From positions 7,812,001 to 7,876,000 of the forward strand of contig JAKZAN010000004.1 in NCBI GenBank assembly GCA_023053545.1: a stretch of DNA of 64,000 bases, read 5' to 3'. The notes beneath the pieces were generated by a model, which saw only the letters and a program-made list of their open reading frames with translations, was not told where the DNA came from and did not search any database. Every line of letters begins with the position of its first letter. Position 1 is the stretch's first letter. Positions 1 through 64,000 of the stretch are shown piece after piece. The position numbers and the translations under genes were made by a program. This DNA is from Lepidurus packardi (Eukaryota > Arthropoda > Branchiopoda > Notostraca > Triopsidae).

Positions 1-2219
1 CCAGCTGTGGAAGATACAGAAAAGCTGGCCCAATCAATTCAAGACCAATTGTTTCGCCTTTTACGCAAAGCCAAATTGATTGCCAACAACCCCAATCAAG
101 CACTTTGCTCCGTACCATCTAACTCAACTTACGTTTTTGTTAATAAACAAGGTAGTCCCAATCCCCTACTTGCAAAAATTGTGTAGATCCGTTTTCACTT
201 AGGTGGGGATTTCCGAGAATTCTTAAACAACCATATCGATGCTGTTCGCCAAGGAAAACTGATTGATCAAGTTGGTCGCCACAGTTCTAACCTACACACA
301 GAAGTATTACTGAACTTCAGTTATGTTAGATTTTCGTTTTCTATTAACTTAAATTATTAGATTCCTCCTGCAAATATATGGTTCACTGTCGTTAACCAAT
401 TATACCATCAGTTTGTTAACCCTGAGCCCGGTTCAACCTTCGAGAAGGTAAATGAACTTATTTATACTCGAAAACCTATTGATTCCAATCCATTTTCGAA
501 GGCTCTCCTTGGACTGCACTCTTCATTGGATGTTGCCAGCCAATTTAGCGAAGTCCGTTGCAAGAAAGTGTTTCCATTAGCACTAGCTCATTACCAGGAA
601 AATATCCCAGCGCACTATTCTTCGCACATTCATCAAAGTAAAGTAAGATCAACTTCTTATTCCTTTTTGTTACCGGAAATACTCTTATCTGACACTCTCT
701 GTTTGCCTTTTTCATAAATAGTTGGCTGGAGCTTGTGCCATGTTTGCGTCTCAAGCTAGAGGACCAGCAGCAGGCCGTTGGCTTGTCCACTTACAACACG
801 AATGCGAAAGGATTTGGGCCTCTGGGCGTCAAGTTTGCGAAGAACCTAGCTTAACAGGCAAACCTTGCATACAACCTCAACACAAAACCCATTCAGATCA
901 GGCAGGGTAACTTAAAATACTCTATTTTAGACAAAATATAGATTTATTTTGTATTTTTTTGCAGGTCTTTACCAGTAATGCCACATTCGAGTGGGTATCG
1001 GATGATTTCAGGCTGTAATTGTGGATCAAAGCAAGGAAATCGGGATGATCCCTTCGATGTAAAGACAGCCAACTTTACTTTCTATTACCACATGAATGAA
1101 GAATGCTGCCATCGTTTCCAAGCTGTCAATTTCCCAGTCTTTCAGCCCGGAAGCGTCACTGCTCGTCCAGCTCCTGTACGCAAACAAGTCAAAGACTTGG
1201 ACTTTGTCAAATGTACGCAAGAGCTCAATCTGGATGTTAGTGAAGACTTGTCCCTTTCGCAATCAGATTACACTGCCAATGATGAGGAAAACGTGAGTAT
1301 TTCTCGTTATCCTGCATCTTGTAAATCTAATTTACCTGTTTATTTAGTTTTCCGACTCCGAGCTAGATTCATCGTCAGATTTTCTGCCCGATGTATCACC
1401 TCAAGCAGACACAGCCGAATATTTGGTGGGAATGCCCCATTCTTTGTCGTCCTCTGCCTTGCCTTTGTTCCCTTCATGGTCTTTGCTCTGTCGTGGACCC
1501 TCCAGTCTTTACACGCACAGCGTAGGCCTAGCTCAAATGCCCGGCTTCGGATCCGGGGCAGTGCATATGACCGTATGGGACGTCACATTGAACTTGAGTC
1601 CTGCTGGCGCCAACGTAGCTGAAGAATGGCGAGTCAAGAAGGGATCTGGCAAACCCCTTCGAAGAAATAAAGGTTGGTTTCTGTAAAGATTATTCTAGAA
1701 AAGTATTTGTAGCTAAATGGCTCATTTATCTCCCTGTCTATTTGGGTAGATGGATCAGCAGAGATGACCAACAAGATCTTTTTGGGAACAGAATACGAAT
1801 GTCCTCGTGGGCATCGATTTTTGTTACCTTTGGCAGCGGCTGCGAGGACAGCCAAAGCCCACACCTATCCGCATACCGATACGCCGTTATATCTACCCTG
1901 TCCCTGTAGACCCAACAATCAACTCTGCGCTCAGCTTATGCGATTGCATGTGGTCACGCCCAGAACACCGTTTTCTGTTTACCTTCACCCTCGCGTACGT
2001 CCCGCGCCTTTACCTTGCCCCGTTTTCACCACTGGGATAAAAGATCCTTTAGAACTAACTCCCAGTTCGTATTGGGTTCTTCGACTGCCTTGGGCGTACG
2101 AAAATGGACCAGATGAAATTCATACACCCCCTGTGAAACCTCCTATTCCAACACATGGGGTTTTGCTAATGGAATGGATTGGAGTCCGTGAGAACATCGC
2201 CCCAGAGCTACAGAAATAA
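1..2219 (+). CDS. SMG8: SMG8, nonsense-mediated mRNA decay factor (3' part, 5' end outside window)
   Basis: C-terminal half of SMG8, the subunit that with SMG9 holds and restrains the SMG1 kinase that phosphorylates UPF1 in nonsense-mediated decay. Exons read 1-151, 203-303, 361-642, 722-906, 965-1292, 1348-1672 and 1750-2219; phases agree across every junction and the stop is TAA at 2217-2219. Family marks seen: FSEVRCKKVFPLALAHY, ARGPAAGRW, the C-N-C-G-x-K-Q-x-x-R-D-D-P-F-D block near 1015-1055, CCHRFQAVNFPVF, EYLVGMPHS with LPLFPSWSL, and F-L-G-T-E-Y-E-C-P-R-G-H-R-F near 1780. The third exon start was set by aligning HTE|IPPANIWF with the family pattern, which gives a 57-bp intron rather than an impossible 36-bp one. 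An AATAAA overlaps the stop codon. A single-copy housekeeping gene, it marks the left border of the array. Identity is recognition from memory of the family, not a search. Confidence 0.93.
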
Positions 2220-2241
2220 AGAGAATATTGAATTAAATCGG

Positions 2242-3807
2242 TTACACTACAAAAATACATTTCTTCTTTACAACTTTGGAACGAAAGACTTGGAGGGCAA
2301 CACAAAATATTACCGTACAAAGAAACAACCCCGGGGGATTTTTCTTCAGTAACGAGTTATCGAATAAATCCGACAGTTGTACTGCACGGGATTTGCGACA
2401 AGCTTTGGTATGCGTAACAGACTTAGCTTGACCAGGATAAGGACACTTGGGAAGATGATTAGTCGAAGAGACTTTCGCATAGAAGGTCTTATCACGGTGT
2501 GTACGCTTAAACTCCTTTTCAGGTGTTGAAGCCCTAGCGCAAGACCTAGAACGCTCTTGTGAGGTAATGTTAGCTTCTTGATCACCCAATAGCCTTGTTG
2601 CGCTCTGCCAAAGTCATCCAGGGATTTCATCACCTAGAAAGTAATTTTTTCTAAATGATTTAGTGACTTGGTATTTAAACATCTTACCGTAGATAGATAA
2701 ATTTTCAACAGGTGCAAGGCTTGTAGCCGAGTTGCTTTCTGAGACAGTCAAGGAAGAGTATCCAAAGTTATTAATTACTGGAGGAGGTTGACACATGCGT
2801 TTCATGTGCTGCTCTAAATCCAGAGAAGTCGTAAACGCTTTCGCACAGCTTGCGCATTTGTAACGGGAAAGCCCTTTACCACGCAGCAAGGTTGAAGCAG
2901 TCAAAATCGTACCCTAGGAAAGATTTCTCGATTAGTTTTAAGGCAATTCACAGAACTATTCTGAACTTACGTTCTTGAGCATTTTTCTTATCAATTTCTT
3001 CAAGTTCATGACAGACATCGTTAGGGCAATCCGACTTGTATTGGTCAGAATTACCAGGTACTTCTAGGCTAGGCAATCTACAGGCTTTCACAGGCATTCT
3101 TATACGTAATTTGCGAAAAATATTCCGGTTTTATGAAGTACTCAATTAACAAAATATAGTAAAGAAAATATTTACGTTGGGATTCGTCTGTACAGACAGG
3201 ATTTTCGTGAATACGTGACAAAGATTTCTGCTCATTTACTACCAAATTATTGGGCTGATCACGTTCTGGCGAGAAGCTTGCTCTTGGCTTTTTCAGAGCT
3301 GACTGTCCATTAGGAAGACCACCTTGAACTAACAAAATTCGTAGTAAAGTCGTTCAGTAAATAGTAAGATTAAACAGTAGGAGTTACTTTCTATAGCACG
3401 TGAAAGAAATTTTCTTTCTTTAGGTGCCTGGGCAAAATTGCGCACGTCATCTGGAAGAAATAGAACTCGTTAAAGTTATTACGTTAAACAATAAACTGAA
3501 TTACTTATTTTACCTGGAAGTGCAGGAATTCCATTTCCTTTAGGTAAGTAACCACAGGTGAAGACGTTAGACGTTTCTTGGGAATGGGAGGAGACTGAAC
3601 AAGGCTGGTTTGTGCACATTGTTGAGCGTTATTATTGAGAGATTTAATCCTAAGACATTCAGCTAGTGCCATATAAACAGCATATCGATCCTCTGGAACA
3701 ATGATTTCACTTCGGTAGATGAAAAGAACCATAGCTTTCAATAGTTCAAAACTGACGTCTGGCATACAGATCACTATTTGCCTTTCCGATTCAGCACATA
3801 AGATTTC
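2242..3807 (-). CDS. BTB/C2HC zinc-finger protein, 5'-incomplete
   Basis: Convergent with SMG8, only 22 bp apart. Exons on the minus strand, 5' to 3': 3807-3514, 3427-3388, 3328-3176, 3063-2971, 2873-2688 and 2576-2242, all open and in phase with GT-AG borders. The first exon encodes the second half of a BTB/POZ dimerisation domain (RQIVICMPDVSFELLKAM, then IYRSEIIVPEDR and LAECLRIKSL), as in tramtrack/lola-type transcription factors. The fifth exon carries one C2HC finger: Y-K-C-A-S-C, 12 residues, H, 4 residues, C. The linker is hydrophilic and Ser/Lys-rich. The last exon ends in a hydrophobic Cys-rich stretch that may be readthrough rather than true C-terminus. No first half of the BTB fold and no start codon exist on this strand between 3808 and the first array gene at 4453, so either a long intron spans the array start or the gene is truncated. 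Likely a nuclear DNA-binding factor if alive. Confidence 0.7.
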
Positions 3808-4452
3808 CTATTTTGAATTTAAAATTATTATCGATTAATCAACCTACGGTATGTCTATCACACTTATTGTTTAGAAAAATAAGGTAATTTTTTGTCTAAG
3901 GTCTAAGGATTTAACGCCCGCACTTTTCAAATCTTGGTAAACGCAGAAAACAATTTTAAGAAAAATGCATACAAAAGAGGAAGGAACATCGGAAAGTTCA
4001 GGTACAGGTGTAAAATACGTATGGATCTTATATAAAAGTTATAATGCGTTTATGAAAATTGATTATTACTTTCTATTGGGATTTAGAATTGTTTTTATCG
4101 ACCTGGTCCTATGATAAAAGCCTAATTTAAACCTTTCATTATGATTTGTGTTGGGGGTTTGCTGTACTTATGTTCCTGGATACTATTCATTATACCGCTA
4201 TCAAAGCTTTATAGAAGCTACGAGAACGTACAAAAAGGGGCTAAGGTACTAAGGACTAAAGGACTGAGGTACACCACGCAGGGGCTAACTGCTTAAAACA
4301 CTTTTCATAAGGCTTTAGCCACTAAGTGAATTATATAAGTTAGTATAGACTAAGGAATGACATAGGGAACGCTCGGGTTAGTATAACCCAGTTGAACTGT
4401 GGACTACAACGGTGTTAGATCGTTTGATTTTTAGATGTGGAGTGACAGAACC
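3808..4452. other. Intergenic: BTB gene to array copy 1
   Basis: No coding exon recognised on either strand. Holds a small imperfect repeat of the type ctaag-gtac-taagga near 4240-4272. The missing 5' BTB exons would be expected here and are not seen. Confidence 0.6.
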
Positions 4453-6933
4453 ATGGAATCTAGGAGCTCATGTGAATTCAAAGGTCCGACAGAAAACATA
4501 ATTGCGAAATATTAGTTTTACAATAAATTACCTTGGTATAGGCGTTTGGGTGTCGTTAGTTGTGCTTATAACCTCTCAGTATTCATTCTCTCCGGGAGCT
4601 AGTGAATGCATCTGCAATCTTAACGCCACGACACGCGAGCAACGAAATAGCGTAATTATGAATGCAACACGTGATATAATAATAAACATCACAGCTGAAG
4701 TCACTTCGTATCTCCTTGAGAATACAAAGCGCACGCCGATGATTTGGCAAACTTCACAACTGAATACGATACAACCTTTTAATATGACGAGAAGCCTACT
4801 TAACACTGTAGATAGTGTTCCGTTCAACAGCATCATATATATGGTGCTGCTGCTGGGTTTACAACCCTGGCATAACAAATTAAATCTTTCCAGTAAGTGC
4901 ACATATAAAGTTATAGCAACTGTAAATAGGCTCGGAGTCTTAAAGCTTTGAAAAATCAGATTCTTTCATTAACAACACGACAAAGGCAGATCAATGGGTC
5001 GGTTCAGATTGGAATGTTCCATTAAATTGGACATCAGCTTCCATGAACTTATCCGCTTACATTCAGAACGTCTTTATATTTAAACTACACGAACAACTTG
5101 ACCTCTTAGCCTTAAATACCAGTTACCCTATTGGAGGCTTTACTTTACCGCGTTCATTGTCTTACTCCGGTATTGAATGGAAGGACGGAAAGTGTAACAC
5201 ATGCACATGCCTCGCCAAGGAAGGTAAAATATTTTTTGCGATAGTTTTGCCGTTAACTGAAATGGAATAAAAACTACTGTGGAAAAGGATTTTCCTATAT
5301 GGTTCAATTTTCCTCTGACATGTCGAACCTGACACCAAATATTAGCGAAAAGGTGCTACGAACAGATATTCAGCTCGCGGTATTACTTCCAAATAAGGGC
5401 ATATAACGTGACAGTAATTACATTGTCATAATTAAAGGTGGACAATTATTCAAGTCAAGCGTTTGGTAATAGTTATATACAAAGTGACTTGTCCTCATCG
5501 GATCTCAAAAGGGAAAATCAACGCGTCACGGCCAATGTAACGCTCTATTTCAATGGCTCGTATTGGACACCTAATTACACGTCATATGCAAACGTTACCT
5601 TGGGCAAAATGAAGCAGTTTGACTTCACTTATCTTAAAGTCAACTCTAGTTTCCTCTATCTTCCCCACATTATTAACTGTAACGTACTTATAAAGTACTT
5701 GTTTACCATAGCTTACTACATTAAACTCGAAAATTTATAGGTATTACTTACAGTTTAGAAAAAAATTCAACGAATAACAGGGACGTGCTCCAATATTACA
5801 AGAATGGCACTTGTCCAAACATCACTGCTGTAATATCTAACCTAACTGAATCTACATCAACTCCAACGGCATCCCCTCAGCACACACCAACTGAACCCAT
5901 GTCAAGCCCACCGAAAACTCAGCTCCAGTTCACCAGCCCCGCAGCTCCAACTGCAGGAAATCCCGGTTTCAATATTGCAACTGGACCTCAGACTACCCCA
6001 CCTTCGGTTATTCTGAGCATTCCAAACAAACCAACTACCACTATTGGTTCTCAGAATACTAGTCTATTGTCTACTATAACACAACCTACCGTTGCACCTC
6101 AAGCTAGCAGTTATGTCACGTCGCAATCAAACTCCATTAATAGTAGTACTAAGACGCAATCAAACACCTTTATTGGTAGTGTTAATGCGCAATCAAATAC
6201 CACTAATAGTAATATTACTTCACAATCAGACACCGCCAGTAATTCGCCTACTGCTCAAACTACAAAAACTTCATCAGGGTTACCTTCCAAACCTGACTCT
6301 TACATTTTATCTTCTTCTGCGTTGCCAAACATTGGTCAGGCAAGTCAAACTGCTAGTACATCTCCACCCGGTACGTCTCAGGTTCCAGAAAGTGCCAAGA
6401 GCACTATCAACATAGAGGCTAATGTTTCAGAAATAACCGTACCAAGTCTTTTACAAGGTAGTAATCCAACTACTGCTCTTTTACCCAACCAAAACAAAAC
6501 TACTTCGAACTCGACGAATAAAACCCTCACTACTACGACTTCATTACCCACTACACCCTTTGACCAGGATCCCTTTTTCAAGCCAGTTGTCCCTATCATC
6601 AAAAAAGTGTACAACGGTAAGGTTTACTTACAGTCAATACTTTCCTGCACTACATGCTTAATATTTTGGTAAACAAGACCGGGTTTTGCTAAGCGGCAAA
6701 ATGAGCGTCCTGACGCCTCTGACAGAAAGGATACTATTTTACAAAATCTCTATTCCAGTTGCTGCTTGTAAGATAAATTATTTATATGAACGCTTTGACG
6801 AATTTTTTAATTATAATTTATTCTAGGCATACTAATCGCGTTCATCTTATGCATATACTGCCTCCAAATTGATTGGATGGCTTGGGCTAGCAAGAAGAAA
6901 GATTCCGGAGCCTTTGGGGTTACCAAAGCGTAG
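4453..6933 (+). CDS. Array copy 1: mucin-like type I membrane protein (divergent subgroup)
   Basis: Eight exons: 4453-4483, 4542-4892, 4960-5223, 5288-5379, 5438-5678, 5741-6616, 6678-6767, 6827-6933; 683 codons plus TAG. The start ATG was chosen because exon 1 (MESRSSCEFK) then matches the short first exons of later copies. A hydrophobic signal stretch (VSLVVLIT) precedes C-I-C-N. The third exon ends in a Cys cluster CNTCTC and lacks the G-I-F-R-P motif of later copies (GGFTLP instead). Residues about 326-600 are a Ser/Thr/Pro/Asn-rich, sequon-dense stalk with a 33-bp repeat. The juxtamembrane motif is FDQDPFFKPVVPIIKKVYNG. The last two exons give KISIPVAAC and the membrane segment ILIAFILCIYCLQ, then IDW and a basic tail (ASKKK). 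Function unknown; a heavily glycosylated cell-surface role is inferred from layout. Confidence 0.82.
6122..6253 (+). repeat. 33-bp tandem repeat inside copy 1 stalk
   Basis: Four imperfect units beginning cgcaatcaa at 6122, 6155, 6188 and cacaatcag at 6221, exactly 33 bp apart, encoding an 11-residue Q-S-N/D-T/S-x unit. The unit length keeps the reading frame, so copy number can vary without breaking the protein. Confidence 0.85.
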
Positions 6934-7457
6934 CCCGGACGATTTGTAGACTGGAAAACTGTCCCGAAATTTTGAAAATCCTACTTGCACCAAAGTATGC
7001 ACGCGAAAGAGAGATTACAAAATAATTTCTTAAGCATTCCATTGGAAAGCACATTATGGAGTCGAAAATCACACGCACGAGTTGAAGCTTTCTCTGAGAG
7101 ATTACAAGAGACCTGCTGTTAATGGTGATATATTTCCTTTTGTCCCTTGTTCCACTAGAAAACCATAATAATCTTGAAAAGACCTTGAAAGTGCTGCACT
7201 GGAAATACATCATATTTCCCCTAGGTAGATCCATTAGTTCCTTCCATTGTCTAGGCGAACCTTTTTAGCTACAAAATAGGCGATACATGTACTTTGTTGC
7301 CAAGCAATTTACTAGTAACAGGTAACAAAGCTTAGTATGAATGAACTATAAAGAACATTGAGTGACCCGAGAAATGATTCAGTTGACGAAGGATTGCGGA
7401 AGACTAAACTGGGTGTTTGTTACCACGGAATTCAACTGTTAGCATAGAAGTGACGTG
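6934..7457. other. Intergenic: copies 1 to 2
   Basis: No gene seen. It must contain the end of copy 1 and the promoter of copy 2, but I see no clear TATA or poly(A) signal. Confidence 0.5.
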
Positions 7458-9691
7458 ATGAATAAGTGTAGTTCACGAAGCCAGTTTGCCGGCAAAGTAC
7501 CGGCTCAGAGCTTGTACGAGTCTGCAAGATTCTGTTTATTACTAGTTCTCTTACCAGTTTTTGTCGACAGCGCTTGCAATTGTACTCTGAATTTAACTAC
7601 ACGCCAACTAAACCATAATCGTATAAGAGACGAAGCTCATAAAATTATAACGAATTTCACAGCTGAAGAGGCTAGCAATGTTGCTAATTACACAAAAAAA
7701 GAGTTTGATCTGCACGCAAGTTTAAATAATAGCTTCACAAGCCGTGGGATCTACCAAAACTTGACGGATTTTGTTCTCAGAGGCGGACTACGTCTTTGGG
7801 CTGAAGATGAAATGCCGGCAGAAATTACAAGTACGTGCTATTATATTAGTGGCCTAACTGGATTGCGGGAATAACCTCTTCTCGCTTTACAGAAAAATTA
7901 TTGAAATCTGCAATGGATACTTTGATCTGTAATGAAACTGAATGCTGGGATTTGCCAATGAAATGGTACCCTGCAAATGTCAACTTGACTGCATACTTGA
8001 AACATGCGTATATGTATCGCCTTCACGAAGCCCTCCGAAACTATACTTTAAAAAAACAGACTCCCCTTGGATGGTTTTCTGTCGATCGCTATAGGAGATT
8101 CTTCGGAGTAGACGTGGTTAACTCGGGCACTATTCAGAGCTCGTGCCTTTGCCGGGCAAACTACAGTGAGATATCAAAAAATAATTCACTTATCCGCCGT
8201 AGACAAATGGGAAATCTAAAAATGTTAAATAAATATTAGGCTACACGTACTCATTCAAATTTTCTGTATCGAGTCCAATTAACGCCTCTTTACCACTGAA
8301 CACTCATAGGAGAGAACTAAAAACAGACTTTGAACTTGCGGTAAGTACAAAACTATGACCCGGATTTTGATACACGTCCAATGGTTCATGCTGTTAGGTG
8401 GATAACTATTTGAGCGGCTTTTTCCCGTCAACATATCTGCACAGCGTTGCAGCAATCCCACAGTCTTTAGGGATGGTTGGATGGAATGTTAGTATGAGAG
8501 TCTACTTCCTAGGGTCTGTCAACAATAGCGTACAAGAAATGCCGGGTAGCATTAAAGCCATGTCCATTCTCAAGTTACCCTACACAGGACTCAACGCAAC
8601 CATTATTACAGCTCCTCTCACTTTTGGCTGTACGTAATCATCTTCCTGTTCGTTAAACAACGTTTATTATTTCCACTATTTATACATACCTACTAGGTAC
8701 CTATTCTGTCCGCAATGTTTCAATTGATGATGATGATCCACAAAATGACTACGACATATTCAGTTGTAGCCTGGCAACAACCCAGACCTCAGTTGTCGTA
8801 ACAAATTCTACTATATCGAGTTCATTTCGAAGCATTACCACTGCTGTCACCGAGGCATTAGCAGCAACAGCTTCGAATTCCACTCCACTGATAACTACGA
8901 TGATTGCGATGACTACTATGCCCCTAATCAATACTACTCTTCCAACTATCACTCAGGCGACAACACAAAAATTGACATCAAGTCCGTCGGTAAATAAAAA
9001 TTGCTAATTAAACAGAATCATAGACATAAGCTAATCTGAATGCAATGTCGAACACTTGAGTATTTCAGGTAGCTGAATTAACTTCGACTAAATTGAATGC
9101 TGTGATGGTGAGTCCGGAAACTTTAGCAACTGTAATAACTGATCCTACTCGTCTGGAGTTTACGACTTTGCCGTCTACTACTGTTGAGAATACGACCCTC
9201 TCATCAGTTCCCACAACAATGTCTACATTAAGTGATGCTACGTCTAGCGTCTCTAGGCAGTCAACTATAGGGTTGATGAATACTACGATTGCAAATATAT
9301 CGATAACTCCTGTTTCGAATGGAACGGTCTCTGTTAACGCAACGTTTGACCCGGACCCATTTTTCAAAGCCTCGGTTCCTGTAGTAACCAAAATATACAA
9401 CGGTAAATATGTTTTGCTGAAATGTAGGACAATAAGATGCTCTTATCCACAGATGGGGTTTTACTCTCCCGTATTCACGGAACCATGACACCGTTTTACG
9501 AAAAGCAAAGTTTTTACACCATAACTATTCCCGTAGCAATCAGTAAGTGATTAAATTCTACCCGAGCGAGACATGATTAAAATGATTTTGTAGGTGTTAT
9601 GGCAGCATCTTTTGCCTGCCTGCTTTGTTTACAGGTGGACTGGATCACTTCTTCAAAAAAACCTGACAAGCCGTTCAAGAGTCAGCCATAA
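7458..9691 (+). CDS. Array copy 2: mucin-like type I membrane protein (divergent subgroup)
   Basis: Exons 7458-7830, 7893-8165, 8240-8340, 8398-8629, 8697-8989, 9069-9402, 9453-9542, 9594-9691; 597 codons plus TAA. Unlike most copies the signal peptide and first ectodomain exon are fused: a continuous frame runs from ATG through ARFCLLLVLLPVFVDS into A-C-N-C-T-L-N, and no splice in the right phase exists. The coding length before the stalk (979 nt) equals that of copy 1, and exons pair one to one, so the two are sister copies. GWFSVDR stands in place of GIFRP; the third ectodomain exon begins SYTYSF like GFSYMV in copy 1. The stalk is split by one intron (phase 0) at 8990. Canonical FDPDPFFKASVPVVTKIYNG, then SFYTITIPVAI and a membrane segment AASFACLLCLQVDW with a Lys-rich tail. 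Confidence 0.85.
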
Positions 9692-10035
9692 TTACTGATC
9701 CCATCAAGCTGCTACACCATTGACAGACGATATTTTTACTATATTCTAGGCCGAACAATGTATCTTCTTGGCTAAACTTGGAATATTACTAGGCAATTTC
9801 TTATTATAAGCACATTCACGAGACAAAAGCTACATTTCCTTCCTTTGTCTTACAAACATTCTTACACGATTTGAACCACGAATGATTTTGTGCGCGCTAT
9901 TGTATTCGTTGCTATATAAAACTTGATTCTCTTGTGGGCTAAGGCTATATTGAAAGTAGAATACAATTCTATACAACTGAGCTTTAAGCATTAATATCCA
10001 GCAAACGAAAAAAAACAGACCTGCATTGGTACAGT
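9692..10035. promoter_or_regulatory. Intergenic with candidate TATA box for copy 3
   Basis: Contains TATATAAAA at 9913-9921, about 115 bp before the ATG of copy 3, a plausible core promoter if the 5' UTR is around 90 nt. No other element or exon recognised. Confidence 0.4.
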
Positions 10036-12608
10036 ATGGGGGAATTATTTCTGCTCGATAGTTGGGGTGGTCTAATGCATCACGATTGGCTCTCCTTCTG
10101 GCTCGTTAAAGGTAACCCAGCTATACAGTTCACTTTTTAAGAGAATAGGAACAGGTGAAACACGGATGGTAAAAATATCTGTAATCAATAATGCACTTGC
10201 GTGGAAGGACCGTTTTTAATGAAGTCCGAGAAGACATTATCGTGTAAGTACCAACTCCTATTCAATTGTCCCTGCGAACTTACTGAAGAAGCTACTTCCC
10301 AAGCAGTATACATCGAAACCACACTCAGAGCAACAATTCAGAACTCGCTTGAATAGATCAGACCAAATAGATCAGCACAAATGATGTACTCATCATACAT
10401 CTCTAGCTTTCTCGGTAACCACCAATTCCGGATCGAAAGTTAATTTTTACTAACTATAATCTTTGCAACAATTGCAGTTATACTGATTTCTGTCAATTTA
10501 ACAACTGGACTAAGCTGTCCTTCTTGGTGGCCTTGGTGTCCCGACACTTCCAATAATGCAGCAATCACTACAACAAAGCCTTCACTGACCACGCAGGCTG
10601 GGTCCTATTGCAAGTGCGACTCTAGCCCACAGGATCGCAATACGAGAATCAGACTAGTCACTGATCTAATGAGAGTCGCTTTTCAAACAATTACGAATGA
10701 TGCAAGAAATAAAACAGACTCCTTCATGTTCAACACACAAAAGCATTTTGATCTGAACGACAGAATTACTTCTCTTGCAAATTCTGCCTCTCAGCCAGAC
10801 GTCTTTGCCTTTCTACTGACAGGTGGCCTGTTTACCACACCGTGGAACCAAGTAACACAGGGTATAAATAGTGTTATTTCGCCTGAGCTTTTAACCTAAC
10901 CCCACAATTAGGTTATGATTCAAACAATAGAACTTCACTAACAGAGGTTTTCGGTCAATTGTACGTTTACCCACTGGCTAATGCGCTACAAAGCATTGCC
11001 GTGGAACACGGTACTTCAATTGGAGTGTTTCGAGCAGGCCAAACCGAGACATATGATGGTGTTTGCTCACTTGCAAACGACACAGGCAACCCACCCAGCA
11101 ACTTAACCGGTTACCTTTGGCAACAGCAGTGTAAAATAAGTGTGTTGTCCATTTTGATCTTACACTTTGCGAACCTATAATTCAAATGTACACAGATCTA
11201 ATGTACTTGGTCGGCTTCTCGCTCAATTCAACTTGCTTTAACGGAACTAGCGATGAAATTTTGCTGCCAAAGAATATTGAAACAGTAGTAGGAACATTAG
11301 CTTCCGCATAATTTCTTATTACCTAATTAACCATATGTTAGTTTGACAATCATTTTATTTCAAACTACGCTCGCTTCGTTCGCTCAGCCACCATCTTTTA
11401 CTCCAAAGTAAATGGTACAATGGACGTATTGGTGGGGCTCTACTTTAAATCAAATGAATCCCTAAGGAGCATAGGTGAAGTATTGCAGAATATGAGTAGG
11501 ATCAACGGAACATATTGTGGAGGAGTCTATGTGGCATCCACCCAATTCGCCCTCGTTAACTGTGAGCTCTACTATTATTCATTAAAATCCCAAATTCCTT
11601 CAACTAACTATCCGCAGGTACTTGGTATAGTCCAGAAATTCTTACGAGAGAATGTATGAATACCAATGTGACTAATCCTAATGTTCCAAGTTCAAGTTCC
11701 ATTTTAACTGAAACAACGATAGTAACTACACAGACAACCCTTGCTGAAACTAACGTGGCTACAACTCCATTAGTAGAGCCATCGACTCAGGCAACTTCTA
11801 TTACTGAACCCAGCTCTACGACTTTAACCACCGTTCCGGCTACCATTTCGCTCATTTCCTCAACAGCACCTAGCACGTTATCGATCCCTTACGTATCTTC
11901 ACTCCCTGTCTCTAGCACTCAGCAATCCATCGATGGGATTAATAGCAAGACTACAACTAGCGAGTTTCAAACTTTGACAACAAATCTTACAGACTCGAAC
12001 AAAACTGTAAGTACTTCCCTCCAAGCTACTATTGATGTTTCCACTTCGAGACCGAATACAACTGTACAAGAACTTTCATCTACGACTACTCCAGGATCAG
12101 GACAAAATGCAGTATCATCTGTGCCGCAGTCCCAAGTACGGAAAGAGGAATATAACCTCTGGTTTTAAGGCTATGTTGTGCAGGTAACCAACAACGTTAA
12201 GGGAAGTACGATTACAATGACAACTACTGTTTCCGATAAGAATGCAACGACTTTTGATCCAGACCCGTTGTTCAAGGCTATAGCACCGTTAATGACAAAG
12301 AAATACAACGGTAGGTTACATCAACATAGTAAAAAAAATAATAATTGACAACTTACGGCTTAACTAGATCCGCTGCTTCTGCGTCAGGTGGGAACAATGA
12401 GCCCCGTGACGTCAAACACTAAATTCTACTGGGTTACCATACCGATTTGCATTTGTAAGATTTAAAAACTACCTTTGCAACTTAATTCTGACAGTAAGAT
12501 TTATTTATAGGTGCTATTATCCTGTCTGTGCTCTGTCTGCTTTGCTTGCAAGTTGACTGGCTTATGGTATGCAGCAAGAAAAATGATTCGAAGAAATTAA
12601 TCAATTAA
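10036..12608 (+). CDS. Array copy 3: mucin-like type I membrane protein
   Basis: Nine exons: 10036-10111, 10478-10861, 10912-11130, 11196-11287, 11342-11561, 11618-12135, 12184-12310, 12368-12454, 12511-12608; 606 codons plus TAA. Intron 1 (366 bp) is the longest I modelled in the array. After the signal segment (VILISVNLTTG) comes a Trp/Cys-rich insertion, CPSWWPWCPD, and a Thr-rich linker before the usual Y-C-K-C start, which no other copy has. GIFRP appears as G-V-F-R-A-G; the fourth exon ends K-N-I-E-T-V and the fifth begins FDNHF, then RFVRSATIFY. The stalk is Thr/Ser-rich. Juxtamembrane motif FDPDPLFKAIAPLMTKKYNG. Membrane segment AIILSVLCLLCLQVDW, tail with KKNDSKK. An AATAAA lies at 12728-12733, about 120 bp past the stop. 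First exon could also start at the in-frame ATG at 10075. Confidence 0.82.
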
Positions 12609-13407
12609 ACTCGTAATTCAGCCATAATCCCATATTTTACATCACGTTGATTGCAGTGTTTATTTAAAGCTCATAAGTAACTACCACGAAGTAGAATAAT
12701 TGAAGCCTGTGTGATTTTTCGTGCATAAATAAAAAAAGATCACGTTTACGTCAATCTTTTCTTGGCTCGCTATCATTGATTACCAATAAACAAAGGACGC
12801 GACCCGAGTGATAAATGTCTTGTGTACCTGTGACCTTACGATCGACCTTTTTCTTCCCTTGACCTCCTGTCTGTGTTCAAAGGGTTGCCCGGGTAACTAC
12901 CCAAACTTCTTATGATGAGCACTTCGTTTACCGGTCAAGGACTTAATTTTAGATTAATAAATATTGCGTAAATGACAGGCATGAAGATACCTTAGCCACT
13001 AATGTCAAGAAATCGAGTAGGAAAAGCAATTCGTATTAAAAAGCAAACTTGAAAAACATTGATAGATCTATTTTTAATATAATTATAAGCACAAATAACC
13101 TTCACTCATAAAAAACAGTATGCAAAAACATATTAGATGCCCCGGGGGAGAAAATAAGGCTGGCTAATAATTACCCTGCGCATATGTTTTATCTAGGCGT
13201 TCCCACAAAGATTTGGGCAGGCTACTATGAACGAGATTATACGAGAATAAGCTGCAGGGAACCTTAATAGCCGGCAGTTAACAAGAGTAATAAGACAAAT
13301 CGTTCTGAGGCAACTACGTGGTGCAAAACACGCGAATTATAGCTCCCACGGCTATTAGTCTTTCCTTGTTGGATCATTCTTCCTCAAGATTCCATGAGAA
13401 AGGCATC
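12609..13407. other. Intergenic: copies 3 to 4
   Basis: Poly(A) signal candidate for copy 3 at 12728-12733; otherwise nothing recognised. A second ATG at 13394 opens a short out-of-frame reading frame ahead of the copy 4 start. Confidence 0.5.
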
Positions 13408-15770
13408 ATGGGTTCCAGATCTGCCATTCCTTGGAGCCTAAAAGGTAAGTACAACAATTTTCCACTGAAAAGGCCGTTAGGTTTGAAATAAAGCTAACTA
13501 CTGCTATCAATGTTAGAGCGTTTTATTTGGATAGTCCTGGTACTATTCATTCCAACCGTTAGCTCCGACTGCTTGTTCAGTGACAAACAAGATCTTTTTC
13601 GTGTAAGCAATATGGCAAAACTGGTATGGAGAAATACGACTATACTCAACAAATTTAATACGACCATAAAAAACAACGTTACTGCTGCTAATAAAACTTT
13701 GCAAGTCATGTCCAACTTCACATACGATATAAACCAGGTTTTATTCTACAAACTCGCCCTTAATCAGTCGTTACTAAATTTCGTCCTCATGGGTGGCTTA
13801 ACAAGCATTGATTGGGCTAACCAAACTGCAAGTATTTTTAACAAACTAAAGAAATATAAGCAATGCTGATAAAACTTTGGGATGCTATAGACTCACCCCT
13901 TTCAAGCGATCTAGTTACGTACATCATGACGGGATTTGTTCTACCGTTGCACCGAGCACTACAAACAACAGCTAATCTTTACAGGTTGTCGTATGGGATC
14001 TTTAGACCTTCGATAGTTGACTATTACTACACTGGAGTTGACACGGATTTGTTATCATACAGTTATAATTATTATTTATATCAAAGTTGCAAAGCAGGTA
14101 CGTCAAGAGTTTAATCTTCCGGAGTGGAAATACGTGTCGTTCATTAGGAAGCCGTTACACCATGAATTTTACCCTTAACCTAACATGGGTTGATGAATTG
14201 AGTTACAGAAACACGACGGTGTTCGGCGAATTGGCAACAATACTGGACGCCACAGTAAAACGATCTGCAAAATCTCTCTCTCATATGTATTAAGCGTGTA
14301 ATAATTTAGATTGATAAGTACTTCCGTCTTGCACCTTCTCCTTTTTGCTGGAACTTCGTCAGATGCAACCTGTGGAATCTCTGGCAGAATGAAACGAATT
14401 TTGTCTCTGCGACTACTGAGCTTTACTTTAATAGTGGCCTTAACCTGACCTCTAACATTAATCAATACCTAGCTTCATTGACCCTCCGGCAGCCAAATAT
14501 CATGTACAACAGCCTCCTAATAGAGCTGTACAACCTATCTATTTACACAAGTAGGACGAGTTACCGAAGACAAGAAAATAAATACTAAAACTTAATATAT
14601 TCGGCGTCTTCATAGACCTTACAGAGGTTCCTGTGCAGAACACCACAACCGCAACGCTATATTCGCTAACTGGATCTACAGTAAATCTCTCGCAATTAAC
14701 GTCAGCGGAAACAACTAGCCAATTTGAGACTCTCGTGCAGTTTAGTAGTCTTTCAAGTTTGTCATCGACAGAATTGTTAAACTACAGCTTACCCTCTACC
14801 GACATACTTCACGGTTCTACTTCGAATACTACAGTCTCGGTGTCAATTGTTACTGATACTTTCTCGACAACTACTAGCTCGTCTGCCAGTATGCAATCTA
14901 CTTCATCTGATCCTCAAATTAGCGAAGGATCTAGTAACTCCACATTCAGTGCAAGTACAGCAACGCCAGTAAGTACCGCCAGTAACTCTTCTTCAGCCAG
15001 CGAGTCGTTTGGTATTTGGGATACATCTTCATCCACACTTCAAGTTGAGACAAGTACAGCTTCTTTGCCAACTTCACCACGGTCAACTGCGTATATCGTA
15101 AGTTTCCCAATCGTCTTTTTCGATCTTCTTCTAAAGAAGAGCTAATGATTAGCACTACAGATTAAAACCAACTTTAGCACGAACACGGCAAATTCAGAAC
15201 CGGTAACATCGACCATAAAGACCACCGTACATGCTGCAACATCCTCGGGTAAGTTAAACGTAACGAGCTCTAGGCCTGAAACAAGTAGTTTTACTGCTCC
15301 GAGGTCGTCAAAAGATAACTACTTTACCTTTTACGATAGCGATTCTACCCTTTAAATCGCCTGCTAACGAAACCACCAGTCAGTCTCCCTCGGTGGGGAG
15401 CGAAACCTTCGATCCGGACCCTTTGTTTAAAGCTGAAGTCCCCGTCGTTACCAAAATATATAATGGTAGGTAGTTACGACAGTGATTACCTACGCTACCT
15501 TCAAGTTTATTACCAAAAATCCATACTTTTCTAAGACAAGAATTTGATTCGCGCTCAAGTGCAGCCTATGTCTTCAATAACCAAACAGCCTTACGTGTAC
15601 TTCATAACAATTCCCGTAGCTATAGGTAAGCCAGAAGAGGAAATGGAATATTCCAGAAATTAATCGAATTTTTAAAAGGAATAATTGCTCTGTCCTTTGT
15701 CTGCCTTTTTATCCTGCAACTCGATTGCCCCCGAACTTGGCAAGCTACTGCTGAACCCCTTCTTCCTTAA
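13408..15770 (+). CDS. Array copy 4: mucin-like type I membrane protein
   Basis: Ten exons: 13408-13444, 13517-13831, 13891-14097, 14148-14254, 14310-14550, 14616-15097, 15161-15248, 15340-15465, 15536-15625, 15679-15770; 594 codons plus TAA. First copy from the left with the full signature: signal WIVLVLFIPTVSS, then D-C-L-F, LVWRNTTILN, the exon-2 end GGLTSIDWANQT, SYGIFRPS in exon 3, a 107-nt exon 4 ending ILDAT, and I-D-K-Y-F with F-V-R-C-N in exon 5. The Ser/Thr stalk is cut by two introns; the one at 15249-15339 has a competing acceptor after 15288, so about 17 stalk residues are uncertain. FDPDPLFKAEVPVVTKIYNG ends exon 8. The membrane exon reads GIIALSFVCLFILQLDC, and the tail lacks the W and the Lys cluster seen in neighbours. 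An out-of-frame ATG lies 14 bp upstream of the start. Confidence 0.82.
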
Positions 15771-16666
15771 GCACTTTCAAACGTGTTTATTGGTGCTTTG
15801 TAAATCAATAACGAAAAATTTAACACTGAATTTCATATGGCTGATTATACTGTTAATGTAAAATGCACGCCTGGGTATTTACTTCTCCTGTCGCTTTTGT
15901 AGTTCATTAGTTAGTCCAAATACGCAATATATCTGTTCAAACTGTTCAAACACACTGTACCTTCTTAGTGAGTTTAGTCAGGATCTTAGCGTGTGTGGCC
16001 TGATTGGACAACAATCACTGGCGCAACAATGAAATGCAAGGGAATAAAAGGAGTAGTGCACTTTCAACCAGTATTCAAGGATAATGTACCTCGCTGGCAC
16101 TAACCGTAGCTCCACATCTTTACTTACACTAGCAGTTCCGAAGTCGTAAACTGATGATGAAGAATACTTTTTTGTTAGACATTTAGTGACTACCCTAATC
16201 GGCGCTTTGTATTGCTTGCCCTGAAAAGCTCGGTCGTCCTGCGCTGGGCTTTTCTCAGACTCACTTATAGTTAGGCCGCCTTTGGAAAACATTTGCAAAG
16301 TCTCGGTTCACTTCAAACCTAATCTTGTGTCCGGAAGGTTTGTAAGTCTGAAACATGGATTCACACTTGAAAATGGATACTTATTTAAAAAAAGGTACGA
16401 AGGATTTAAATTTTTAAGACAGAATGGCAGTTTGCTTCTATGTGGAACTCGCCATATAATACAAAAGCAAGAAAACGAAATCACGGTGTATTTAAAAAAA
16501 AAAACTCCCAACAAAGAGACTTGTTTGAAACAACAACGTATATAAAATTGCATAGATAGGTTTTTCTAAATTTTCAAAGCAAAATGTTTTTTTTTTATAT
16601 ATATAAACTTGTACAATAATGCAAAGGATACTAAGGTAAATCTTGCGTATTTGGCATACAGATCGT
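15771..16666. promoter_or_regulatory. Intergenic with candidate TATA box for copy 5
   Basis: A TATATATATAAA tract at 16596-16607 sits about 60 bp before the chosen ATG of copy 5. An A/T-rich 240-bp open stretch near 16282-16545 resembles no family member and was not called. Confidence 0.35.
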
Positions 16667-18968
16667 ATGTGTATGGTGCTGATGCTCATACTGATAACCT
16701 ACTCCGACGTGGCCTCTTGTAATTGCCTGTTCGGAAGAGCGAACATAACTGCACTGGCCTTGCGGAATACTACCATCCTTAACCTCATGAACGATACTTT
16801 GTTCAGCTTAACAGAGAATGCTACTGCTTCAATCCTTGCTGTTTCTAACTTTGATCTGTTTTCATCCATAAAAAGGAATCCAAATAGTACCTACGCTACC
16901 TACCTTGCCTTTGCAAGTGAAGGGAGATTACACTTGATTGACTGGACGGCATCAACAAAAGGTACTAATCCCCCCTTAATATTTAGTTAAAAATTTGATA
17001 AACTATTAAACAGGCAAAACATCAAACGCGACATCTGTCGTTGGAATGGAACTAATACCTTACATCAAAAGTGTTTTCGTCGATAAAGTTCACAACAGCC
17101 TTCAGCAGATAGCCGATAGTTACAGTTTGTCATACAAAATATTCAGACCTTACGAAAGTAATTTCGGTTTCATGGGATACAATTCTAGCCCATTATACAC
17201 CGCATCGCCAACAGTGACGACTTCTGTTTCAAATCTTGTCAAGGGCTGTTTTGCAAGTAAAGGTTTTCAAAACATGTGCCCAAACTTTATGATTAGTTAC
17301 ACTTTATTATACAGGAAAAGTATTTCTTTGGAGGCTTTCTCTTAATGTAAAGGTTACGGACTACTTGAACGAACCCCAAGGCCCTGAATTCGCCAGCTTT
17401 GCTACGACGATAGAACAAGCGGTAAGCTCTCTAAAAGTGTAATAAGGTCACCTCAATTAAACTAAATTTGCATTACATCTTTAATATCAGTTTGATGACT
17501 TTTACCGGCTGAGGGCGACGGCTTTTGCCAACGATTTTGTGAGAGTTAGTGTACTGTCGACTACTGTAACCTTTCCGGCAACATTGCTCCCGGGAACTGT
17601 TATTTGTAAAATGGAAGTCTACTTCCTCAATGCAACATACAGCAGCAGTTATGTCGAAGAGTACACGCTACTTAATTATATATCGGTTGCCCCAACATTG
17701 TACTATACAAATGCTGGAACCAAAGTATCCATTACTTTCGACACAAGCAACCTTTATACGTACATTTTAGTCGGTAATTGAAAAACAAAATATTCACTTC
17801 ATCAAAGAGCGTACTAAAACGATTCTCCCAGCTTATTTGATTAATGACCTTAGCACCACAACACCTTTGACTTCAAAAGCAACACCTCCGACTTTAATAA
17901 CAACACTTGCTACAATGGATAAGATGAGCAGTTTCAATGCTACAGTCATAGCCTTGTCCAGCAGGTAAAATTCCTATGTCTGTAATCAATCTTAGCACTT
18001 CTGTTATAGCACCTCACCGCTGGGTGCAACAACAGCAACCTCATCACATACTCAGTCAACTTTATATACTGAACCGCCTACAAACTTTAGGTCTGCCCGA
18101 ACTAATACAAATGCTACCGATTTGACAACTTCTCTTGAAACAACTTTTCCATCAGCTAAGTTAATTTTCAATACAACTGTTGTCAACGGTGGCGTAACAA
18201 ACAGGAGTACGCTGTACGACCAAACCACTGTAGTGAATACAACTGCAGCCTCAACCCTTGTTAATACAAACCCGTTAACTACGGTACCCCTAACCACACA
18301 AACCACTACAGTAGCAAGTGTACCACCTTCTACGCCTACACCTACGAGTTCAGATGTACTCAGCACAGAAAGCTCCAGTTCATCATCATTAAGCTTTTTG
18401 TCAACGATAGGGGGCAGTCTTGACCCAACAAATGCGAGTACACTACTCGAAAACGAAACTACCATGGAACCGTCTGGCAATATGATCACGGCATCTCCTA
18501 TGTTATTTAGTATACTAACTAATGCCACAATGAGCCCGAACGGCAATTCCAGTACTGCGCATAGTGACATGCAAACTGTTACAATAGCTACCAGAGGAGG
18601 GAATGGGTCTCGCCCAACTACATTTGATTCCGACCCGTTTTTCAAAGCGCAAGTCCCTGTTGTTTCCAAGGTCTACAACGGTAATGAAAAGGAATTCAAC
18701 TCAGCAATACTCTTAAGCATAATACGCAATGTATAAAAATCTAGACAAAATCTTGCTTACACGGATGATATGGATCTGGACCTCATTCTCTCACGAACCT
18801 ACTTTTTATACTATTACCATTCCTGCAGCAATAGGTAATCCCACTTTCTAACTTAATTGCAACATACAATGATAAAAAAATAATTTTCACTTAGGTATGA
18901 TTATCGCTGTAGTGTGTTGCCTTTGCCTCTTGCAAATAGATTGCCTGGGTAAGCCCATAAAGATATAA
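16667..18968 (+). CDS. Array copy 5: mucin-like type I membrane protein
   Basis: Exons 16667-16961, 17014-17256, 17315-17421, 17491-17773, 17832-17964, 18010-18680, 18745-18834, 18895-18968; 631 codons plus TAA. The ATG at 16667 (MCMVLMLILITYS, a good signal peptide) was taken; a separate upstream first exon as in other copies is possible because a CAG lies just before it at 16659-16661. S-C-N-C-L-F-G opens the ectodomain, ALRNTTILNLMNDTLF follows, SYKIFRP replaces SYGIFRP, FLWRLSLN opens the 107-nt exon, FDDFYRL and NDFVRVSVLS are in exon 5, with KMEVYFLNATY. The stalk (about residues 310-570) is Thr/Ser/Asn-rich. Motif FDSDPFFKAQVPVVSKVYNG. The membrane exon is GMIIAVVCCLCLLQIDC with a short basic tail. 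Confidence 0.82.
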
Positions 18969-19507
18969 TGAACGAAACTACTCTAAATAGACGGTTTCTG
19001 CTAAATTGGAAGTTTGCCGAACAAAAACATAGGAGTGAAAGTGTGTCCATGCACTGTTTTACACTATTCGTGCTGTACTGTCTTCAATATAAGCGTTATT
19101 TGTCTGCGCCAACTGAAGTAAATCGTCGTAAATAGTCCGTACTGATTTATCTGCTGTCTTTTTAACGAAGACGAGCTTTAACAAACTCACATAAATTATC
19201 CTACTATAACTGAAGAGACAAAGAATATAAATAAGGCGATGTATAAAGCCCTTGCTTGAAGGTACGCAGATAAAAAAAAAGTTACCAACGGTAATCTGGC
19301 GGCGTATGGATCACGACTAATCAATGAAACATACGTTAACCACTGACGGCTCCCAATAGCGTTTAAAAACCAAAAGAGGAAGGTCTGGCTTTATCACCAT
19401 TCGCACACGAAAGTCTTCGTGATGTTTGGGTCAATACCAATGAAAGCCACAATATGTCACATGACTTGGCCTAGTGTATTTAGACAAATTCTGAGGGAGA
19501 ATTTCGG
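18969..19507. other. Intergenic: copies 5 to 6
   Basis: A TATAAATA lies at 19226-19233, too far upstream of the next ATG to assign with confidence. No exon recognised. Confidence 0.4.
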
Positions 19508-19540
19508 CATTCTATCGTGAGATCTTGACTGACAACAATC
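19508..19540 (+). promoter_or_regulatory. Conserved upstream block, copy 6
   Basis: CATTCTATCGTGAG followed by a tract of the form ttgactgacaacaatc, starting 41 bp before the ATG. The same block precedes copies 7 and 8 and, decayed, the 22.3-kb pseudogene. It may be the transcription start region or 5' UTR; which cannot be told here. Confidence 0.55.
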
Positions 19541-19548
19541 TGTTAGTC

Positions 19549-21748
19549 ATGGTTACCTCGGTTTCTTTCTTACGAGGTACATTCTATCAACTCTAACACC
19601 ATAAGTTTCCAGAACTACATACAAATATCCAAAAACAGGTGCAAGAGGTCTTTCGTTCCTAACTATGGTGTTAACCATCCCGCAACAATTCTACTGTGGA
19701 TGCGTATTTGGAGCAGCCAACTCACGAGACCTGCTAATCCGAGACAAACTAGTCCTCGAAGAGATGAACAACACACTGGTTCCGATTTTCCAAGATGCCG
19801 CTACGAGCCTACTCATCCTATCTACTTTCGACCTAATAACAGATATGGAAAATCGGCACAATGTAACAGCTGTGAATTTGTTGCATTTCGTGAGTTTTGG
19901 TGGATTGTTGTCAATCGATTGGGCTGCTGAAACAAACGGCAAGTTTTATTTCGCATTTCTTTCAACGGTTAGCTCTGAAAGGTTTATTTAGGCTTTGGTA
20001 CAACTGTTTCGCTATCTGACATTATTATAAACCTATTTGTCAATCCCGCACATAGCGTATTACAAAGTATTTCTGTGAAGTACAGCTTCTCATACGGAAT
20101 CTTTCGACCTAACCTGACCCAATTCAATTTTGCTGGTCTTAGCGTCTTTAATAACATCTCAGTCTTGGACCCAACCTGTCAAGCAAGTAGGTTTTTCCAT
20201 GAGGATCATACAAATTGTGATGATCCTGGAAATTCCTCAAAATCTAGGAATCCAACTCAACCTTACCCTCCCGGTGAATTTGACGTACTCTCCGGCGTTA
20301 GGCAATACGAGCAGTAATGAATTTGCAATTTTTGCCGCAATGGTTGAAGACTCGGTAATGCTTTCTATGCAATATTAACTTGCATTAGAAGGTTACTCTA
20401 TAATGTCGTTTTATGGTAGTTCGATTCGTTTCTAAGAGGCGCGACATCACCATTTACTAACGATTTCATAAGACTTAATGTACGAAATGTCACTGTTGGT
20501 GGAATACTAGTACATTTTACTATGGAATTTTACTTTTTCAACGAATCCCGGATTTCGTCTGAACTTAAGGCCTACTTCACAAATTACATAGGCTTGCTAC
20601 CAGATTTGACCTACAACAACGGTACAACAAAGATTGCCGTAGGACTGCAACCAAAGAACGCTAATGTGGGTGGTGGTAAGTGCCCATTCCAAGCTTAGAA
20701 TATACTTTCTAACTTCGCCTAAAACAGAAATACTTTCCCCGCCGGCTTTTATAACAACCACCAGTCTTATATTACAAGCCACTAGGAGTACAACTATGGG
20801 AAGCTCAACTGGAAGTACTTCAAGTACTAACCAACCAAGTAGCTCCAGTCTAAACGCCAACCTCCATACACAAATCCCATCCACGTCATTATCAAGCAGT
20901 TTCCTACCATCAAACTTTCTAACTACTCCAATCCCTCTCGTTTCGGCAAATTCTGTCCCTTCTGGGGTCCTCAACGTGACTCTCTCTCCGGCATTAGCTT
21001 ATTTAAATACAAGTACCCCTCAGACTACCAACAATGTATCTGCATCTTCGAATCTAAGCACCAATGATTTACCTGCTACAAGCTTACCTAACACTCCCGG
21101 AAACTTAAATATAGTCCTAACTCAGACTACCAATTCTTTTACCACAAGCTTCCCTCCGAAAACAGAGAATTTGACCACAGTCTTACTTAATAGTACCCGT
21201 CCGTTAACCTCAGGAGTCGCCCAAAGTACTGCTGCTTTAATAAATAGCATCAATTATACTTCCAGTACGGACATTAGTCAAAACACCAGTTATTTAGTCA
21301 CCGGATTACCTCAGACAAGCAATACTTCAAAGATAGACAACCTACGCAGCACCTCGGTTCCGCAGGCTGAACTCGCAAGCACTACCAAAGTAACGAATAC
21401 TAATGGAAGTATCACTTTTGATTCTGACCCTTGGTTCAGGGCCGTGGTCCCAGTGGTTACCAAAATTTACAATGGTAATATAATTGCAACTTTAATATCT
21501 TAGACCTAATAGAAATTATGCTGAAACAGATGACGTTTTGATCAGGGACCAAGTTGCGCCTTCGACTCCATTACTAGGGAAGTCCATGCTATACAGTGTC
21601 ACCATACCCACCGCCGTCGGTGAGTGTCGGGTACATAATAAATGGCGATATTTTAATTCATAACGATTTCGAAGGTATGATTGGGGCTTCGATGGCCTGT
21701 TTTTTGTGCTTACAAACGGAATGGTTAGCGAAACTCGAGAAGATTTGA
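19549..21748 (+). CDS. Array copy 6: mucin-like type I membrane protein
   Basis: Exons 19549-19576 (28 nt), 19639-19938, 19992-20186, 20248-20354, 20420-20675, 20728-21474, 21530-21619, 21675-21748; 598 codons plus TGA. The signal peptide is split by the phase-1 intron after MVTSVSFLR. Intron 2 starts with GC (aacg|gcaag), not GT; no GT in the right phase is available and reading through hits a stop. Signatures: CGCVFGAAN, MNNTL, GGLLSIDWAAETN, FSYGIFRPNLTQF, SSNEFAIFAAMVEDS, FDSFLRG, NDFIRLNV, TMEFYFFNESR. One uninterrupted stalk exon of 747 nt, Thr/Ser/Asn-rich. Motif FDSDPWFRAVVPVVTKIYNG. Then DDVLIRDQVAPSTPLLGK and LYSVTIPTAVG, and a membrane exon GMIGASMACFLCLQTEWLAK with tail LEKI. Confidence 0.86.
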
Positions 21749-22280
21749 GCTCATCCTTCCCACTGTTTGAGCATTAACATGATCGTTAGCCTCGCAATCT
21801 GTGTGTACTTACTGTGGTCGCGTGATCCTCGTCAATCCTTCTTTCATTGTGTATTTTTTTGCTACTTTGTAAATACACAAAAATTAAATACAGCAGACAA
21901 CCCATTTTTTTCTCGCTAGTCTTCAATTTCTTTTTTGTTAGGACACAGGCATTAGTTTCTTCCCAATCGGCCCATATGTTGACTGATACAGATATCGAAT
22001 TATCGTGCGCGCTTAATAGCGGAAGGAAAATAAGCTGGTGTCATCAAATGTCTATAACTTACACTGCCTACGCTATACAGCTAAAACCTCCTTAAGTGGA
22101 GAACATTAAGAAGCCCAGGGCCATACTGTCAATAACTCGCTCATCAAGGTAAACGGTTCAGCCATAGCACGAATTAAGAGGACTCGTAAGTAAGCGAGTT
22201 AGGGTAAGTTATGAGATAGACTTGTAGGTAGGGTAACGGATTCCATCCCGAGGTACCGAGCTACAACCATCACTATAACC
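21749..22280. other. Intergenic: copy 6 to pseudogene
   Basis: A decayed form of the conserved upstream block is visible at about 22240-22273 (ggattccatcccgagg). No exon recognised. Confidence 0.45.
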
Positions 22281-23137
22281 ATGGTTCTGTCGTTTTCATC
22301 CGTTCAAGGTACTATATAGTGTACCTTACTTTCTAAAACTTTACACTTTCTGATCGAACTTTAATTTTATTAATGAGGTTATAACTAACGTTTAGTCGTC
22401 AGGCGTGAGAATATTTTTGTTCTTGATCTTCGCGCTCGTCATCCCAAAACAGTGCATCTGTGGATGTGTATTTGTTGCAAATAACACAAGAGAACTACTC
22501 TTTAAAAACAATACAATCATCGAAGAAATGAACGGAACCTTGTTTCAACTTTTGCAGACTGCTACTTAGAACATACTTGCCTTTTCTAATATCAACCTTT
22601 CAGCGAGTTTGGAAAATCGGTACAGTATAAACCAGACAAATTTTCTGCGTTTTGTAAAGTTTTGCGAAATTGCTGCCAATTAACTGGGTTGCCGGGTACT
22701 TCAAACAACCTCGGCTTCTTTCAGAGCACATCTCAGGTTTTGTCGAAACATGTCATGAAAGCTATTAATTTCAAAGGAAACTCCACTTTTGATCCCGACC
22801 CTTGGTTCCAGGCTGTTGTGCCCGTTGTTACCAAGGTGCACAATGGCAAGAGGATTTTGACAATTTTTCTCACTTAAATCTAATAAGCATAACTCTTAAA
22901 ACTCAGATAGATAGAATCTTATTCAATGGAAAAATTGAGACTCTGCCTCCACTGTTCCAAAAATCTGTATTCTTCAGTATCAACGTTCCTGCCGCCTTTG
23001 GTTAGTTACGGAAAAGTTATCAACACAATATGCTTCGGCTGCTAATTATTTAAAAAAAATAATTTTAAAGGCATTCTGGCTATTATGCGTGAATGTTATG
23101 TTTGCGAAGCGAATGGTTGACCAAACTTCCGAAATAG
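22281..23137 (+). pseudogene. Collapsed array pseudogene (between copies 6 and 7)
   Basis: Keeps a 28-nt first exon (22281-22308), the acceptor at 22402, a signal segment (VRIFLFLIFALVIP) and CGCVFVANNTRELLF with a second exon like copies 6-8, but has an in-frame TAG at 22567-22569. After about 22690 it jumps directly to the end of a stalk (NNLGFFQSTSQ, matching EFGFFQSTSAP in copy 8) and a FDPDPWFQAVVPVVTKVHNG exon, so ectodomain exons 3-5 and most of the stalk are deleted. The ITIP-type exon (about 22911-23002) is open, but the last membrane exon carries a frameshift within the LCLRSEWLTKL region. Stop codon, deletion and frameshift together make a functional product unlikely. Confidence 0.85.
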
Positions 23138-23798
23138 TAAAACTACATGCGTCTATTACTATCACATAAAACTGTGTCACTTCTTCAATCTGTATGTAAA
23201 TACCTAAGGTATAGTAAACCTTAGTTGTCACTTAAATTACTGCTTATTAAAAATACACGCGATTAAACGAAGAAATTTGCTTTCGGATACAAGTATTTTA
23301 ATCTGACAACTTTTAACGGTCAAGAGGACAAACGATTATCGTTCAGATAAATGTGTCTGTCAATTCTTCCTGCTATTCGGCCAAAATGTAATAGTCTTGT
23401 AATAGTCCTCACCCTATTTCCTGTCCTGGGATCATTTTACAGACGAAAGTGGGGTACCAAATCAAGTGCTACCCTATACTGTATTGTATAGCCATAAACA
23501 CCGCCGATAACGATGAGCAAACGACAGTTTTATGTCAGTGTATAAAAAGGCTACAGTTTAGCTCCAGGAGTTACCTTTTGCTTTTATATGGGGGAGATCG
23601 AAACTAAACGGGTGTCATCAATACCCAATTTGCTTCACCTTTAGCCAGGACCCTTTAATACGAAGCAAGAATAAAGGAGGGACTTTCTGTAAGCACATCA
23701 GTCCCGGTTATGTTTTCGGACCCGAGAAGAAAATTATGGCACAGTTGGTGACATGTCACGGGTAGTAATATTAAGGCAATTCAAGGTAAAATTGGGTG
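23138..23798. other. Intergenic: pseudogene to copy 7
   Basis: A TATAAAAA is at 23541-23548. No exon recognised. Confidence 0.4.
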
Positions 23799-23830
23799 CA
23801 TTCCATCGTGAGAACCCGACTAATAACAAC
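23799..23830 (+). promoter_or_regulatory. Conserved upstream block, copy 7
   Basis: CATTCCATCGTGAGAACC followed by cgactaataacaac, starting 40 bp before the ATG, the same distance as in copies 6 and 8. Confidence 0.55.
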
Positions 23831-23838
23831 CAAAAAAC

Positions 23839-26105
23839 ATGGCTCTCGGGGTTCCTTTAACCATAGGTAAAATTTATTTTAAAGCTACGTTCTTCTTGAA
23901 CAGAACTATAGATACTGTCTACGACCTCTTTTTTAGGTGAAGGAAGTACTTTGCTCCTGATTTTGGTGTTAGCCATTCCGCCAGGTTGTTTCAGTGTGTG
24001 TGTGTTCGGTGCAAACAATACAGGAGCACTGGCAATAAGGAACTCGACAATCGTTAAGGAAATGGAAGGAATCTTAAACCAACTCTTTGAAAACGCCACT
24101 TTGAAAACGTTAGCCGTTTCCAATTTCAATCTATCGGCGCACATGGACAAAAAATACGCTGTGACAACGAATAATATCTTGAATTTTGTGGGCTATGGCA
24201 GACTTCTTTCGATTTCTTGGAATGTGGACACGAATGGCAAGTTCTCATTCTAATTCATTTTTTACTTTTATTTTTAATTACTTTTTCTGAGCAATTGACT
24301 TATAGGCACCACTGCCAATGTTTCCTTGCCTAATTTTATCATGACCGAATTCGTCAATCCGGTTCATAGCGTTTTGCAGACTATAGCCGTCAAGTACAGT
24401 TTTTCATATGGGATTTTCCGACCTAAAGTGCGCGAGTTCTACTTTACTGGCATTAATTTGCAAACGCTGGATACGACGTGTCTATCAGGTAAATGTGCTC
24501 AAGATTCAAGTTAGGAGAAAATAGTTTTCGTAAACTAGCCTAAAATACTAGGGAGCTTAATTGTCCTTCAAATGGTTCTGAATATCACTCACCGTGCTGT
24601 TTTTACAAACTACACCAGCACGGAATTTGCAACTTTGGCTACAATGCTAGAAAACAAAGTAAATATCTGAAATGATATGATCAATAATTTCTAGAAGATT
24701 GATTTAATATTTATGTTTGGGTGACCGTCAGCTTGACTCGCATTTCAGAGCAGCTAATTCAAAATATACTAATGATTTCGTGAGAGCTAACGTACTTAAC
24801 GAGACCCTAAGTTCTGCTAAAAGTGGTTACTTAGTTAATAGTTCCTGTCTGTACGTGGAATGCTATTTCTTTAACGAATCGCGTACTGCACTTGAAATCG
24901 AATCTTACATTGCATCACTAGCAATGAAAATGACTTATGACGATGGCAACAAGAGAATTGAATCGATAATTGCAAGAATTCAAGGGACTGGCGGTAACTC
25001 CTAATTCGATTACTTATAAAAAATCTATCAATTTCTGGTATGTGGGCCAAGCTTGGAATATATCATCTCTAAATATAACGTCAACGTTAGGAACCACTGT
25101 ATTAACCACGGAATACACTACAGTTTTGGAAAAAACAATAACTCAAAACACCACCAGCACTTTGCTACAAAATATTACAACCAGGTACGTATACTATTCC
25201 AGATAATGCACGTTTGCAATCATTAAAATGTTTCTGCAGTGTACTTTCAACTTTATCTTCCACCACAACTGGACTTTCATTACAAGCAAATGCTTATAAC
25301 TCGACTACTAATCCTCCTAATCTTACTTCAACCGCGTCACAACTTATTGGTACTTTAACAGCAGAACAACTAACAACTTCAGTTCCCATGAATCTCACTA
25401 ACGTGTCCGATTTAAACAATGCTACTGTTACCGTCTCTACTATTTCAATCGCTCAAACAACTAACACCCTAACTATAGCCTCCCTCCAGAATAGCACCGA
25501 TAACCTAACTACAACATTATTTCAGAATATTACTGATTCATCTAATGGTACTAGCCAGGCGGCTAATACTACAACTACTGGCCTTAATATGGGAGGCAAT
25601 ACTTCGACAGTTGACCCTAGCCTGGTGGGCAATACTTCCACTGCTGTTTCCCTTACGAATGTTAGTACTTCTAACGTAAGCTCACTTCAAGGCAACTCAA
25701 CTACACAGGCTTTACAGAAGAATGGTACAAACCCGACGGATAGCAATGGAGCTAATACCTTTGATCCCGACCCTTGGTTTCAAGCTATAGTACCGGTTGT
25801 GACCAAAGTGTATAACGGTAACATAGCTCATTTGGCTATAACTTCATTTACACGTAATTAATATGATATGTTTATGTAACGTATCAACAGATCGTGTGCT
25901 TATGAAACAAGTTGGAACTGTGGCACCACTGCTAGGAAAAGCTGTTTTCTATTCAATCACCATACCTACTGCAATTGGTGGGTTTTAAACTATAACTTGT
26001 CATACACTTCTTTTATTAACGATTTCTAAAGGTATGATTATGGCGATCGTCGGATGTTTGCTATGTTTGCAGACGGAATGGTTGGCTAGAATCTCGAAAG
26101 TCTAA
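23839..26105 (+). CDS. Array copy 7: mucin-like type I membrane protein
   Basis: Nine exons: 23839-23866 (28 nt), 23937-24236, 24306-24488, 24552-24658 (107 nt), 24732-24993, 25052-25184, 25240-25817, 25891-25977, 26032-26105; 583 codons plus TAA. A good type member. Signal LLLILVLAIPPGCFS, then VCVFGANNTGALAIRN, MEGILNQLFENAT, exon-2 end SISWNVDTN with a GC donor (aatg|gcaag). Exon 3: SLPNFIMTEFVNPVHSVL and FSYGIFRPK, ending LDTTCLSG. Exon 4 ends ATLATMLENK; exon 5 begins LDSHFRAANS, with NDFVRANVL. A small first stalk exon ends QNITTR, matched in copy 8. FDPDPWFQAIVPVVTKVYNG; DRVLMKQVGTVAPLLGK; FYSITIPTAIG; membrane exon GMIMAIVGCLLCLQTEWLAR with tail ISKV. Confidence 0.88.
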
Positions 26106-27177
26106 CTTCATTCTACATTTCCGTATCCACACTTACCACCTGTGTGATAAGTCTAGTGATATGAATACTGGTAGTTAACTAATGACTGAGAATTAAAATA
26201 AAAAGTACAACATTTTTGAAAGCACGATCGTGGTTGCTCTGAGCTGCCTGTAAGGTTTATAGATATAGTATTACTTTTGAAGTAATGATAACTACGGTAA
26301 GGTTTAGCTTCACTCAACAAAAGAATCGTGCCCACCTTCCTACTTGTTTGCAATTTTCCTACTATAGTACTGTAATGTGACACGACTGGCTCACAGGTTG
26401 TACACCATTAATTTTTCCCCCGATGGCACCAAGCGTAGGCCTAGGCCTATTACCATTATACACCTATTGTATACACCTTTACACGCAAATATACCTATTT
26501 AAAATTGTAGAATCCGGATCTTAAAAAATTCAAAATCAAGAACATACCGCTAAGATATAACGAAAAACCAAAAGGTTGCCGCTCACCATAAAAGCCATTT
26601 ATGCATTTCGCTGAGTAACGAAGTTTTCGTCAGGGAAGGGTGAATGCCGTTTAACCTTGCACTAACATATCAATAAATGTTGATTATGCCTTTGTCGATA
26701 AAACCCCATCGACCAGGGCACTAAAAAGACAACGGAGCTATAACTACTAAGACATTTATCTATAGAATATTATACATTCCCTAAACTCGTGAAGGAAAGC
26801 AACAGAATAGGGTATTTGGCGCCTTTCAGACTTGATCATTGGCTTGGAGCTTGACCGGCACCCGGCCTTGTTCTTCAGTATACCTATTAAAGGGGGAGTA
26901 AGGTTTAAAAATGAAAAAAAGTATATGTAGAAGAGATCAAATTACATGTTCTGGCTGAGGAACCCCTATGTCAATTATACATATAAGAGAGTAAATAATT
27001 ATTTAGCGGTTCAAACTTCGCCTCTTTCCCTGTAAATTTCAAATTTTCCTATACTTATAGCATTGGGGGACAGATGGCCGGAGGCCTAGCGCCTTTACCT
27101 ATCAGCGCATTCAAAACTAGTACAAAATAATTATCGAGAAGAGTGTTGGATATTGTTTTTTACTTTCTTCTGAAAAG
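26106..27177. other. Intergenic: copy 7 to relic
   Basis: No exon recognised in about 1.07 kb. A short palindromic taggcctaggccta lies at 26436-26449. Confidence 0.5.
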
Positions 27178-27475
27178 GTACCATAGTTCTCTTGTCAATA
27201 CCCAAGGATTTGGTTTACGCAGCTGAGTTTTCCGATCTCAACAGCAGAGAATTTGACATTTTTGCTGACATGTTAGAAAGGGCGGCAATTCATTAACATC
27301 CGTTTCGTTTTCAAATCAAGAGCGCAAATGTTCTTTTTTTCTGGTTAGTTTGACCCTTTTCACAGGATCAATTCGATTTGCAACAGCAGCTTCGCAAGAG
27401 TTAACGTCCTTTATGTAGCTACAGATACAGCTTCCAAAATCGTATGGCCCATATGGAGGTTCATATCATTGGTAT
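27178..27475 (+). pseudogene. Relic of array exons 4 and 5
   Basis: 27178-27284 is exactly 107 nt and reads G-T-I-V-L-L-S-I-P then E-F-D-I-F-A-D-M-L-E-R-A, the exon-4 pattern of copies 9-11. Its donor is gcggca instead of gcggta. From 27349, after ttag, FDPFHRINSI and SFARVNVLYV match exon 5 (FDQFYRIKST and FARANVLSL of copy 9), and the match decays at the expected MEVH position. No exons 1-3, stalk or membrane exons flank it. A dead fragment of a lost copy. Confidence 0.85.
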
Positions 27476-29239
27476 AGTAGATATGTTGCATGCTTTTCTT
27501 GAAAGTGGATCCTCTTCTTCCAAGCCAGCAAAAGTATAAATGGCAAGGCTGGCCATCGTATTAAGGTTCGTTTGGGTGAAATTCTGTTCGTTCACCATCG
27601 GAACGTTCCTCAAGATTTGACATTGTTTTTGTGTTATAACAATTTTTTGTACTAAGCACACCTTAATTCTGAACCCAAAACTATTAGTGTGGAAGCGTCT
27701 ACCTGAGCTGTTAATACACAATGACACTGCAATCGATATTGTGATAGAAGTTTATCACTACCATAAAATACTTGGAGATAAACATTTCATGTATATCTTT
27801 AATGTGCATTTCTTACTTACCATTCACTATAGCATACCATAATACTTACCCAACAGTAATTTTTGGGCTAAAAACATACTTTCGGATATAGTTCACATTC
27901 TATGTCAAGCTTCTCTAACGCAAGTCGCTAGAAGACCCGAAAGCGCATCAGGATGTCAATTTTCCACAAGCACCTGCAACTAAAAGAAGTTTAAATCTAA
28001 GTTACTTTGAATAAAGGTCTACATAAAAAACTGCAAAAAAATGTAAGGAATATAACCATATAACTGATCTGATCTCAGAATATATGTCTGATCACAGAAC
28101 TCGATAGATCACGTTATCACAAATGGACAAGAGGCGCTTTTTTAATCTATTTCTAATCGTTATTTTGACACTGAGTAGGTGAGTGCTTAAGCGTGAACGA
28201 CGAACAAAAGGTCCGGTTCACTATGTATAGCGAACAGCACAGGCAATGTTTAACCCCCCGTGGTTTAACCATTTGTTTTGTCGGCCTGCTTACTCGCTGT
28301 TTCATCGCGAAAGATAATAAACTGAACAAGGACGAATCATAGTTCTGTTACCCATCTCGCACACATGCACTAGAAAAAGAGATGAGTATTTTGGATAGGT
28401 ATTATGGGCCGCCTTCATTGTGTGTAACGCAGTTAGTCGTCCCGTCCATACTGTATTAATAATTGAGATAAACCACGTTTCTCATCTTGCTCAACATTCT
28501 GTTACTAACGGTCTCTTCTCTTCCACTGAAACCGTCAAATAACTTATGCCTTGCTTTCTGGACTCGGGAAACATAAAAGTCTGGGCAAACTCCGTGTTAC
28601 AGACAAGTCCGTAAGACCGGTTTCCCTACACAACCGCACCGAAACTAGCCGTAGGCCCCCCTATACCGAAGCACATAGGTATAGGTTGATTGCGAAACCA
28701 TCTCCCCTTTCTTCCTGCAAACTGAGAAAAAACGATCGTTCCTTTGCAGAAGTGATGACAAACAGTCCTGCTAGATGTATTGTTATAGTTTTATTCCTCA
28801 ACTTTCAATTCCGTTATATTCTTAAGTACGTGGCAATAAAGTGATTGATCGAGAACCGAACCCAATGTTACTAGAACCAGGTAACACCCGGTGTCAGCGC
28901 ACCCATCCAATATTCGATTAAAGCGATGCAAAATCCGCCTACAACGATAGGCAAACGGGTTACTATACAGTATACCGGCTATGTTTTGCACATAATGAAG
29001 CACGTGTTGTTTTTTTTCGTAGTAGGGTGTGAATGGAACCAAAGTGGTACCCCCTAATAGCCAAGTCAGTTAATCCATCCTCTTTTACCGTCAAAAGTAA
29101 ACAAGAACAACATCAGGACTTTTTTGTCATCAGCTCAGAAATTTCGGATACTTTTTTGCCTCTGGTAAGAAATTAATGGCGCAGTATAGCGATATGTTAA
29201 AGATTAGCGAAATCAAAGATCGACTGAGGGTAGATCGCG
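27476..29239. other. Intergenic: relic to copy 8
   Basis: About 1.8 kb without a recognisable exon, RNA gene or mobile element; the rest of the lost copy may have decayed here. Confidence 0.5.
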
Positions 29240-29272
29240 CATTCCATTGTGAGAACCTGACTGATAACTATC
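29240..29272 (+). promoter_or_regulatory. Conserved upstream block, copy 8
   Basis: CATTCCATTGTGAGAACC followed by tgactgataactatc, 41 bp before the ATG; preceded by ctgaggg as in copy 6. Confidence 0.55.
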
Positions 29273-29280
29273 GCTAGACC

Positions 29281-31363
29281 ATGGCTCTCTGGTTTCCTTC
29301 TGTTGGCGGTATGTATTTATTTAAATTGGAATCAAACTAAATAACTCTCCTTTGATTTACAATCCTCTTAACAATAGCATAATATTGTGAATGATATTGG
29401 TAATAACTTCGATGTCCTTTTTAGGCAAAAGAAAAATTTTACTTCTGATATTGTTGTTAGCCATTCCGCAACACTGTTTCTCTGAATGCGTGTTTGGTGC
29501 AAATAATACGAAGGCACTGGTTTTAAGGAACATCATTATCGTTTCGGAAATGAACGCCGCGTTATTCCAGTTTTACGAGAACGCTACTCTAGAAACGTCA
29601 GCTTTTAATTTCAACCTGTCCACGCACATGGAGGAACGGCATAATGTAACTATACTAAACATGCTAAACTTTACGCGATACGGTAAACTTCTACAAATTG
29701 ACTGGGTTGCTGAAACGCAAGGTAATATTTGATTCATATTATTCCTGTTGACAGCTTCTGAGAAACTAAATTTATAGACGTAGTTGACAACAAATTATTG
29801 TCTAATCTGATCCTAAACTGGTTTATCAACCCTGTGCACAGTGCTTTGCAAAAAATAGCAATGAAGTACCGATTCTCATATGGAATATTCCGACCTAAAA
29901 TGAAAGATTTCTACTTCACCGGTATAGAATTTGTAAGGGTGGACACAAATTGCCTAGCAGGTTAGAAATGCAATATGCATAGTTATGTGAATTGATCAAT
30001 GCTCTTTATATTAGGGGTTGTAATTATCAATGACATGGAACTGAGTATGCCATATATGGATGAATTTACAAACACTAACAGCACTGAATTTGCAACTTTA
30101 GCCACAATGTTAGAAATAGCGGTAAACCTTTAATGTTGCGATATATGCAATTGACAGCAAATAATAGTAATTAATGTTTGTGGACGATCTTTAGCTTGAT
30201 TCGCATTTCAGAGGAAATAGTTCACCTTACACCAATGACTTTGTGAGAGTCAACGTACTTAGCGTCTCGGCAAGCAACGGTAGTACAATTTATGGTACTA
30301 CGGTTAATCCAAATGTGGAAGTGGAATTCTACTTTCTCAATAAATCGCGGAGCAAAGTCGAAATCGAGCCCTATCTTGAATTACTACCAAGCATGTCTTA
30401 TGACGACGGGAAAACCAAGGTTGATTTGGTAATCGCCACGAGAACCGACGAAAATGGCCGTAATTCTCGAATTAAATTTTTATGTAAAAATCTAAGATAA
30501 TGTTTCTGAGGTAAGTTTGGAGTAGTTCATCATTAACATCAGAAACAACAACTTTCGTCACAGAAGACACAACAGTATTGGCAACTACAATTGACTCCAG
30601 TACTTTGTTGGAGAGTACTATTAGAAGGTACATATACCCGGACACGAGTACTGATTTTTCTGCTTTAACTTTCTTTTGTTCATAACCTAGCGAATTTTCA
30701 ACAACACAACAACCAAGAATTTCAATCCCTGATGATTTTACTAACATTTCTCTGCTAAACAACAATAGTTTTACCATCTCTACAGTTTCAAGTATTTCTA
30801 TCGACATGACTACTGACGTTTTGACTACAGATTCCATTCCGAGCAATACCGACAAACCAACAAGCTTACCCCAGAATATTAGTGCTTCAACTGCTGATTC
30901 TCGTACTTCATTAACAATAAACTTCTTTCCTAACGCCAGTACTATAGAATTTGGCTTCTTTCAAAGCACTTCTGCTCCTCACGCTCTACCAATGAATGGC
31001 ACAGAATCACTGAATAACAATGGAACAACTACGTTTGATCCAGACCCTTTATTCATGGCTGCAGTGCCACTAATTCCCAAAGTATATAACGGTAAAATCC
31101 CTTTACTTTAAATCGTTAGTTAAGTAATACGAATTACTACTTAATTCGGGAAGATCGTGTCTTAATCGGTGGAAAAGTTGGAACTATGGCTCCATTGCTA
31201 CAGAAATCCCTTTTCTATCGGATCACAATACCTGCTGCGATTGGTGGGTTTCGGATATAATTCGTCTTCTTTGTAATCGTTTGTATAACAGTTTGTTCGC
31301 TTTCTAGGTATGATTGCGACTATCGTGGTCTGTTTGGTCTGTTTTCAAATAATTTTCAACTAG
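29281..31363 (+). CDS. Array copy 8: mucin-like type I membrane protein, short tail
   Basis: Exons 29281-29308 (28 nt), 29425-29721, 29778-29960, 30015-30121 (107 nt), 30195-30459, 30543-30627, 30691-31091, 31154-31243, 31308-31363; 503 codons plus TAG. Close sister of copy 7: ILLLILLLAIPQHCFS, ECVFGANNTKALVLRN, FSYGIFRPKMKDFYFTGI, STEFATLATMLEIA, LDSHFRGNSS, NDFVRVNVLSVS, EFYFLNKSRS. Intron 2 has a normal GT donor here. The stalk is the shortest of this subgroup and shares GFFQST with the 22.3-kb pseudogene. Motif FDPDPLFMAAVPLIPKVYNG has a proline in place of the usual T. The last exon stops at V-C-F-Q-I-I-F-N, so the usual E/D-W and basic residues after the membrane segment are missing; 18 nt shorter than in copy 7. 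Confidence 0.84.
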
Positions 31364-31849
31364 GTGCTCGAAAGTTATTTGTCTTGCTCATTTCAACCTT
31401 TGTAGCTGTGTGACTATTGTTGCGGTGTAAGCATTTAAAAGTTATGTGATGCTTAGTTATTAAAATACACGCAATTTTACCGCAGGTTTTGATTTCTGTT
31501 ATTGAAATTCTACACCAATAATGCATCTGATTCTATTTTAGTATCATATTTTTATCGTTTAGGTCAATATTTTTGCTATCATGTATTTTACTATCATGTT
31601 TTTAACGTTTAGGTCGATAAAAGGATCGACCAATGGATTGGATAACGGTAGGAAAAGTCCAGGTAGGAAAAGTATGTCAATTTCGTGGAAGGGTATAAGT
31701 ACCAGGGGCACAGTGTCTTACCTCGTCCCAGTTGTAGGCCTGCAGTCGAGTTTGAAGTGTCAATACTAACCCTGTTTTCTTGTAACATAATAACCCCCGC
31801 AAAGTCAGTTCGTTCGTTGACTGCTAAACGGTACACAGGGAGTAAAATT
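31364..31849. other. Intergenic: copies 8 to 9
   Basis: Contains a local duplication of ttttatcgtttaggtc and tttaacgtttaggtcgat at about 31550-31618. No exon recognised. Confidence 0.5.
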
Positions 31850-34221
31850 ATGTGTGCAACAACTCCTTTCATCTTTGGTACGTGTAAAAATTAGAAATAC
31901 TGTGCCTACTTCTAGACTATTAAAAACTGATGTCAATTCTACTTGAATCTCCAGGAGGAAGTTTTCGAAAAGTTGTGGTTGTGTTAACAATTCACGCTTT
32001 ACAACTAAGCTCCGGTAATGTATGCACATTCGGTCCAAATAATATAGGCGACTTGGACTTCAGGAATAGAACTCTGGTGAGGATTTTAAACAACGAAATA
32101 TACAAAAAGACGATAGAGGCTACAACACAAATTCTAAGCGTTTCGACATTCAACTTAACGAGCTTTTACGTACTCAATCAGTTGAATATTAATGACCTGG
32201 TGCAATACGTAACACAAGGGAATTTGCTCGCTGTGGACTGGCTGAATGAAACTAGAGGCAAGCGTTATTTTTCAAAGTTAGTAGTAACAATTCAAACTAA
32301 TAAATAAGCCTTGTCATTAGCTTACCAAAGTACTGAAGATTTACCATCATATATCGTTCATGAATATGTCAATCATATTCACAATAAAATGTCCAACTAC
32401 ACGGAAATGTACGGTTTTTCGATGGGGTTATACAGACCGAAACAATACCAATTTGGCTTCATGGGAATCATAAACCAAACTACCACAGATCTAGTGAAAT
32501 GCTTCTCAGGTACAAAAAGCAAGCAAGGCTTTTGGTATGGCTTTTTTGTATTAATCCGCCATATTACGGGAAAGCAGGAACCATTGTTGTGCTGTCAATA
32601 CCTACAAATGCGATTTACAAACCGGCGTTCGCCAACCAAAATAGCACAGAATTTGCTATATTTGCTAACATGATAGAAGCTGCGGTAACAATTGGAAGTT
32701 TAATTTTTATACGCGACGCCTTTTTTAACTAATTTGTAATTGTTACTGGTGGGGGTCAGTTTGACCAGTTTTATAGGATCAAGTCAACTTATAGTAACGA
32801 CTTTGCACGAGCTAACGTCTTATCTCTAGTCGAAGCATCCAAAAGCGTGACAGTCAAAATGGAAGTCCACCTACTTAGTATGCTCGCTATACCGAATGAC
32901 ATCAAAGTGTACTCCGAAAAAAACTTCCGAAGTATACCACTCATGATTTATATTATCAACGGGGTCAAGACTAACGTCTCGATAAATCCAACGAACCAAG
33001 AAACCTTCGCGACCATCTCTAGTATTGAACGTATTGTTAAAAAAATATTTTTGTAGCTACGTTTCTGTCAGGTGCCTACTATAATGTATCAATGCTGTTT
33101 GCAATTCTCAATGCAACAAGTTTGACGACTGCCTCAACCGCTGTCCCTAACTTAACCAATACGACACTGGAAATATCCACCACAAGGTACTATGTAATAA
33201 CAGAATTAGGAAGTTATTTATCAATTCTGCATGCAAACTAAAACTTTACAGAACACATTGTATATCAAATTTCAGTCCAAGACATTTTTCCGTTACTATT
33301 TTCTTATTTTTTTTAGAAAAAATACGTCAGAAATATTTGTTCTAGAGAATTTATCGTTTCACTAATGGGTTCTGACTAACTTAAGTTTCTATTCTTCTAT
33401 AGCTCGAGCACCAGTCCGTCTGCACTGTTTCAAATTCTAACCAATGCAACGACCCAAATTACCTCCACGGCCCAAGAAGCTACTCTCAATTTATCAACAC
33501 TTAACGGGATTGTAGCGAACAATTCAACCTTAGCGAGTTCTGCCTTGACTTCACCCTTGAATTTAACCACATCGACCACGATGGCGAATCTTTCGACGCT
33601 GAATACTAATATCTCCACATTAAATCCTACTGTCACCACAACAAGCGCTAATAATTCCATTATCCTAGCTTCTATCAACGTACTGAGCAACGCTACTACT
33701 ATTGCATCTGCTATCCTTAATGAAACATCTCGAAGCACCTTGCCTGCAAATGTTACAACAAACTCTCCATCGAGCACCACGAGCGCGCTGAATAGCTTGA
33801 CTGTGAAGGGCAGCAGCACAAATTCTGCTTCTACAAGGACGACGATGAAGCTCACAAAAGGAACAGTTACATTTGACCCGGATCCTTGGTTCCAAGCGGA
33901 AGTCCCTGTAGTTACGAAAGTTTATAACGGTACTATTTTCAATGAAATTCTTTTCATTTAATGATTTTCCTCCTTTTAGACAAAGTACTTATGAAAAATC
34001 AGCCTCAACCTTCAAACCCGATGATGATAAAGGCGGCATTTCTTAGTATTACATTACCCACAGCAATTGGTAAAGCGATAATTATTGCAATTGGTTCGGT
34101 GGAAAATATTAATATATTTTATTATACTTATTTTCGATGCATTGCAGGGTTAATCGCAGCTGTCATCTGCTGTATGTTCTTATTACAAGTGAATTGCCTT
34201 GTCAAACCTATAAAAGGATAA
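31850..34221 (+). CDS. Array copy 9: mucin-like type I membrane protein
   Basis: Exons 31850-31877 (28 nt), 31955-32257, 32321-32509, 32578-32684 (107 nt), 32760-33021, 33057-33186, 33403-33929, 33980-34069, 34148-34221; 569 codons plus TAA. The start at 31850 (MCATTPFIF) was preferred over the ATG at 31930, which lies inside intron 1 by comparison with other copies. Exon 2 opens VCTFGPNNIGDLDFRN and ends with a GC donor (agag|gcaag). Exon 3 has FSMGLYRPKQYQFGFMG instead of GIFRP. Exon 4: TIVVLSIPTN and STEFAIFANMIEAA. Exon 5: FDQFYRIKST, NDFARANVLS, KMEVHLLS. Stalk rich in N-x-T/S sequons (STLNTNIST). FDPDPWFQAEVPVVTKVYNG; DKVLMKNQ; FLSITLPTAIG; membrane exon GLIAAVICCMFLLQVNC with tail LVKPIKG. 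With copies 10 and 11 it forms a subgroup. Confidence 0.85.
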
Positions 34222-35052
34222 TTAGCCATGTTAACCATCAATTTCTGGGATTGACCTTGAGAATGTGATTGTATTGGATCCAAAACAAAATGTTTCTCAA
34301 ATTTTAAGCTTCATTTTGAAGATAATCACTAATACCTTTAGAATCACTGTGTACTTTTAGTTCCTATGCTATGTTCTTGAAATTATTATTCTATAGTTTT
34401 CATTAAACAGTATGACCTGACTTTATATTCCCTTACCCATTATTATCATAAAGTTGGAATAATAGGAAAGGTTAGAAAAGATTTAACGGTATCGTTCGCT
34501 TCCTCCCCAAGTTTGAACCAACCGGTCAATGACTCTAATGCGCCTCACGGTAGTAACCCACAAACACTGGTTAAAGAAAAATATGTATTTTGTATTTGGA
34601 AATAAAACGATCCATTCACGTGTTAATTATTGCAAATTTTTGATAACTTTTAAAAACGAAAATATAGATTTTATTTGCTTAACTGCTTCTGTATTATTAT
34701 AGAAGCCAAACTATATTGTCCCAGACTTACTATCTAAGCGAGTTTGCTTTTGAACTTCGTAGCCTTCGATTTATCCCAGACTATTGCTCCTTTGCGACGC
34801 GGTTATACTCACGCATAGCAAAAGCCGATAACAAGGTAGCTTAATAGTTATGTCGATACCCTCGTTAAGATTATGCAGAGTAAAGTTATGAAGCTATTCT
34901 CTGTAAACGGATAAAACAGTCATGCCCAGAAAGAATTCACCGTCATGTGACTTCCAAAACTTTTGGAAATAGTTCTTAGCTAGCTTAGGTCAGTGATTGC
35001 AGGGCAAATCCTGTCATTTGGTCCCCGATGTTAACAAGGGATACAAGAAACA
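34222..35052. other. Intergenic: copies 9 to 10
   Basis: A/T-rich, no exon or element recognised. Confidence 0.5.
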
Positions 35053-36983
35053 ATGAGTACACGACCATCTTTCTCATTGGGTACATTATTTTCCTTAATT
35101 AAAGACTTGTCCTATTTTTTAATGTTATCATACAGGGGGAGGTGTGTTACTGATGGTGACGGTGGTAGCAATCGGCCACGTAACTTCCGGGCAAGTGTGC
35201 GAATTTGGTGCGAACAACACGAAAGATTTAGTCCTTCGGAATCAGACCTTCGTCAACTATACGAACAACGATTTATTTTACCAGACGACATTTACAACCC
35301 AACAGATTTTGAACGTTTCTACTTTTAACTTGACAGGATATATGTTACTGAATTTGGGACTAAATCCTCAGAACCTTAGCTACTTTGTCAGCTTTGGGCA
35401 GTTTTTCCAACTCAACTGGACGGCAATAACCTTAAGTAAACTTAAATATTAAGTCTTAGAATAACACATGGCAAAGTTCTGTTCACATTAGATTATAGTT
35501 CAAAAGTGTCTTTGCCGTCTTACATTAACGATATTTACGTTAATTCGGTCCATGCGAGAATGCAGTTGTACGCCAACGTGTACCGTTTCTCACGGGGAAT
35601 ATATAGACCTAATTTGCCAGATTTCCATTATTACGGCATCAACATTAGCTCTACTGGTGCAAAATTATGGATCAGTTGTACAGCAGGTAATATGGTAAGA
35701 AGAATGTATATAATAGCTCTAAGCACCAGTGTTAAAACAGGTAGTCGTGTTGTTCTTTCAATCCCTACCAATCTGCCTTACTTCACGTCGCTAACTGGCA
35801 ATAGCACGGATTTTGCTGCCTTTGCCACTATGATTGAAACATCGGTAATTGCACCACTGAAAATCAATAACGAATTGTGCCTTAAATAACTGGTCTGGCG
35901 TTAGTTTGATCAATTTTTCAGAGGAGCCCAGTCGAATTTTAGTAACGACTTTGTGCGAGTGAACTTACTTAGTATCAGCCACGATTTTTCGTCAAGATCT
36001 TTGCTTTTCAATTTCAACGGAAATGTTGTTGCCCTTATCGAGTTATATTTTATACGCCTACATCCGTCCAGCTACATAAGAAGCTATGTCGTAAATAACA
36101 TTGGTCTTCTACCACCTTTAACCTTCATTGGGAGTGAAAAATTTGCCGTTTCTATAAACGCAACAGGCATTACGGCTGTCGAGAATAATATTACAAGTAA
36201 CTTCAAGATGATTAAAAAAATAATAAACTATATAGTTAAGAATTTTTTTCCGAATTCTTGCAAACTCCGCAAAACTAACTTGTCCCAATGAATTATTAGC
36301 ATCAACAATTGCACCCACTACCTTAACCACTGAAATTGTGACGAATTCTTCATCTACAACTGACTTGACCCTTTCATCTCAGCTTCTCACAGAGAGGTAA
36401 ATGGTAAAACCTTGTTAAATTTAAGTGTAACTAATGAATAGTATCGATTCCATAGCTCAACGTTTCTACAGCTCAACGCATCAACGTCTTCAATTAATAC
36501 TACGCCTACTATCACTACTAGTAGTATCCAAAATTCAACTTCTACTTTGAACTCAGGAAATACTACTGTAAGCGGTGTTCCCTCAGTCACTCCAGCAAGT
36601 ACCGAGATGATTACATTCGATGCAGATCCTCTTTTTTTAGCTGTGGCACCCGTTCTTAAAAAAAAATTCAACGGTAAACAACTACAAGAACCTAACTTCT
36701 ACAAGACTTTCTAAACATGAAATGTATTAATCGATTATAATTCAGACCCGGCAATGTTGCCTAAAAGTCTGCAGGCCGGTATGAGCGTTGCTGTGGACGA
36801 CCGGCACTTTTCAGTACAGAGAGGACTTTACAACATCGCAATTCCTGCCGCAGCTGGTAACAATATTACGAAACTTACAAAAAGCCTGTTTTAACAACCT
36901 TATCTGCTGAAGGAATGATTGGCGCCATCATTGGTCTAATGGTATGCCTACAAGCTGACTGGCTAGGCAAGTTGCAGAAGTAA
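35053..36983 (+). CDS. Array copy 10: mucin-like type I membrane protein, short stalk
   Basis: Exons 35053-35080 (28 nt), 35136-35435, 35492-35686, 35741-35844, 35905-36196, 36300-36396, 36456-36673, 36746-36856, 36913-36983; 471 codons plus TAA. Signal VLLMVTVVAIGHVTSG; EFGANNTKDLVLRNQT is shared almost word for word with copy 11 (DFGTNNTKDLVLRNQT). FSRGIYRPNLPDFHYYGI in exon 3; exon 4 is 104 nt (one codon shorter) with RVVLSIPTN and FAAFATMIETS; exon 5 FDQFFRGAQSN, NDFVRVNLLS, ALIELYFIR. The Ser/Thr stalk is only about 90 residues. Motif FDADPLFLAVAPVLKKKFNG is the most divergent intact version. The following exon is 21 nt longer than usual (DPAMLPKSLQAG then YNIAIPAAAG). Membrane exon GMIGAIIGLMVCLQADWLGK with tail LQK. 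Confidence 0.84.
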
Positions 36984-37687
36984 CAATTGCACCTAGATTC
37001 TTTTAGTAAAAATACATACTAGCTCGTTTAATAACGCACGTTTGATTGTTTTCATTTACACGTAATCTTCTGACTAGAAATGTAAGAAGATCGTGATGAG
37101 CGCAATACATTGAACTGTTCACTTCGCTATCAGTTAACCTCACGGCCACTACATTTTTAAGTTATGATTGTCGACAACAGTATTGCAGCCTTTTTCCATT
37201 AAGCTTGAGTCACAGTATACATAACTGTAGCTTTAATTTGCTCAACGTGTAACGGGCTACTATTACGGCAACACGAGGGTCTATAAACCGTGGTTTAGCA
37301 CGCCCACGATTGATTGTGCCAGTAGAAATGATTTTACAGAGATTAAGTTTTCAGGGAGTACCTTTAGGTAAAAAAGTTCCTTAGTATGCATTCCGCTACA
37401 TTTGATCACTATATAGAATTTTAATCAACATTAAAAGGACAGCTAAGAAAGTCGCACGTCAGTACCTAAACCGTCCCAATACGTCAACATCAGAGGGGGT
37501 GGGTACTTTGTAACTTTATTACTGTCATAACTAGGTTTAATGGAAACTAGGTTTAATGGATAATTGATCATCAAGGCATACAGTCGCATAACCGCCATTC
37601 TGCTTTTCCACAAAACGACATGTTCAGAAATGCTAAGGCAACTTCTTCCCATTTCTTGCCCAGTGCTGAGACAGGTGACAAGAAATT
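36984..37687. other. Intergenic: copies 10 to 11
   Basis: Contains a 15-bp direct repeat (ctaggtttaatggaa at about 37531 and again at 37547). No exon recognised. Confidence 0.45.
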
Positions 37688-39779
37688 ATGGCTACGGGAC
37701 ATTCCTTTTCACACGGTAAAACTAACAAACGTTTAAACTTCTCATTCGGAAGAGAGGTCATGTTTTCGTTTTATTGTACAGGTGACCGTCTGTTGGTCAT
37801 GGTAATGGTGCTTCTAATATCGCAGCTAGTTTCTGGAATAATTTGCGACTTCGGTACAAATAACACGAAAGATTTAGTCCTTCGCAATCAGACCTTGATT
37901 ACATACATGAACAACAACTTGTATTACCGTACTAGATATATAACCACGCAGATTCGTAATGTGTCTAGCTTTAACTTAACAAGTTTTCTGCAAAGCAGTT
38001 TAGGATTAAACATAAACTCCCTTAGCCGTTATGTCAGCGAAGGTAGATTACTACAACTCAACTGGACGTCAATCACTAAAGGTAAGTTTTGTGTTTCATT
38101 TGAAACCCTAAATCATACACTTATGTTAAAGGATATTGGTCCTCAATTGCCTTACCATCCTACATCGTTTATAATTACGTGAACGTGGCCCATACTAACA
38201 TGCAGCGCTATGCAGATCTACACAGTTTTTCGCTTGGGATATTTAGACCTAGGTTTACTCAATATAACTATACTGGCATAAACTATACTTCCATTGGTTC
38301 TGCGTTGCTGTACAGGGGAATTTGTTTAGCAGGTAACCACATAAGAAATTGGCTAGAGAATTTGTAAAAAAATGTTTTTTGCTTAGGAAGTAATGTAGTT
38401 CTGTCAATTCGTACAAATATGACTTATTATCCTACAATTGTTAATAGGAAGAGTCCCAATTTTGCAATTTTCGCTACCATGATGGACAGAGCGGTATACC
38501 TACATTCCTATAGAAAACGATCAAATCAAATTATTAATAATTTTCAAATGGTGGAAATGGCAGTTCGACTCATTTTTTAGAGCAGGATTCACGAACGATT
38601 TTGTTCGAGTTAGCGTGTTATACACTTATGGCTACACAAGCTACAGCTCCGGTTTCTATACTTCGCGGATAGGCGCTCGCATGGAAGTTTACTTTAAAAA
38701 AGTTTATAAGTCAAGCACCATCCAGAACTATACAACGACATACCTGTACAAACTACCAGCCTTAATATTTAATAATGGCACAATTATTCGGCTTTCGGTC
38801 AAGGCAACTGACATTCAGTCCATCACTGCAAATTCTACAAGTGAATCCCTTCGAAAGAAAACAAGGATAGTATTCCTAACCTAGCCTTTATTATGGGATC
38901 CATATCTAGTGGCTACTGATCTAATAACAGAAAAACTAGAGACAACACTTGCGCTTGAACCGACAGCTACCCAAATGTCCACGGAATGGGAGAATGAGTA
39001 CTTTGAAATCAGTAACCTGACATTTCCAACAGACATTTCCTCGGAAAGGTACCGTAATCGTTAAATTTATAAAAAATGACGAAAACTGTCCGTTTGTCGT
39101 CCAGCTCAACTGTAGCAGATACCCAAACTCCCATCTTTTCTACGCTATTGGAGTCACAATCTACATCTAACGTTTTCACTAGTAGTGGAAGTTCGACTGC
39201 AAAGTAAGGGTTATTAATACCTTTTGACTCTTGAGATAGAAATATAACAGACATAATTGCTAGTGCTTCAGCTGTTGTTCAAACTACGTCTATCGAGGCT
39301 AGCACCAATACATTCGATCCGTCCACTTTCTTCAAAGCTGTGGTCCCTGTAGTTACGGAAATTTACAGTGGTGAGAACATATCCTTCTTTGTTAAAACTA
39401 CGTCTATCGAGGCTAGCACCAATACATTCGATCCGGACCCTTTCTTCAAAGCTGTGGTCCCTGTAGTTACAAAAATTTACAATGGTAAGAACACATCCTT
39501 CTTTCAAGTACCTTAAGGACGTTCTAACCAAGTTTGTAATTATTTAGACAAGCGTTTGCTTCCCCTTATACCCAGCAATCTACGACAAGATGCACCCACG
39601 GCTTCAGTTTCAATAAAGCAAGCATTCCTTAGCATCACAATCCCTGCTACAATCGGTACAAGCTTTTATTCAGTTCTTTTTCTGTCCTAATTAGTTCGTG
39701 TATTCTAGGAATGATTTCCATTGCTCTGGGTTGTATGCTTTGCTTGCAGACCGAATGGCTAGCCAAGCTGCGTAAATAG
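37688..39779 (+). CDS. Array copy 11: mucin-like type I membrane protein with duplicated FDPDP exon
   Basis: Exons 37688-37715 (28 nt), 37782-38081, 38132-38332, 38387-38493 (107 nt), 38564-38840, 38910-39048, 39105-39203, then either 39264-39370 or 39417-39484, then 39548-39655 and 39709-39779; 465 codons with the second choice. DRLLVMVMVLLISQLVSG is the signal; DFGTNNTKDLVLRN, FSLGIFRPRFTQYNYTGI, NVVLSIRTN, FDSFFRAGF, NDFVRVSVLY, RMEVYFKKVY. The stalk is short and poor in repeats. The FDPDP exon exists twice in a 114-bp tandem duplication; the first copy is FDPSTFFKAVVPVVTEIYSG, the second canonical. Both can join the same neighbours in phase but not each other. Ends FLSITIPATIG and GMISIALGCMLCLQTEWLAK with tail LRK. 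Confidence 0.82.
39281..39508 (+). repeat. 114-bp tandem duplication covering the FDPDP exon
   Basis: Two units begin aaactacgtctatcgagg at 39281 and 39395. Each carries an acceptor, the FDPDP coding segment, a phase-1 donor and part of the intron. Differences I see include ccgtccactttc versus ccggaccctttc, acggaaatttacagtg versus acaaaaatttacaatg, and gtgagaacat versus gtaagaacac. Confidence 0.9.
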
Positions 39780-40310
39780 CAATAATACACACAGTATTTA
39801 TTTCTTAGAAAGAAATTACAAGGAGCCTTTGCAATGGCGAATTGTCAAAAGTAGAATTATAGTGAAAACTTCACAGTGTTTTCGAGGTTCTATATCCAAT
39901 TCTGTTTGTTGTGCATACAATACAAAGTTTAAAAGTTAAAAGAATTTACATGGCAACGTAATATTATTTTCGGGGAATATCTACCGTATTCAAAGTGCTC
40001 ACTTTAAGATTCTAGCTTGAGGAAAAGCAGTAAAACAAAAGTAATAAAGGAACCCAACTACGTATAAAGTGAAACCAAGAGGTCATGTTCACTTGATACC
40101 TGCATGACAGGGAAACCTTTGACCCAACTTGATGGGTGTCTAACCATTAACATAGCCGGGCTATTTAACTCCTGGACCCCTTATCGGTAATCGTTTATCT
40201 CTAACCTAGGAACATTGTGTGTGCGCGCAGTTATAAAAAACTATTTGACCTTAGCAACGCCTTGATCACTAAACGGGTTCATAGGCCATTCCTTGTTGTT
40301 TCTCTAGACG
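39780..40310. promoter_or_regulatory. Intergenic with candidate TATA box for copy 12
   Basis: TATAAAAAA at 40232-40240 is about 79 bp ahead of the copy 12 ATG. Nothing else recognised. Confidence 0.4.
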
Positions 40311-42703
40311 ATGCGGTTGACAATGGTGTTCCGCATTATCAATGGTAAATCTATTTGTAAAGAAAAATACTTATGTTTTCTTTGTGTGAATGCTTCTCTC
40401 ATTAATATGGGCTAAGATTTTGAAGTGCATTCTTGGAAGATTATAGGATTCTTTCTTAAAAAGTCACTAAAACTATTTCTTCTGTTTCAAAGCAGGTAAT
40501 GTGCAATTTCTGTTCGTGCTACTATTCGTAATTCCTCACTTCGCTTCCAGCGAATGCGTTTTTGGTGCCGACAATGTCGTTAACCTGGCTCTGAGGAACC
40601 AAACCATTTTAAACCTTATGAACAAGACCCTATTCAGTTTTACCACGACCCCTAACAGTTCAATTCTGAACATTTCAAACTTCGACCTATGGAATCACTT
40701 GCAAACTTTCCATTCAATTACACCTCAAAATTACTTACAATTCGTTACTAGTGGCGGTCTCTATACCATAGATTGGGATAACGAAACCTACGCTGCGGGT
40801 AGGATCACTAATTTAAAGACTTGATACAGGTTAACGATTTAACCGACAAGTTTTGAGCAGGGTTTGCGTGGGACAATGGCAGGGCTCTACTTTTAAGCAA
40901 GGATAAGAAAATTTGGCTCAGTAACGCTACGGGACTGACTTACCTTCCCGATCACATCAATGAAAACTTCGTGACCCCAATAGACGAAGCCTTGCAAAAT
41001 ATTACTTCCACTTATAGTTTCTCCTATGGGATTTACAGACCAACCAGCATCCAAATGAACTACACGGGCCTTCTTACGACTGCGACAGGCACAAATCTCG
41101 ATCCGACCTGTGTTGCAGGTAAATAACTGCAGTTTAATAAATAGCTACGAATAATTTCTGACGGAAGCAATTTCCTAGGAAGTTATTTCAATTTACAACT
41201 TCCTACAAACTTGTCGGCTGCTAATGAAGTCTACGATTCCTACGGAGGGCAATTCGCTAAGTTAGCCACCATGATCGACACAGCCGTAATTTCAAGCAAT
41301 ATATCTGAACATTCAATTATTATTTATAACTATTATTACTTCAAAGTTTGACGCTTTCTATCGGAAAAGTGATTCCATTTTGAACAAGGACTTGGTGCGA
41401 GTCAATATCATTAGCGCTTCAACTAATGATGAAATTAATGTTAACGTAGAAATGGAAGTCTACTTCATAAACGACACCTTCGATCCCAACATTATACTTG
41501 ATTACACGATTAGGAACCTTGCATCCCTACAGCCGATGGTCTTCAGGAATGCAACTGAGTACCCTTTCAATGTCTCCATACTTTCCAATAATGTGACAAA
41601 CATTACTGTAAATAACTGTAAGTTTTCGTCTTATACAAAAAGGTTTTAAGTTTAATTGTTTTTCATCAGACATTAACTCAATAACTACCACAATGGGACC
41701 GACAACAGAGCCACCTACAACTACTGAACCATCGACCGCTGAACCCACAACTACGGAAACCACTACGCTTGAACCTACGACTGCGGTACCCACTACGCTT
41801 GAACCTACGACTACAGTACCCACTACTCAACCTACCACTACTAAACTAACAACGCAAAGGTAATCAGTAATGATTTTTTTGGAGAAATAATAAATCCCAA
41901 CTGTCATCGAATGACTTCTATTTAGTACAACTTATCCAACGACCAAACCACCTTCCAGTACAACCTTAGCACCAACAACCACTAGTCGTACAACCTCGAG
42001 TTCTACTTTATTCGCTACAATGCTACCATCAACTACGATTACTAGTTCTACATTACTGGAAACAAACACTACTATAATTACTAACATTGCAAACACTTCA
42101 ACATCAACTACGACGCCCAGAGCCACTTTCTCGGCCAGTAGTTCCGTGCCGTCTTCGCAAAGTCAACAAATTTCAACCACTGGAAGCTCTCAGCTCAACG
42201 CGTCAGCAAGCGCTTTCCCTACGAACACAGCTAATATAACAAACTCTCAACTTCTGGGAAATATAACCTTCTTGTTTAATCAAAACCTAACGACATCAAA
42301 AGGATCCTTAACTGGAAGCATATCAACTCTTCGTCCTACAACAAAAAGTGGGAATGGAAGCCTAATTAAGCCTAAAACTCCCGCACCAGATAATTTTGGT
42401 AACCCACTTCATTCAACTTGATCCTCGACATATTAATTATCTAATCCTTTTAACTCTTTATTTCACCGTAGACGGTTCGAACGAAGCATCCAACCTCCCC
42501 GGTTTAATGGCGTCACTATTGGCTGATCGCTATTTCTACACTATTACTATTCCTACCATCACCGGTAAAAATAATTGGACATACAAATAATCACCAAACA
42601 AATTAATATTTTTTTCGTGGTAAACGATTTTCTAGCTTTAATAATAATGATTTTCGGATGCTTCGCAATTTGCCATATCGACTGTTTACCTAAAACGAAA
42701 TAA
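40311..42703 (+). CDS. Array copy 12: mucin-like type I membrane protein lacking FDPDP motif
   Basis: Exons 40311-40344, 40496-40798, 40861-41118, 41179-41285 (107 nt), 41347-41617, 41670-41859, 41926-42398, 42472-42564, 42636-42703; 598 codons plus TAA. Signal VQFLFVLLFVIPHFASS; ECVFGADNVVNLALRNQTILNLMNKT; exon 3 carries a 20-residue insertion with a Trp/Lys stretch, then FSYGIYRP and LDPTCVAG; exon 4 FAKLATMIDTA; exon 5 FDAFYRKSDS, KDLVRVNIIS, MEVYFINDT. The stalk includes PTTLEPTT repeats. It ends PKTPAPDNFG at the normal exon border, with no F-D-P-D-P. The next exons are DGSNEASNLPGL, FYTITIPTITG and a membrane exon ALIIMIFGCFAICHIDC, tail LPKTK. Frame is intact, so it may still be expressed without the motif. 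Confidence 0.82.
41761..41820 (+). repeat. 30-bp tandem repeat in copy 12 stalk
   Basis: Two adjacent 30-bp units starting cactacgcttgaacctacga, differing at three positions, encoding T-T-L-E-P-T-T-x-V-P. Confidence 0.85.
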
Positions 42704-43317
42704 GGATCTGACCCAAGCCACATGCAAGCCGACACTACACGTCATGTTTTTTAAGAGTGGTAATGAAGAACCCCACTGTGAGACTTCCCTTTGACTCGTA
42801 CATACAACAAAAACTAGCAATAAAACATGTCAGAGTGTCATAATTACTACAATTAATACCCATAAAAGGTGTATCGGACTCCCCACTATGGTGTTCGTGT
42901 TGTAATAAAACAGATAATGCCCAAAACACGTGCCCATGCATGCATAGAGGTCAAAAACATGAAAATCCTTCCAGTTAATCATAAAACTAGCAATAAGCAA
43001 GGTCAGATACAGCGGAGGGGGGTATATTAACTACGTCTTTCATTGAATCGAAGCAGTGGTTTTATTACTTCTCCGCAGAGGAATAGTTCCCAATAAAAAC
43101 AAGAGGCTTCTTTTGCCGATGCCTTTGTTATCAAGCTATCACAACAATCTGTTACAAGAAATCAATCGATAGCCAACCTGAGAAGCATTTCCTTACTAGC
43201 TCTTCTGTTCCCAGTACTCTGATTGCAGACAGTGCTTGAGGAACAACCAATTCTACATTAGATTTTTCCTTCCAGCTTCAGTTCCACTATACACTGAATA
43301 CTAATAATAGCGCTACT
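42704..43317. other. Intergenic: copies 12 to 13
   Basis: No exon recognised. A phrase of the form aaaaactagcaataaaacatgtcaga (split here as aaactagcaataa and catgtcaga) recurs at about 42811-42835 and 42984-43006. Confidence 0.4.
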
Positions 43318-45781
43318 ATGATTTCCAACAAAAAATTCATTGGTAAGAACCACTTTCTTTTTTACCAATTTTCTTTGGATATTATCGGGTACAACTGGAA
43401 ACTAAATTGGCACTTATTTTACTCGTTGGCCGCAAGAAGTAGACCGTTCAATTTTTCTCTCTTTTCCATGCTAATGATAGGTCTTTGCTGGCTGGTTATG
43501 GTAACACTACCAGAACCGATACAATGCGAATGTGTTTTCGGAACTGCAAATACTATCAAACAGTTATTAATACGAAACGACACCATTTTGAACATCATGA
43601 ATGACACGTTTTGGAACTACACAAATTCAGCACGGGATACCATTTTGAATTTCTCCAACTTTCACTTGGATGTTTACCTAAAAACGCAAGTACCAGCTTC
43701 GGATTACCTGAAACAGGTCAGCAATGGCTTACTATTCGAAATTGACTGGGAAACCGGTAAGTTCGCTACTAAGATGTCATCTCCAAAGGCATCTAATAGT
43801 CTTTAAATAAATTTGAATAAATTTGAACACTTACCGTATAAATTAGCAAGCCGGGGATACCGAGTCGACAATACGCTTAACGACACGATCAGTTCGTTCA
43901 TCCTCAATAAGTACGTAAAACCCGTCCATGCGGGACTGCAAGACATGGCGTCATATTATAGAATCTCGTTCGGGATATTCCGACCAAAACCTTTAGATTT
44001 CGTCTTCACTGGCCTGACTGGCGGCTCCGTTTTACAGACGGATTGCTTTGCTAGTAGGTCTAGCTGGAAAGTATGCTTGGTCAATTACAATGTATTTTCT
44101 CAGGGAGCGCTTTTCTGTGGCGGGTTACAGTCGATATAACCTTTACTTCCGAGTTTGCGAATTATACTAATCGACATTTTGCAACTTTTGCTTCTATGAT
44201 AGAATTCACGGTAAAAAAATTGAAGAAATTCTATTCAATACATTAGATTCGTTTTCTAAACAGTTTGATCAGTATTACCGCGAAATTTCCGACCTGAAAG
44301 AGGACTTTGTCCGAGTGAATGTTATTAGCACGTCCATAGCACAGGATGCAACACATATTACTGGCTACATGGAAGCGTACTTTCTGAACGCAACATTTAC
44401 CAGTACATATGTCTATTCCTCTACAGATTTGAGCAAACTACCTGGCATGCACTATGACAACGGGACCAGTAAAGGCAATACGAATGTTCAGGTCTATTCT
44501 ACAAATACAAATATAGTGAACTGTAAGTTTATTTACACAACATTCGGATTTAACAATAGCTTTTAATGTTTGTACTAGCTTCCTTTTTCTCGCCGCCAAC
44601 AACCGAAATGTCGACTAGCTCCACAACAATGATGACTTCTGAACTACTCAGGGCATTAACACCGTCTTCAAGGTAAGTATCATATAATTTCTTCGAATAT
44701 TTTGAGAATTTATTGGTTTACTATATCATGTTACTCGTACTTAACAGTACACCAGAAACCACAACAACATCAACACAAACTAGCAGCTCCTCGACTACCT
44801 CATCTGCTATCCCGATGCAAACCACATCCACAACTGCTTCGGAAACCACGACTCAACCCATACCAGCAACGACACTTTCTGCTACTCCCACAACAGTTCC
44901 AGGTACACAGTCTACACGAGGCAATATCGCTGTATCCAGCAGTACATCTAAATTTCCTACTCTAGTCCAATCCACAGGGACTCAGAGTAACACATTAGAA
45001 CAAACAGTACCTTTCCTGACGCTAACATCTTCCATTAAATCAGTTTTGCCAAGTACTACATTTAAGTCTGGAACCAGTCAGTCACTGCAAGCGGTATTTA
45101 TTGCAATTACAGCGCAGACTTCAAGTGACGTTATGGCTTCTACGAATGAAACTACGAGCCGTAGCGAAACAGTCATGCCAATACAGACTCAATCATTCCA
45201 GACAATATCTTCTTCGGTACAAGCCAACTTAAATAACGTCACAATCCTTACAAGTGGAGCAACTTTAGTTTCAAATTCAAATAATGTCAGTACTACTATG
45301 GTAAATCAAGTTGCAACTAGCATCACTCCTTTTCCCAACGGAAGTTTCCCAAATGGAACCAATTCCGTGAATGGAAATACATTCAAAAATGGAAGTAGCA
45401 CTACTAAACAGAACACTAAACTTAAGGGAAGTACAACATTTGATCCCGATCCCCTTTTCAAGGCATTTGTTCCTGTCGTAAGGAAAGTGTATAACGGTAA
45501 GCTTAATTAAATAATTAAATTGTGCGAATAGATAAGTATCCGTGTTATTAATCCTCAGATGAGATTCTTCTGCGAGGGAACAGTGGTGCTCGGGACAATT
45601 TAATTGAAGATCCTTGGGTTTTATACATCACAATCCCTGCAACTATCGGTAAGCTGGTAAAGACGATACGTGCAATATCGATCATTAATCGTTGTATTTT
45701 ACAGGAGTTATGTCTGCTATCCTTATTTGCATGTTCGCTTGGCAAGTCGACTGCGAAAGGAAAAGCCCCGAAAATGTATAA
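43318..45781 (+). CDS. Array copy 13: mucin-like type I membrane protein
   Basis: Exons 43318-43342, 43481-43756, 43847-44053, 44104-44210 (107 nt), 44264-44522, 44579-44672, 44748-45496, 45559-45648, 45705-45781; 627 codons plus TAA. First exon is 25 nt (MISNKKFI). Signal GLCWLVMVTLPEPIQ, then CECVFGTANTIKQLLIRND. Exon 3: LNKYVKPVHAGLQ and ISFGIFRPKPLDFVFTGL; exon 4: FLWRVTVD and FATFASMIEFT; exon 5: FDQYYREISD, EDFVRVNVIS, YMEAYFLNATF, ending IVNC across the intron. The two-part stalk is Thr/Ser-rich with N-G-S repeats near its end (FPNGSFPNGTNSVNG). FDPDPLFKAFVPVVRKVYNG; DEILLRGNSGARDN; LYITIPATIG; membrane exon GVMSAILICMFAWQVDC, in which C-L-Q has become A-W-Q, as C-W-Q in copies 15 and 16. 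Confidence 0.86.
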
Positions 45782-47728
45782 GAACCTACACATCACCATT
45801 TGCCAACCTATGGAAAAAATGTATATCCAAGCAATTACCTCGGATTATTGACATTTATTTTTAATGGGGAATAATACCCAATGGATTGATTGGTGGAAAA
45901 GGAACACATATATGTTACAGGTCCAATACCACCTAACGAGAATGTATTTAATCTCAATCTATAATTAAAGTGTGAATTTATAACTTAGACCTACGTAATG
46001 GTATAATTTGTGGTTTGAATAAACTTGATAATAAAGTATGCGTTCCGTACTAGATACGGAAAGGGATATTTTTATGTGTACATTTGAGCTCTACATAACC
46101 CGCAACAGGAACATTCATTATTGAGCAACAGTGAAATTTTCTCGTCTGGTAAGTAATGGTGCGTTTTATTGTATCCGTTCACCAGGTCTTCCGTTGGACA
46201 GCTCTCGATGACAATAAAACGGACGTTCTGCAGGTCACCGTTCAACTGGCCGAGTTGAACGAGCGTTGACAGTAAAAAGTCCGTCAAGCTTAGGGCGGGC
46301 TTAGGAATCGTTCAGAGTTCTACTATGCACCAGGGACGCAATTGAACGGAAAGCGGTTTTCGAGTTGCGCCCCAAGCCATCCCGTTGAACTGTTCGCGCT
46401 AAAACGCCCTTACATCTGATCCCCGTCCACGCGAAAGTGCTAAATGAGCCAACGGGCCAACGCAGTTATTCAGTTCCGTTCACAATAAAACGCAACCAAT
46501 CCTCGCTAACCGAATATTCGGCCTCTGTCCTCGATAACCGCTAGTCAGTGTTAGACAAGTTCGCAAAATTTCTTTGTTGTAGTACATTCACACAACGTAA
46601 ATTTAGTATTTTTACGTTATAAAAAGCATTAGGGATTTCCAACTGTTTTCAAGAGCCAGCCTTGAACCTGGGCTGTCCATTATATGTAATAAAACAAATT
46701 GCAATTTAGTAAATACACGCATGAAGTTCAGTAAATAGTATGTGAAAGAACTGACTCAAGGCAATTGCATTTGTTCGGGCGAAATCAAATGCATGTTAAC
46801 TTTTACCCTTGCTTCCCAAACTCCAGGTACGGAGCTCAAGAATGGCGTAACTAACATATAACTAGTCTGAAAACTGACTCTTACTACTGACAGGCTAGAA
46901 AACGAGTACCTTTCGCATGGGCCCCCGTAGGACGATTTATGACTGACAAAAAACAGACTTCGCACATGTTTCTAGACGTTTAAAATCTTTAACTGACCAC
47001 TGACGACGAAGAGCGACAAAGACTTCAGCCTTATATAAATGTCATTTTGTATGAAGAATACAGAAAGTTCTTGCTTGACGTTTGACACCCGTACACCTCT
47101 TCAACGTAGCAAAACTCCAAGTTCAGCGGTTTAAGCCAAATTAGATTCCTCTTAGTAGTTCATAAGGTTGATCTAGGAAACTAGGGTTTAAATTTGGACC
47201 TCCAACTGAAAACTTTGATTAGCAGAAGAATGGATTATTGACGAAAAGGAAACACCGTCATAGCTCGTGACCTCTACTACCGGAACAATGTATTCTTTTA
47301 TTACTCACCCACACACCCACCTTGTCCGGTATGCGCCGAAAGTCGGACAAATGCATTCCGAGATTAAAAATCTTTTGTTGCTTTTGCACGATTGTTTATA
47401 AGTCATAGGAGCAAAGAACTGCAGGTTCACAGCGTGTTCAGTTTCGGAGGGCAACAGTCAAGTATGTTCCTACGGTTCGTACAAGATAAACACCTCCCTA
47501 AAAGTAAGAGAAACATTCTATGTCGCAGCCTAAGCAATACTAAGCCAATCAGGATTAATGAAAGAATAGAATTTAACATTTTCCAGAACCAGCTGAGAAT
47601 TAGTGAGATTTCTTACAACTGTCTACAACCAATATTCTTGTGCACATTATAGTACATTTAATGTGTTTGATAAAGACTTCGGCTAGATAAACAATAACTT
47701 TAAATAAAATCGCTTACATTGCTAAGGA
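45782..47728. other. Intergenic: copies 13 to 14
   Basis: About 1.95 kb with no recognised exon. AATAAA-type signals occur near 46017-46035 and a TATATAAAT at 47032-47040, too far from the next ATG to assign. Confidence 0.5.
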
Positions 47729-50074
47729 ATGAATAATCGTGCATTTAATTCTGAATGGATTACTTCGCTTCTCGCCCTTTCACTTCATTCAGGTGAAGGC
47801 GTAGTAGTATTGCTGATAGCATTATGTTTCCCAAATCTGGTATTGGGAGGATGCGTTTTCGGATCAAGCAATCTGGCTGACCTCACATCAAGAAACAGTA
47901 TAATTTTGGGCAAGATGAACGCTACTTTATTTTGTTATAGCGAAAACGCGCAAATTGATGTATCAAAAGTTTCAAACTTCAACATTGGAGATTTCCTGGC
48001 AAAAGCCCCATATTCAGTTAATCCAAGCAATTACCTCGAATTTGTAAGCAAAGGCAAAATGCTCTCCATTAATTGGACTACACGTAAGCTGCGAAATCTT
48101 TATATTTACTAGCTCGCTAGTTCATGAAGTAATAATGAGCGTGTATGACCAAATAACAGTAACTCAAACGGCGACTCAGAACGGTACAATAGAGGAGTAC
48201 GCGACGTTGGATTTATACATCAGTTGTCAGTTTGTGGATCCAGTTCACGCAGCCTTGCAGGAGCTATCTAATTATTATAGTTTCTCTTTTGGAATTTTTC
48301 GACCTACCCAAGCGCAATTTAATTTCCCTGGTCTTACGACGGATTTAAATGGTAGTCACTCTCTGGACATGAGTTGCTCTGCAGGTAATAAAAAAGAAGA
48401 AGAAGTAGAACAACAAAATGGCAAAGCATTACCTGCCAAAGAATCCAATAAGATTATACTCAATGTATGTTTTTAGGAAGTGAATTTGTTTGGCGGCTAT
48501 CTACTAATCTGTCCTACACTTCTGCCTTTGATGACAAGCGTCACATAGAATTTGAAACCTTTGCCACTGCAGTAGAAAACAGGGTAAGTACATTTTAAAA
48601 AAATCAAATGATTTCAAATTCAAAAATTCAATGTTTTACCACTATTGGATTGTGTAGTTTGAGGGTTACTACCGAAAACACGCAACTTTAGGCAATAATT
48701 TTGTTCGAGTAAATGTGCTTAACGCGTCCCGAAGTCTTTTGTCTTTAGTGATTGGATACATGGAAGTTTACTTCCTAAATGGGTCCTATCAGAAGACTAA
48801 CATAGACTCTGCAACGGATATCGCTCAATTTACCAAGATAGTCTACAACGATGGCGTCACGGCACAGAAAGAATTTTTAATCTATGATATGAATCAATAT
48901 ACCCTCATCGTAAATTGTAATTTTAGTCTCTTTTGAAATCCCAAGCTAACACTGTTTTCGCATTATAGCTTCGTATGCTCCAACTACAATGGCCCCCATG
49001 CAACCATTCAGTACCCTATGCAACACAAGGTACGTAGGTCTCATGCTTTATACATACACACAAATGCTACACAAAACCTATTTTCCTTTAAATAAATTAA
49101 CCTAGCATACAGAGCAATTGCACAGCCAGCTTTATGGGAACACTTGCTTCAAGTTCGAGTTCATCAATAACCATGACTGCGACTACGGTGGCTACGACAG
49201 CAACGCCTACATACACAACGATTGCTGCCACGACGGCTATTACCCCGATGATCGAACAAACTTCGACTGAATCTTTAGCAAATCAAAGTGCCGCATCCAT
49301 TATAGCTTCGACAACAGTTCTAGCTACAACAGGAACCGAAGTATCGTCCCTGACTGGAAGTTCCAATGCAATTCTTTTGACTTCATATTCGAATGTTACT
49401 GTAGCACCTTTGACTGATCTCTTGCTAGCAAATGGAAGTACAGTAGTGTCAGCAGGCTTGCCATCACAAAATCAATCAAACATGACTACAGCTATGGCGG
49501 CCAACATAAGCTTTTTATTGCAAGCTAACCAGTCTTCTTCGACTCCAGTTACTGGTACAAAAAGCTCGAGCAGCAATGGAAGCAGTGATATCATGGGGAG
49601 TAGCGTTATCAATGGAGGGACAACTTACGCTCCTGGTATGGGGCCAAATATCAGCGGTGGAGGGACAACTAGGGGAAATGGCACGGGAGCTAGTATCAAT
49701 TACGGAGGGACAACTTACGATGTAGATCCATTCTTCAGAGCCTACGTGCCTGTCATAACTAAGATTTACAACGGTAGTTCAGTTATACGACTCGTAATCT
49801 TTAGCGCCATTTTGTCAAGTTGATGCGTTTGCTATTCACAGATGAATATCTTTTGCGACTAAAGGTCGGTACCATGGCTCCCTTAACGACAACCAAAGCC
49901 TTCTTTGCTATAACCATTCCAGCGATTATTGGTAAGCATTAAGTACGTTTTATAGTAATCTAACTCTATATCTACTTCCAAACGGTTGTAGGCATCTTGG
50001 TAATTGTCGCAGCATGCATCTTCTGCTGGCTAGTAGACTGCTCGCGAAGAAAAGAAGAGGTCTTAATCTCCTAA
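47729..50074 (+). CDS. Array copy 14: mucin-like type I membrane protein
   Basis: Exons 47729-48083, 48121-48384, 48477-48583 (107 nt), 48658-48916, 48969-49029, 49106-49773, 49842-49931, 49992-50074; 628 codons plus TAA. The first 22 codons run unspliced into G-E-G-V-V-V-L-L; since cag|gtgaagg at 47790-47799 looks like the exon-2 acceptor of copy 7, a hidden 5' intron is possible. CVFGSSNLADLTSRNS, KVSNFNIGDFL, KGKMLSINWTT; intron 2 is only 37 bp, but the same short intron is found in the 53.7-kb relic, which supports it. FSFGIFRPTQAQFNFPGL; EFVWRLSTN; FEGYYRKHAT, NNFVRVNVLNAS, YMEVYFLNGSY. Gly-rich GGTT repeats end the stalk. FDPDP is changed to Y-D-V-D-P-F-F-R-A. Membrane exon GILVIVAACIFCWLVDC, tail SRRKEEVLIS. 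AATAAA at 50298-50303. Confidence 0.84.
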
Positions 50075-50415
50075 AACTCAGTGTAGACGAAGGCAAAAGT
50101 TCACTTTCTTGAATAATTGATATCTATACACTCGTGTACTTACTTCGACTCGGCAAAACGTCTCCTGAAGCCTTTTCTGTGTAGAGATACATTCATTTTT
50201 TCTGGTTGACTTTGCCAGTGATAAACTTACCCACCAGGAACTACCTTGTAGAAATAATTATCACGTTTGTTGTGCTACTTCCCAATCATGTACAAAAAAT
50301 AAAGCAAACAAACAAATCTTTCCCGAAACGTTTTGCACATCTTATATTAGCTCATAATGCTGTAAAGAGCTAGGTGCAACAGTGTGATTATATAACTCAA
50401 AGAACAAACAGCAAC
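50075..50415. other. Intergenic: copy 14 to LTR element
   Basis: Holds the copy 14 poly(A) candidate at 50298-50303. The element begins abruptly after gcaac. Confidence 0.55.
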
Positions 50416-50654
50416 TGTGGCGTGAGGCCCAGGAGATAGCCCGTAGCCATCCTTCCTCTGCGTACTTTCCTTTGTACTCTTTTCTCTTTCTCCTCTTTTC
50501 CCGTTTTTGTGCTGTTTGTTTGGCTGGTTTGGTTTGTTTGGCGAGTGGTGCTTGTTTGGGCAGTCGGTCTTTGGTACGAACTCGAGAATAAACGGTGATT
50601 TTACTCTCTCCAAGCAAAGGGTTTTAGTAGATTAATTCGGCTACTTGCTACACA
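50416..50654 (+). repeat. 5' LTR
   Basis: Starts TGTGGCGTGAGG and ends GCTACACA. Contains a pyrimidine- and GTTTG-rich middle and AATAAA at 50587-50592, near the 3' end as expected for an LTR poly(A) signal. Confidence 0.92.
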
Positions 50655-50656
50655 TT

Positions 50657-50674
50657 TGGTGGCAGCGGAGGGAT
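50657..50674 (+). other. Primer-binding site
   Basis: TGGTGGCAGCGGAGGG begins two bases after the LTR. Its first three bases pair with the CCA end of a tRNA; which tRNA is not determined. Confidence 0.7.
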
Positions 50675-51167
50675 CTGCGTTGCTGTCTATTGCACGCAGG
50701 CTGCATTTTCCGTGGAAAATTAGGCTGGTTGGTGAGTGGCTGCGATCTTTTAGGAGTGATAGGAGTCCTGCGTGTGGTCGCTGCACGGTCTTTTGAAAAC
50801 GCGTACGAGGCGGGCCGCAGAGCGCCTTAAATTGCCTTGGTTACAGAGACGCAGTTGACCTCAACCTGCCTATTACATCCGCGACGACCTTTGATTCCCC
50901 TTATTTTAAGCCAAAACCACCAGTCCTAAAAATCACCCGGTTCTTTCTGCCGGTTTTGATATTCCCTCGAACGGATTATCAACGTCGACCCTGGTGCCTC
51001 ACATGTATGGGGTAGATCTGGGTGACGCATCGAGTGACAGTTCCTGTCAAAGTGACGGTGACCCAGACCCAACCAAAAGACGGGTTTCGGGAACCCTACT
51101 GAGGAGCGGCAGGTTGCTTCCTCGTACCCCCTTGACACTGCTTTGCCTTTCGTCCGACTCTTCCACG

Positions 51168-52862
51168 ATGGCGAAGTCAGAAGAGTCAGGAGAGACGTCG
51201 CGGGCGATGGTGGCCATGATGGCTCAATTCCAGCAGTTCTTAGCCCAGCAGCAGACGCAACAGCACGCACCTGCGCTTGCCCTCCCGGCATACAAGGGGG
51301 ACAGCGATGTAGCAGGTTGGCTGCGCGACTTCGAACAGTTGGCCGGGCTTCAGGGATGGGACCCATCGACAAGGCTGCGGTTCGCGATATCGAAACTGAG
51401 CGGCGTTGCCCGTACGTGGCAAGACGTTGAAGGTAGCGGGCTGAAGGATTGGGCAAAGTGGTGCCAGCGGCTCAAAGCTGTTTTTGGTCGAAGCCTCACT
51501 CTGGAGGAGTGGCTCCGCCAAGTACAGGAGAGGGTGCAGCAGCCTGGCGAACCTGTAATCCAGTACGTCCTGGAGAAGGCGGAGTTGTGCCGGCGATGCC
51601 CGCATGGTATTGTCGAGGCGGACATAATCCCTTACCTCATCCGGGGTCTTGTTTGTAGGCAATACGTCCCCGCATTGCTAGTGAACCCTCCAACGACTGT
51701 CGGGACGTTCATAGACGTGATCCAGCGGTTAGCGAGCGTAATGGCCTCACCCGAGGCTGAGGCGTTAGCAGGACACCTGTCGGCTACGTCCACTACCTCC
51801 TTGCCACCCACTTTTCTTCCTCCTGTCGCCACGAGGTCAGTGTTGGCGCTGGAATCGAGCTCTCCGCAGATTCCAGACCCCGTTAGGGAATTAACGGAAG
51901 CCATGACTCAGCTTTCAAATCAGCTGAGGCGCAATACTCCTCGTGAGGGCAGGGATCGCAGCACCGGCGATACTACGGAGACGGGGGAGGGAACAACGGG
52001 TCCCCGAAGACCACGGGAACAAATCCAATGCTATGGGTGTAAGGCGTTGGGCCACTTACGGCGGGACTGTCCAGCTAAATGTCCCCAAGCCGTCGGGAAA
52101 CGGGAGGGCCGCCCCGTAGGGGCAAGGGCGGCGTTAATCACCCAAGTCCCCGATGGAGTGATGGAGATGCCCACTCAGCGAGCCAGGATCGCGGACGTGG
52201 GATGGGTAGAAGCGCTGGTCGACTGCGGAGCTCGCGTCAGCCAGATTAGGGAAAGAGATCTGGGTCCGCTGGTTAATTCGGTTCGGTCGACGGACTGCGC
52301 CAGCTATGAGTGCGCGGATGGACGGTTGACAGGCACTCTTGGCTCCATTCCTCTGACCGTGGAGGTACTCGGACAGGTAGTGAAGTTGCCACGCGTCATG
52401 GTCGTGGAGAACGCGCCGTTTGCGCTAATTCTTGGTGGCGACTGGTTCAGGGCAACCGAGGCGACTGTTCGTATGAGGAATGGCAGCTACGAGGTCGAGA
52501 TAGGAAAGTCCGTGCTCTCACACTTTGACTCTGGAATCGTTATGGACCCACTCGAGCATGACAACGATATTAGGGCGATTGAGACCTGTGAAGTCGTCAG
52601 CAAGGCATCTGAAGCGTTTTCGGGGCAGGAGGCTGACGTACCTGCAGGTAACCTTCGGTTTGTGCAAGCCACGGTGGCGGTCGACGATAAAGTTTTACGG
52701 ATGGAGCCGAAGCTGAACTCTGAGCCTGGGTGCGAGTGGGCTACTCCAAGCTGTCTGCTGACAGTGGAGAGAGGAGTGGTACACGTTCCGGTGTTGAATT
52801 TTTGGGGACCAGGCTGTTCGACTATCGAAGGGAAAAGCGTTGGGGCGTTGGGATTTGGTTGA
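51168..52862 (+). CDS. Retrotransposon Gag-protease polyprotein
   Basis: Open from 50994; the ATG at 51168 in a good context (ccacgatgg) is preferred, an earlier in-frame ATG being at 51003. Capsid-like region: Trp-containing GWLRDFEQLAG, then a helical stretch with WAKWCQRLKAVFG. One CCHC zinc knuckle, C-x2-C-x4-H-x4-C, at about 52031-52075 binds the RNA genome. A pepsin-like protease follows: D-C-G-A (the usual motif is D-T/S-G-A) near 52220 and I-L-G-G-D-W-F near 52430. The Cys in the active-site triad may be natural or may mark decay. The frame ends at TGA 52860-52862, overlapping a downstream frame shifted by +1. Confidence 0.88.
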   Translation: MAKSEESGETSRAMVAMMAQFQQFLAQQQTQQHAPALALPAYKGDSDVAGWLRDFEQLAGLQGWDPSTRLRFAISKLSGVARTWQDVEGSGLKDWAKWCQRLKAVFGRSLTLEEWLRQVQERVQQPGEPVIQYVLEKAELCRRCPHGIVEADIIPYLIRGLVCRQYVPALLVNPPTTVGTFIDVIQRLASVMASPEAEALAGHLSATSTTSLPPTFLPPVATRSVLALESSSPQIPDPVRELTEAMTQLSNQLRRNTPREGRDRSTGDTTETGEGTTGPRRPREQIQCYGCKALGHLRRDCPAKCPQAVGKREGRPVGARAALITQVPDGVMEMPTQRARIADVGWVEALVDCGARVSQIRERDLGPLVNSVRSTDCASYECADGRLTGTLGSIPLTVEVLGQVVKLPRVMVVENAPFALILGGDWFRATEATVRMRNGSYEVEIGKSVLSHFDSGIVMDPLEHDNDIRAIETCEVVSKASEAFSGQEADVPAGNLRFVQATVAVDDKVLRMEPKLNSEPGCEWATPSCLLTVERGVVHVPVLNFWGPGCSTIEGKSVGALGFG

Positions 52863-53210
52863 GGATCCTCCGCCGGAGCCAACGGGTCCTCTCCTCCCTG
52901 CTACGCGTAACGTTATGTGTGTTGCATCTTCGCCAATGGTCGGCCGCGACAATGGGCTGAATTTACAACTGGGGGAAGAACTCCTTCCCGAAGAACGCAG
53001 CAGGTTGGCCACGATGCTCCAAGATTATGGAGACTGTTTCGCAAGGTCCAAGACGGACCTAGGGTTATGCAGCTTGATGCCTCATACCATCGATACAGGA
53101 TGTTCGTTCCCAATTTCGGTCCGCCCAAGGCGAGTACCTTTCCGGGAACGGGAGCTTATTCGCGAGCAAGTGAACGAGATGTTGAAGATTTTGTTTTGCG
53201 GATTACGTCG
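52840..53210 (+). pseudogene. Truncated reverse transcriptase start
   Basis: Frame +1 relative to Gag-protease and overlapping it by about 20 bp, which could be a programmed frameshift. It encodes the pre-RT and first R-x-V-P-F-R-x-R-E region (RLATMLQDYGDCFARSKTDL, then HTIDTG and RPRRVPFRERELI), and loses homology after about 53200. The catalytic Y-x-D-D and everything after it are absent. Confidence 0.8.
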
Positions 53211-53324
53211 CCTGAGATTCTTTATTACTTATGTTGTGATTGTATCACTGGGTGATGGGTGTTAAGTTCTTACGGATAGTCAAGCGAGCAACTGTTTGGT
53301 TAGGCCGCGCCGGGGACGTCGCGT

Positions 53325-53334
53325 GGGGGGTAGG
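53325..53334 (+). other. Candidate polypurine tract
   Basis: TGGGGGGTAGG shortly before the right LTR; the position fits plus-strand priming, although eight bases (tggccgag) lie between it and the LTR. Confidence 0.4.
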
Positions 53335-53342
53335 TGGCCGAG

Positions 53343-53580
53343 TGTGGCGTGAGGCCCAGGAGATAGCCCGTAGCCATCCTTCCTCTGCGTACTTCCTTTG
53401 TACTCTTTTCTCTTTCTCCTCTTTTCCCATTTTTGTGCTGTTTGTTTGGCTGGTTTGGTTTGTTTGGCGAGTGGTGCTTGTTTGGGCAGTCGGTCTTTGG
53501 TACGAACTCGAGAATAAACGGTGACTTTACTCTCTCCAAGCAAAGGGTTTTAGTAGATTAATTCGGCTACTTGCTACACA
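53343..53580 (+). repeat. 3' LTR
   Basis: Same as the left LTR except for one missing T in gtacttcc, cccattt for cccgttt, and ggtgactt for ggtgattt. Confidence 0.92.
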
Positions 53581-53689
53581 ACCGTCTGGATCACTAGGCG
53601 ACAAAAGAATTTTTCCGTTGGAACGCCAACGATACAACCCTGCATTGGATTAAGTCAAAGGTGCGATTTAAGGTTGTCAGACAATCAGC

Positions 53690-53880
53690 TGAGCATGTTT
53701 CAAAAGTTTCCAACTACAAGATCACAGATTTACTCGGAAAAGCCCCATTTTCAGTTGACCCAAGCAATTACCTCAATTTTTTTAGCAAAGGGAAAATGCT
53801 CTCCATTAATTGGACTACTGGTGAGCTGCAAACTCTTTATATTTACTTACTCGCAGTTCACTCAATGAATAATGGGCTTG
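53690..53880 (+). pseudogene. Relic of array exon 2 and intron 2 (sister of copy 14)
   Basis: KVSNYKITDLLGKAPFSVDP and NYLNFFSKGKMLSINWTTG match exon 2 of copy 14, and the match continues through the short intron (gtgagctgcaaactctttat versus gtaagctgcgaaatctttat) to its acceptor and the first bases of exon 3. No signal peptide, later ectodomain or membrane exons are nearby. The LTR element lies about 110 bp to its left, so the missing 5' part may have been lost with the insertion or a later deletion. Confidence 0.85.
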
Positions 53881-54627
53881 TCGTTCCTTTCTTACTGAAG
53901 CCTTTCCCTTGCCTGCACCTGTTCCTTCTGTTGCCTGTCTCCTTAATTAACTCTAATAAAACGGTTGCTGTAGATGTACTCTCAAGCCTGCTCTTTTGAT
54001 GTAGCAAAGAAAAGCGTACGCACTAATGAGTATGTCATAATGAAGTTATGTCATCCACAATCGTCATCCACAACATTAAATGGCCGCACTTGATAAAGCA
54101 CGTTCCCAATATATGCTCTCAAAAAAACCAATAACGCAAACGGGCACGAAACACGAAACGGATGTATTAGATGTTATAGTAAACACGATCAAGTACTTTA
54201 CAACGGTGAAAAAATAACAGCTCAGACGCCTTTAGCTACTAGCAGGGCAATCTAAAAAATAGCGGCTGAACTGGTACATGAGTAATTGGTAAAAATAACG
54301 GGACTTTCCAAAGAGAAATTCCCCAATTCTTCAAAGAGTATTAAATAAAACTAATTCCACACTAAGCTTAAGTTCCACAGGAATGTGCGGTGGACTTGTT
54401 TTATTCTCCCTGAAATGAATTCTATGTGCCGACCTCGACACGCGAAAACGTTGGTAAAATGTATTAAAGGTCAACGCGCCAATGCGACAAAATTTGAACA
54501 ATAGGGATTTTATTATGCTTTCACCAAACGCCCTTTTACATTATTGCAAACAAACTAATGTTTCCTCTATTTCGACTATTTCAGGAAAATGCCTCATTCG
54601 GTGTCGAGCTATACAAGAGAACAAGCT
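53881..54627. other. Intergenic: relic to copy 15
   Basis: No exon recognised. An in-frame upstream ATG at 54589 could extend the copy 15 first exon by 13 codons. Confidence 0.5.
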
Positions 54628-56761
54628 ATGGGAGACTTTCAATTCCGCAAGAAAGGTAAATGAGGAGTTTTAGTGTGTGTCCCATATCCCAGGTTTCCCT
54701 AAAACAACCTACACATTTATTAGGTTTGATTCTCTTGATAATAACATTTCCGGAGATGGTTTTCTGTGGATGTGTCTTTGGAGCTGATAACATCCACGAA
54801 TTACAGCAACGGAACCAGACCATTGCGGGCCTTATGAATGACACTTTGTTGAACCACACGACAAGTCTCGACCAAACAATTGCCAGCATTTCAAATTTCA
54901 AGCTATGGAACTACTTACAGACCACTTATTCGCTAACTTCAAGGAACTATCTGGATTTCATTAGTATGGGCAAAATGTTACCCATCAATTGGACAGTTGG
55001 TAAGCGTTACATATAATTATCGAAGATTTCAGTGATAGAATTTGGGACGTCCCAAACAGCAACCAGATCGTATGTAATGTATAACACCCAAGCAAACCAA
55101 ACTGTAGCTTCTTACGTAAGCACAGAGTTTATGGACGCGCTTTATAAGAAGCTGCAAAATATGGCAGTCTACTATAGTTTCTCTCTCGGAATTTTTCGAC
55201 CAACACAGACGCAGTTCAATTACACCGGCTACACAGCTCCTTCCACAGATTCTTCTACGGACAATTCCAGCCTTGTCCTGAACTGCTTAGCGGGTACTTA
55301 TATTTTTTGAAATTTACAATGCGGAGAGATTATAAGGGTTATTCTAGGGAGTACTTTTCTCTGGCGAGTCTCTACCACCATACCATACTCTATCCAATTC
55401 AGCTATGTTCGAGGCAATACGTTCGCAACAGTTGCTGTTATGATTGAAAACGCTGTAAGATTCTTCAAACACAAAGAATGTATGTTGGCTCATAAAATTG
55501 TGCTCTTTATTTACAGTTTGATCAATACTACCGCAATCATTCAGTATTGCACAAAGATTTTGTTCGAGTTAATGTACTCCAAGCAACTGAAGCGTTCGGA
55601 TACGTGATTATATCAATGGAGGCTTACTTTCTCAACATTTCTTATGATACCACTACCATTGCTAATCTAACATCAATTTCTAAGCTACCGGCAGTGCAAT
55701 TCCAAAACGGAACCATGAAAACCCCAACGGCTGTGACAATAAGAAATGAAACAGTTTACACGTTCATCTTTTACCGTAATAATGATGAAATTTCTTTATT
55801 TATAAGTGATAATAGATACTTTCACAATGCTAGCTACTTACCGAAAAACACCAAGTGCATCAACAGCTGTACCAACTAAGTCTGGAAGTACGTCGATTGC
55901 TCCTGAAACCACAACGATTCCATCATCCACCATAACTAGTTCAGCTCCTCCAAACTCCACTTCTGTAACCAACACATCGACTACGTCTTCTGTAACAGAA
56001 ATTTCGAGTTCAACGACTACGAGTTCCCGAGTATTCCCAGCAACAGAAACAACTACTTCTACTGCAGGAACGACTAATACCCCTACAACAGCGTCTAGTA
56101 TCACTACAACAGCGTTTAATATTTCGAATTCAAGTTTTTCACTACCTTTAAATACTTCATCAATGGAGTACTACAGTACTTCCTCAACGATACGAACAAC
56201 CAGGGCAAATGTTTCAAGCACTAGTAATTCATCAATACAAACAACGCAACAATCCAATCAAATGCTGTATAACCTGACAACCTTGAACCAAGCTAACCAA
56301 ACAAACTTCAAGAGCACCGCTTTGGCAAACAATTCCTCAAAAACTAATTTGAATAACACCCAGCTGGGAAGTACTGAAAGTACTGGATCTATGGGTAATA
56401 CTGCGAAAGAAAGTACTAAAGGAGGAACCACTTTCGATCCCGATCCGTTCTTCAAAGCCAGCGTTCAAGTAATTACCAAAATTTACAACGGTAAGAGAAA
56501 GAACTGGGTTCATCTAGGGATTAATTGGATATTATCAATTAGACGAATATCTGCTTCGATCGAAAATGGGCAAAATGGCTCCAATGATTGAAAGAGTGGG
56601 CTTTCTGAGCATTACTGTTCCTACGGCGATTGGTAAAAATCCCAAGCTTTTTTTCTATCAATTTCTCTTTTAACTTACATTTAATAGGAATAATGGCACT
56701 CGCCATTATTTGCCTTTTTTGTTGGCAAATGGACTGCATGCCTGCAGGCACTGAAGTGTAA
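54628..56761 (+). CDS. Array copy 15: mucin-like type I membrane protein
   Basis: Exons 54628-54655 (28 nt), 54724-54999, 55033-55293, 55348-55454 (107 nt), 55517-55775, 55834-56490, 56543-56632, 56688-56761; 583 codons plus TAA. The start lies in gaacaagctATG, a context shared with copies 16 and 17. Signal GLILLIITFPEMVFC; GCVFGADNIHELQQRNQTI; GLMNDTLLNHT; KLWNYLQTTYSLTSRNYLDF; GKMLPINWTV. FSLGIFRPTQTQFNYTGY; TFLWRVSTT; FATVAVMIENA; FDQYYRNHSV, KDFVRVNVLQAT, SMEAYFLNISY. The exon 5 donor follows FIFYR rather than V-N-C, so the cysteine is lost. Single Ser/Thr/Asn-rich stalk exon of 657 nt. FDPDPFFKASVQVITKIYNG; DEYLLRSKMGKMAP; FLSITVPTAIG; membrane exon GIMALAIICLFCWQMDC, tail MPAGTEV. Intron 2 is only 33 bp. 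Confidence 0.85.
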
Positions 56762-57646
56762 GCTTTATTTGCAGCCCTCTCACTGGCGAAAGATTTTCTC
56801 CTTACTTTTCATGTCAAGTGTTACACTACCATTCTGCACCAAAAAATTAACCTCATGCCTCACTCGGCACGCAAATGACATTTGCCGTGAAAAAAAGGCT
56901 CTTTATGAGGGCGTTCTAAACTCCGTAATCTATTTCACCTACAAATGGTATTTTACAAGTAATTTTTAACTGTTTCAAATGTTCCGTGCTCTCATTGTTA
57001 TAAATACAATCCAAACCAAGTGCAGACTATATTCTTTTTAGCGTGCAATTTGCCAACAATATAACTAGGGCGACACATGAACCACCACCCGTTTGTCTAA
57101 CCCGCACACGTGCAAAGGTCAATTCACTTTTACTTTTCTACAATACAACCAAAATTCCGTTTAAGATTGGGTATTTTCTAAAAATTTTCTTCACAGTCCG
57201 CCTTTGTGTAAACAATTGGCACTTTCTAAAGTCTTTGCTTGATTTAACTGCGGCCAAACGAACGTATAACATGCTATGCCGCACGTACAGTGCTTTGTTT
57301 CATGTGGGTACCGGAAATCCCAATCAATAAAGAACAATTAGCACGAGAACCTGACAAGCAACATAAGTCACCCTACTCCTTGCACTGGGATCTCCGGTCA
57401 TATAAACTGGAGGTATTCCGAAACATAATATGGATAGAATAACAGCGCAATCGCCTATATGAACTACTATATATAAGTAGCAAGACACATTTACCCCAGG
57501 TTAAGCAGTGCTCAGGAAAACCTAGCAAATGCAACAGAGCAGAAGAGTCCAGACGTAGAGACGTACCGACGTAGTCCAGCTGTGCACTCGGAAATATAAA
57601 GCAAGTATAGTAACAGATTTGGAGACCACCTTTATTTGCCGTCAAA
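56762..57646. other. Intergenic: copies 15 to 16
   Basis: No exon recognised. AATAAA at 57326-57331 and TATATATAAG at 57468-57477 are possible but unassigned signals. Confidence 0.45.
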
Positions 57647-57965
57647 GCCAGTAAAGGCTCTATTTAAAAGCTTTTCCAGAGCTTAGCACGAGGAAAACGC
57701 TAAACGCCAACCTTTGTAAGTGACACTTCAAATCGTACGCTGAAAATTGATCCCGGGGTGTGTCGTGCTTGCCAACTAAAACGAACACTCGGAGTTGCAG
57801 CTCAAAGTCGGCATACGTTGACTGGAACTGAACAATACTGGACCTTTACTACTGTTACTTATATTCGCCATCAAGCCCAAGGTTGTTGCTTCTCCGAAGC
57901 TCAAAGCTTTGGCCAGACCGCAAAACACCTTCATTCGACGCTTAGCAATAGAAAACGAACAAGCC
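57647..57965 (+). promoter_or_regulatory. Upstream region of copy 16 conserved with copy 17
   Basis: Aligns by eye with 62598-62884. Shared phrases include gccagtaa-ag-gct, acgctaaac, cacttca, gccaac-aaaacga, ctcaa-gcttt/ttcg-cca and aacgaacaagccATG. Probably promoter and 5' UTR that were copied together with the gene. Confidence 0.6.
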
Positions 57966-60229
57966 ATGAGATTACTTCTGCACCAGGTAATAGGTAAGAG
58001 GAATTTCTGTGTATGGGACAAATACTAAGTTACCAACGAAATTTGTGGTTCAGTGGGAACGACTGTATTGCTGGTGGTACTGCCCAAGTTGGTTCAGGGA
58101 GGATGCGTTTTTGGAGCTGATAACATCAATCAGCTAGTACTTCGAAACAATACCATTATGGGCCTTATTAACGATACATTGCTCAACTACACTGAGTACA
58201 GTCACTATGAAATTGCTAAGGTCTCAAACTTCACGTTATGGAATTACCTGCAGACTAATTACACCTTAACGACTAAGAATTATCTGGAATTTGTCAGCAT
58301 GGGCAAATTGTTGGCAGTCAACTGGACAACAGGTAGAAGTTCTCTAAAGTTACACTAAGCTGAACAGACATTTGATACCAAATTACGATAAAAAATATCG
58401 TTAAAATAGCAACCAAAGCAATTAAAACCAACGAAACTGCGCCTGGAACTGTAGCTGCATATATTAAAACCAAGTTTATTGACCCACTTCACAACAAACT
58501 GCAGGAGATGGCAGTATATTATAGTATCTCCTTTGGGATATTCCGCCCTACGAAAAGGCAGTTCTACTTCACTGGCCTTACCCTTGCTTCTAACTCCACT
58601 GCTACAGTAAATGCTACTCTAGACATGAGCTGCTTTGCTGGTACTTGAAATTTTGGCCAGGTACGTCGTGATATGAAAAGTTATTTTTTTAAACAGGAAC
58701 CCTAATTCTCTGGAGAGTGTCCACCTATAAACTCTATTTCAATGCACTCAACAATGAAAACAGCACCGAATACGCTACAATGGCTACCATGGTTGAAACA
58801 GCAGTAAGTTCTCTTGCGAATGTGAAAAGTGTTAAATTAAAGACAATCTATCGTTTTACATCCAGTTTGACCAATACTACCGGAAACATTTAGTATTGAA
58901 TAAAGATTTTGTCAGAGCTAATGTGGTTTATGCCCATGATAGCTCAAACTATCTTGTTATGTTCCTGGAAGTTTATTTCCTCAGCAATTCCATCAATGAA
59001 ACCAATATTACTAGTTTAACTACGTTGTCTGGAATTCCCACCATGTACTACGACGATCCAAGTCCAACTATCATGGGAACAGAAGTAACCCTTCGAACAC
59101 CTTACCCCTACACTTACGTAGTAAACTGTAATATTCTGCTAGCAATTCTAAAATTTTGAATAACATCCAAACCATTCCTTAGCTTCTCATCCGCCACCCA
59201 CAACTTCGAGCATTTCTACGACTACCAAAACTACGGCCGGCTTGACCACAATCCTGGCCACAGAAGTCAGAACGACCCTATTAACCACTGTCACTACCAG
59301 AGACATCGAATCAACCATTGGGGTGACTTCTACGGCCTCGTCATTATCGACCGCGACAGCTTCGATTACTCAAGTACCATCGATAACTTCTCCAAGTACC
59401 ACAGGACAGTCAAGTACGTCAACGAGTAGTGTTGCAACAGCAGAAGTTACCACTTTGGGTACTCCCAACCTAACTTCTATTGTCTTTGCCACGAGTACCT
59501 CCCAGGTAACATCCCTGCCAACAAACGCGGTGAGCTCCAATAATCTAACTAATCCTGTGCAAGCAACAGAGTCCTTCCCAGCAACTACTAACCAATCAAT
59601 CGTATTTTCACCCTTTCTAAACACAACAAGTCTTAATAGCTCTCAAATTTACTTAACCTCTTCGCTACCATCAATATCTGTTTCGAGTATTTCGAATTCA
59701 AACGGTTCGACATCACAACAACCGTTCCAAGCAACAGCTATGAACTTGACAAACTCCTTCGAAGCTAACCAATCAACTACCAATGAGGGCACAGTACCGA
59801 TCAATCCTTCCACCCCTATTACTCCAATCAGCTCAACAGGAAGTACAGGTAATAAAGTCGGAATTAACCAAGGAAGCATTGATGGAGGGGGAACTTTCGA
59901 CCCTGACCCCTTCTTCAAAGCCAGCGTTCCCGTTATCACCAAGGTGTACAATGGTATAACTTCCTGGTATTACTTCCCTAAAGTCAGACAATACAATCTT
60001 ATATTCCCACAGATGACATACTTCTACGCAAAATGGGTACCATGCCTCCCCTAACGGAAAAAGCAACGTTTTTTTAGCATTACCCTACCAGCAGTTATTG
60101 GTAGATTTCCAGCTCTGACATCTGAAAAAAAAAATCTAACTTAGCATTTTTTTAGGAATGATCGTTGCCATTATTGTTTGCATGTCTTGTTGGCAGATGG
60201 ATTGCCTGTTTCGCCGGGGTAAGGAGTAA
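57966..60229 (+). CDS. Array copy 16: mucin-like membrane protein, frame broken before membrane exon
   Basis: Exons 57966-57993 (28 nt), 58054-58332, 58410-58640, 58697-58803 (107 nt), 58866-59127, 59183-59953, 60013-60100, 60156-60229. Signatures: VGTTVLLVVLPKLVQG, GCVFGADNINQLVLRNN, GLINDTLLNYT, FVSMGKLLAVNWTT, ISFGIFRPTKRQFYFTGL, DMSCFAG, TLILWRVST, FDQYYRKHLV, KDFVRANVV, FLEVYFLSNS, VVNC. The stalk is 771 nt in one exon, Thr/Ser-rich. FDPDPFFKASVPVITKVYNG and DDILLRKMGTMPPL are intact. In the exon before the membrane segment a run of seven T at 60069-60075 shifts the frame and gives TAG at 60075-60077; that exon is 88 nt where sisters have 87 or 90, and the frame beyond the run is otherwise perfect through GMIVAIIVCMSCWQMDC to TAA. 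Either a real disabling mutation (yielding a tail-less, secreted form) or a homopolymer sequencing error. AATAAA at 60590-60595. Confidence 0.78.
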
Positions 60230-62597
60230 ACGAAAGTAAATAACCCCTTTTTGTGCACGGAAATCAATATGCTAAATTGTCTCACCCAACTGCACTATTG
60301 GCTTGCCCTTCATCCTTTTGTTGGAAAACTTCTTGTTTCTACTGTCAACAATTTCAAGTGTTTTTACCGTGACCTATTCTAAAAGCGATCGTTATGGTCT
60401 ATATTCTTCACACAAACAGCATCACATGATCAGCACCACATACAAAACTACACCACATAAGAAAATTACGAGTCCGAATTCATTTTTAATACACTTGGTG
60501 CATTGTAGATTGATTGTAGAAGATTGTGAATTGTTTTGCCCTTTCTGAAAACACTTTCGTATAGACGTTTCTTATGAGTTCAAAAACTAAATAAAAAAGG
60601 AGTAAGATGATTCAAATTATTTGTACTTCGTCACTTCTAAGAGGATCTACGGAGATACATGGCCCGTCGCTCCGTAATTACGACCAGTACTTCAATACGT
60701 ATATTTAGGCTCTTTAAAAGTATATAGGTTGATCATTATTTTTTCTAGTTATATAGTTCTAGTTTTCTAGTTTATAGTTCTGCGGACAGAATCAATGCAA
60801 CATTGGATGTGATGGACAGTATACAACATTGGATGTGAGTCTTCAGACACGTTAATCAAAAGTCAATTCAAGAGAACTATATTTATAGTCTCTACTAAAT
60901 TACGTACAAATCACAAAACAAGTGAAGTCAAATAACGTAAAACCAGCAAACTGAAACAAGAACGCAACACAAGCCAAAGGTCAAGCGAGGCAACAGGTCA
61001 AACAGCAACTAACGAAAAAGCCCTTGACCTTTCCATCAAGAAAATTACAAGAAAAGGTATTTCGGTATATATCACCTCCGCGCAAGAGGATGACTAGGCC
61101 CTTTCCCTACCCTGCTAACTAGCCTGGATAGGGAGATTTCACCTTCGCAGCACCGACGTATGTCCATGCGTCATTACGGACCTTCTTCGTTCTGTCCCGA
61201 ACAACGTCATTTGGAACACAGAATTAGGTCTGACGTATAAATGCAAATACTGAGACGCAACTTTTGTGAAGACGTTATGTGCATGTTAATCTTGTCGTTC
61301 ACCTTAACCCTGTTAATATTTAATTCCTTTGCTTTCTTGACCTTTACCTTTCCTTATCCTTTTTAGTAACCTTTTGCCATCCTTTCTTTTCCCTTCCACA
61401 TTCTTGACATCAGGTTATCTCATTATTATATAGGGGTGTACGTTTTTCGGTGGCAAAGAGTCAGTCAGATGTGAGTCCTTAGAATAATTAATAGAGTTCG
61501 AGTCTTCGGACCAGTTTGGCGAAGTGTAAAACTTAATACGAGAAAAAATGCTAGAAAATTAATAACGTAATTCAGGTTAATGAAAGCGAGTTCCCAATAC
61601 ACGCGATTTGCAAGAACCCGGTTCCCACATTTTTTTATTCTTCGTGAACAAAAATAGCATGACAATGCTACTTTCCAAAGTGCAAATCACAGCAACTCAG
61701 TATTAAAGGGTATGGACAGAAACAATGAAGCATCAAATAAACCATAGTTTGAATCGTCGCGCAAAAAGAACGAAAAAAAACATAGGTAAGAAAACAGTGT
61801 TTCGAAAGCCAAGCCGAATTCATGAAAAACCTCAGGAACGATCGACATACTCCTATCCTGTAGCTTAAAAAGTTTTTAAGAGATCCCGTTCATGAAAAAA
61901 AAACAGTAAAAGCTTATAAACAAAAAGGCTTTCCCGAATCTCCGTATACCCTGTTTTATGGTTATAGCTACTACTCTTTACTAAGCTTCTAGCGTAGTAA
62001 ACTTTTCTAAAAACCGAAACTTTGTATGTTATCTTTACTAAGCTACTACTCTTTACTAAGCTACCTACCAGTCTCAAAAAAGATGGATAGTTTTGTGAAT
62101 TCACTCTCTCAACATAATCCTAATTATTTTCTTGAAAACATTGGAGATATGGATGCAAATTTTAAAGAAAATTATGAAGAAAATTTTGCTAGTGAAGATG
62201 GAAGATGAAATGTTTGAATAGAAATTTCTTCTTTTTTTACTAAGCTACTACTTTTTACTTAGTTACTACTTGAAAGGCAACGAACGCACTGAAATGATGT
62301 AAACGACAGGTAAAGTTAAGCACCTTTCTTAGTTAACATTGAAAAATCCATTTACTTCAGCATATACGACCACAATGCCTAGTATAACAATCAGTATAAT
62401 CGACTATATCAGCTGCTAATAAACATAAAGAGACACAGGTACTTGATCTAGAAGCAGTGTTCGGAAAACAGTGTATAAATAAAATACATAGCTGATCAAT
62501 CAAGTTTTTTATTAGTCAGTATTTGAAGACTGACTAATAAAGACTCACTGGAAAGTCAACACTACTAAAAGCTTTAGATTCCCCGTTCGTGTCAAAA
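60230..62597. other. Intergenic: copies 16 to 17
   Basis: The longest gene-free stretch. Holds caacattggatgtga twice (60798-60812 and 60823-60837) and the tttactaagctac repeats listed separately. No exon or mobile-element frame recognised. Confidence 0.5.
61962..62275 (+). repeat. Dispersed short repeat, tttactaagctactact family
   Basis: The phrase tactctttactaagct occurs near 61971, 62031 and 62048, with looser forms near 62237-62272 (ttttactaagctactact, ttacttagttactact). Unit and spacing are irregular; it looks like a decaying local duplication, not a satellite. Confidence 0.6.
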
Positions 62598-62884
62598 GCC
62601 AGTAAGAGCTTGTAAAAAAGGGTTTATCGAAGCTTTTTAACACAAGTAAACGCTAAACTCACCACATTGTACTTCACATCATAACGGGTATTGTAAAATG
62701 AACATGTAGCCAACAAAAACGATCGCACTCAGACAGAGTTCATAGTCTCGGCCCCGCTTTGACCAACCTGAATAACAATCGTTTTTGTAGTGGTCTAAAA
62801 TTTTTTCTTCTCTCACAAGCTCAACGCTTCGACCATATAGCAAACGGTTCACTCGACGACGAGCTGTATAGGAACGAGCAAGCC
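62598..62884 (+). promoter_or_regulatory. Upstream region of copy 17 conserved with copy 16
   Basis: Counterpart of 57647-57965, ending gaacgagcaagccATG. Supports the start codons chosen for copies 15-17. Confidence 0.6.
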
Positions 62885-64000
62885 ATGGTCTCAGTAACAC
62901 CTAGCGTAATAAGTAAGCCGAATTTAGCGAGTGGCAATGATCGAGAAACTTCGAGAAACATCGTGAAACATCGACTCTACAAAACAGTTTATGGTCTACT
63001 GGGTACGATCGTACTGCTGACGGTACAACCAAAGTTGGTTTATGGACGATGCGTTTTTGGAGCGGATAACATAGACCAGCTAGTACTTCGAAACAATACC
63101 ATTGTGGGCCTTATGAACGATACTTTGCTCAACTACACTGATTACAGTCACAAAGACATTGCTGAGGTTTCAAGCTTCATGCTATGGAATTATCTGCAGA
63201 AGACTTACTCACTGACGAATAAGAACTACTTGGATTTCGTTACTATGGGCAAATTGTTGGCGGTCAACTGGACAAGCGGTAAACCTTTACTATTTAAGCC
63301 GATATACAGTACTAGTATAATATTTTCCACCACTGAAATAGCAACAATGGGAGTAAAAACCAATGAAAGTTCAGTATCCCGAACTGTAGCTTCGTTCATA
63401 ACTACTGAATTTGTGGATCCACTTCATAACACGCTTCAAGCTATGGCAGTTTACTACAGTATCACACTTGGGATTTTTCGACCCAAGAAAATGCAGTTTA
63501 ACTTTACCGGTATCACCCTTACATCAAATATGAATTCTACGAACACGGCGATTCTTGATTTGGGCTGCAGTGCAGGTATCGAAAATGCTGTCTTGCAAAT
63601 TACGGAAAATTAACAGGCTAATTTACAAATATCTTCACAGGTAGCTATTTTTTATGGCGAGTTTCGACGGGTGTGTCATATAACAAAGCATTTGGCAACG
63701 CCCGCAGCGTCCAATTTGTCACAGCAGCGCTCATGGTTGAGGATGCTGTAAGAATAATTGCAATTTACGATCACAACGACTTACCCTACAAAAACTTGGT
63801 TTCTTCTTTATAGTTTGACCGATATTACAGAACACATCTTGCGTTGAACAAAGATTTTGTTAGGGTTAATGTAGTTGCTGCTCAAGACAGTTTATTGTTT
63901 CTCGTATTGCACATGGAAGCTTATTTTCTCAACAGTTCCTACAGTACTTCCTATATCAGTAGTTCAACGATTATTTCTAAGCTACCCCCAATGTACTACG
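62885..64000 (+). CDS. Array copy 17: mucin-like membrane protein, 3' end outside window
   Basis: Exons 62885-62912 (28 nt), 62988-63278, 63342-63575, 63641-63747 (107 nt) and 63814 onward, cut by the window edge inside exon 5. Closest relative is copy 16: RCVFGADNIDQLVLRNN, GLMNDTLLNYTDYSH, MGKLLAVNWTSG, GIFRPKKMQFNFTGI, LDLGCSAG, YFLWRVSTG, FDRYYRTHLALNKDF and HMEAYFLNSSY. Intron 1 happens to contain no stop, so an unspliced frame is open from upstream through exon 2 into intron 2 and beyond; splicing at 62912/62988 is preferred because it gives the standard 28-nt first exon. Stalk and membrane parts are not visible. Confidence 0.82.

Follow-up and report, generated by a model that had tools for sequence, protein, structure and literature searches.

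A tandem array of genes for putative mucin-like membrane proteins with a SEA-matching domain in the notostracan Lepidurus packardi

Results

The window analyzed here, a stretch of 64,000 nucleotides from contig JAKZAN010000004.1, contains 17 copies of one gene family together with 3 fragments (at 22.4, 27.2, and 53.6 kb), all on the + strand (Table 1). They were found with profiles for seven exon blocks, namely, E1, E2, E3, E4, E6 (FDPDP), E7, and E8, derived from the window copies. An earlier note, made from the sequence alone, had described a 17-copy, one-direction tandem array of a mucin-like membrane protein family, and both the array and the character of the proteins were borne out. With limits of E ≤ 1e-4 for E1, E3, E4, and E6 and 2e-3 for E2, E7, and E8, the window contained 20 matches of E1, 15 of E2, 14 of E3, 15 of E4, 17 of E6, 18 of E7, and 17 of E8, all on the + strand. 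The E8 profile had two matches on the - strand (E 2e-5 and 6e-4) across the whole 131.9-kb stretch, and a looser limit brought additional weak matches on both strands. All four ectodomain exons reached the threshold in 13 of the 17 window copies, and copies 1 to 4 are divergent members of the array.

The extent first given for the array, 4453..64000, covers its part in the window, but the array continues past that end (the last copy's FDPDP lies at 64853) to about 115.5 kb in window coordinates, with further fragments on the way. One further relative lies about 107 kb beyond the array, at C3:8034.5 kb; the whole-genome search for relatives used a single query and gives minimum counts. COX1 points to a host of the genus Lepidurus. 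Across the array, 22 copies keep open four-exon ectodomains.

Table 1. Family members and other features in the window, with the start of the E1 match of each copy
Feature	Coordinates	Strand	E1 start	Remarks
Copy 1	4502..6930	+	4553	Divergent; head, weak exon-4 match (E 0.018), Ser/Thr stalk, FDQDP, TM
Copy 2	7458..9688	+	7530	Divergent; weak exon-4 match (E 0.017); FDPDP, TM
Copy 3	10444..12605	+	10588	Divergent; no convincing profile match for exons 3-4
Copy 4	13507..15767	+	13534	Divergent
Copy 5	16667..18965	+	16676	Sole copy with strict motif (GTVI) in SEA hairpin
Copy 6	19605..21745	+	19656	SEA 39.3 bits (cut-off 26.4)
Fragment	22417..23134	+		Exon 1 with in-frame stop; exons 2-4 not found; FDPDP and TM exons remain
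Copy 7	23912..26102	+	23951	Exon-block profiles
Fragment	27177..27435	+		Exon 3 and partial exon 4
Copy 8	29391..31360	+	29439	SEA 34.0-36.2 bits
Copy 9	31924..34218	+	31975	SEA 36.9 bits
Copy 10	35123..36980	+	35147	Exon-block profiles
Copy 11	37679..39776	+	37793	FDPDP segment twice, same frame (39310, 39424)
Copy 12	40471..42700	+	40510	E7/E8 present; FDPDP block not detected
Copy 13	43468..45778	+	43483	Exon-block profiles
Copy 14	47726..50071	+	47804	Exon-block profiles
Retrotransposon ORF	50910..52859	+		Gag, zinc knuckle, aspartyl protease; within array, outside family
Fragment	53598..53819	+		Partial exon 1
Copy 15	54660..56758	+	54726	Full-length representative model
Copy 15 exon 1	54660..54999	+		Signal peptide and first half of head
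Copy 15 exon 2	55060..55293	+		Second half of head; SLGIFRP, second conserved Cys
Copy 15 exon 3	55348..55454	+		First part of SEA match
Copy 15 exon 4	55517..55759	+		Remainder of SEA match; KDFVRVNV, MEAYF; 3' end approximate
Copy 15 stalk	55836..56429	+		Ser/Thr-rich, 47% S+T in ORF; 5' end approximate
Copy 15 anchor	56430..56758	+		Juxtamembrane FDPDP block, TM segment, short tail; 3 exons
Copy 16	58029..60226	+	58062	Frame shift in E7 exon near 60075, beside T run
Copy 17	62885..64000	+	63008	Cut at window end; continues to ~65.2 kb (window coordinate)

The encoded proteins follow one order, from a head through the SEA-matching domain, a Ser/Thr stalk, a juxtamembrane segment, and a transmembrane (TM) segment to a short tail. 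When the phase was left free and the best splice candidate was taken, the ectodomain junctions had phases 1, 1, and 0 at 40 of 42 junctions in 14 copies; phase 1 was likewise obtained, with the phase free, at 13 of 15 E6-E7 and 16 of 16 E7-E8 junctions. Later gene models were built with phases 1, 1, and 0 imposed. The 36 ectodomain introns taken from 12 of 13 copies (the 32.0-kb copy was left out) measure 50 to 92 nt, with a median of 61.5. Since the script permitted GT/GC-AG only, the splice sites do not serve as an independent test.

These models sharpen the earlier description in several respects. The common exon plan stands, with consistent phases, but the ectodomain has four exons and not the "three-exon-plus" arrangement proposed. 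A signal peptide (judged by the hydrophobic start of exon 1), the Ser/Thr-rich stalk, and a single TM segment are present; the split signal peptide is borne out in part, with an in-frame ATG in the exon-1 ORF in 15 of 22 four-exon copies and none in the other 7. The motifs GIFRP, NDFVRV, MEVYF, and FDPDP and the conserved cysteines (two invariant, in the head) were all recovered, although FDPDP, thought to be in every copy, gave no detectable block in the 40.5-kb copy.

Spliced exons 3 and 4 match a SEA domain. In a test that left out copies 1 to 4, SEA (Pfam PF01390) ranked first among Pfam families in 19 of 20 copies, with E values from 7.5e-10 to 0.023; the match was above the Pfam gathering cut-off in 5 copies (best, 39.3 bits) and below it in 14 of the 19. 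The 98.6-kb copy gave no SEA match with Pfam in its spliced exons 3 and 4, and these exons are weak or absent by profile in copies 1 to 3. The matches are all in register, beginning at profile position 4 to 14 of 106, and SEA was also matched in 13 of 14 members of alignment A3 and in 9 of 12 members of another copy set. Because an intron splits the domain, it was missed by single-exon Pfam scans of 6 array ORFs, which recognized no family, and it is visible only in the spliced exons. A profile search of the PDB with exons 3 and 4 placed 2e7v, 8vis, 1ivz, and 8s9p at ranks 1 to 4 (E 5e-4 to 0.036), all four of which we take to be SEA-bearing chains; the molecule names among the SEA-profile matches include TMPRSS11D and agrin. 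With the whole ectodomain as the query, just two SEA chains led the list, followed by non-SEA chains. The genome's sole exon-level Pfam SEA match (C1:6466111) is outside the family, in a gene that is corin-like by eye. The earlier note knew no named family with this combination and held that a strong match of the ectodomain or the FDPDP region to a characterized domain family would refute it; because exons 3 and 4 match SEA, it is refuted for one module. The head and juxtamembrane segment are still without a convincing match.

In the SEA hairpin (beta2-beta3), the strict cleavage motif G[ST][VIL][VILAT] occurs in 1 of 22 copies and is absent from the other 21. Of these 21, 6 have a looser, S-plus-hydrophobic motif, xS[VIL][VILMTA][VILMFA], and R-X-[KR]-R occurs in none of the 22 hairpins. 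To judge from these motifs, cleavage may be possible in the 6 copies with the looser form, and the proteins of the family are probably, for the most part, not shed.

The head (exons 1 and 2) had no convincing match in the Pfam and PDB searches. Structure prediction, which had been proposed for the ectodomain, was applied to the head and gave a mostly helical model with no Foldseek match in the PDB. Stalk ORFs contain 30 to 47% Ser plus Thr in 27 of the 29 long enough to score and carry up to 17 NxS/T sites; no long repeat array was found in the stalk. The TM segment has a peak hydropathy of 1.8 to 2.9 (26 models), and the cytoplasmic tail is as tiny as first described, with 1 to 23 amino acids in the 15 modeled window copies. 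Among the anchor models, c32 and c34 are weak in that they mix exons of neighboring copies, and c03, c11, c12, and c21 in that they are cut at an approximate acceptor. The FDPDP/membrane segment had no convincing match in the searches made, and in 14 members the FDPDP block between stalk and TM did not match SEA. The anchor had weak Pfam matches, Psg1 among them, in 5 of 14 members (best E 0.0043), which were dismissed as membrane-helix similarity. Median identity was 0.52 in the juxtamembrane/TM block (17 copies; c11, c12, c18, and c32 omitted) versus 0.36 in the head and 0.33 in the SEA region (22 copies).

Synonymous sites are saturated in most copy pairs; therefore, most of the array is old. 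Protein distance tracks array order (Mantel r 0.33 to 0.40, 0 of 2000 permutations each). The pairs shown for head and SEA all have dN/dS below 1; for the head, it is 0.15 to 0.54 in 8 older pairs and 0.47 to 0.88 in 4 young pairs, and the older copies look to be under purifying selection. The case for conflict pressure is weak: head dN/dS is below 1 in all 12 pairs shown, and the sole region leaning the opposite way is the stalk in one of the young groups, a triplet (26 nonsynonymous versus 3 synonymous changes on a star tree, P ~0.045). The stalk dN/dS of the other young pair is 0.65. Copies c27 and c30 show mosaic similarity, with dS of 0.015 in SEA, 0.095 in the head, and 0.107 in the stalk.

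A search of a library of 5.8 billion proteins revealed no homologue with alignment A1, which comprises 12 of the 22 copies with four exons, under a length limit that excluded full-length relatives; region 37-305 of one full-length copy gave 1160 candidates in the same library, none with E ≤ 10. The library holds animal proteins (crustacean COX1), but the search requires shared 5-residue words and notostracan proteomes are possibly missing; therefore, this negative result does not establish absence elsewhere. A scan of viral contigs revealed no family relative, and a literature search, covering listings and the starts of abstracts, revealed no paper on this family.

Discussion

The array proteins have in common with SEA-type membrane mucins (MUC1, MUC3/12/17, MUC13, MUC16, and the sea anemone MUC1-like protein) a type I topology, SEA, a Ser/Thr-rich stretch, and a TM segment. 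One report gives the order in these mucins as stalk, SEA, and TM and mentions a MUC1-like protein with SEA in sea anemone (PMC9080433). Another has MUC1 self-cleaving at GSVVV (PMC6491460), and a third describes the human MUC3 genes as a small cluster too, a likeness to the array in gene arrangement (PMC9578598). Unlike these mucins, the array proteins have SEA distal to the stalk and not between stalk and TM, a strict motif limited to one copy of 22, no long stalk repeats, and an added head whose modeled fold has no match in the PDB. With its parts ordered differently, the array would show that SEA, stalk, and TM are combined in more than one way.

The best sequence matches of the SEA profile (2e7v and 8vis) are in type II transmembrane serine proteases (the TMPRSS11 group and corin). 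These have type II topology, whereas the array proteins have the opposite one and no protease domain: among the Pfam-scanned exons no trypsin domain follows SEA, and a Ser/Thr stalk and TM stand there instead. A folded head, glycosylated stalk, TM, and short tail also make up the TIM family, fractalkine/CX3CL1, and thrombomodulin, with Ig, chemokine, or lectin-like heads; the array head differs in having no match in the Pfam and PDB searches. The array also supplies a head and an anchor segment unrecognized by the libraries searched.

We tentatively favor, with somewhat less than even confidence, a notostracan tandem family of mucin-like type I glycoproteins with a mostly uncleaved SEA, serving in an epithelial barrier and adhesion coat. 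Each protein would consist of a signal peptide, a helical head with two conserved cysteines, SEA, a mucin-like Ser/Thr/Asn-rich stalk, a conserved juxtamembrane segment, one TM helix, and a short tail. An O-glycosylated stalk, suggested by composition only, would raise the head and SEA away from the membrane, and in most copies SEA would be an uncleaved module rather than a shedding switch. The short tail would give no signaling by itself, and the shared juxtamembrane/TM block might bind a common partner or direct sorting. By analogy, many slightly differing heads could form a layer for barrier and adhesion on an epithelium of the gut, gill, or gonad.

The paralogue set allows a barrier role to be tested against a recognition role in an invertebrate. 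A recognition repertoire is possible, if rather unlikely: microbes, parasites, self, or gametes would be the targets of the head and its SEA, and tandem growth and exchange would diversify the heads. The layout of a stalk-borne head above a common anchor and short tail is reminiscent of receptors whose binding domain sits on a mucin stalk, and the lower median identity of the head (0.36, 22 four-exon copies) than of the anchor (0.52), the mosaic similarity among young copies (c27/c30), and the excess amino-acid change toward which one triplet's stalk leans are consistent with it. However, head dN/dS, at 0.15 to 0.88 in the 12 pairs shown, is never above 1, and the head matched no ligand-binding fold. 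A little more doubtful is a receptor repertoire of about 28 tandem genes, with a new helical head and mostly non-cleaving SEA on a mucin stalk and copy exchange diversifying the heads for immune, parasite, or gamete recognition.

Compared with the epithelial coat, an adhesion or matrix anchor that bears force in the cuticle or an egg or cyst coat, with SEA and stalk as a link under tension, seems improbable. SEA is found in matrix proteins such as agrin, itself a PDB match here, and work on Gpr126 reports that cleaved SEA domains hold together until force is applied (PMC6954182), which fits such a link; however, the strict motif is confined to one copy in 22, and no observation ties the array to cuticle or eggs. 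We consider it very improbable that the cluster is mostly dead and under little selection. Its fragments (three inside the window, with others past its end), the frame shift in the 58.0-kb copy, and the retrotransposon inside the array point that way, but 22 copies have open four-exon ectodomains, and dN/dS is well below 1 in the older pairs shown.

Domain architecture of the encoded proteins

The exon sequences give good support to the reading of the family as type I membrane proteins, whose mucin-like stalk would carry a SEA domain and a helical head on its distal end. Single array exons matched no family in a Pfam scan. With exons 3 and 4 joined, 9 of 12 ectodomains matched Pfam SEA, as did 13 of 14 SEA pieces (exons 3 and 4). 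In a copy-by-copy scan of 20 copies, which left out c24 and c30 (near copies of included ones) and the divergent copies 1 to 4, the match was obtained for 19. Scores exceeded the cut-off (26.4 bits) in five copies (39.3, 36.9, 34.0, 32.5, and 26.7 bits), and the joined exons 3 and 4 of the copy at 98.6 kb gave no Pfam SEA match. In the PDB, the top four for a 14-copy SEA profile were 2e7v, 8vis (TMPRSS11D), 1ivz, and agrin (E 5e-4 to 0.036), followed by ribonucleotide reductases (E 0.15); we take 2e7v and 1ivz to be SEA structures. Only 2e7v and 8vis led when the whole ectodomain was the query. Exons 3 and 4 thus probably encode a SEA domain, on scores that are modest but with concordant ranking and register. 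At the level of single exons, the sole Pfam SEA match in the genome was a Corin-like gene (contig C1, C1:6463001-6469000), with LDLa-like and trypsin-like pieces recognized by eye.

For the head, a profile drawn from the dispersed relative and 13 array copies of the 22 reached no better than E 0.86 in the PDB; against Pfam, no family was matched by more than one member, the best (E 0.018) falling under that family's cut-off. The AlphaFold model of the head, made from contiguous window translations (mean pLDDT 76.1, pTM 0.67), predicts helices at 10-42, 47-55, 62-67, and 115-138 plus two short strands, with low confidence at 83-107, the site of intron residues. Foldseek found nothing in the PDB for this model, and the juxtamembrane/TM profile had no convincing match in PDB or Pfam.

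Gene anatomy

Exon 1 encodes the signal peptide and head sequence, and the ectodomain junctions have phases 1 (exons 1-2), 1 (exons 2-3), and 0 (exons 3-4). With phase left free, the best splice candidates agreed at 40 of 42 junctions in 14 copies; the introns measure 50 to 92 nt (36 introns, 12 copies). Stalk exons follow exon 4; after them comes the FDPDP block, which connects to the TM exons through two phase-1 junctions (13/15 E6-E7 and 16/16 E7-E8 junctions, phase again free). All four ectodomain exons have open frames in 22 copies of the extended region. Each copy carries a median of 7 NxS/T motifs in the head (range, 2 to 9) and 3 in the SEA part (range, 1 to 6). An open stretch of at least 30 amino acids precedes FDPDP at 29 of 32 places, and in 27 of these 29 Ser plus Thr make up 30 to 47%; since the scored stretches reach back to the last stop, they may include intron and may miss earlier stalk exons. 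At 39275-39504, a 114-bp tandem duplication (92% matches) doubles the FDPDP segment within one open frame. At 60012-60102, beside a T run, E7 is frame-shifted in the 58.0-kb copy; the shift marks a pseudogene, an allele, or an assembly error.

Extent of the array

Profiles of seven exon blocks, made with window sequence, located 17 copies and 3 fragments on the forward strand from 4.5 kb to the window end, and followed the array to about 115.5 kb in window coordinates. Copies past the window end are designated here by their script group (c20 and so on). E8 matched the reverse strand twice over 131.9 kb and nowhere inside the window. In the whole assembly (108.6 Mb, 344 contigs; window at C3:7812001-7876000), one spliced ectodomain found at least 79 exon matches, 77 of them in the array. 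Of the other two, one (C3:8034894, E 1.3e-6) belongs to a dispersed relative and the second, on contig C4, is weak (E 0.16). Read by eye, the dispersed relative is the same gene type, with a head, exons resembling SEA, a short stretch rich in Thr, and TM; its stalk is much shorter than in the array copies, and it is perhaps near the ancestral form.

Features in and around the array (window coordinates unless a contig is given)
Feature	Position	Location	Remarks
SMG8 gene	1-2219	borders array upstream	PF10220 on ORF 942-1619, E 7.7e-26
BTB-domain gene piece	2242-3840	reverse strand, opposite to array	PF00651 at 3508-3807, E 6.6e-7
Retrotransposon gag/protease ORF	50910-52859	inside array	higher GC; adjoins stray exon-1 fragment at 53.6 kb
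c20, E1	66570	beyond window	
c24, E1	78975	beyond window	
c26, E1	83643	beyond window	
c27, E1	87476	beyond window	
c30, E1	92265	beyond window	
c31, E1	95383	beyond window	
c32, E1	98642	beyond window	
c33, E1	103972	beyond window	
Dispersed relative	C3:8034515-8035965	about 107 kb beyond array	

Evolution of the copies

Distance between copies tracks array order (Mantel r 0.34 for head, 0.40 for SEA, and 0.33 for anchor; 0 of 2000 permutations in every case), the pattern that tandem duplication would produce. Synonymous sites are saturated in 179/231 head, 157/231 SEA, and 86/136 anchor pairs, which makes most copies old. In 12 pairs chosen for display, dN/dS was 0.15 to 0.88 in the head and, where dS was computable, 0.17 to 0.66 in the SEA part; the anchor is the most conserved part (median identity, 0.52). 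The recently duplicated c20/c24/c26 and c27/c30 span 66.6 to 94.5 kb, and their divergence is patchy. For c27/c30, dS is 0.015 in SEA, 0.095 in the head, and 0.107 in the stalk; introns of c20/c24 are 3.2% apart with a SEA dS of 0.18, and those of c20/c26 10.3% apart with a SEA dS of 0.061. Because the young copies are such patchworks, their sequences suggest exchange or gene conversion between them. On a star tree, the c20/c24/c26 stalk has 26 nonsynonymous and 3 synonymous changes (binomial P 0.045; Fisher versus head 0.043), at most a hint of excess amino acid change, beside which the c27/c30 stalk gives 0.65.

Cleavage and possible function

MUC1 cleaves itself at GSVVV (PMC6491460, PMC4456727); the motif lies in the loop that joins strands 2 and 3, the site at which furin cleaves Gpr126 and Notch2 (PMC6954182). 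Of 22 copies, one has a strict cleavage motif in the SEA hairpin and six others (c10, c11, c15, c19, c31, and c32) have a looser one, S plus hydrophobic residues; R-X-[KR]-R occurs in none of the 22. Shedding by self-cleavage or furin seems unlikely, judging from these motifs, in about two thirds of the copies and may occur in the others. Our first choice of function is a diversified, mostly unshed surface coat that would serve as a barrier or in adhesion; a recognition repertoire comes second. The family would act in the manner of membrane mucins or stalked receptors, but we do not class it as a SEA-type membrane mucin because the position of its SEA domain departs from the defining layout of that group.

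Mitochondrial-like sequences in the assembly

Numerous nuclear copies of mitochondrial COX1 were seen on contigs C1, C2, C4, C6, C21, and C38. The C6 copy is readable with the invertebrate mitochondrial code; its in-frame TAA and its location in a 10.7-Mb contig mark it as nuclear. It is most similar to sequences of Lepidurus apus apus and Lepidurus couesii (98% identity), with further Lepidurus and Triops sequences next (96 to 97%), which points to a notostracan host, probably Lepidurus. COX1-family genes on C52, C214, and C43 are open, with no internal stops, and may be bacterial.
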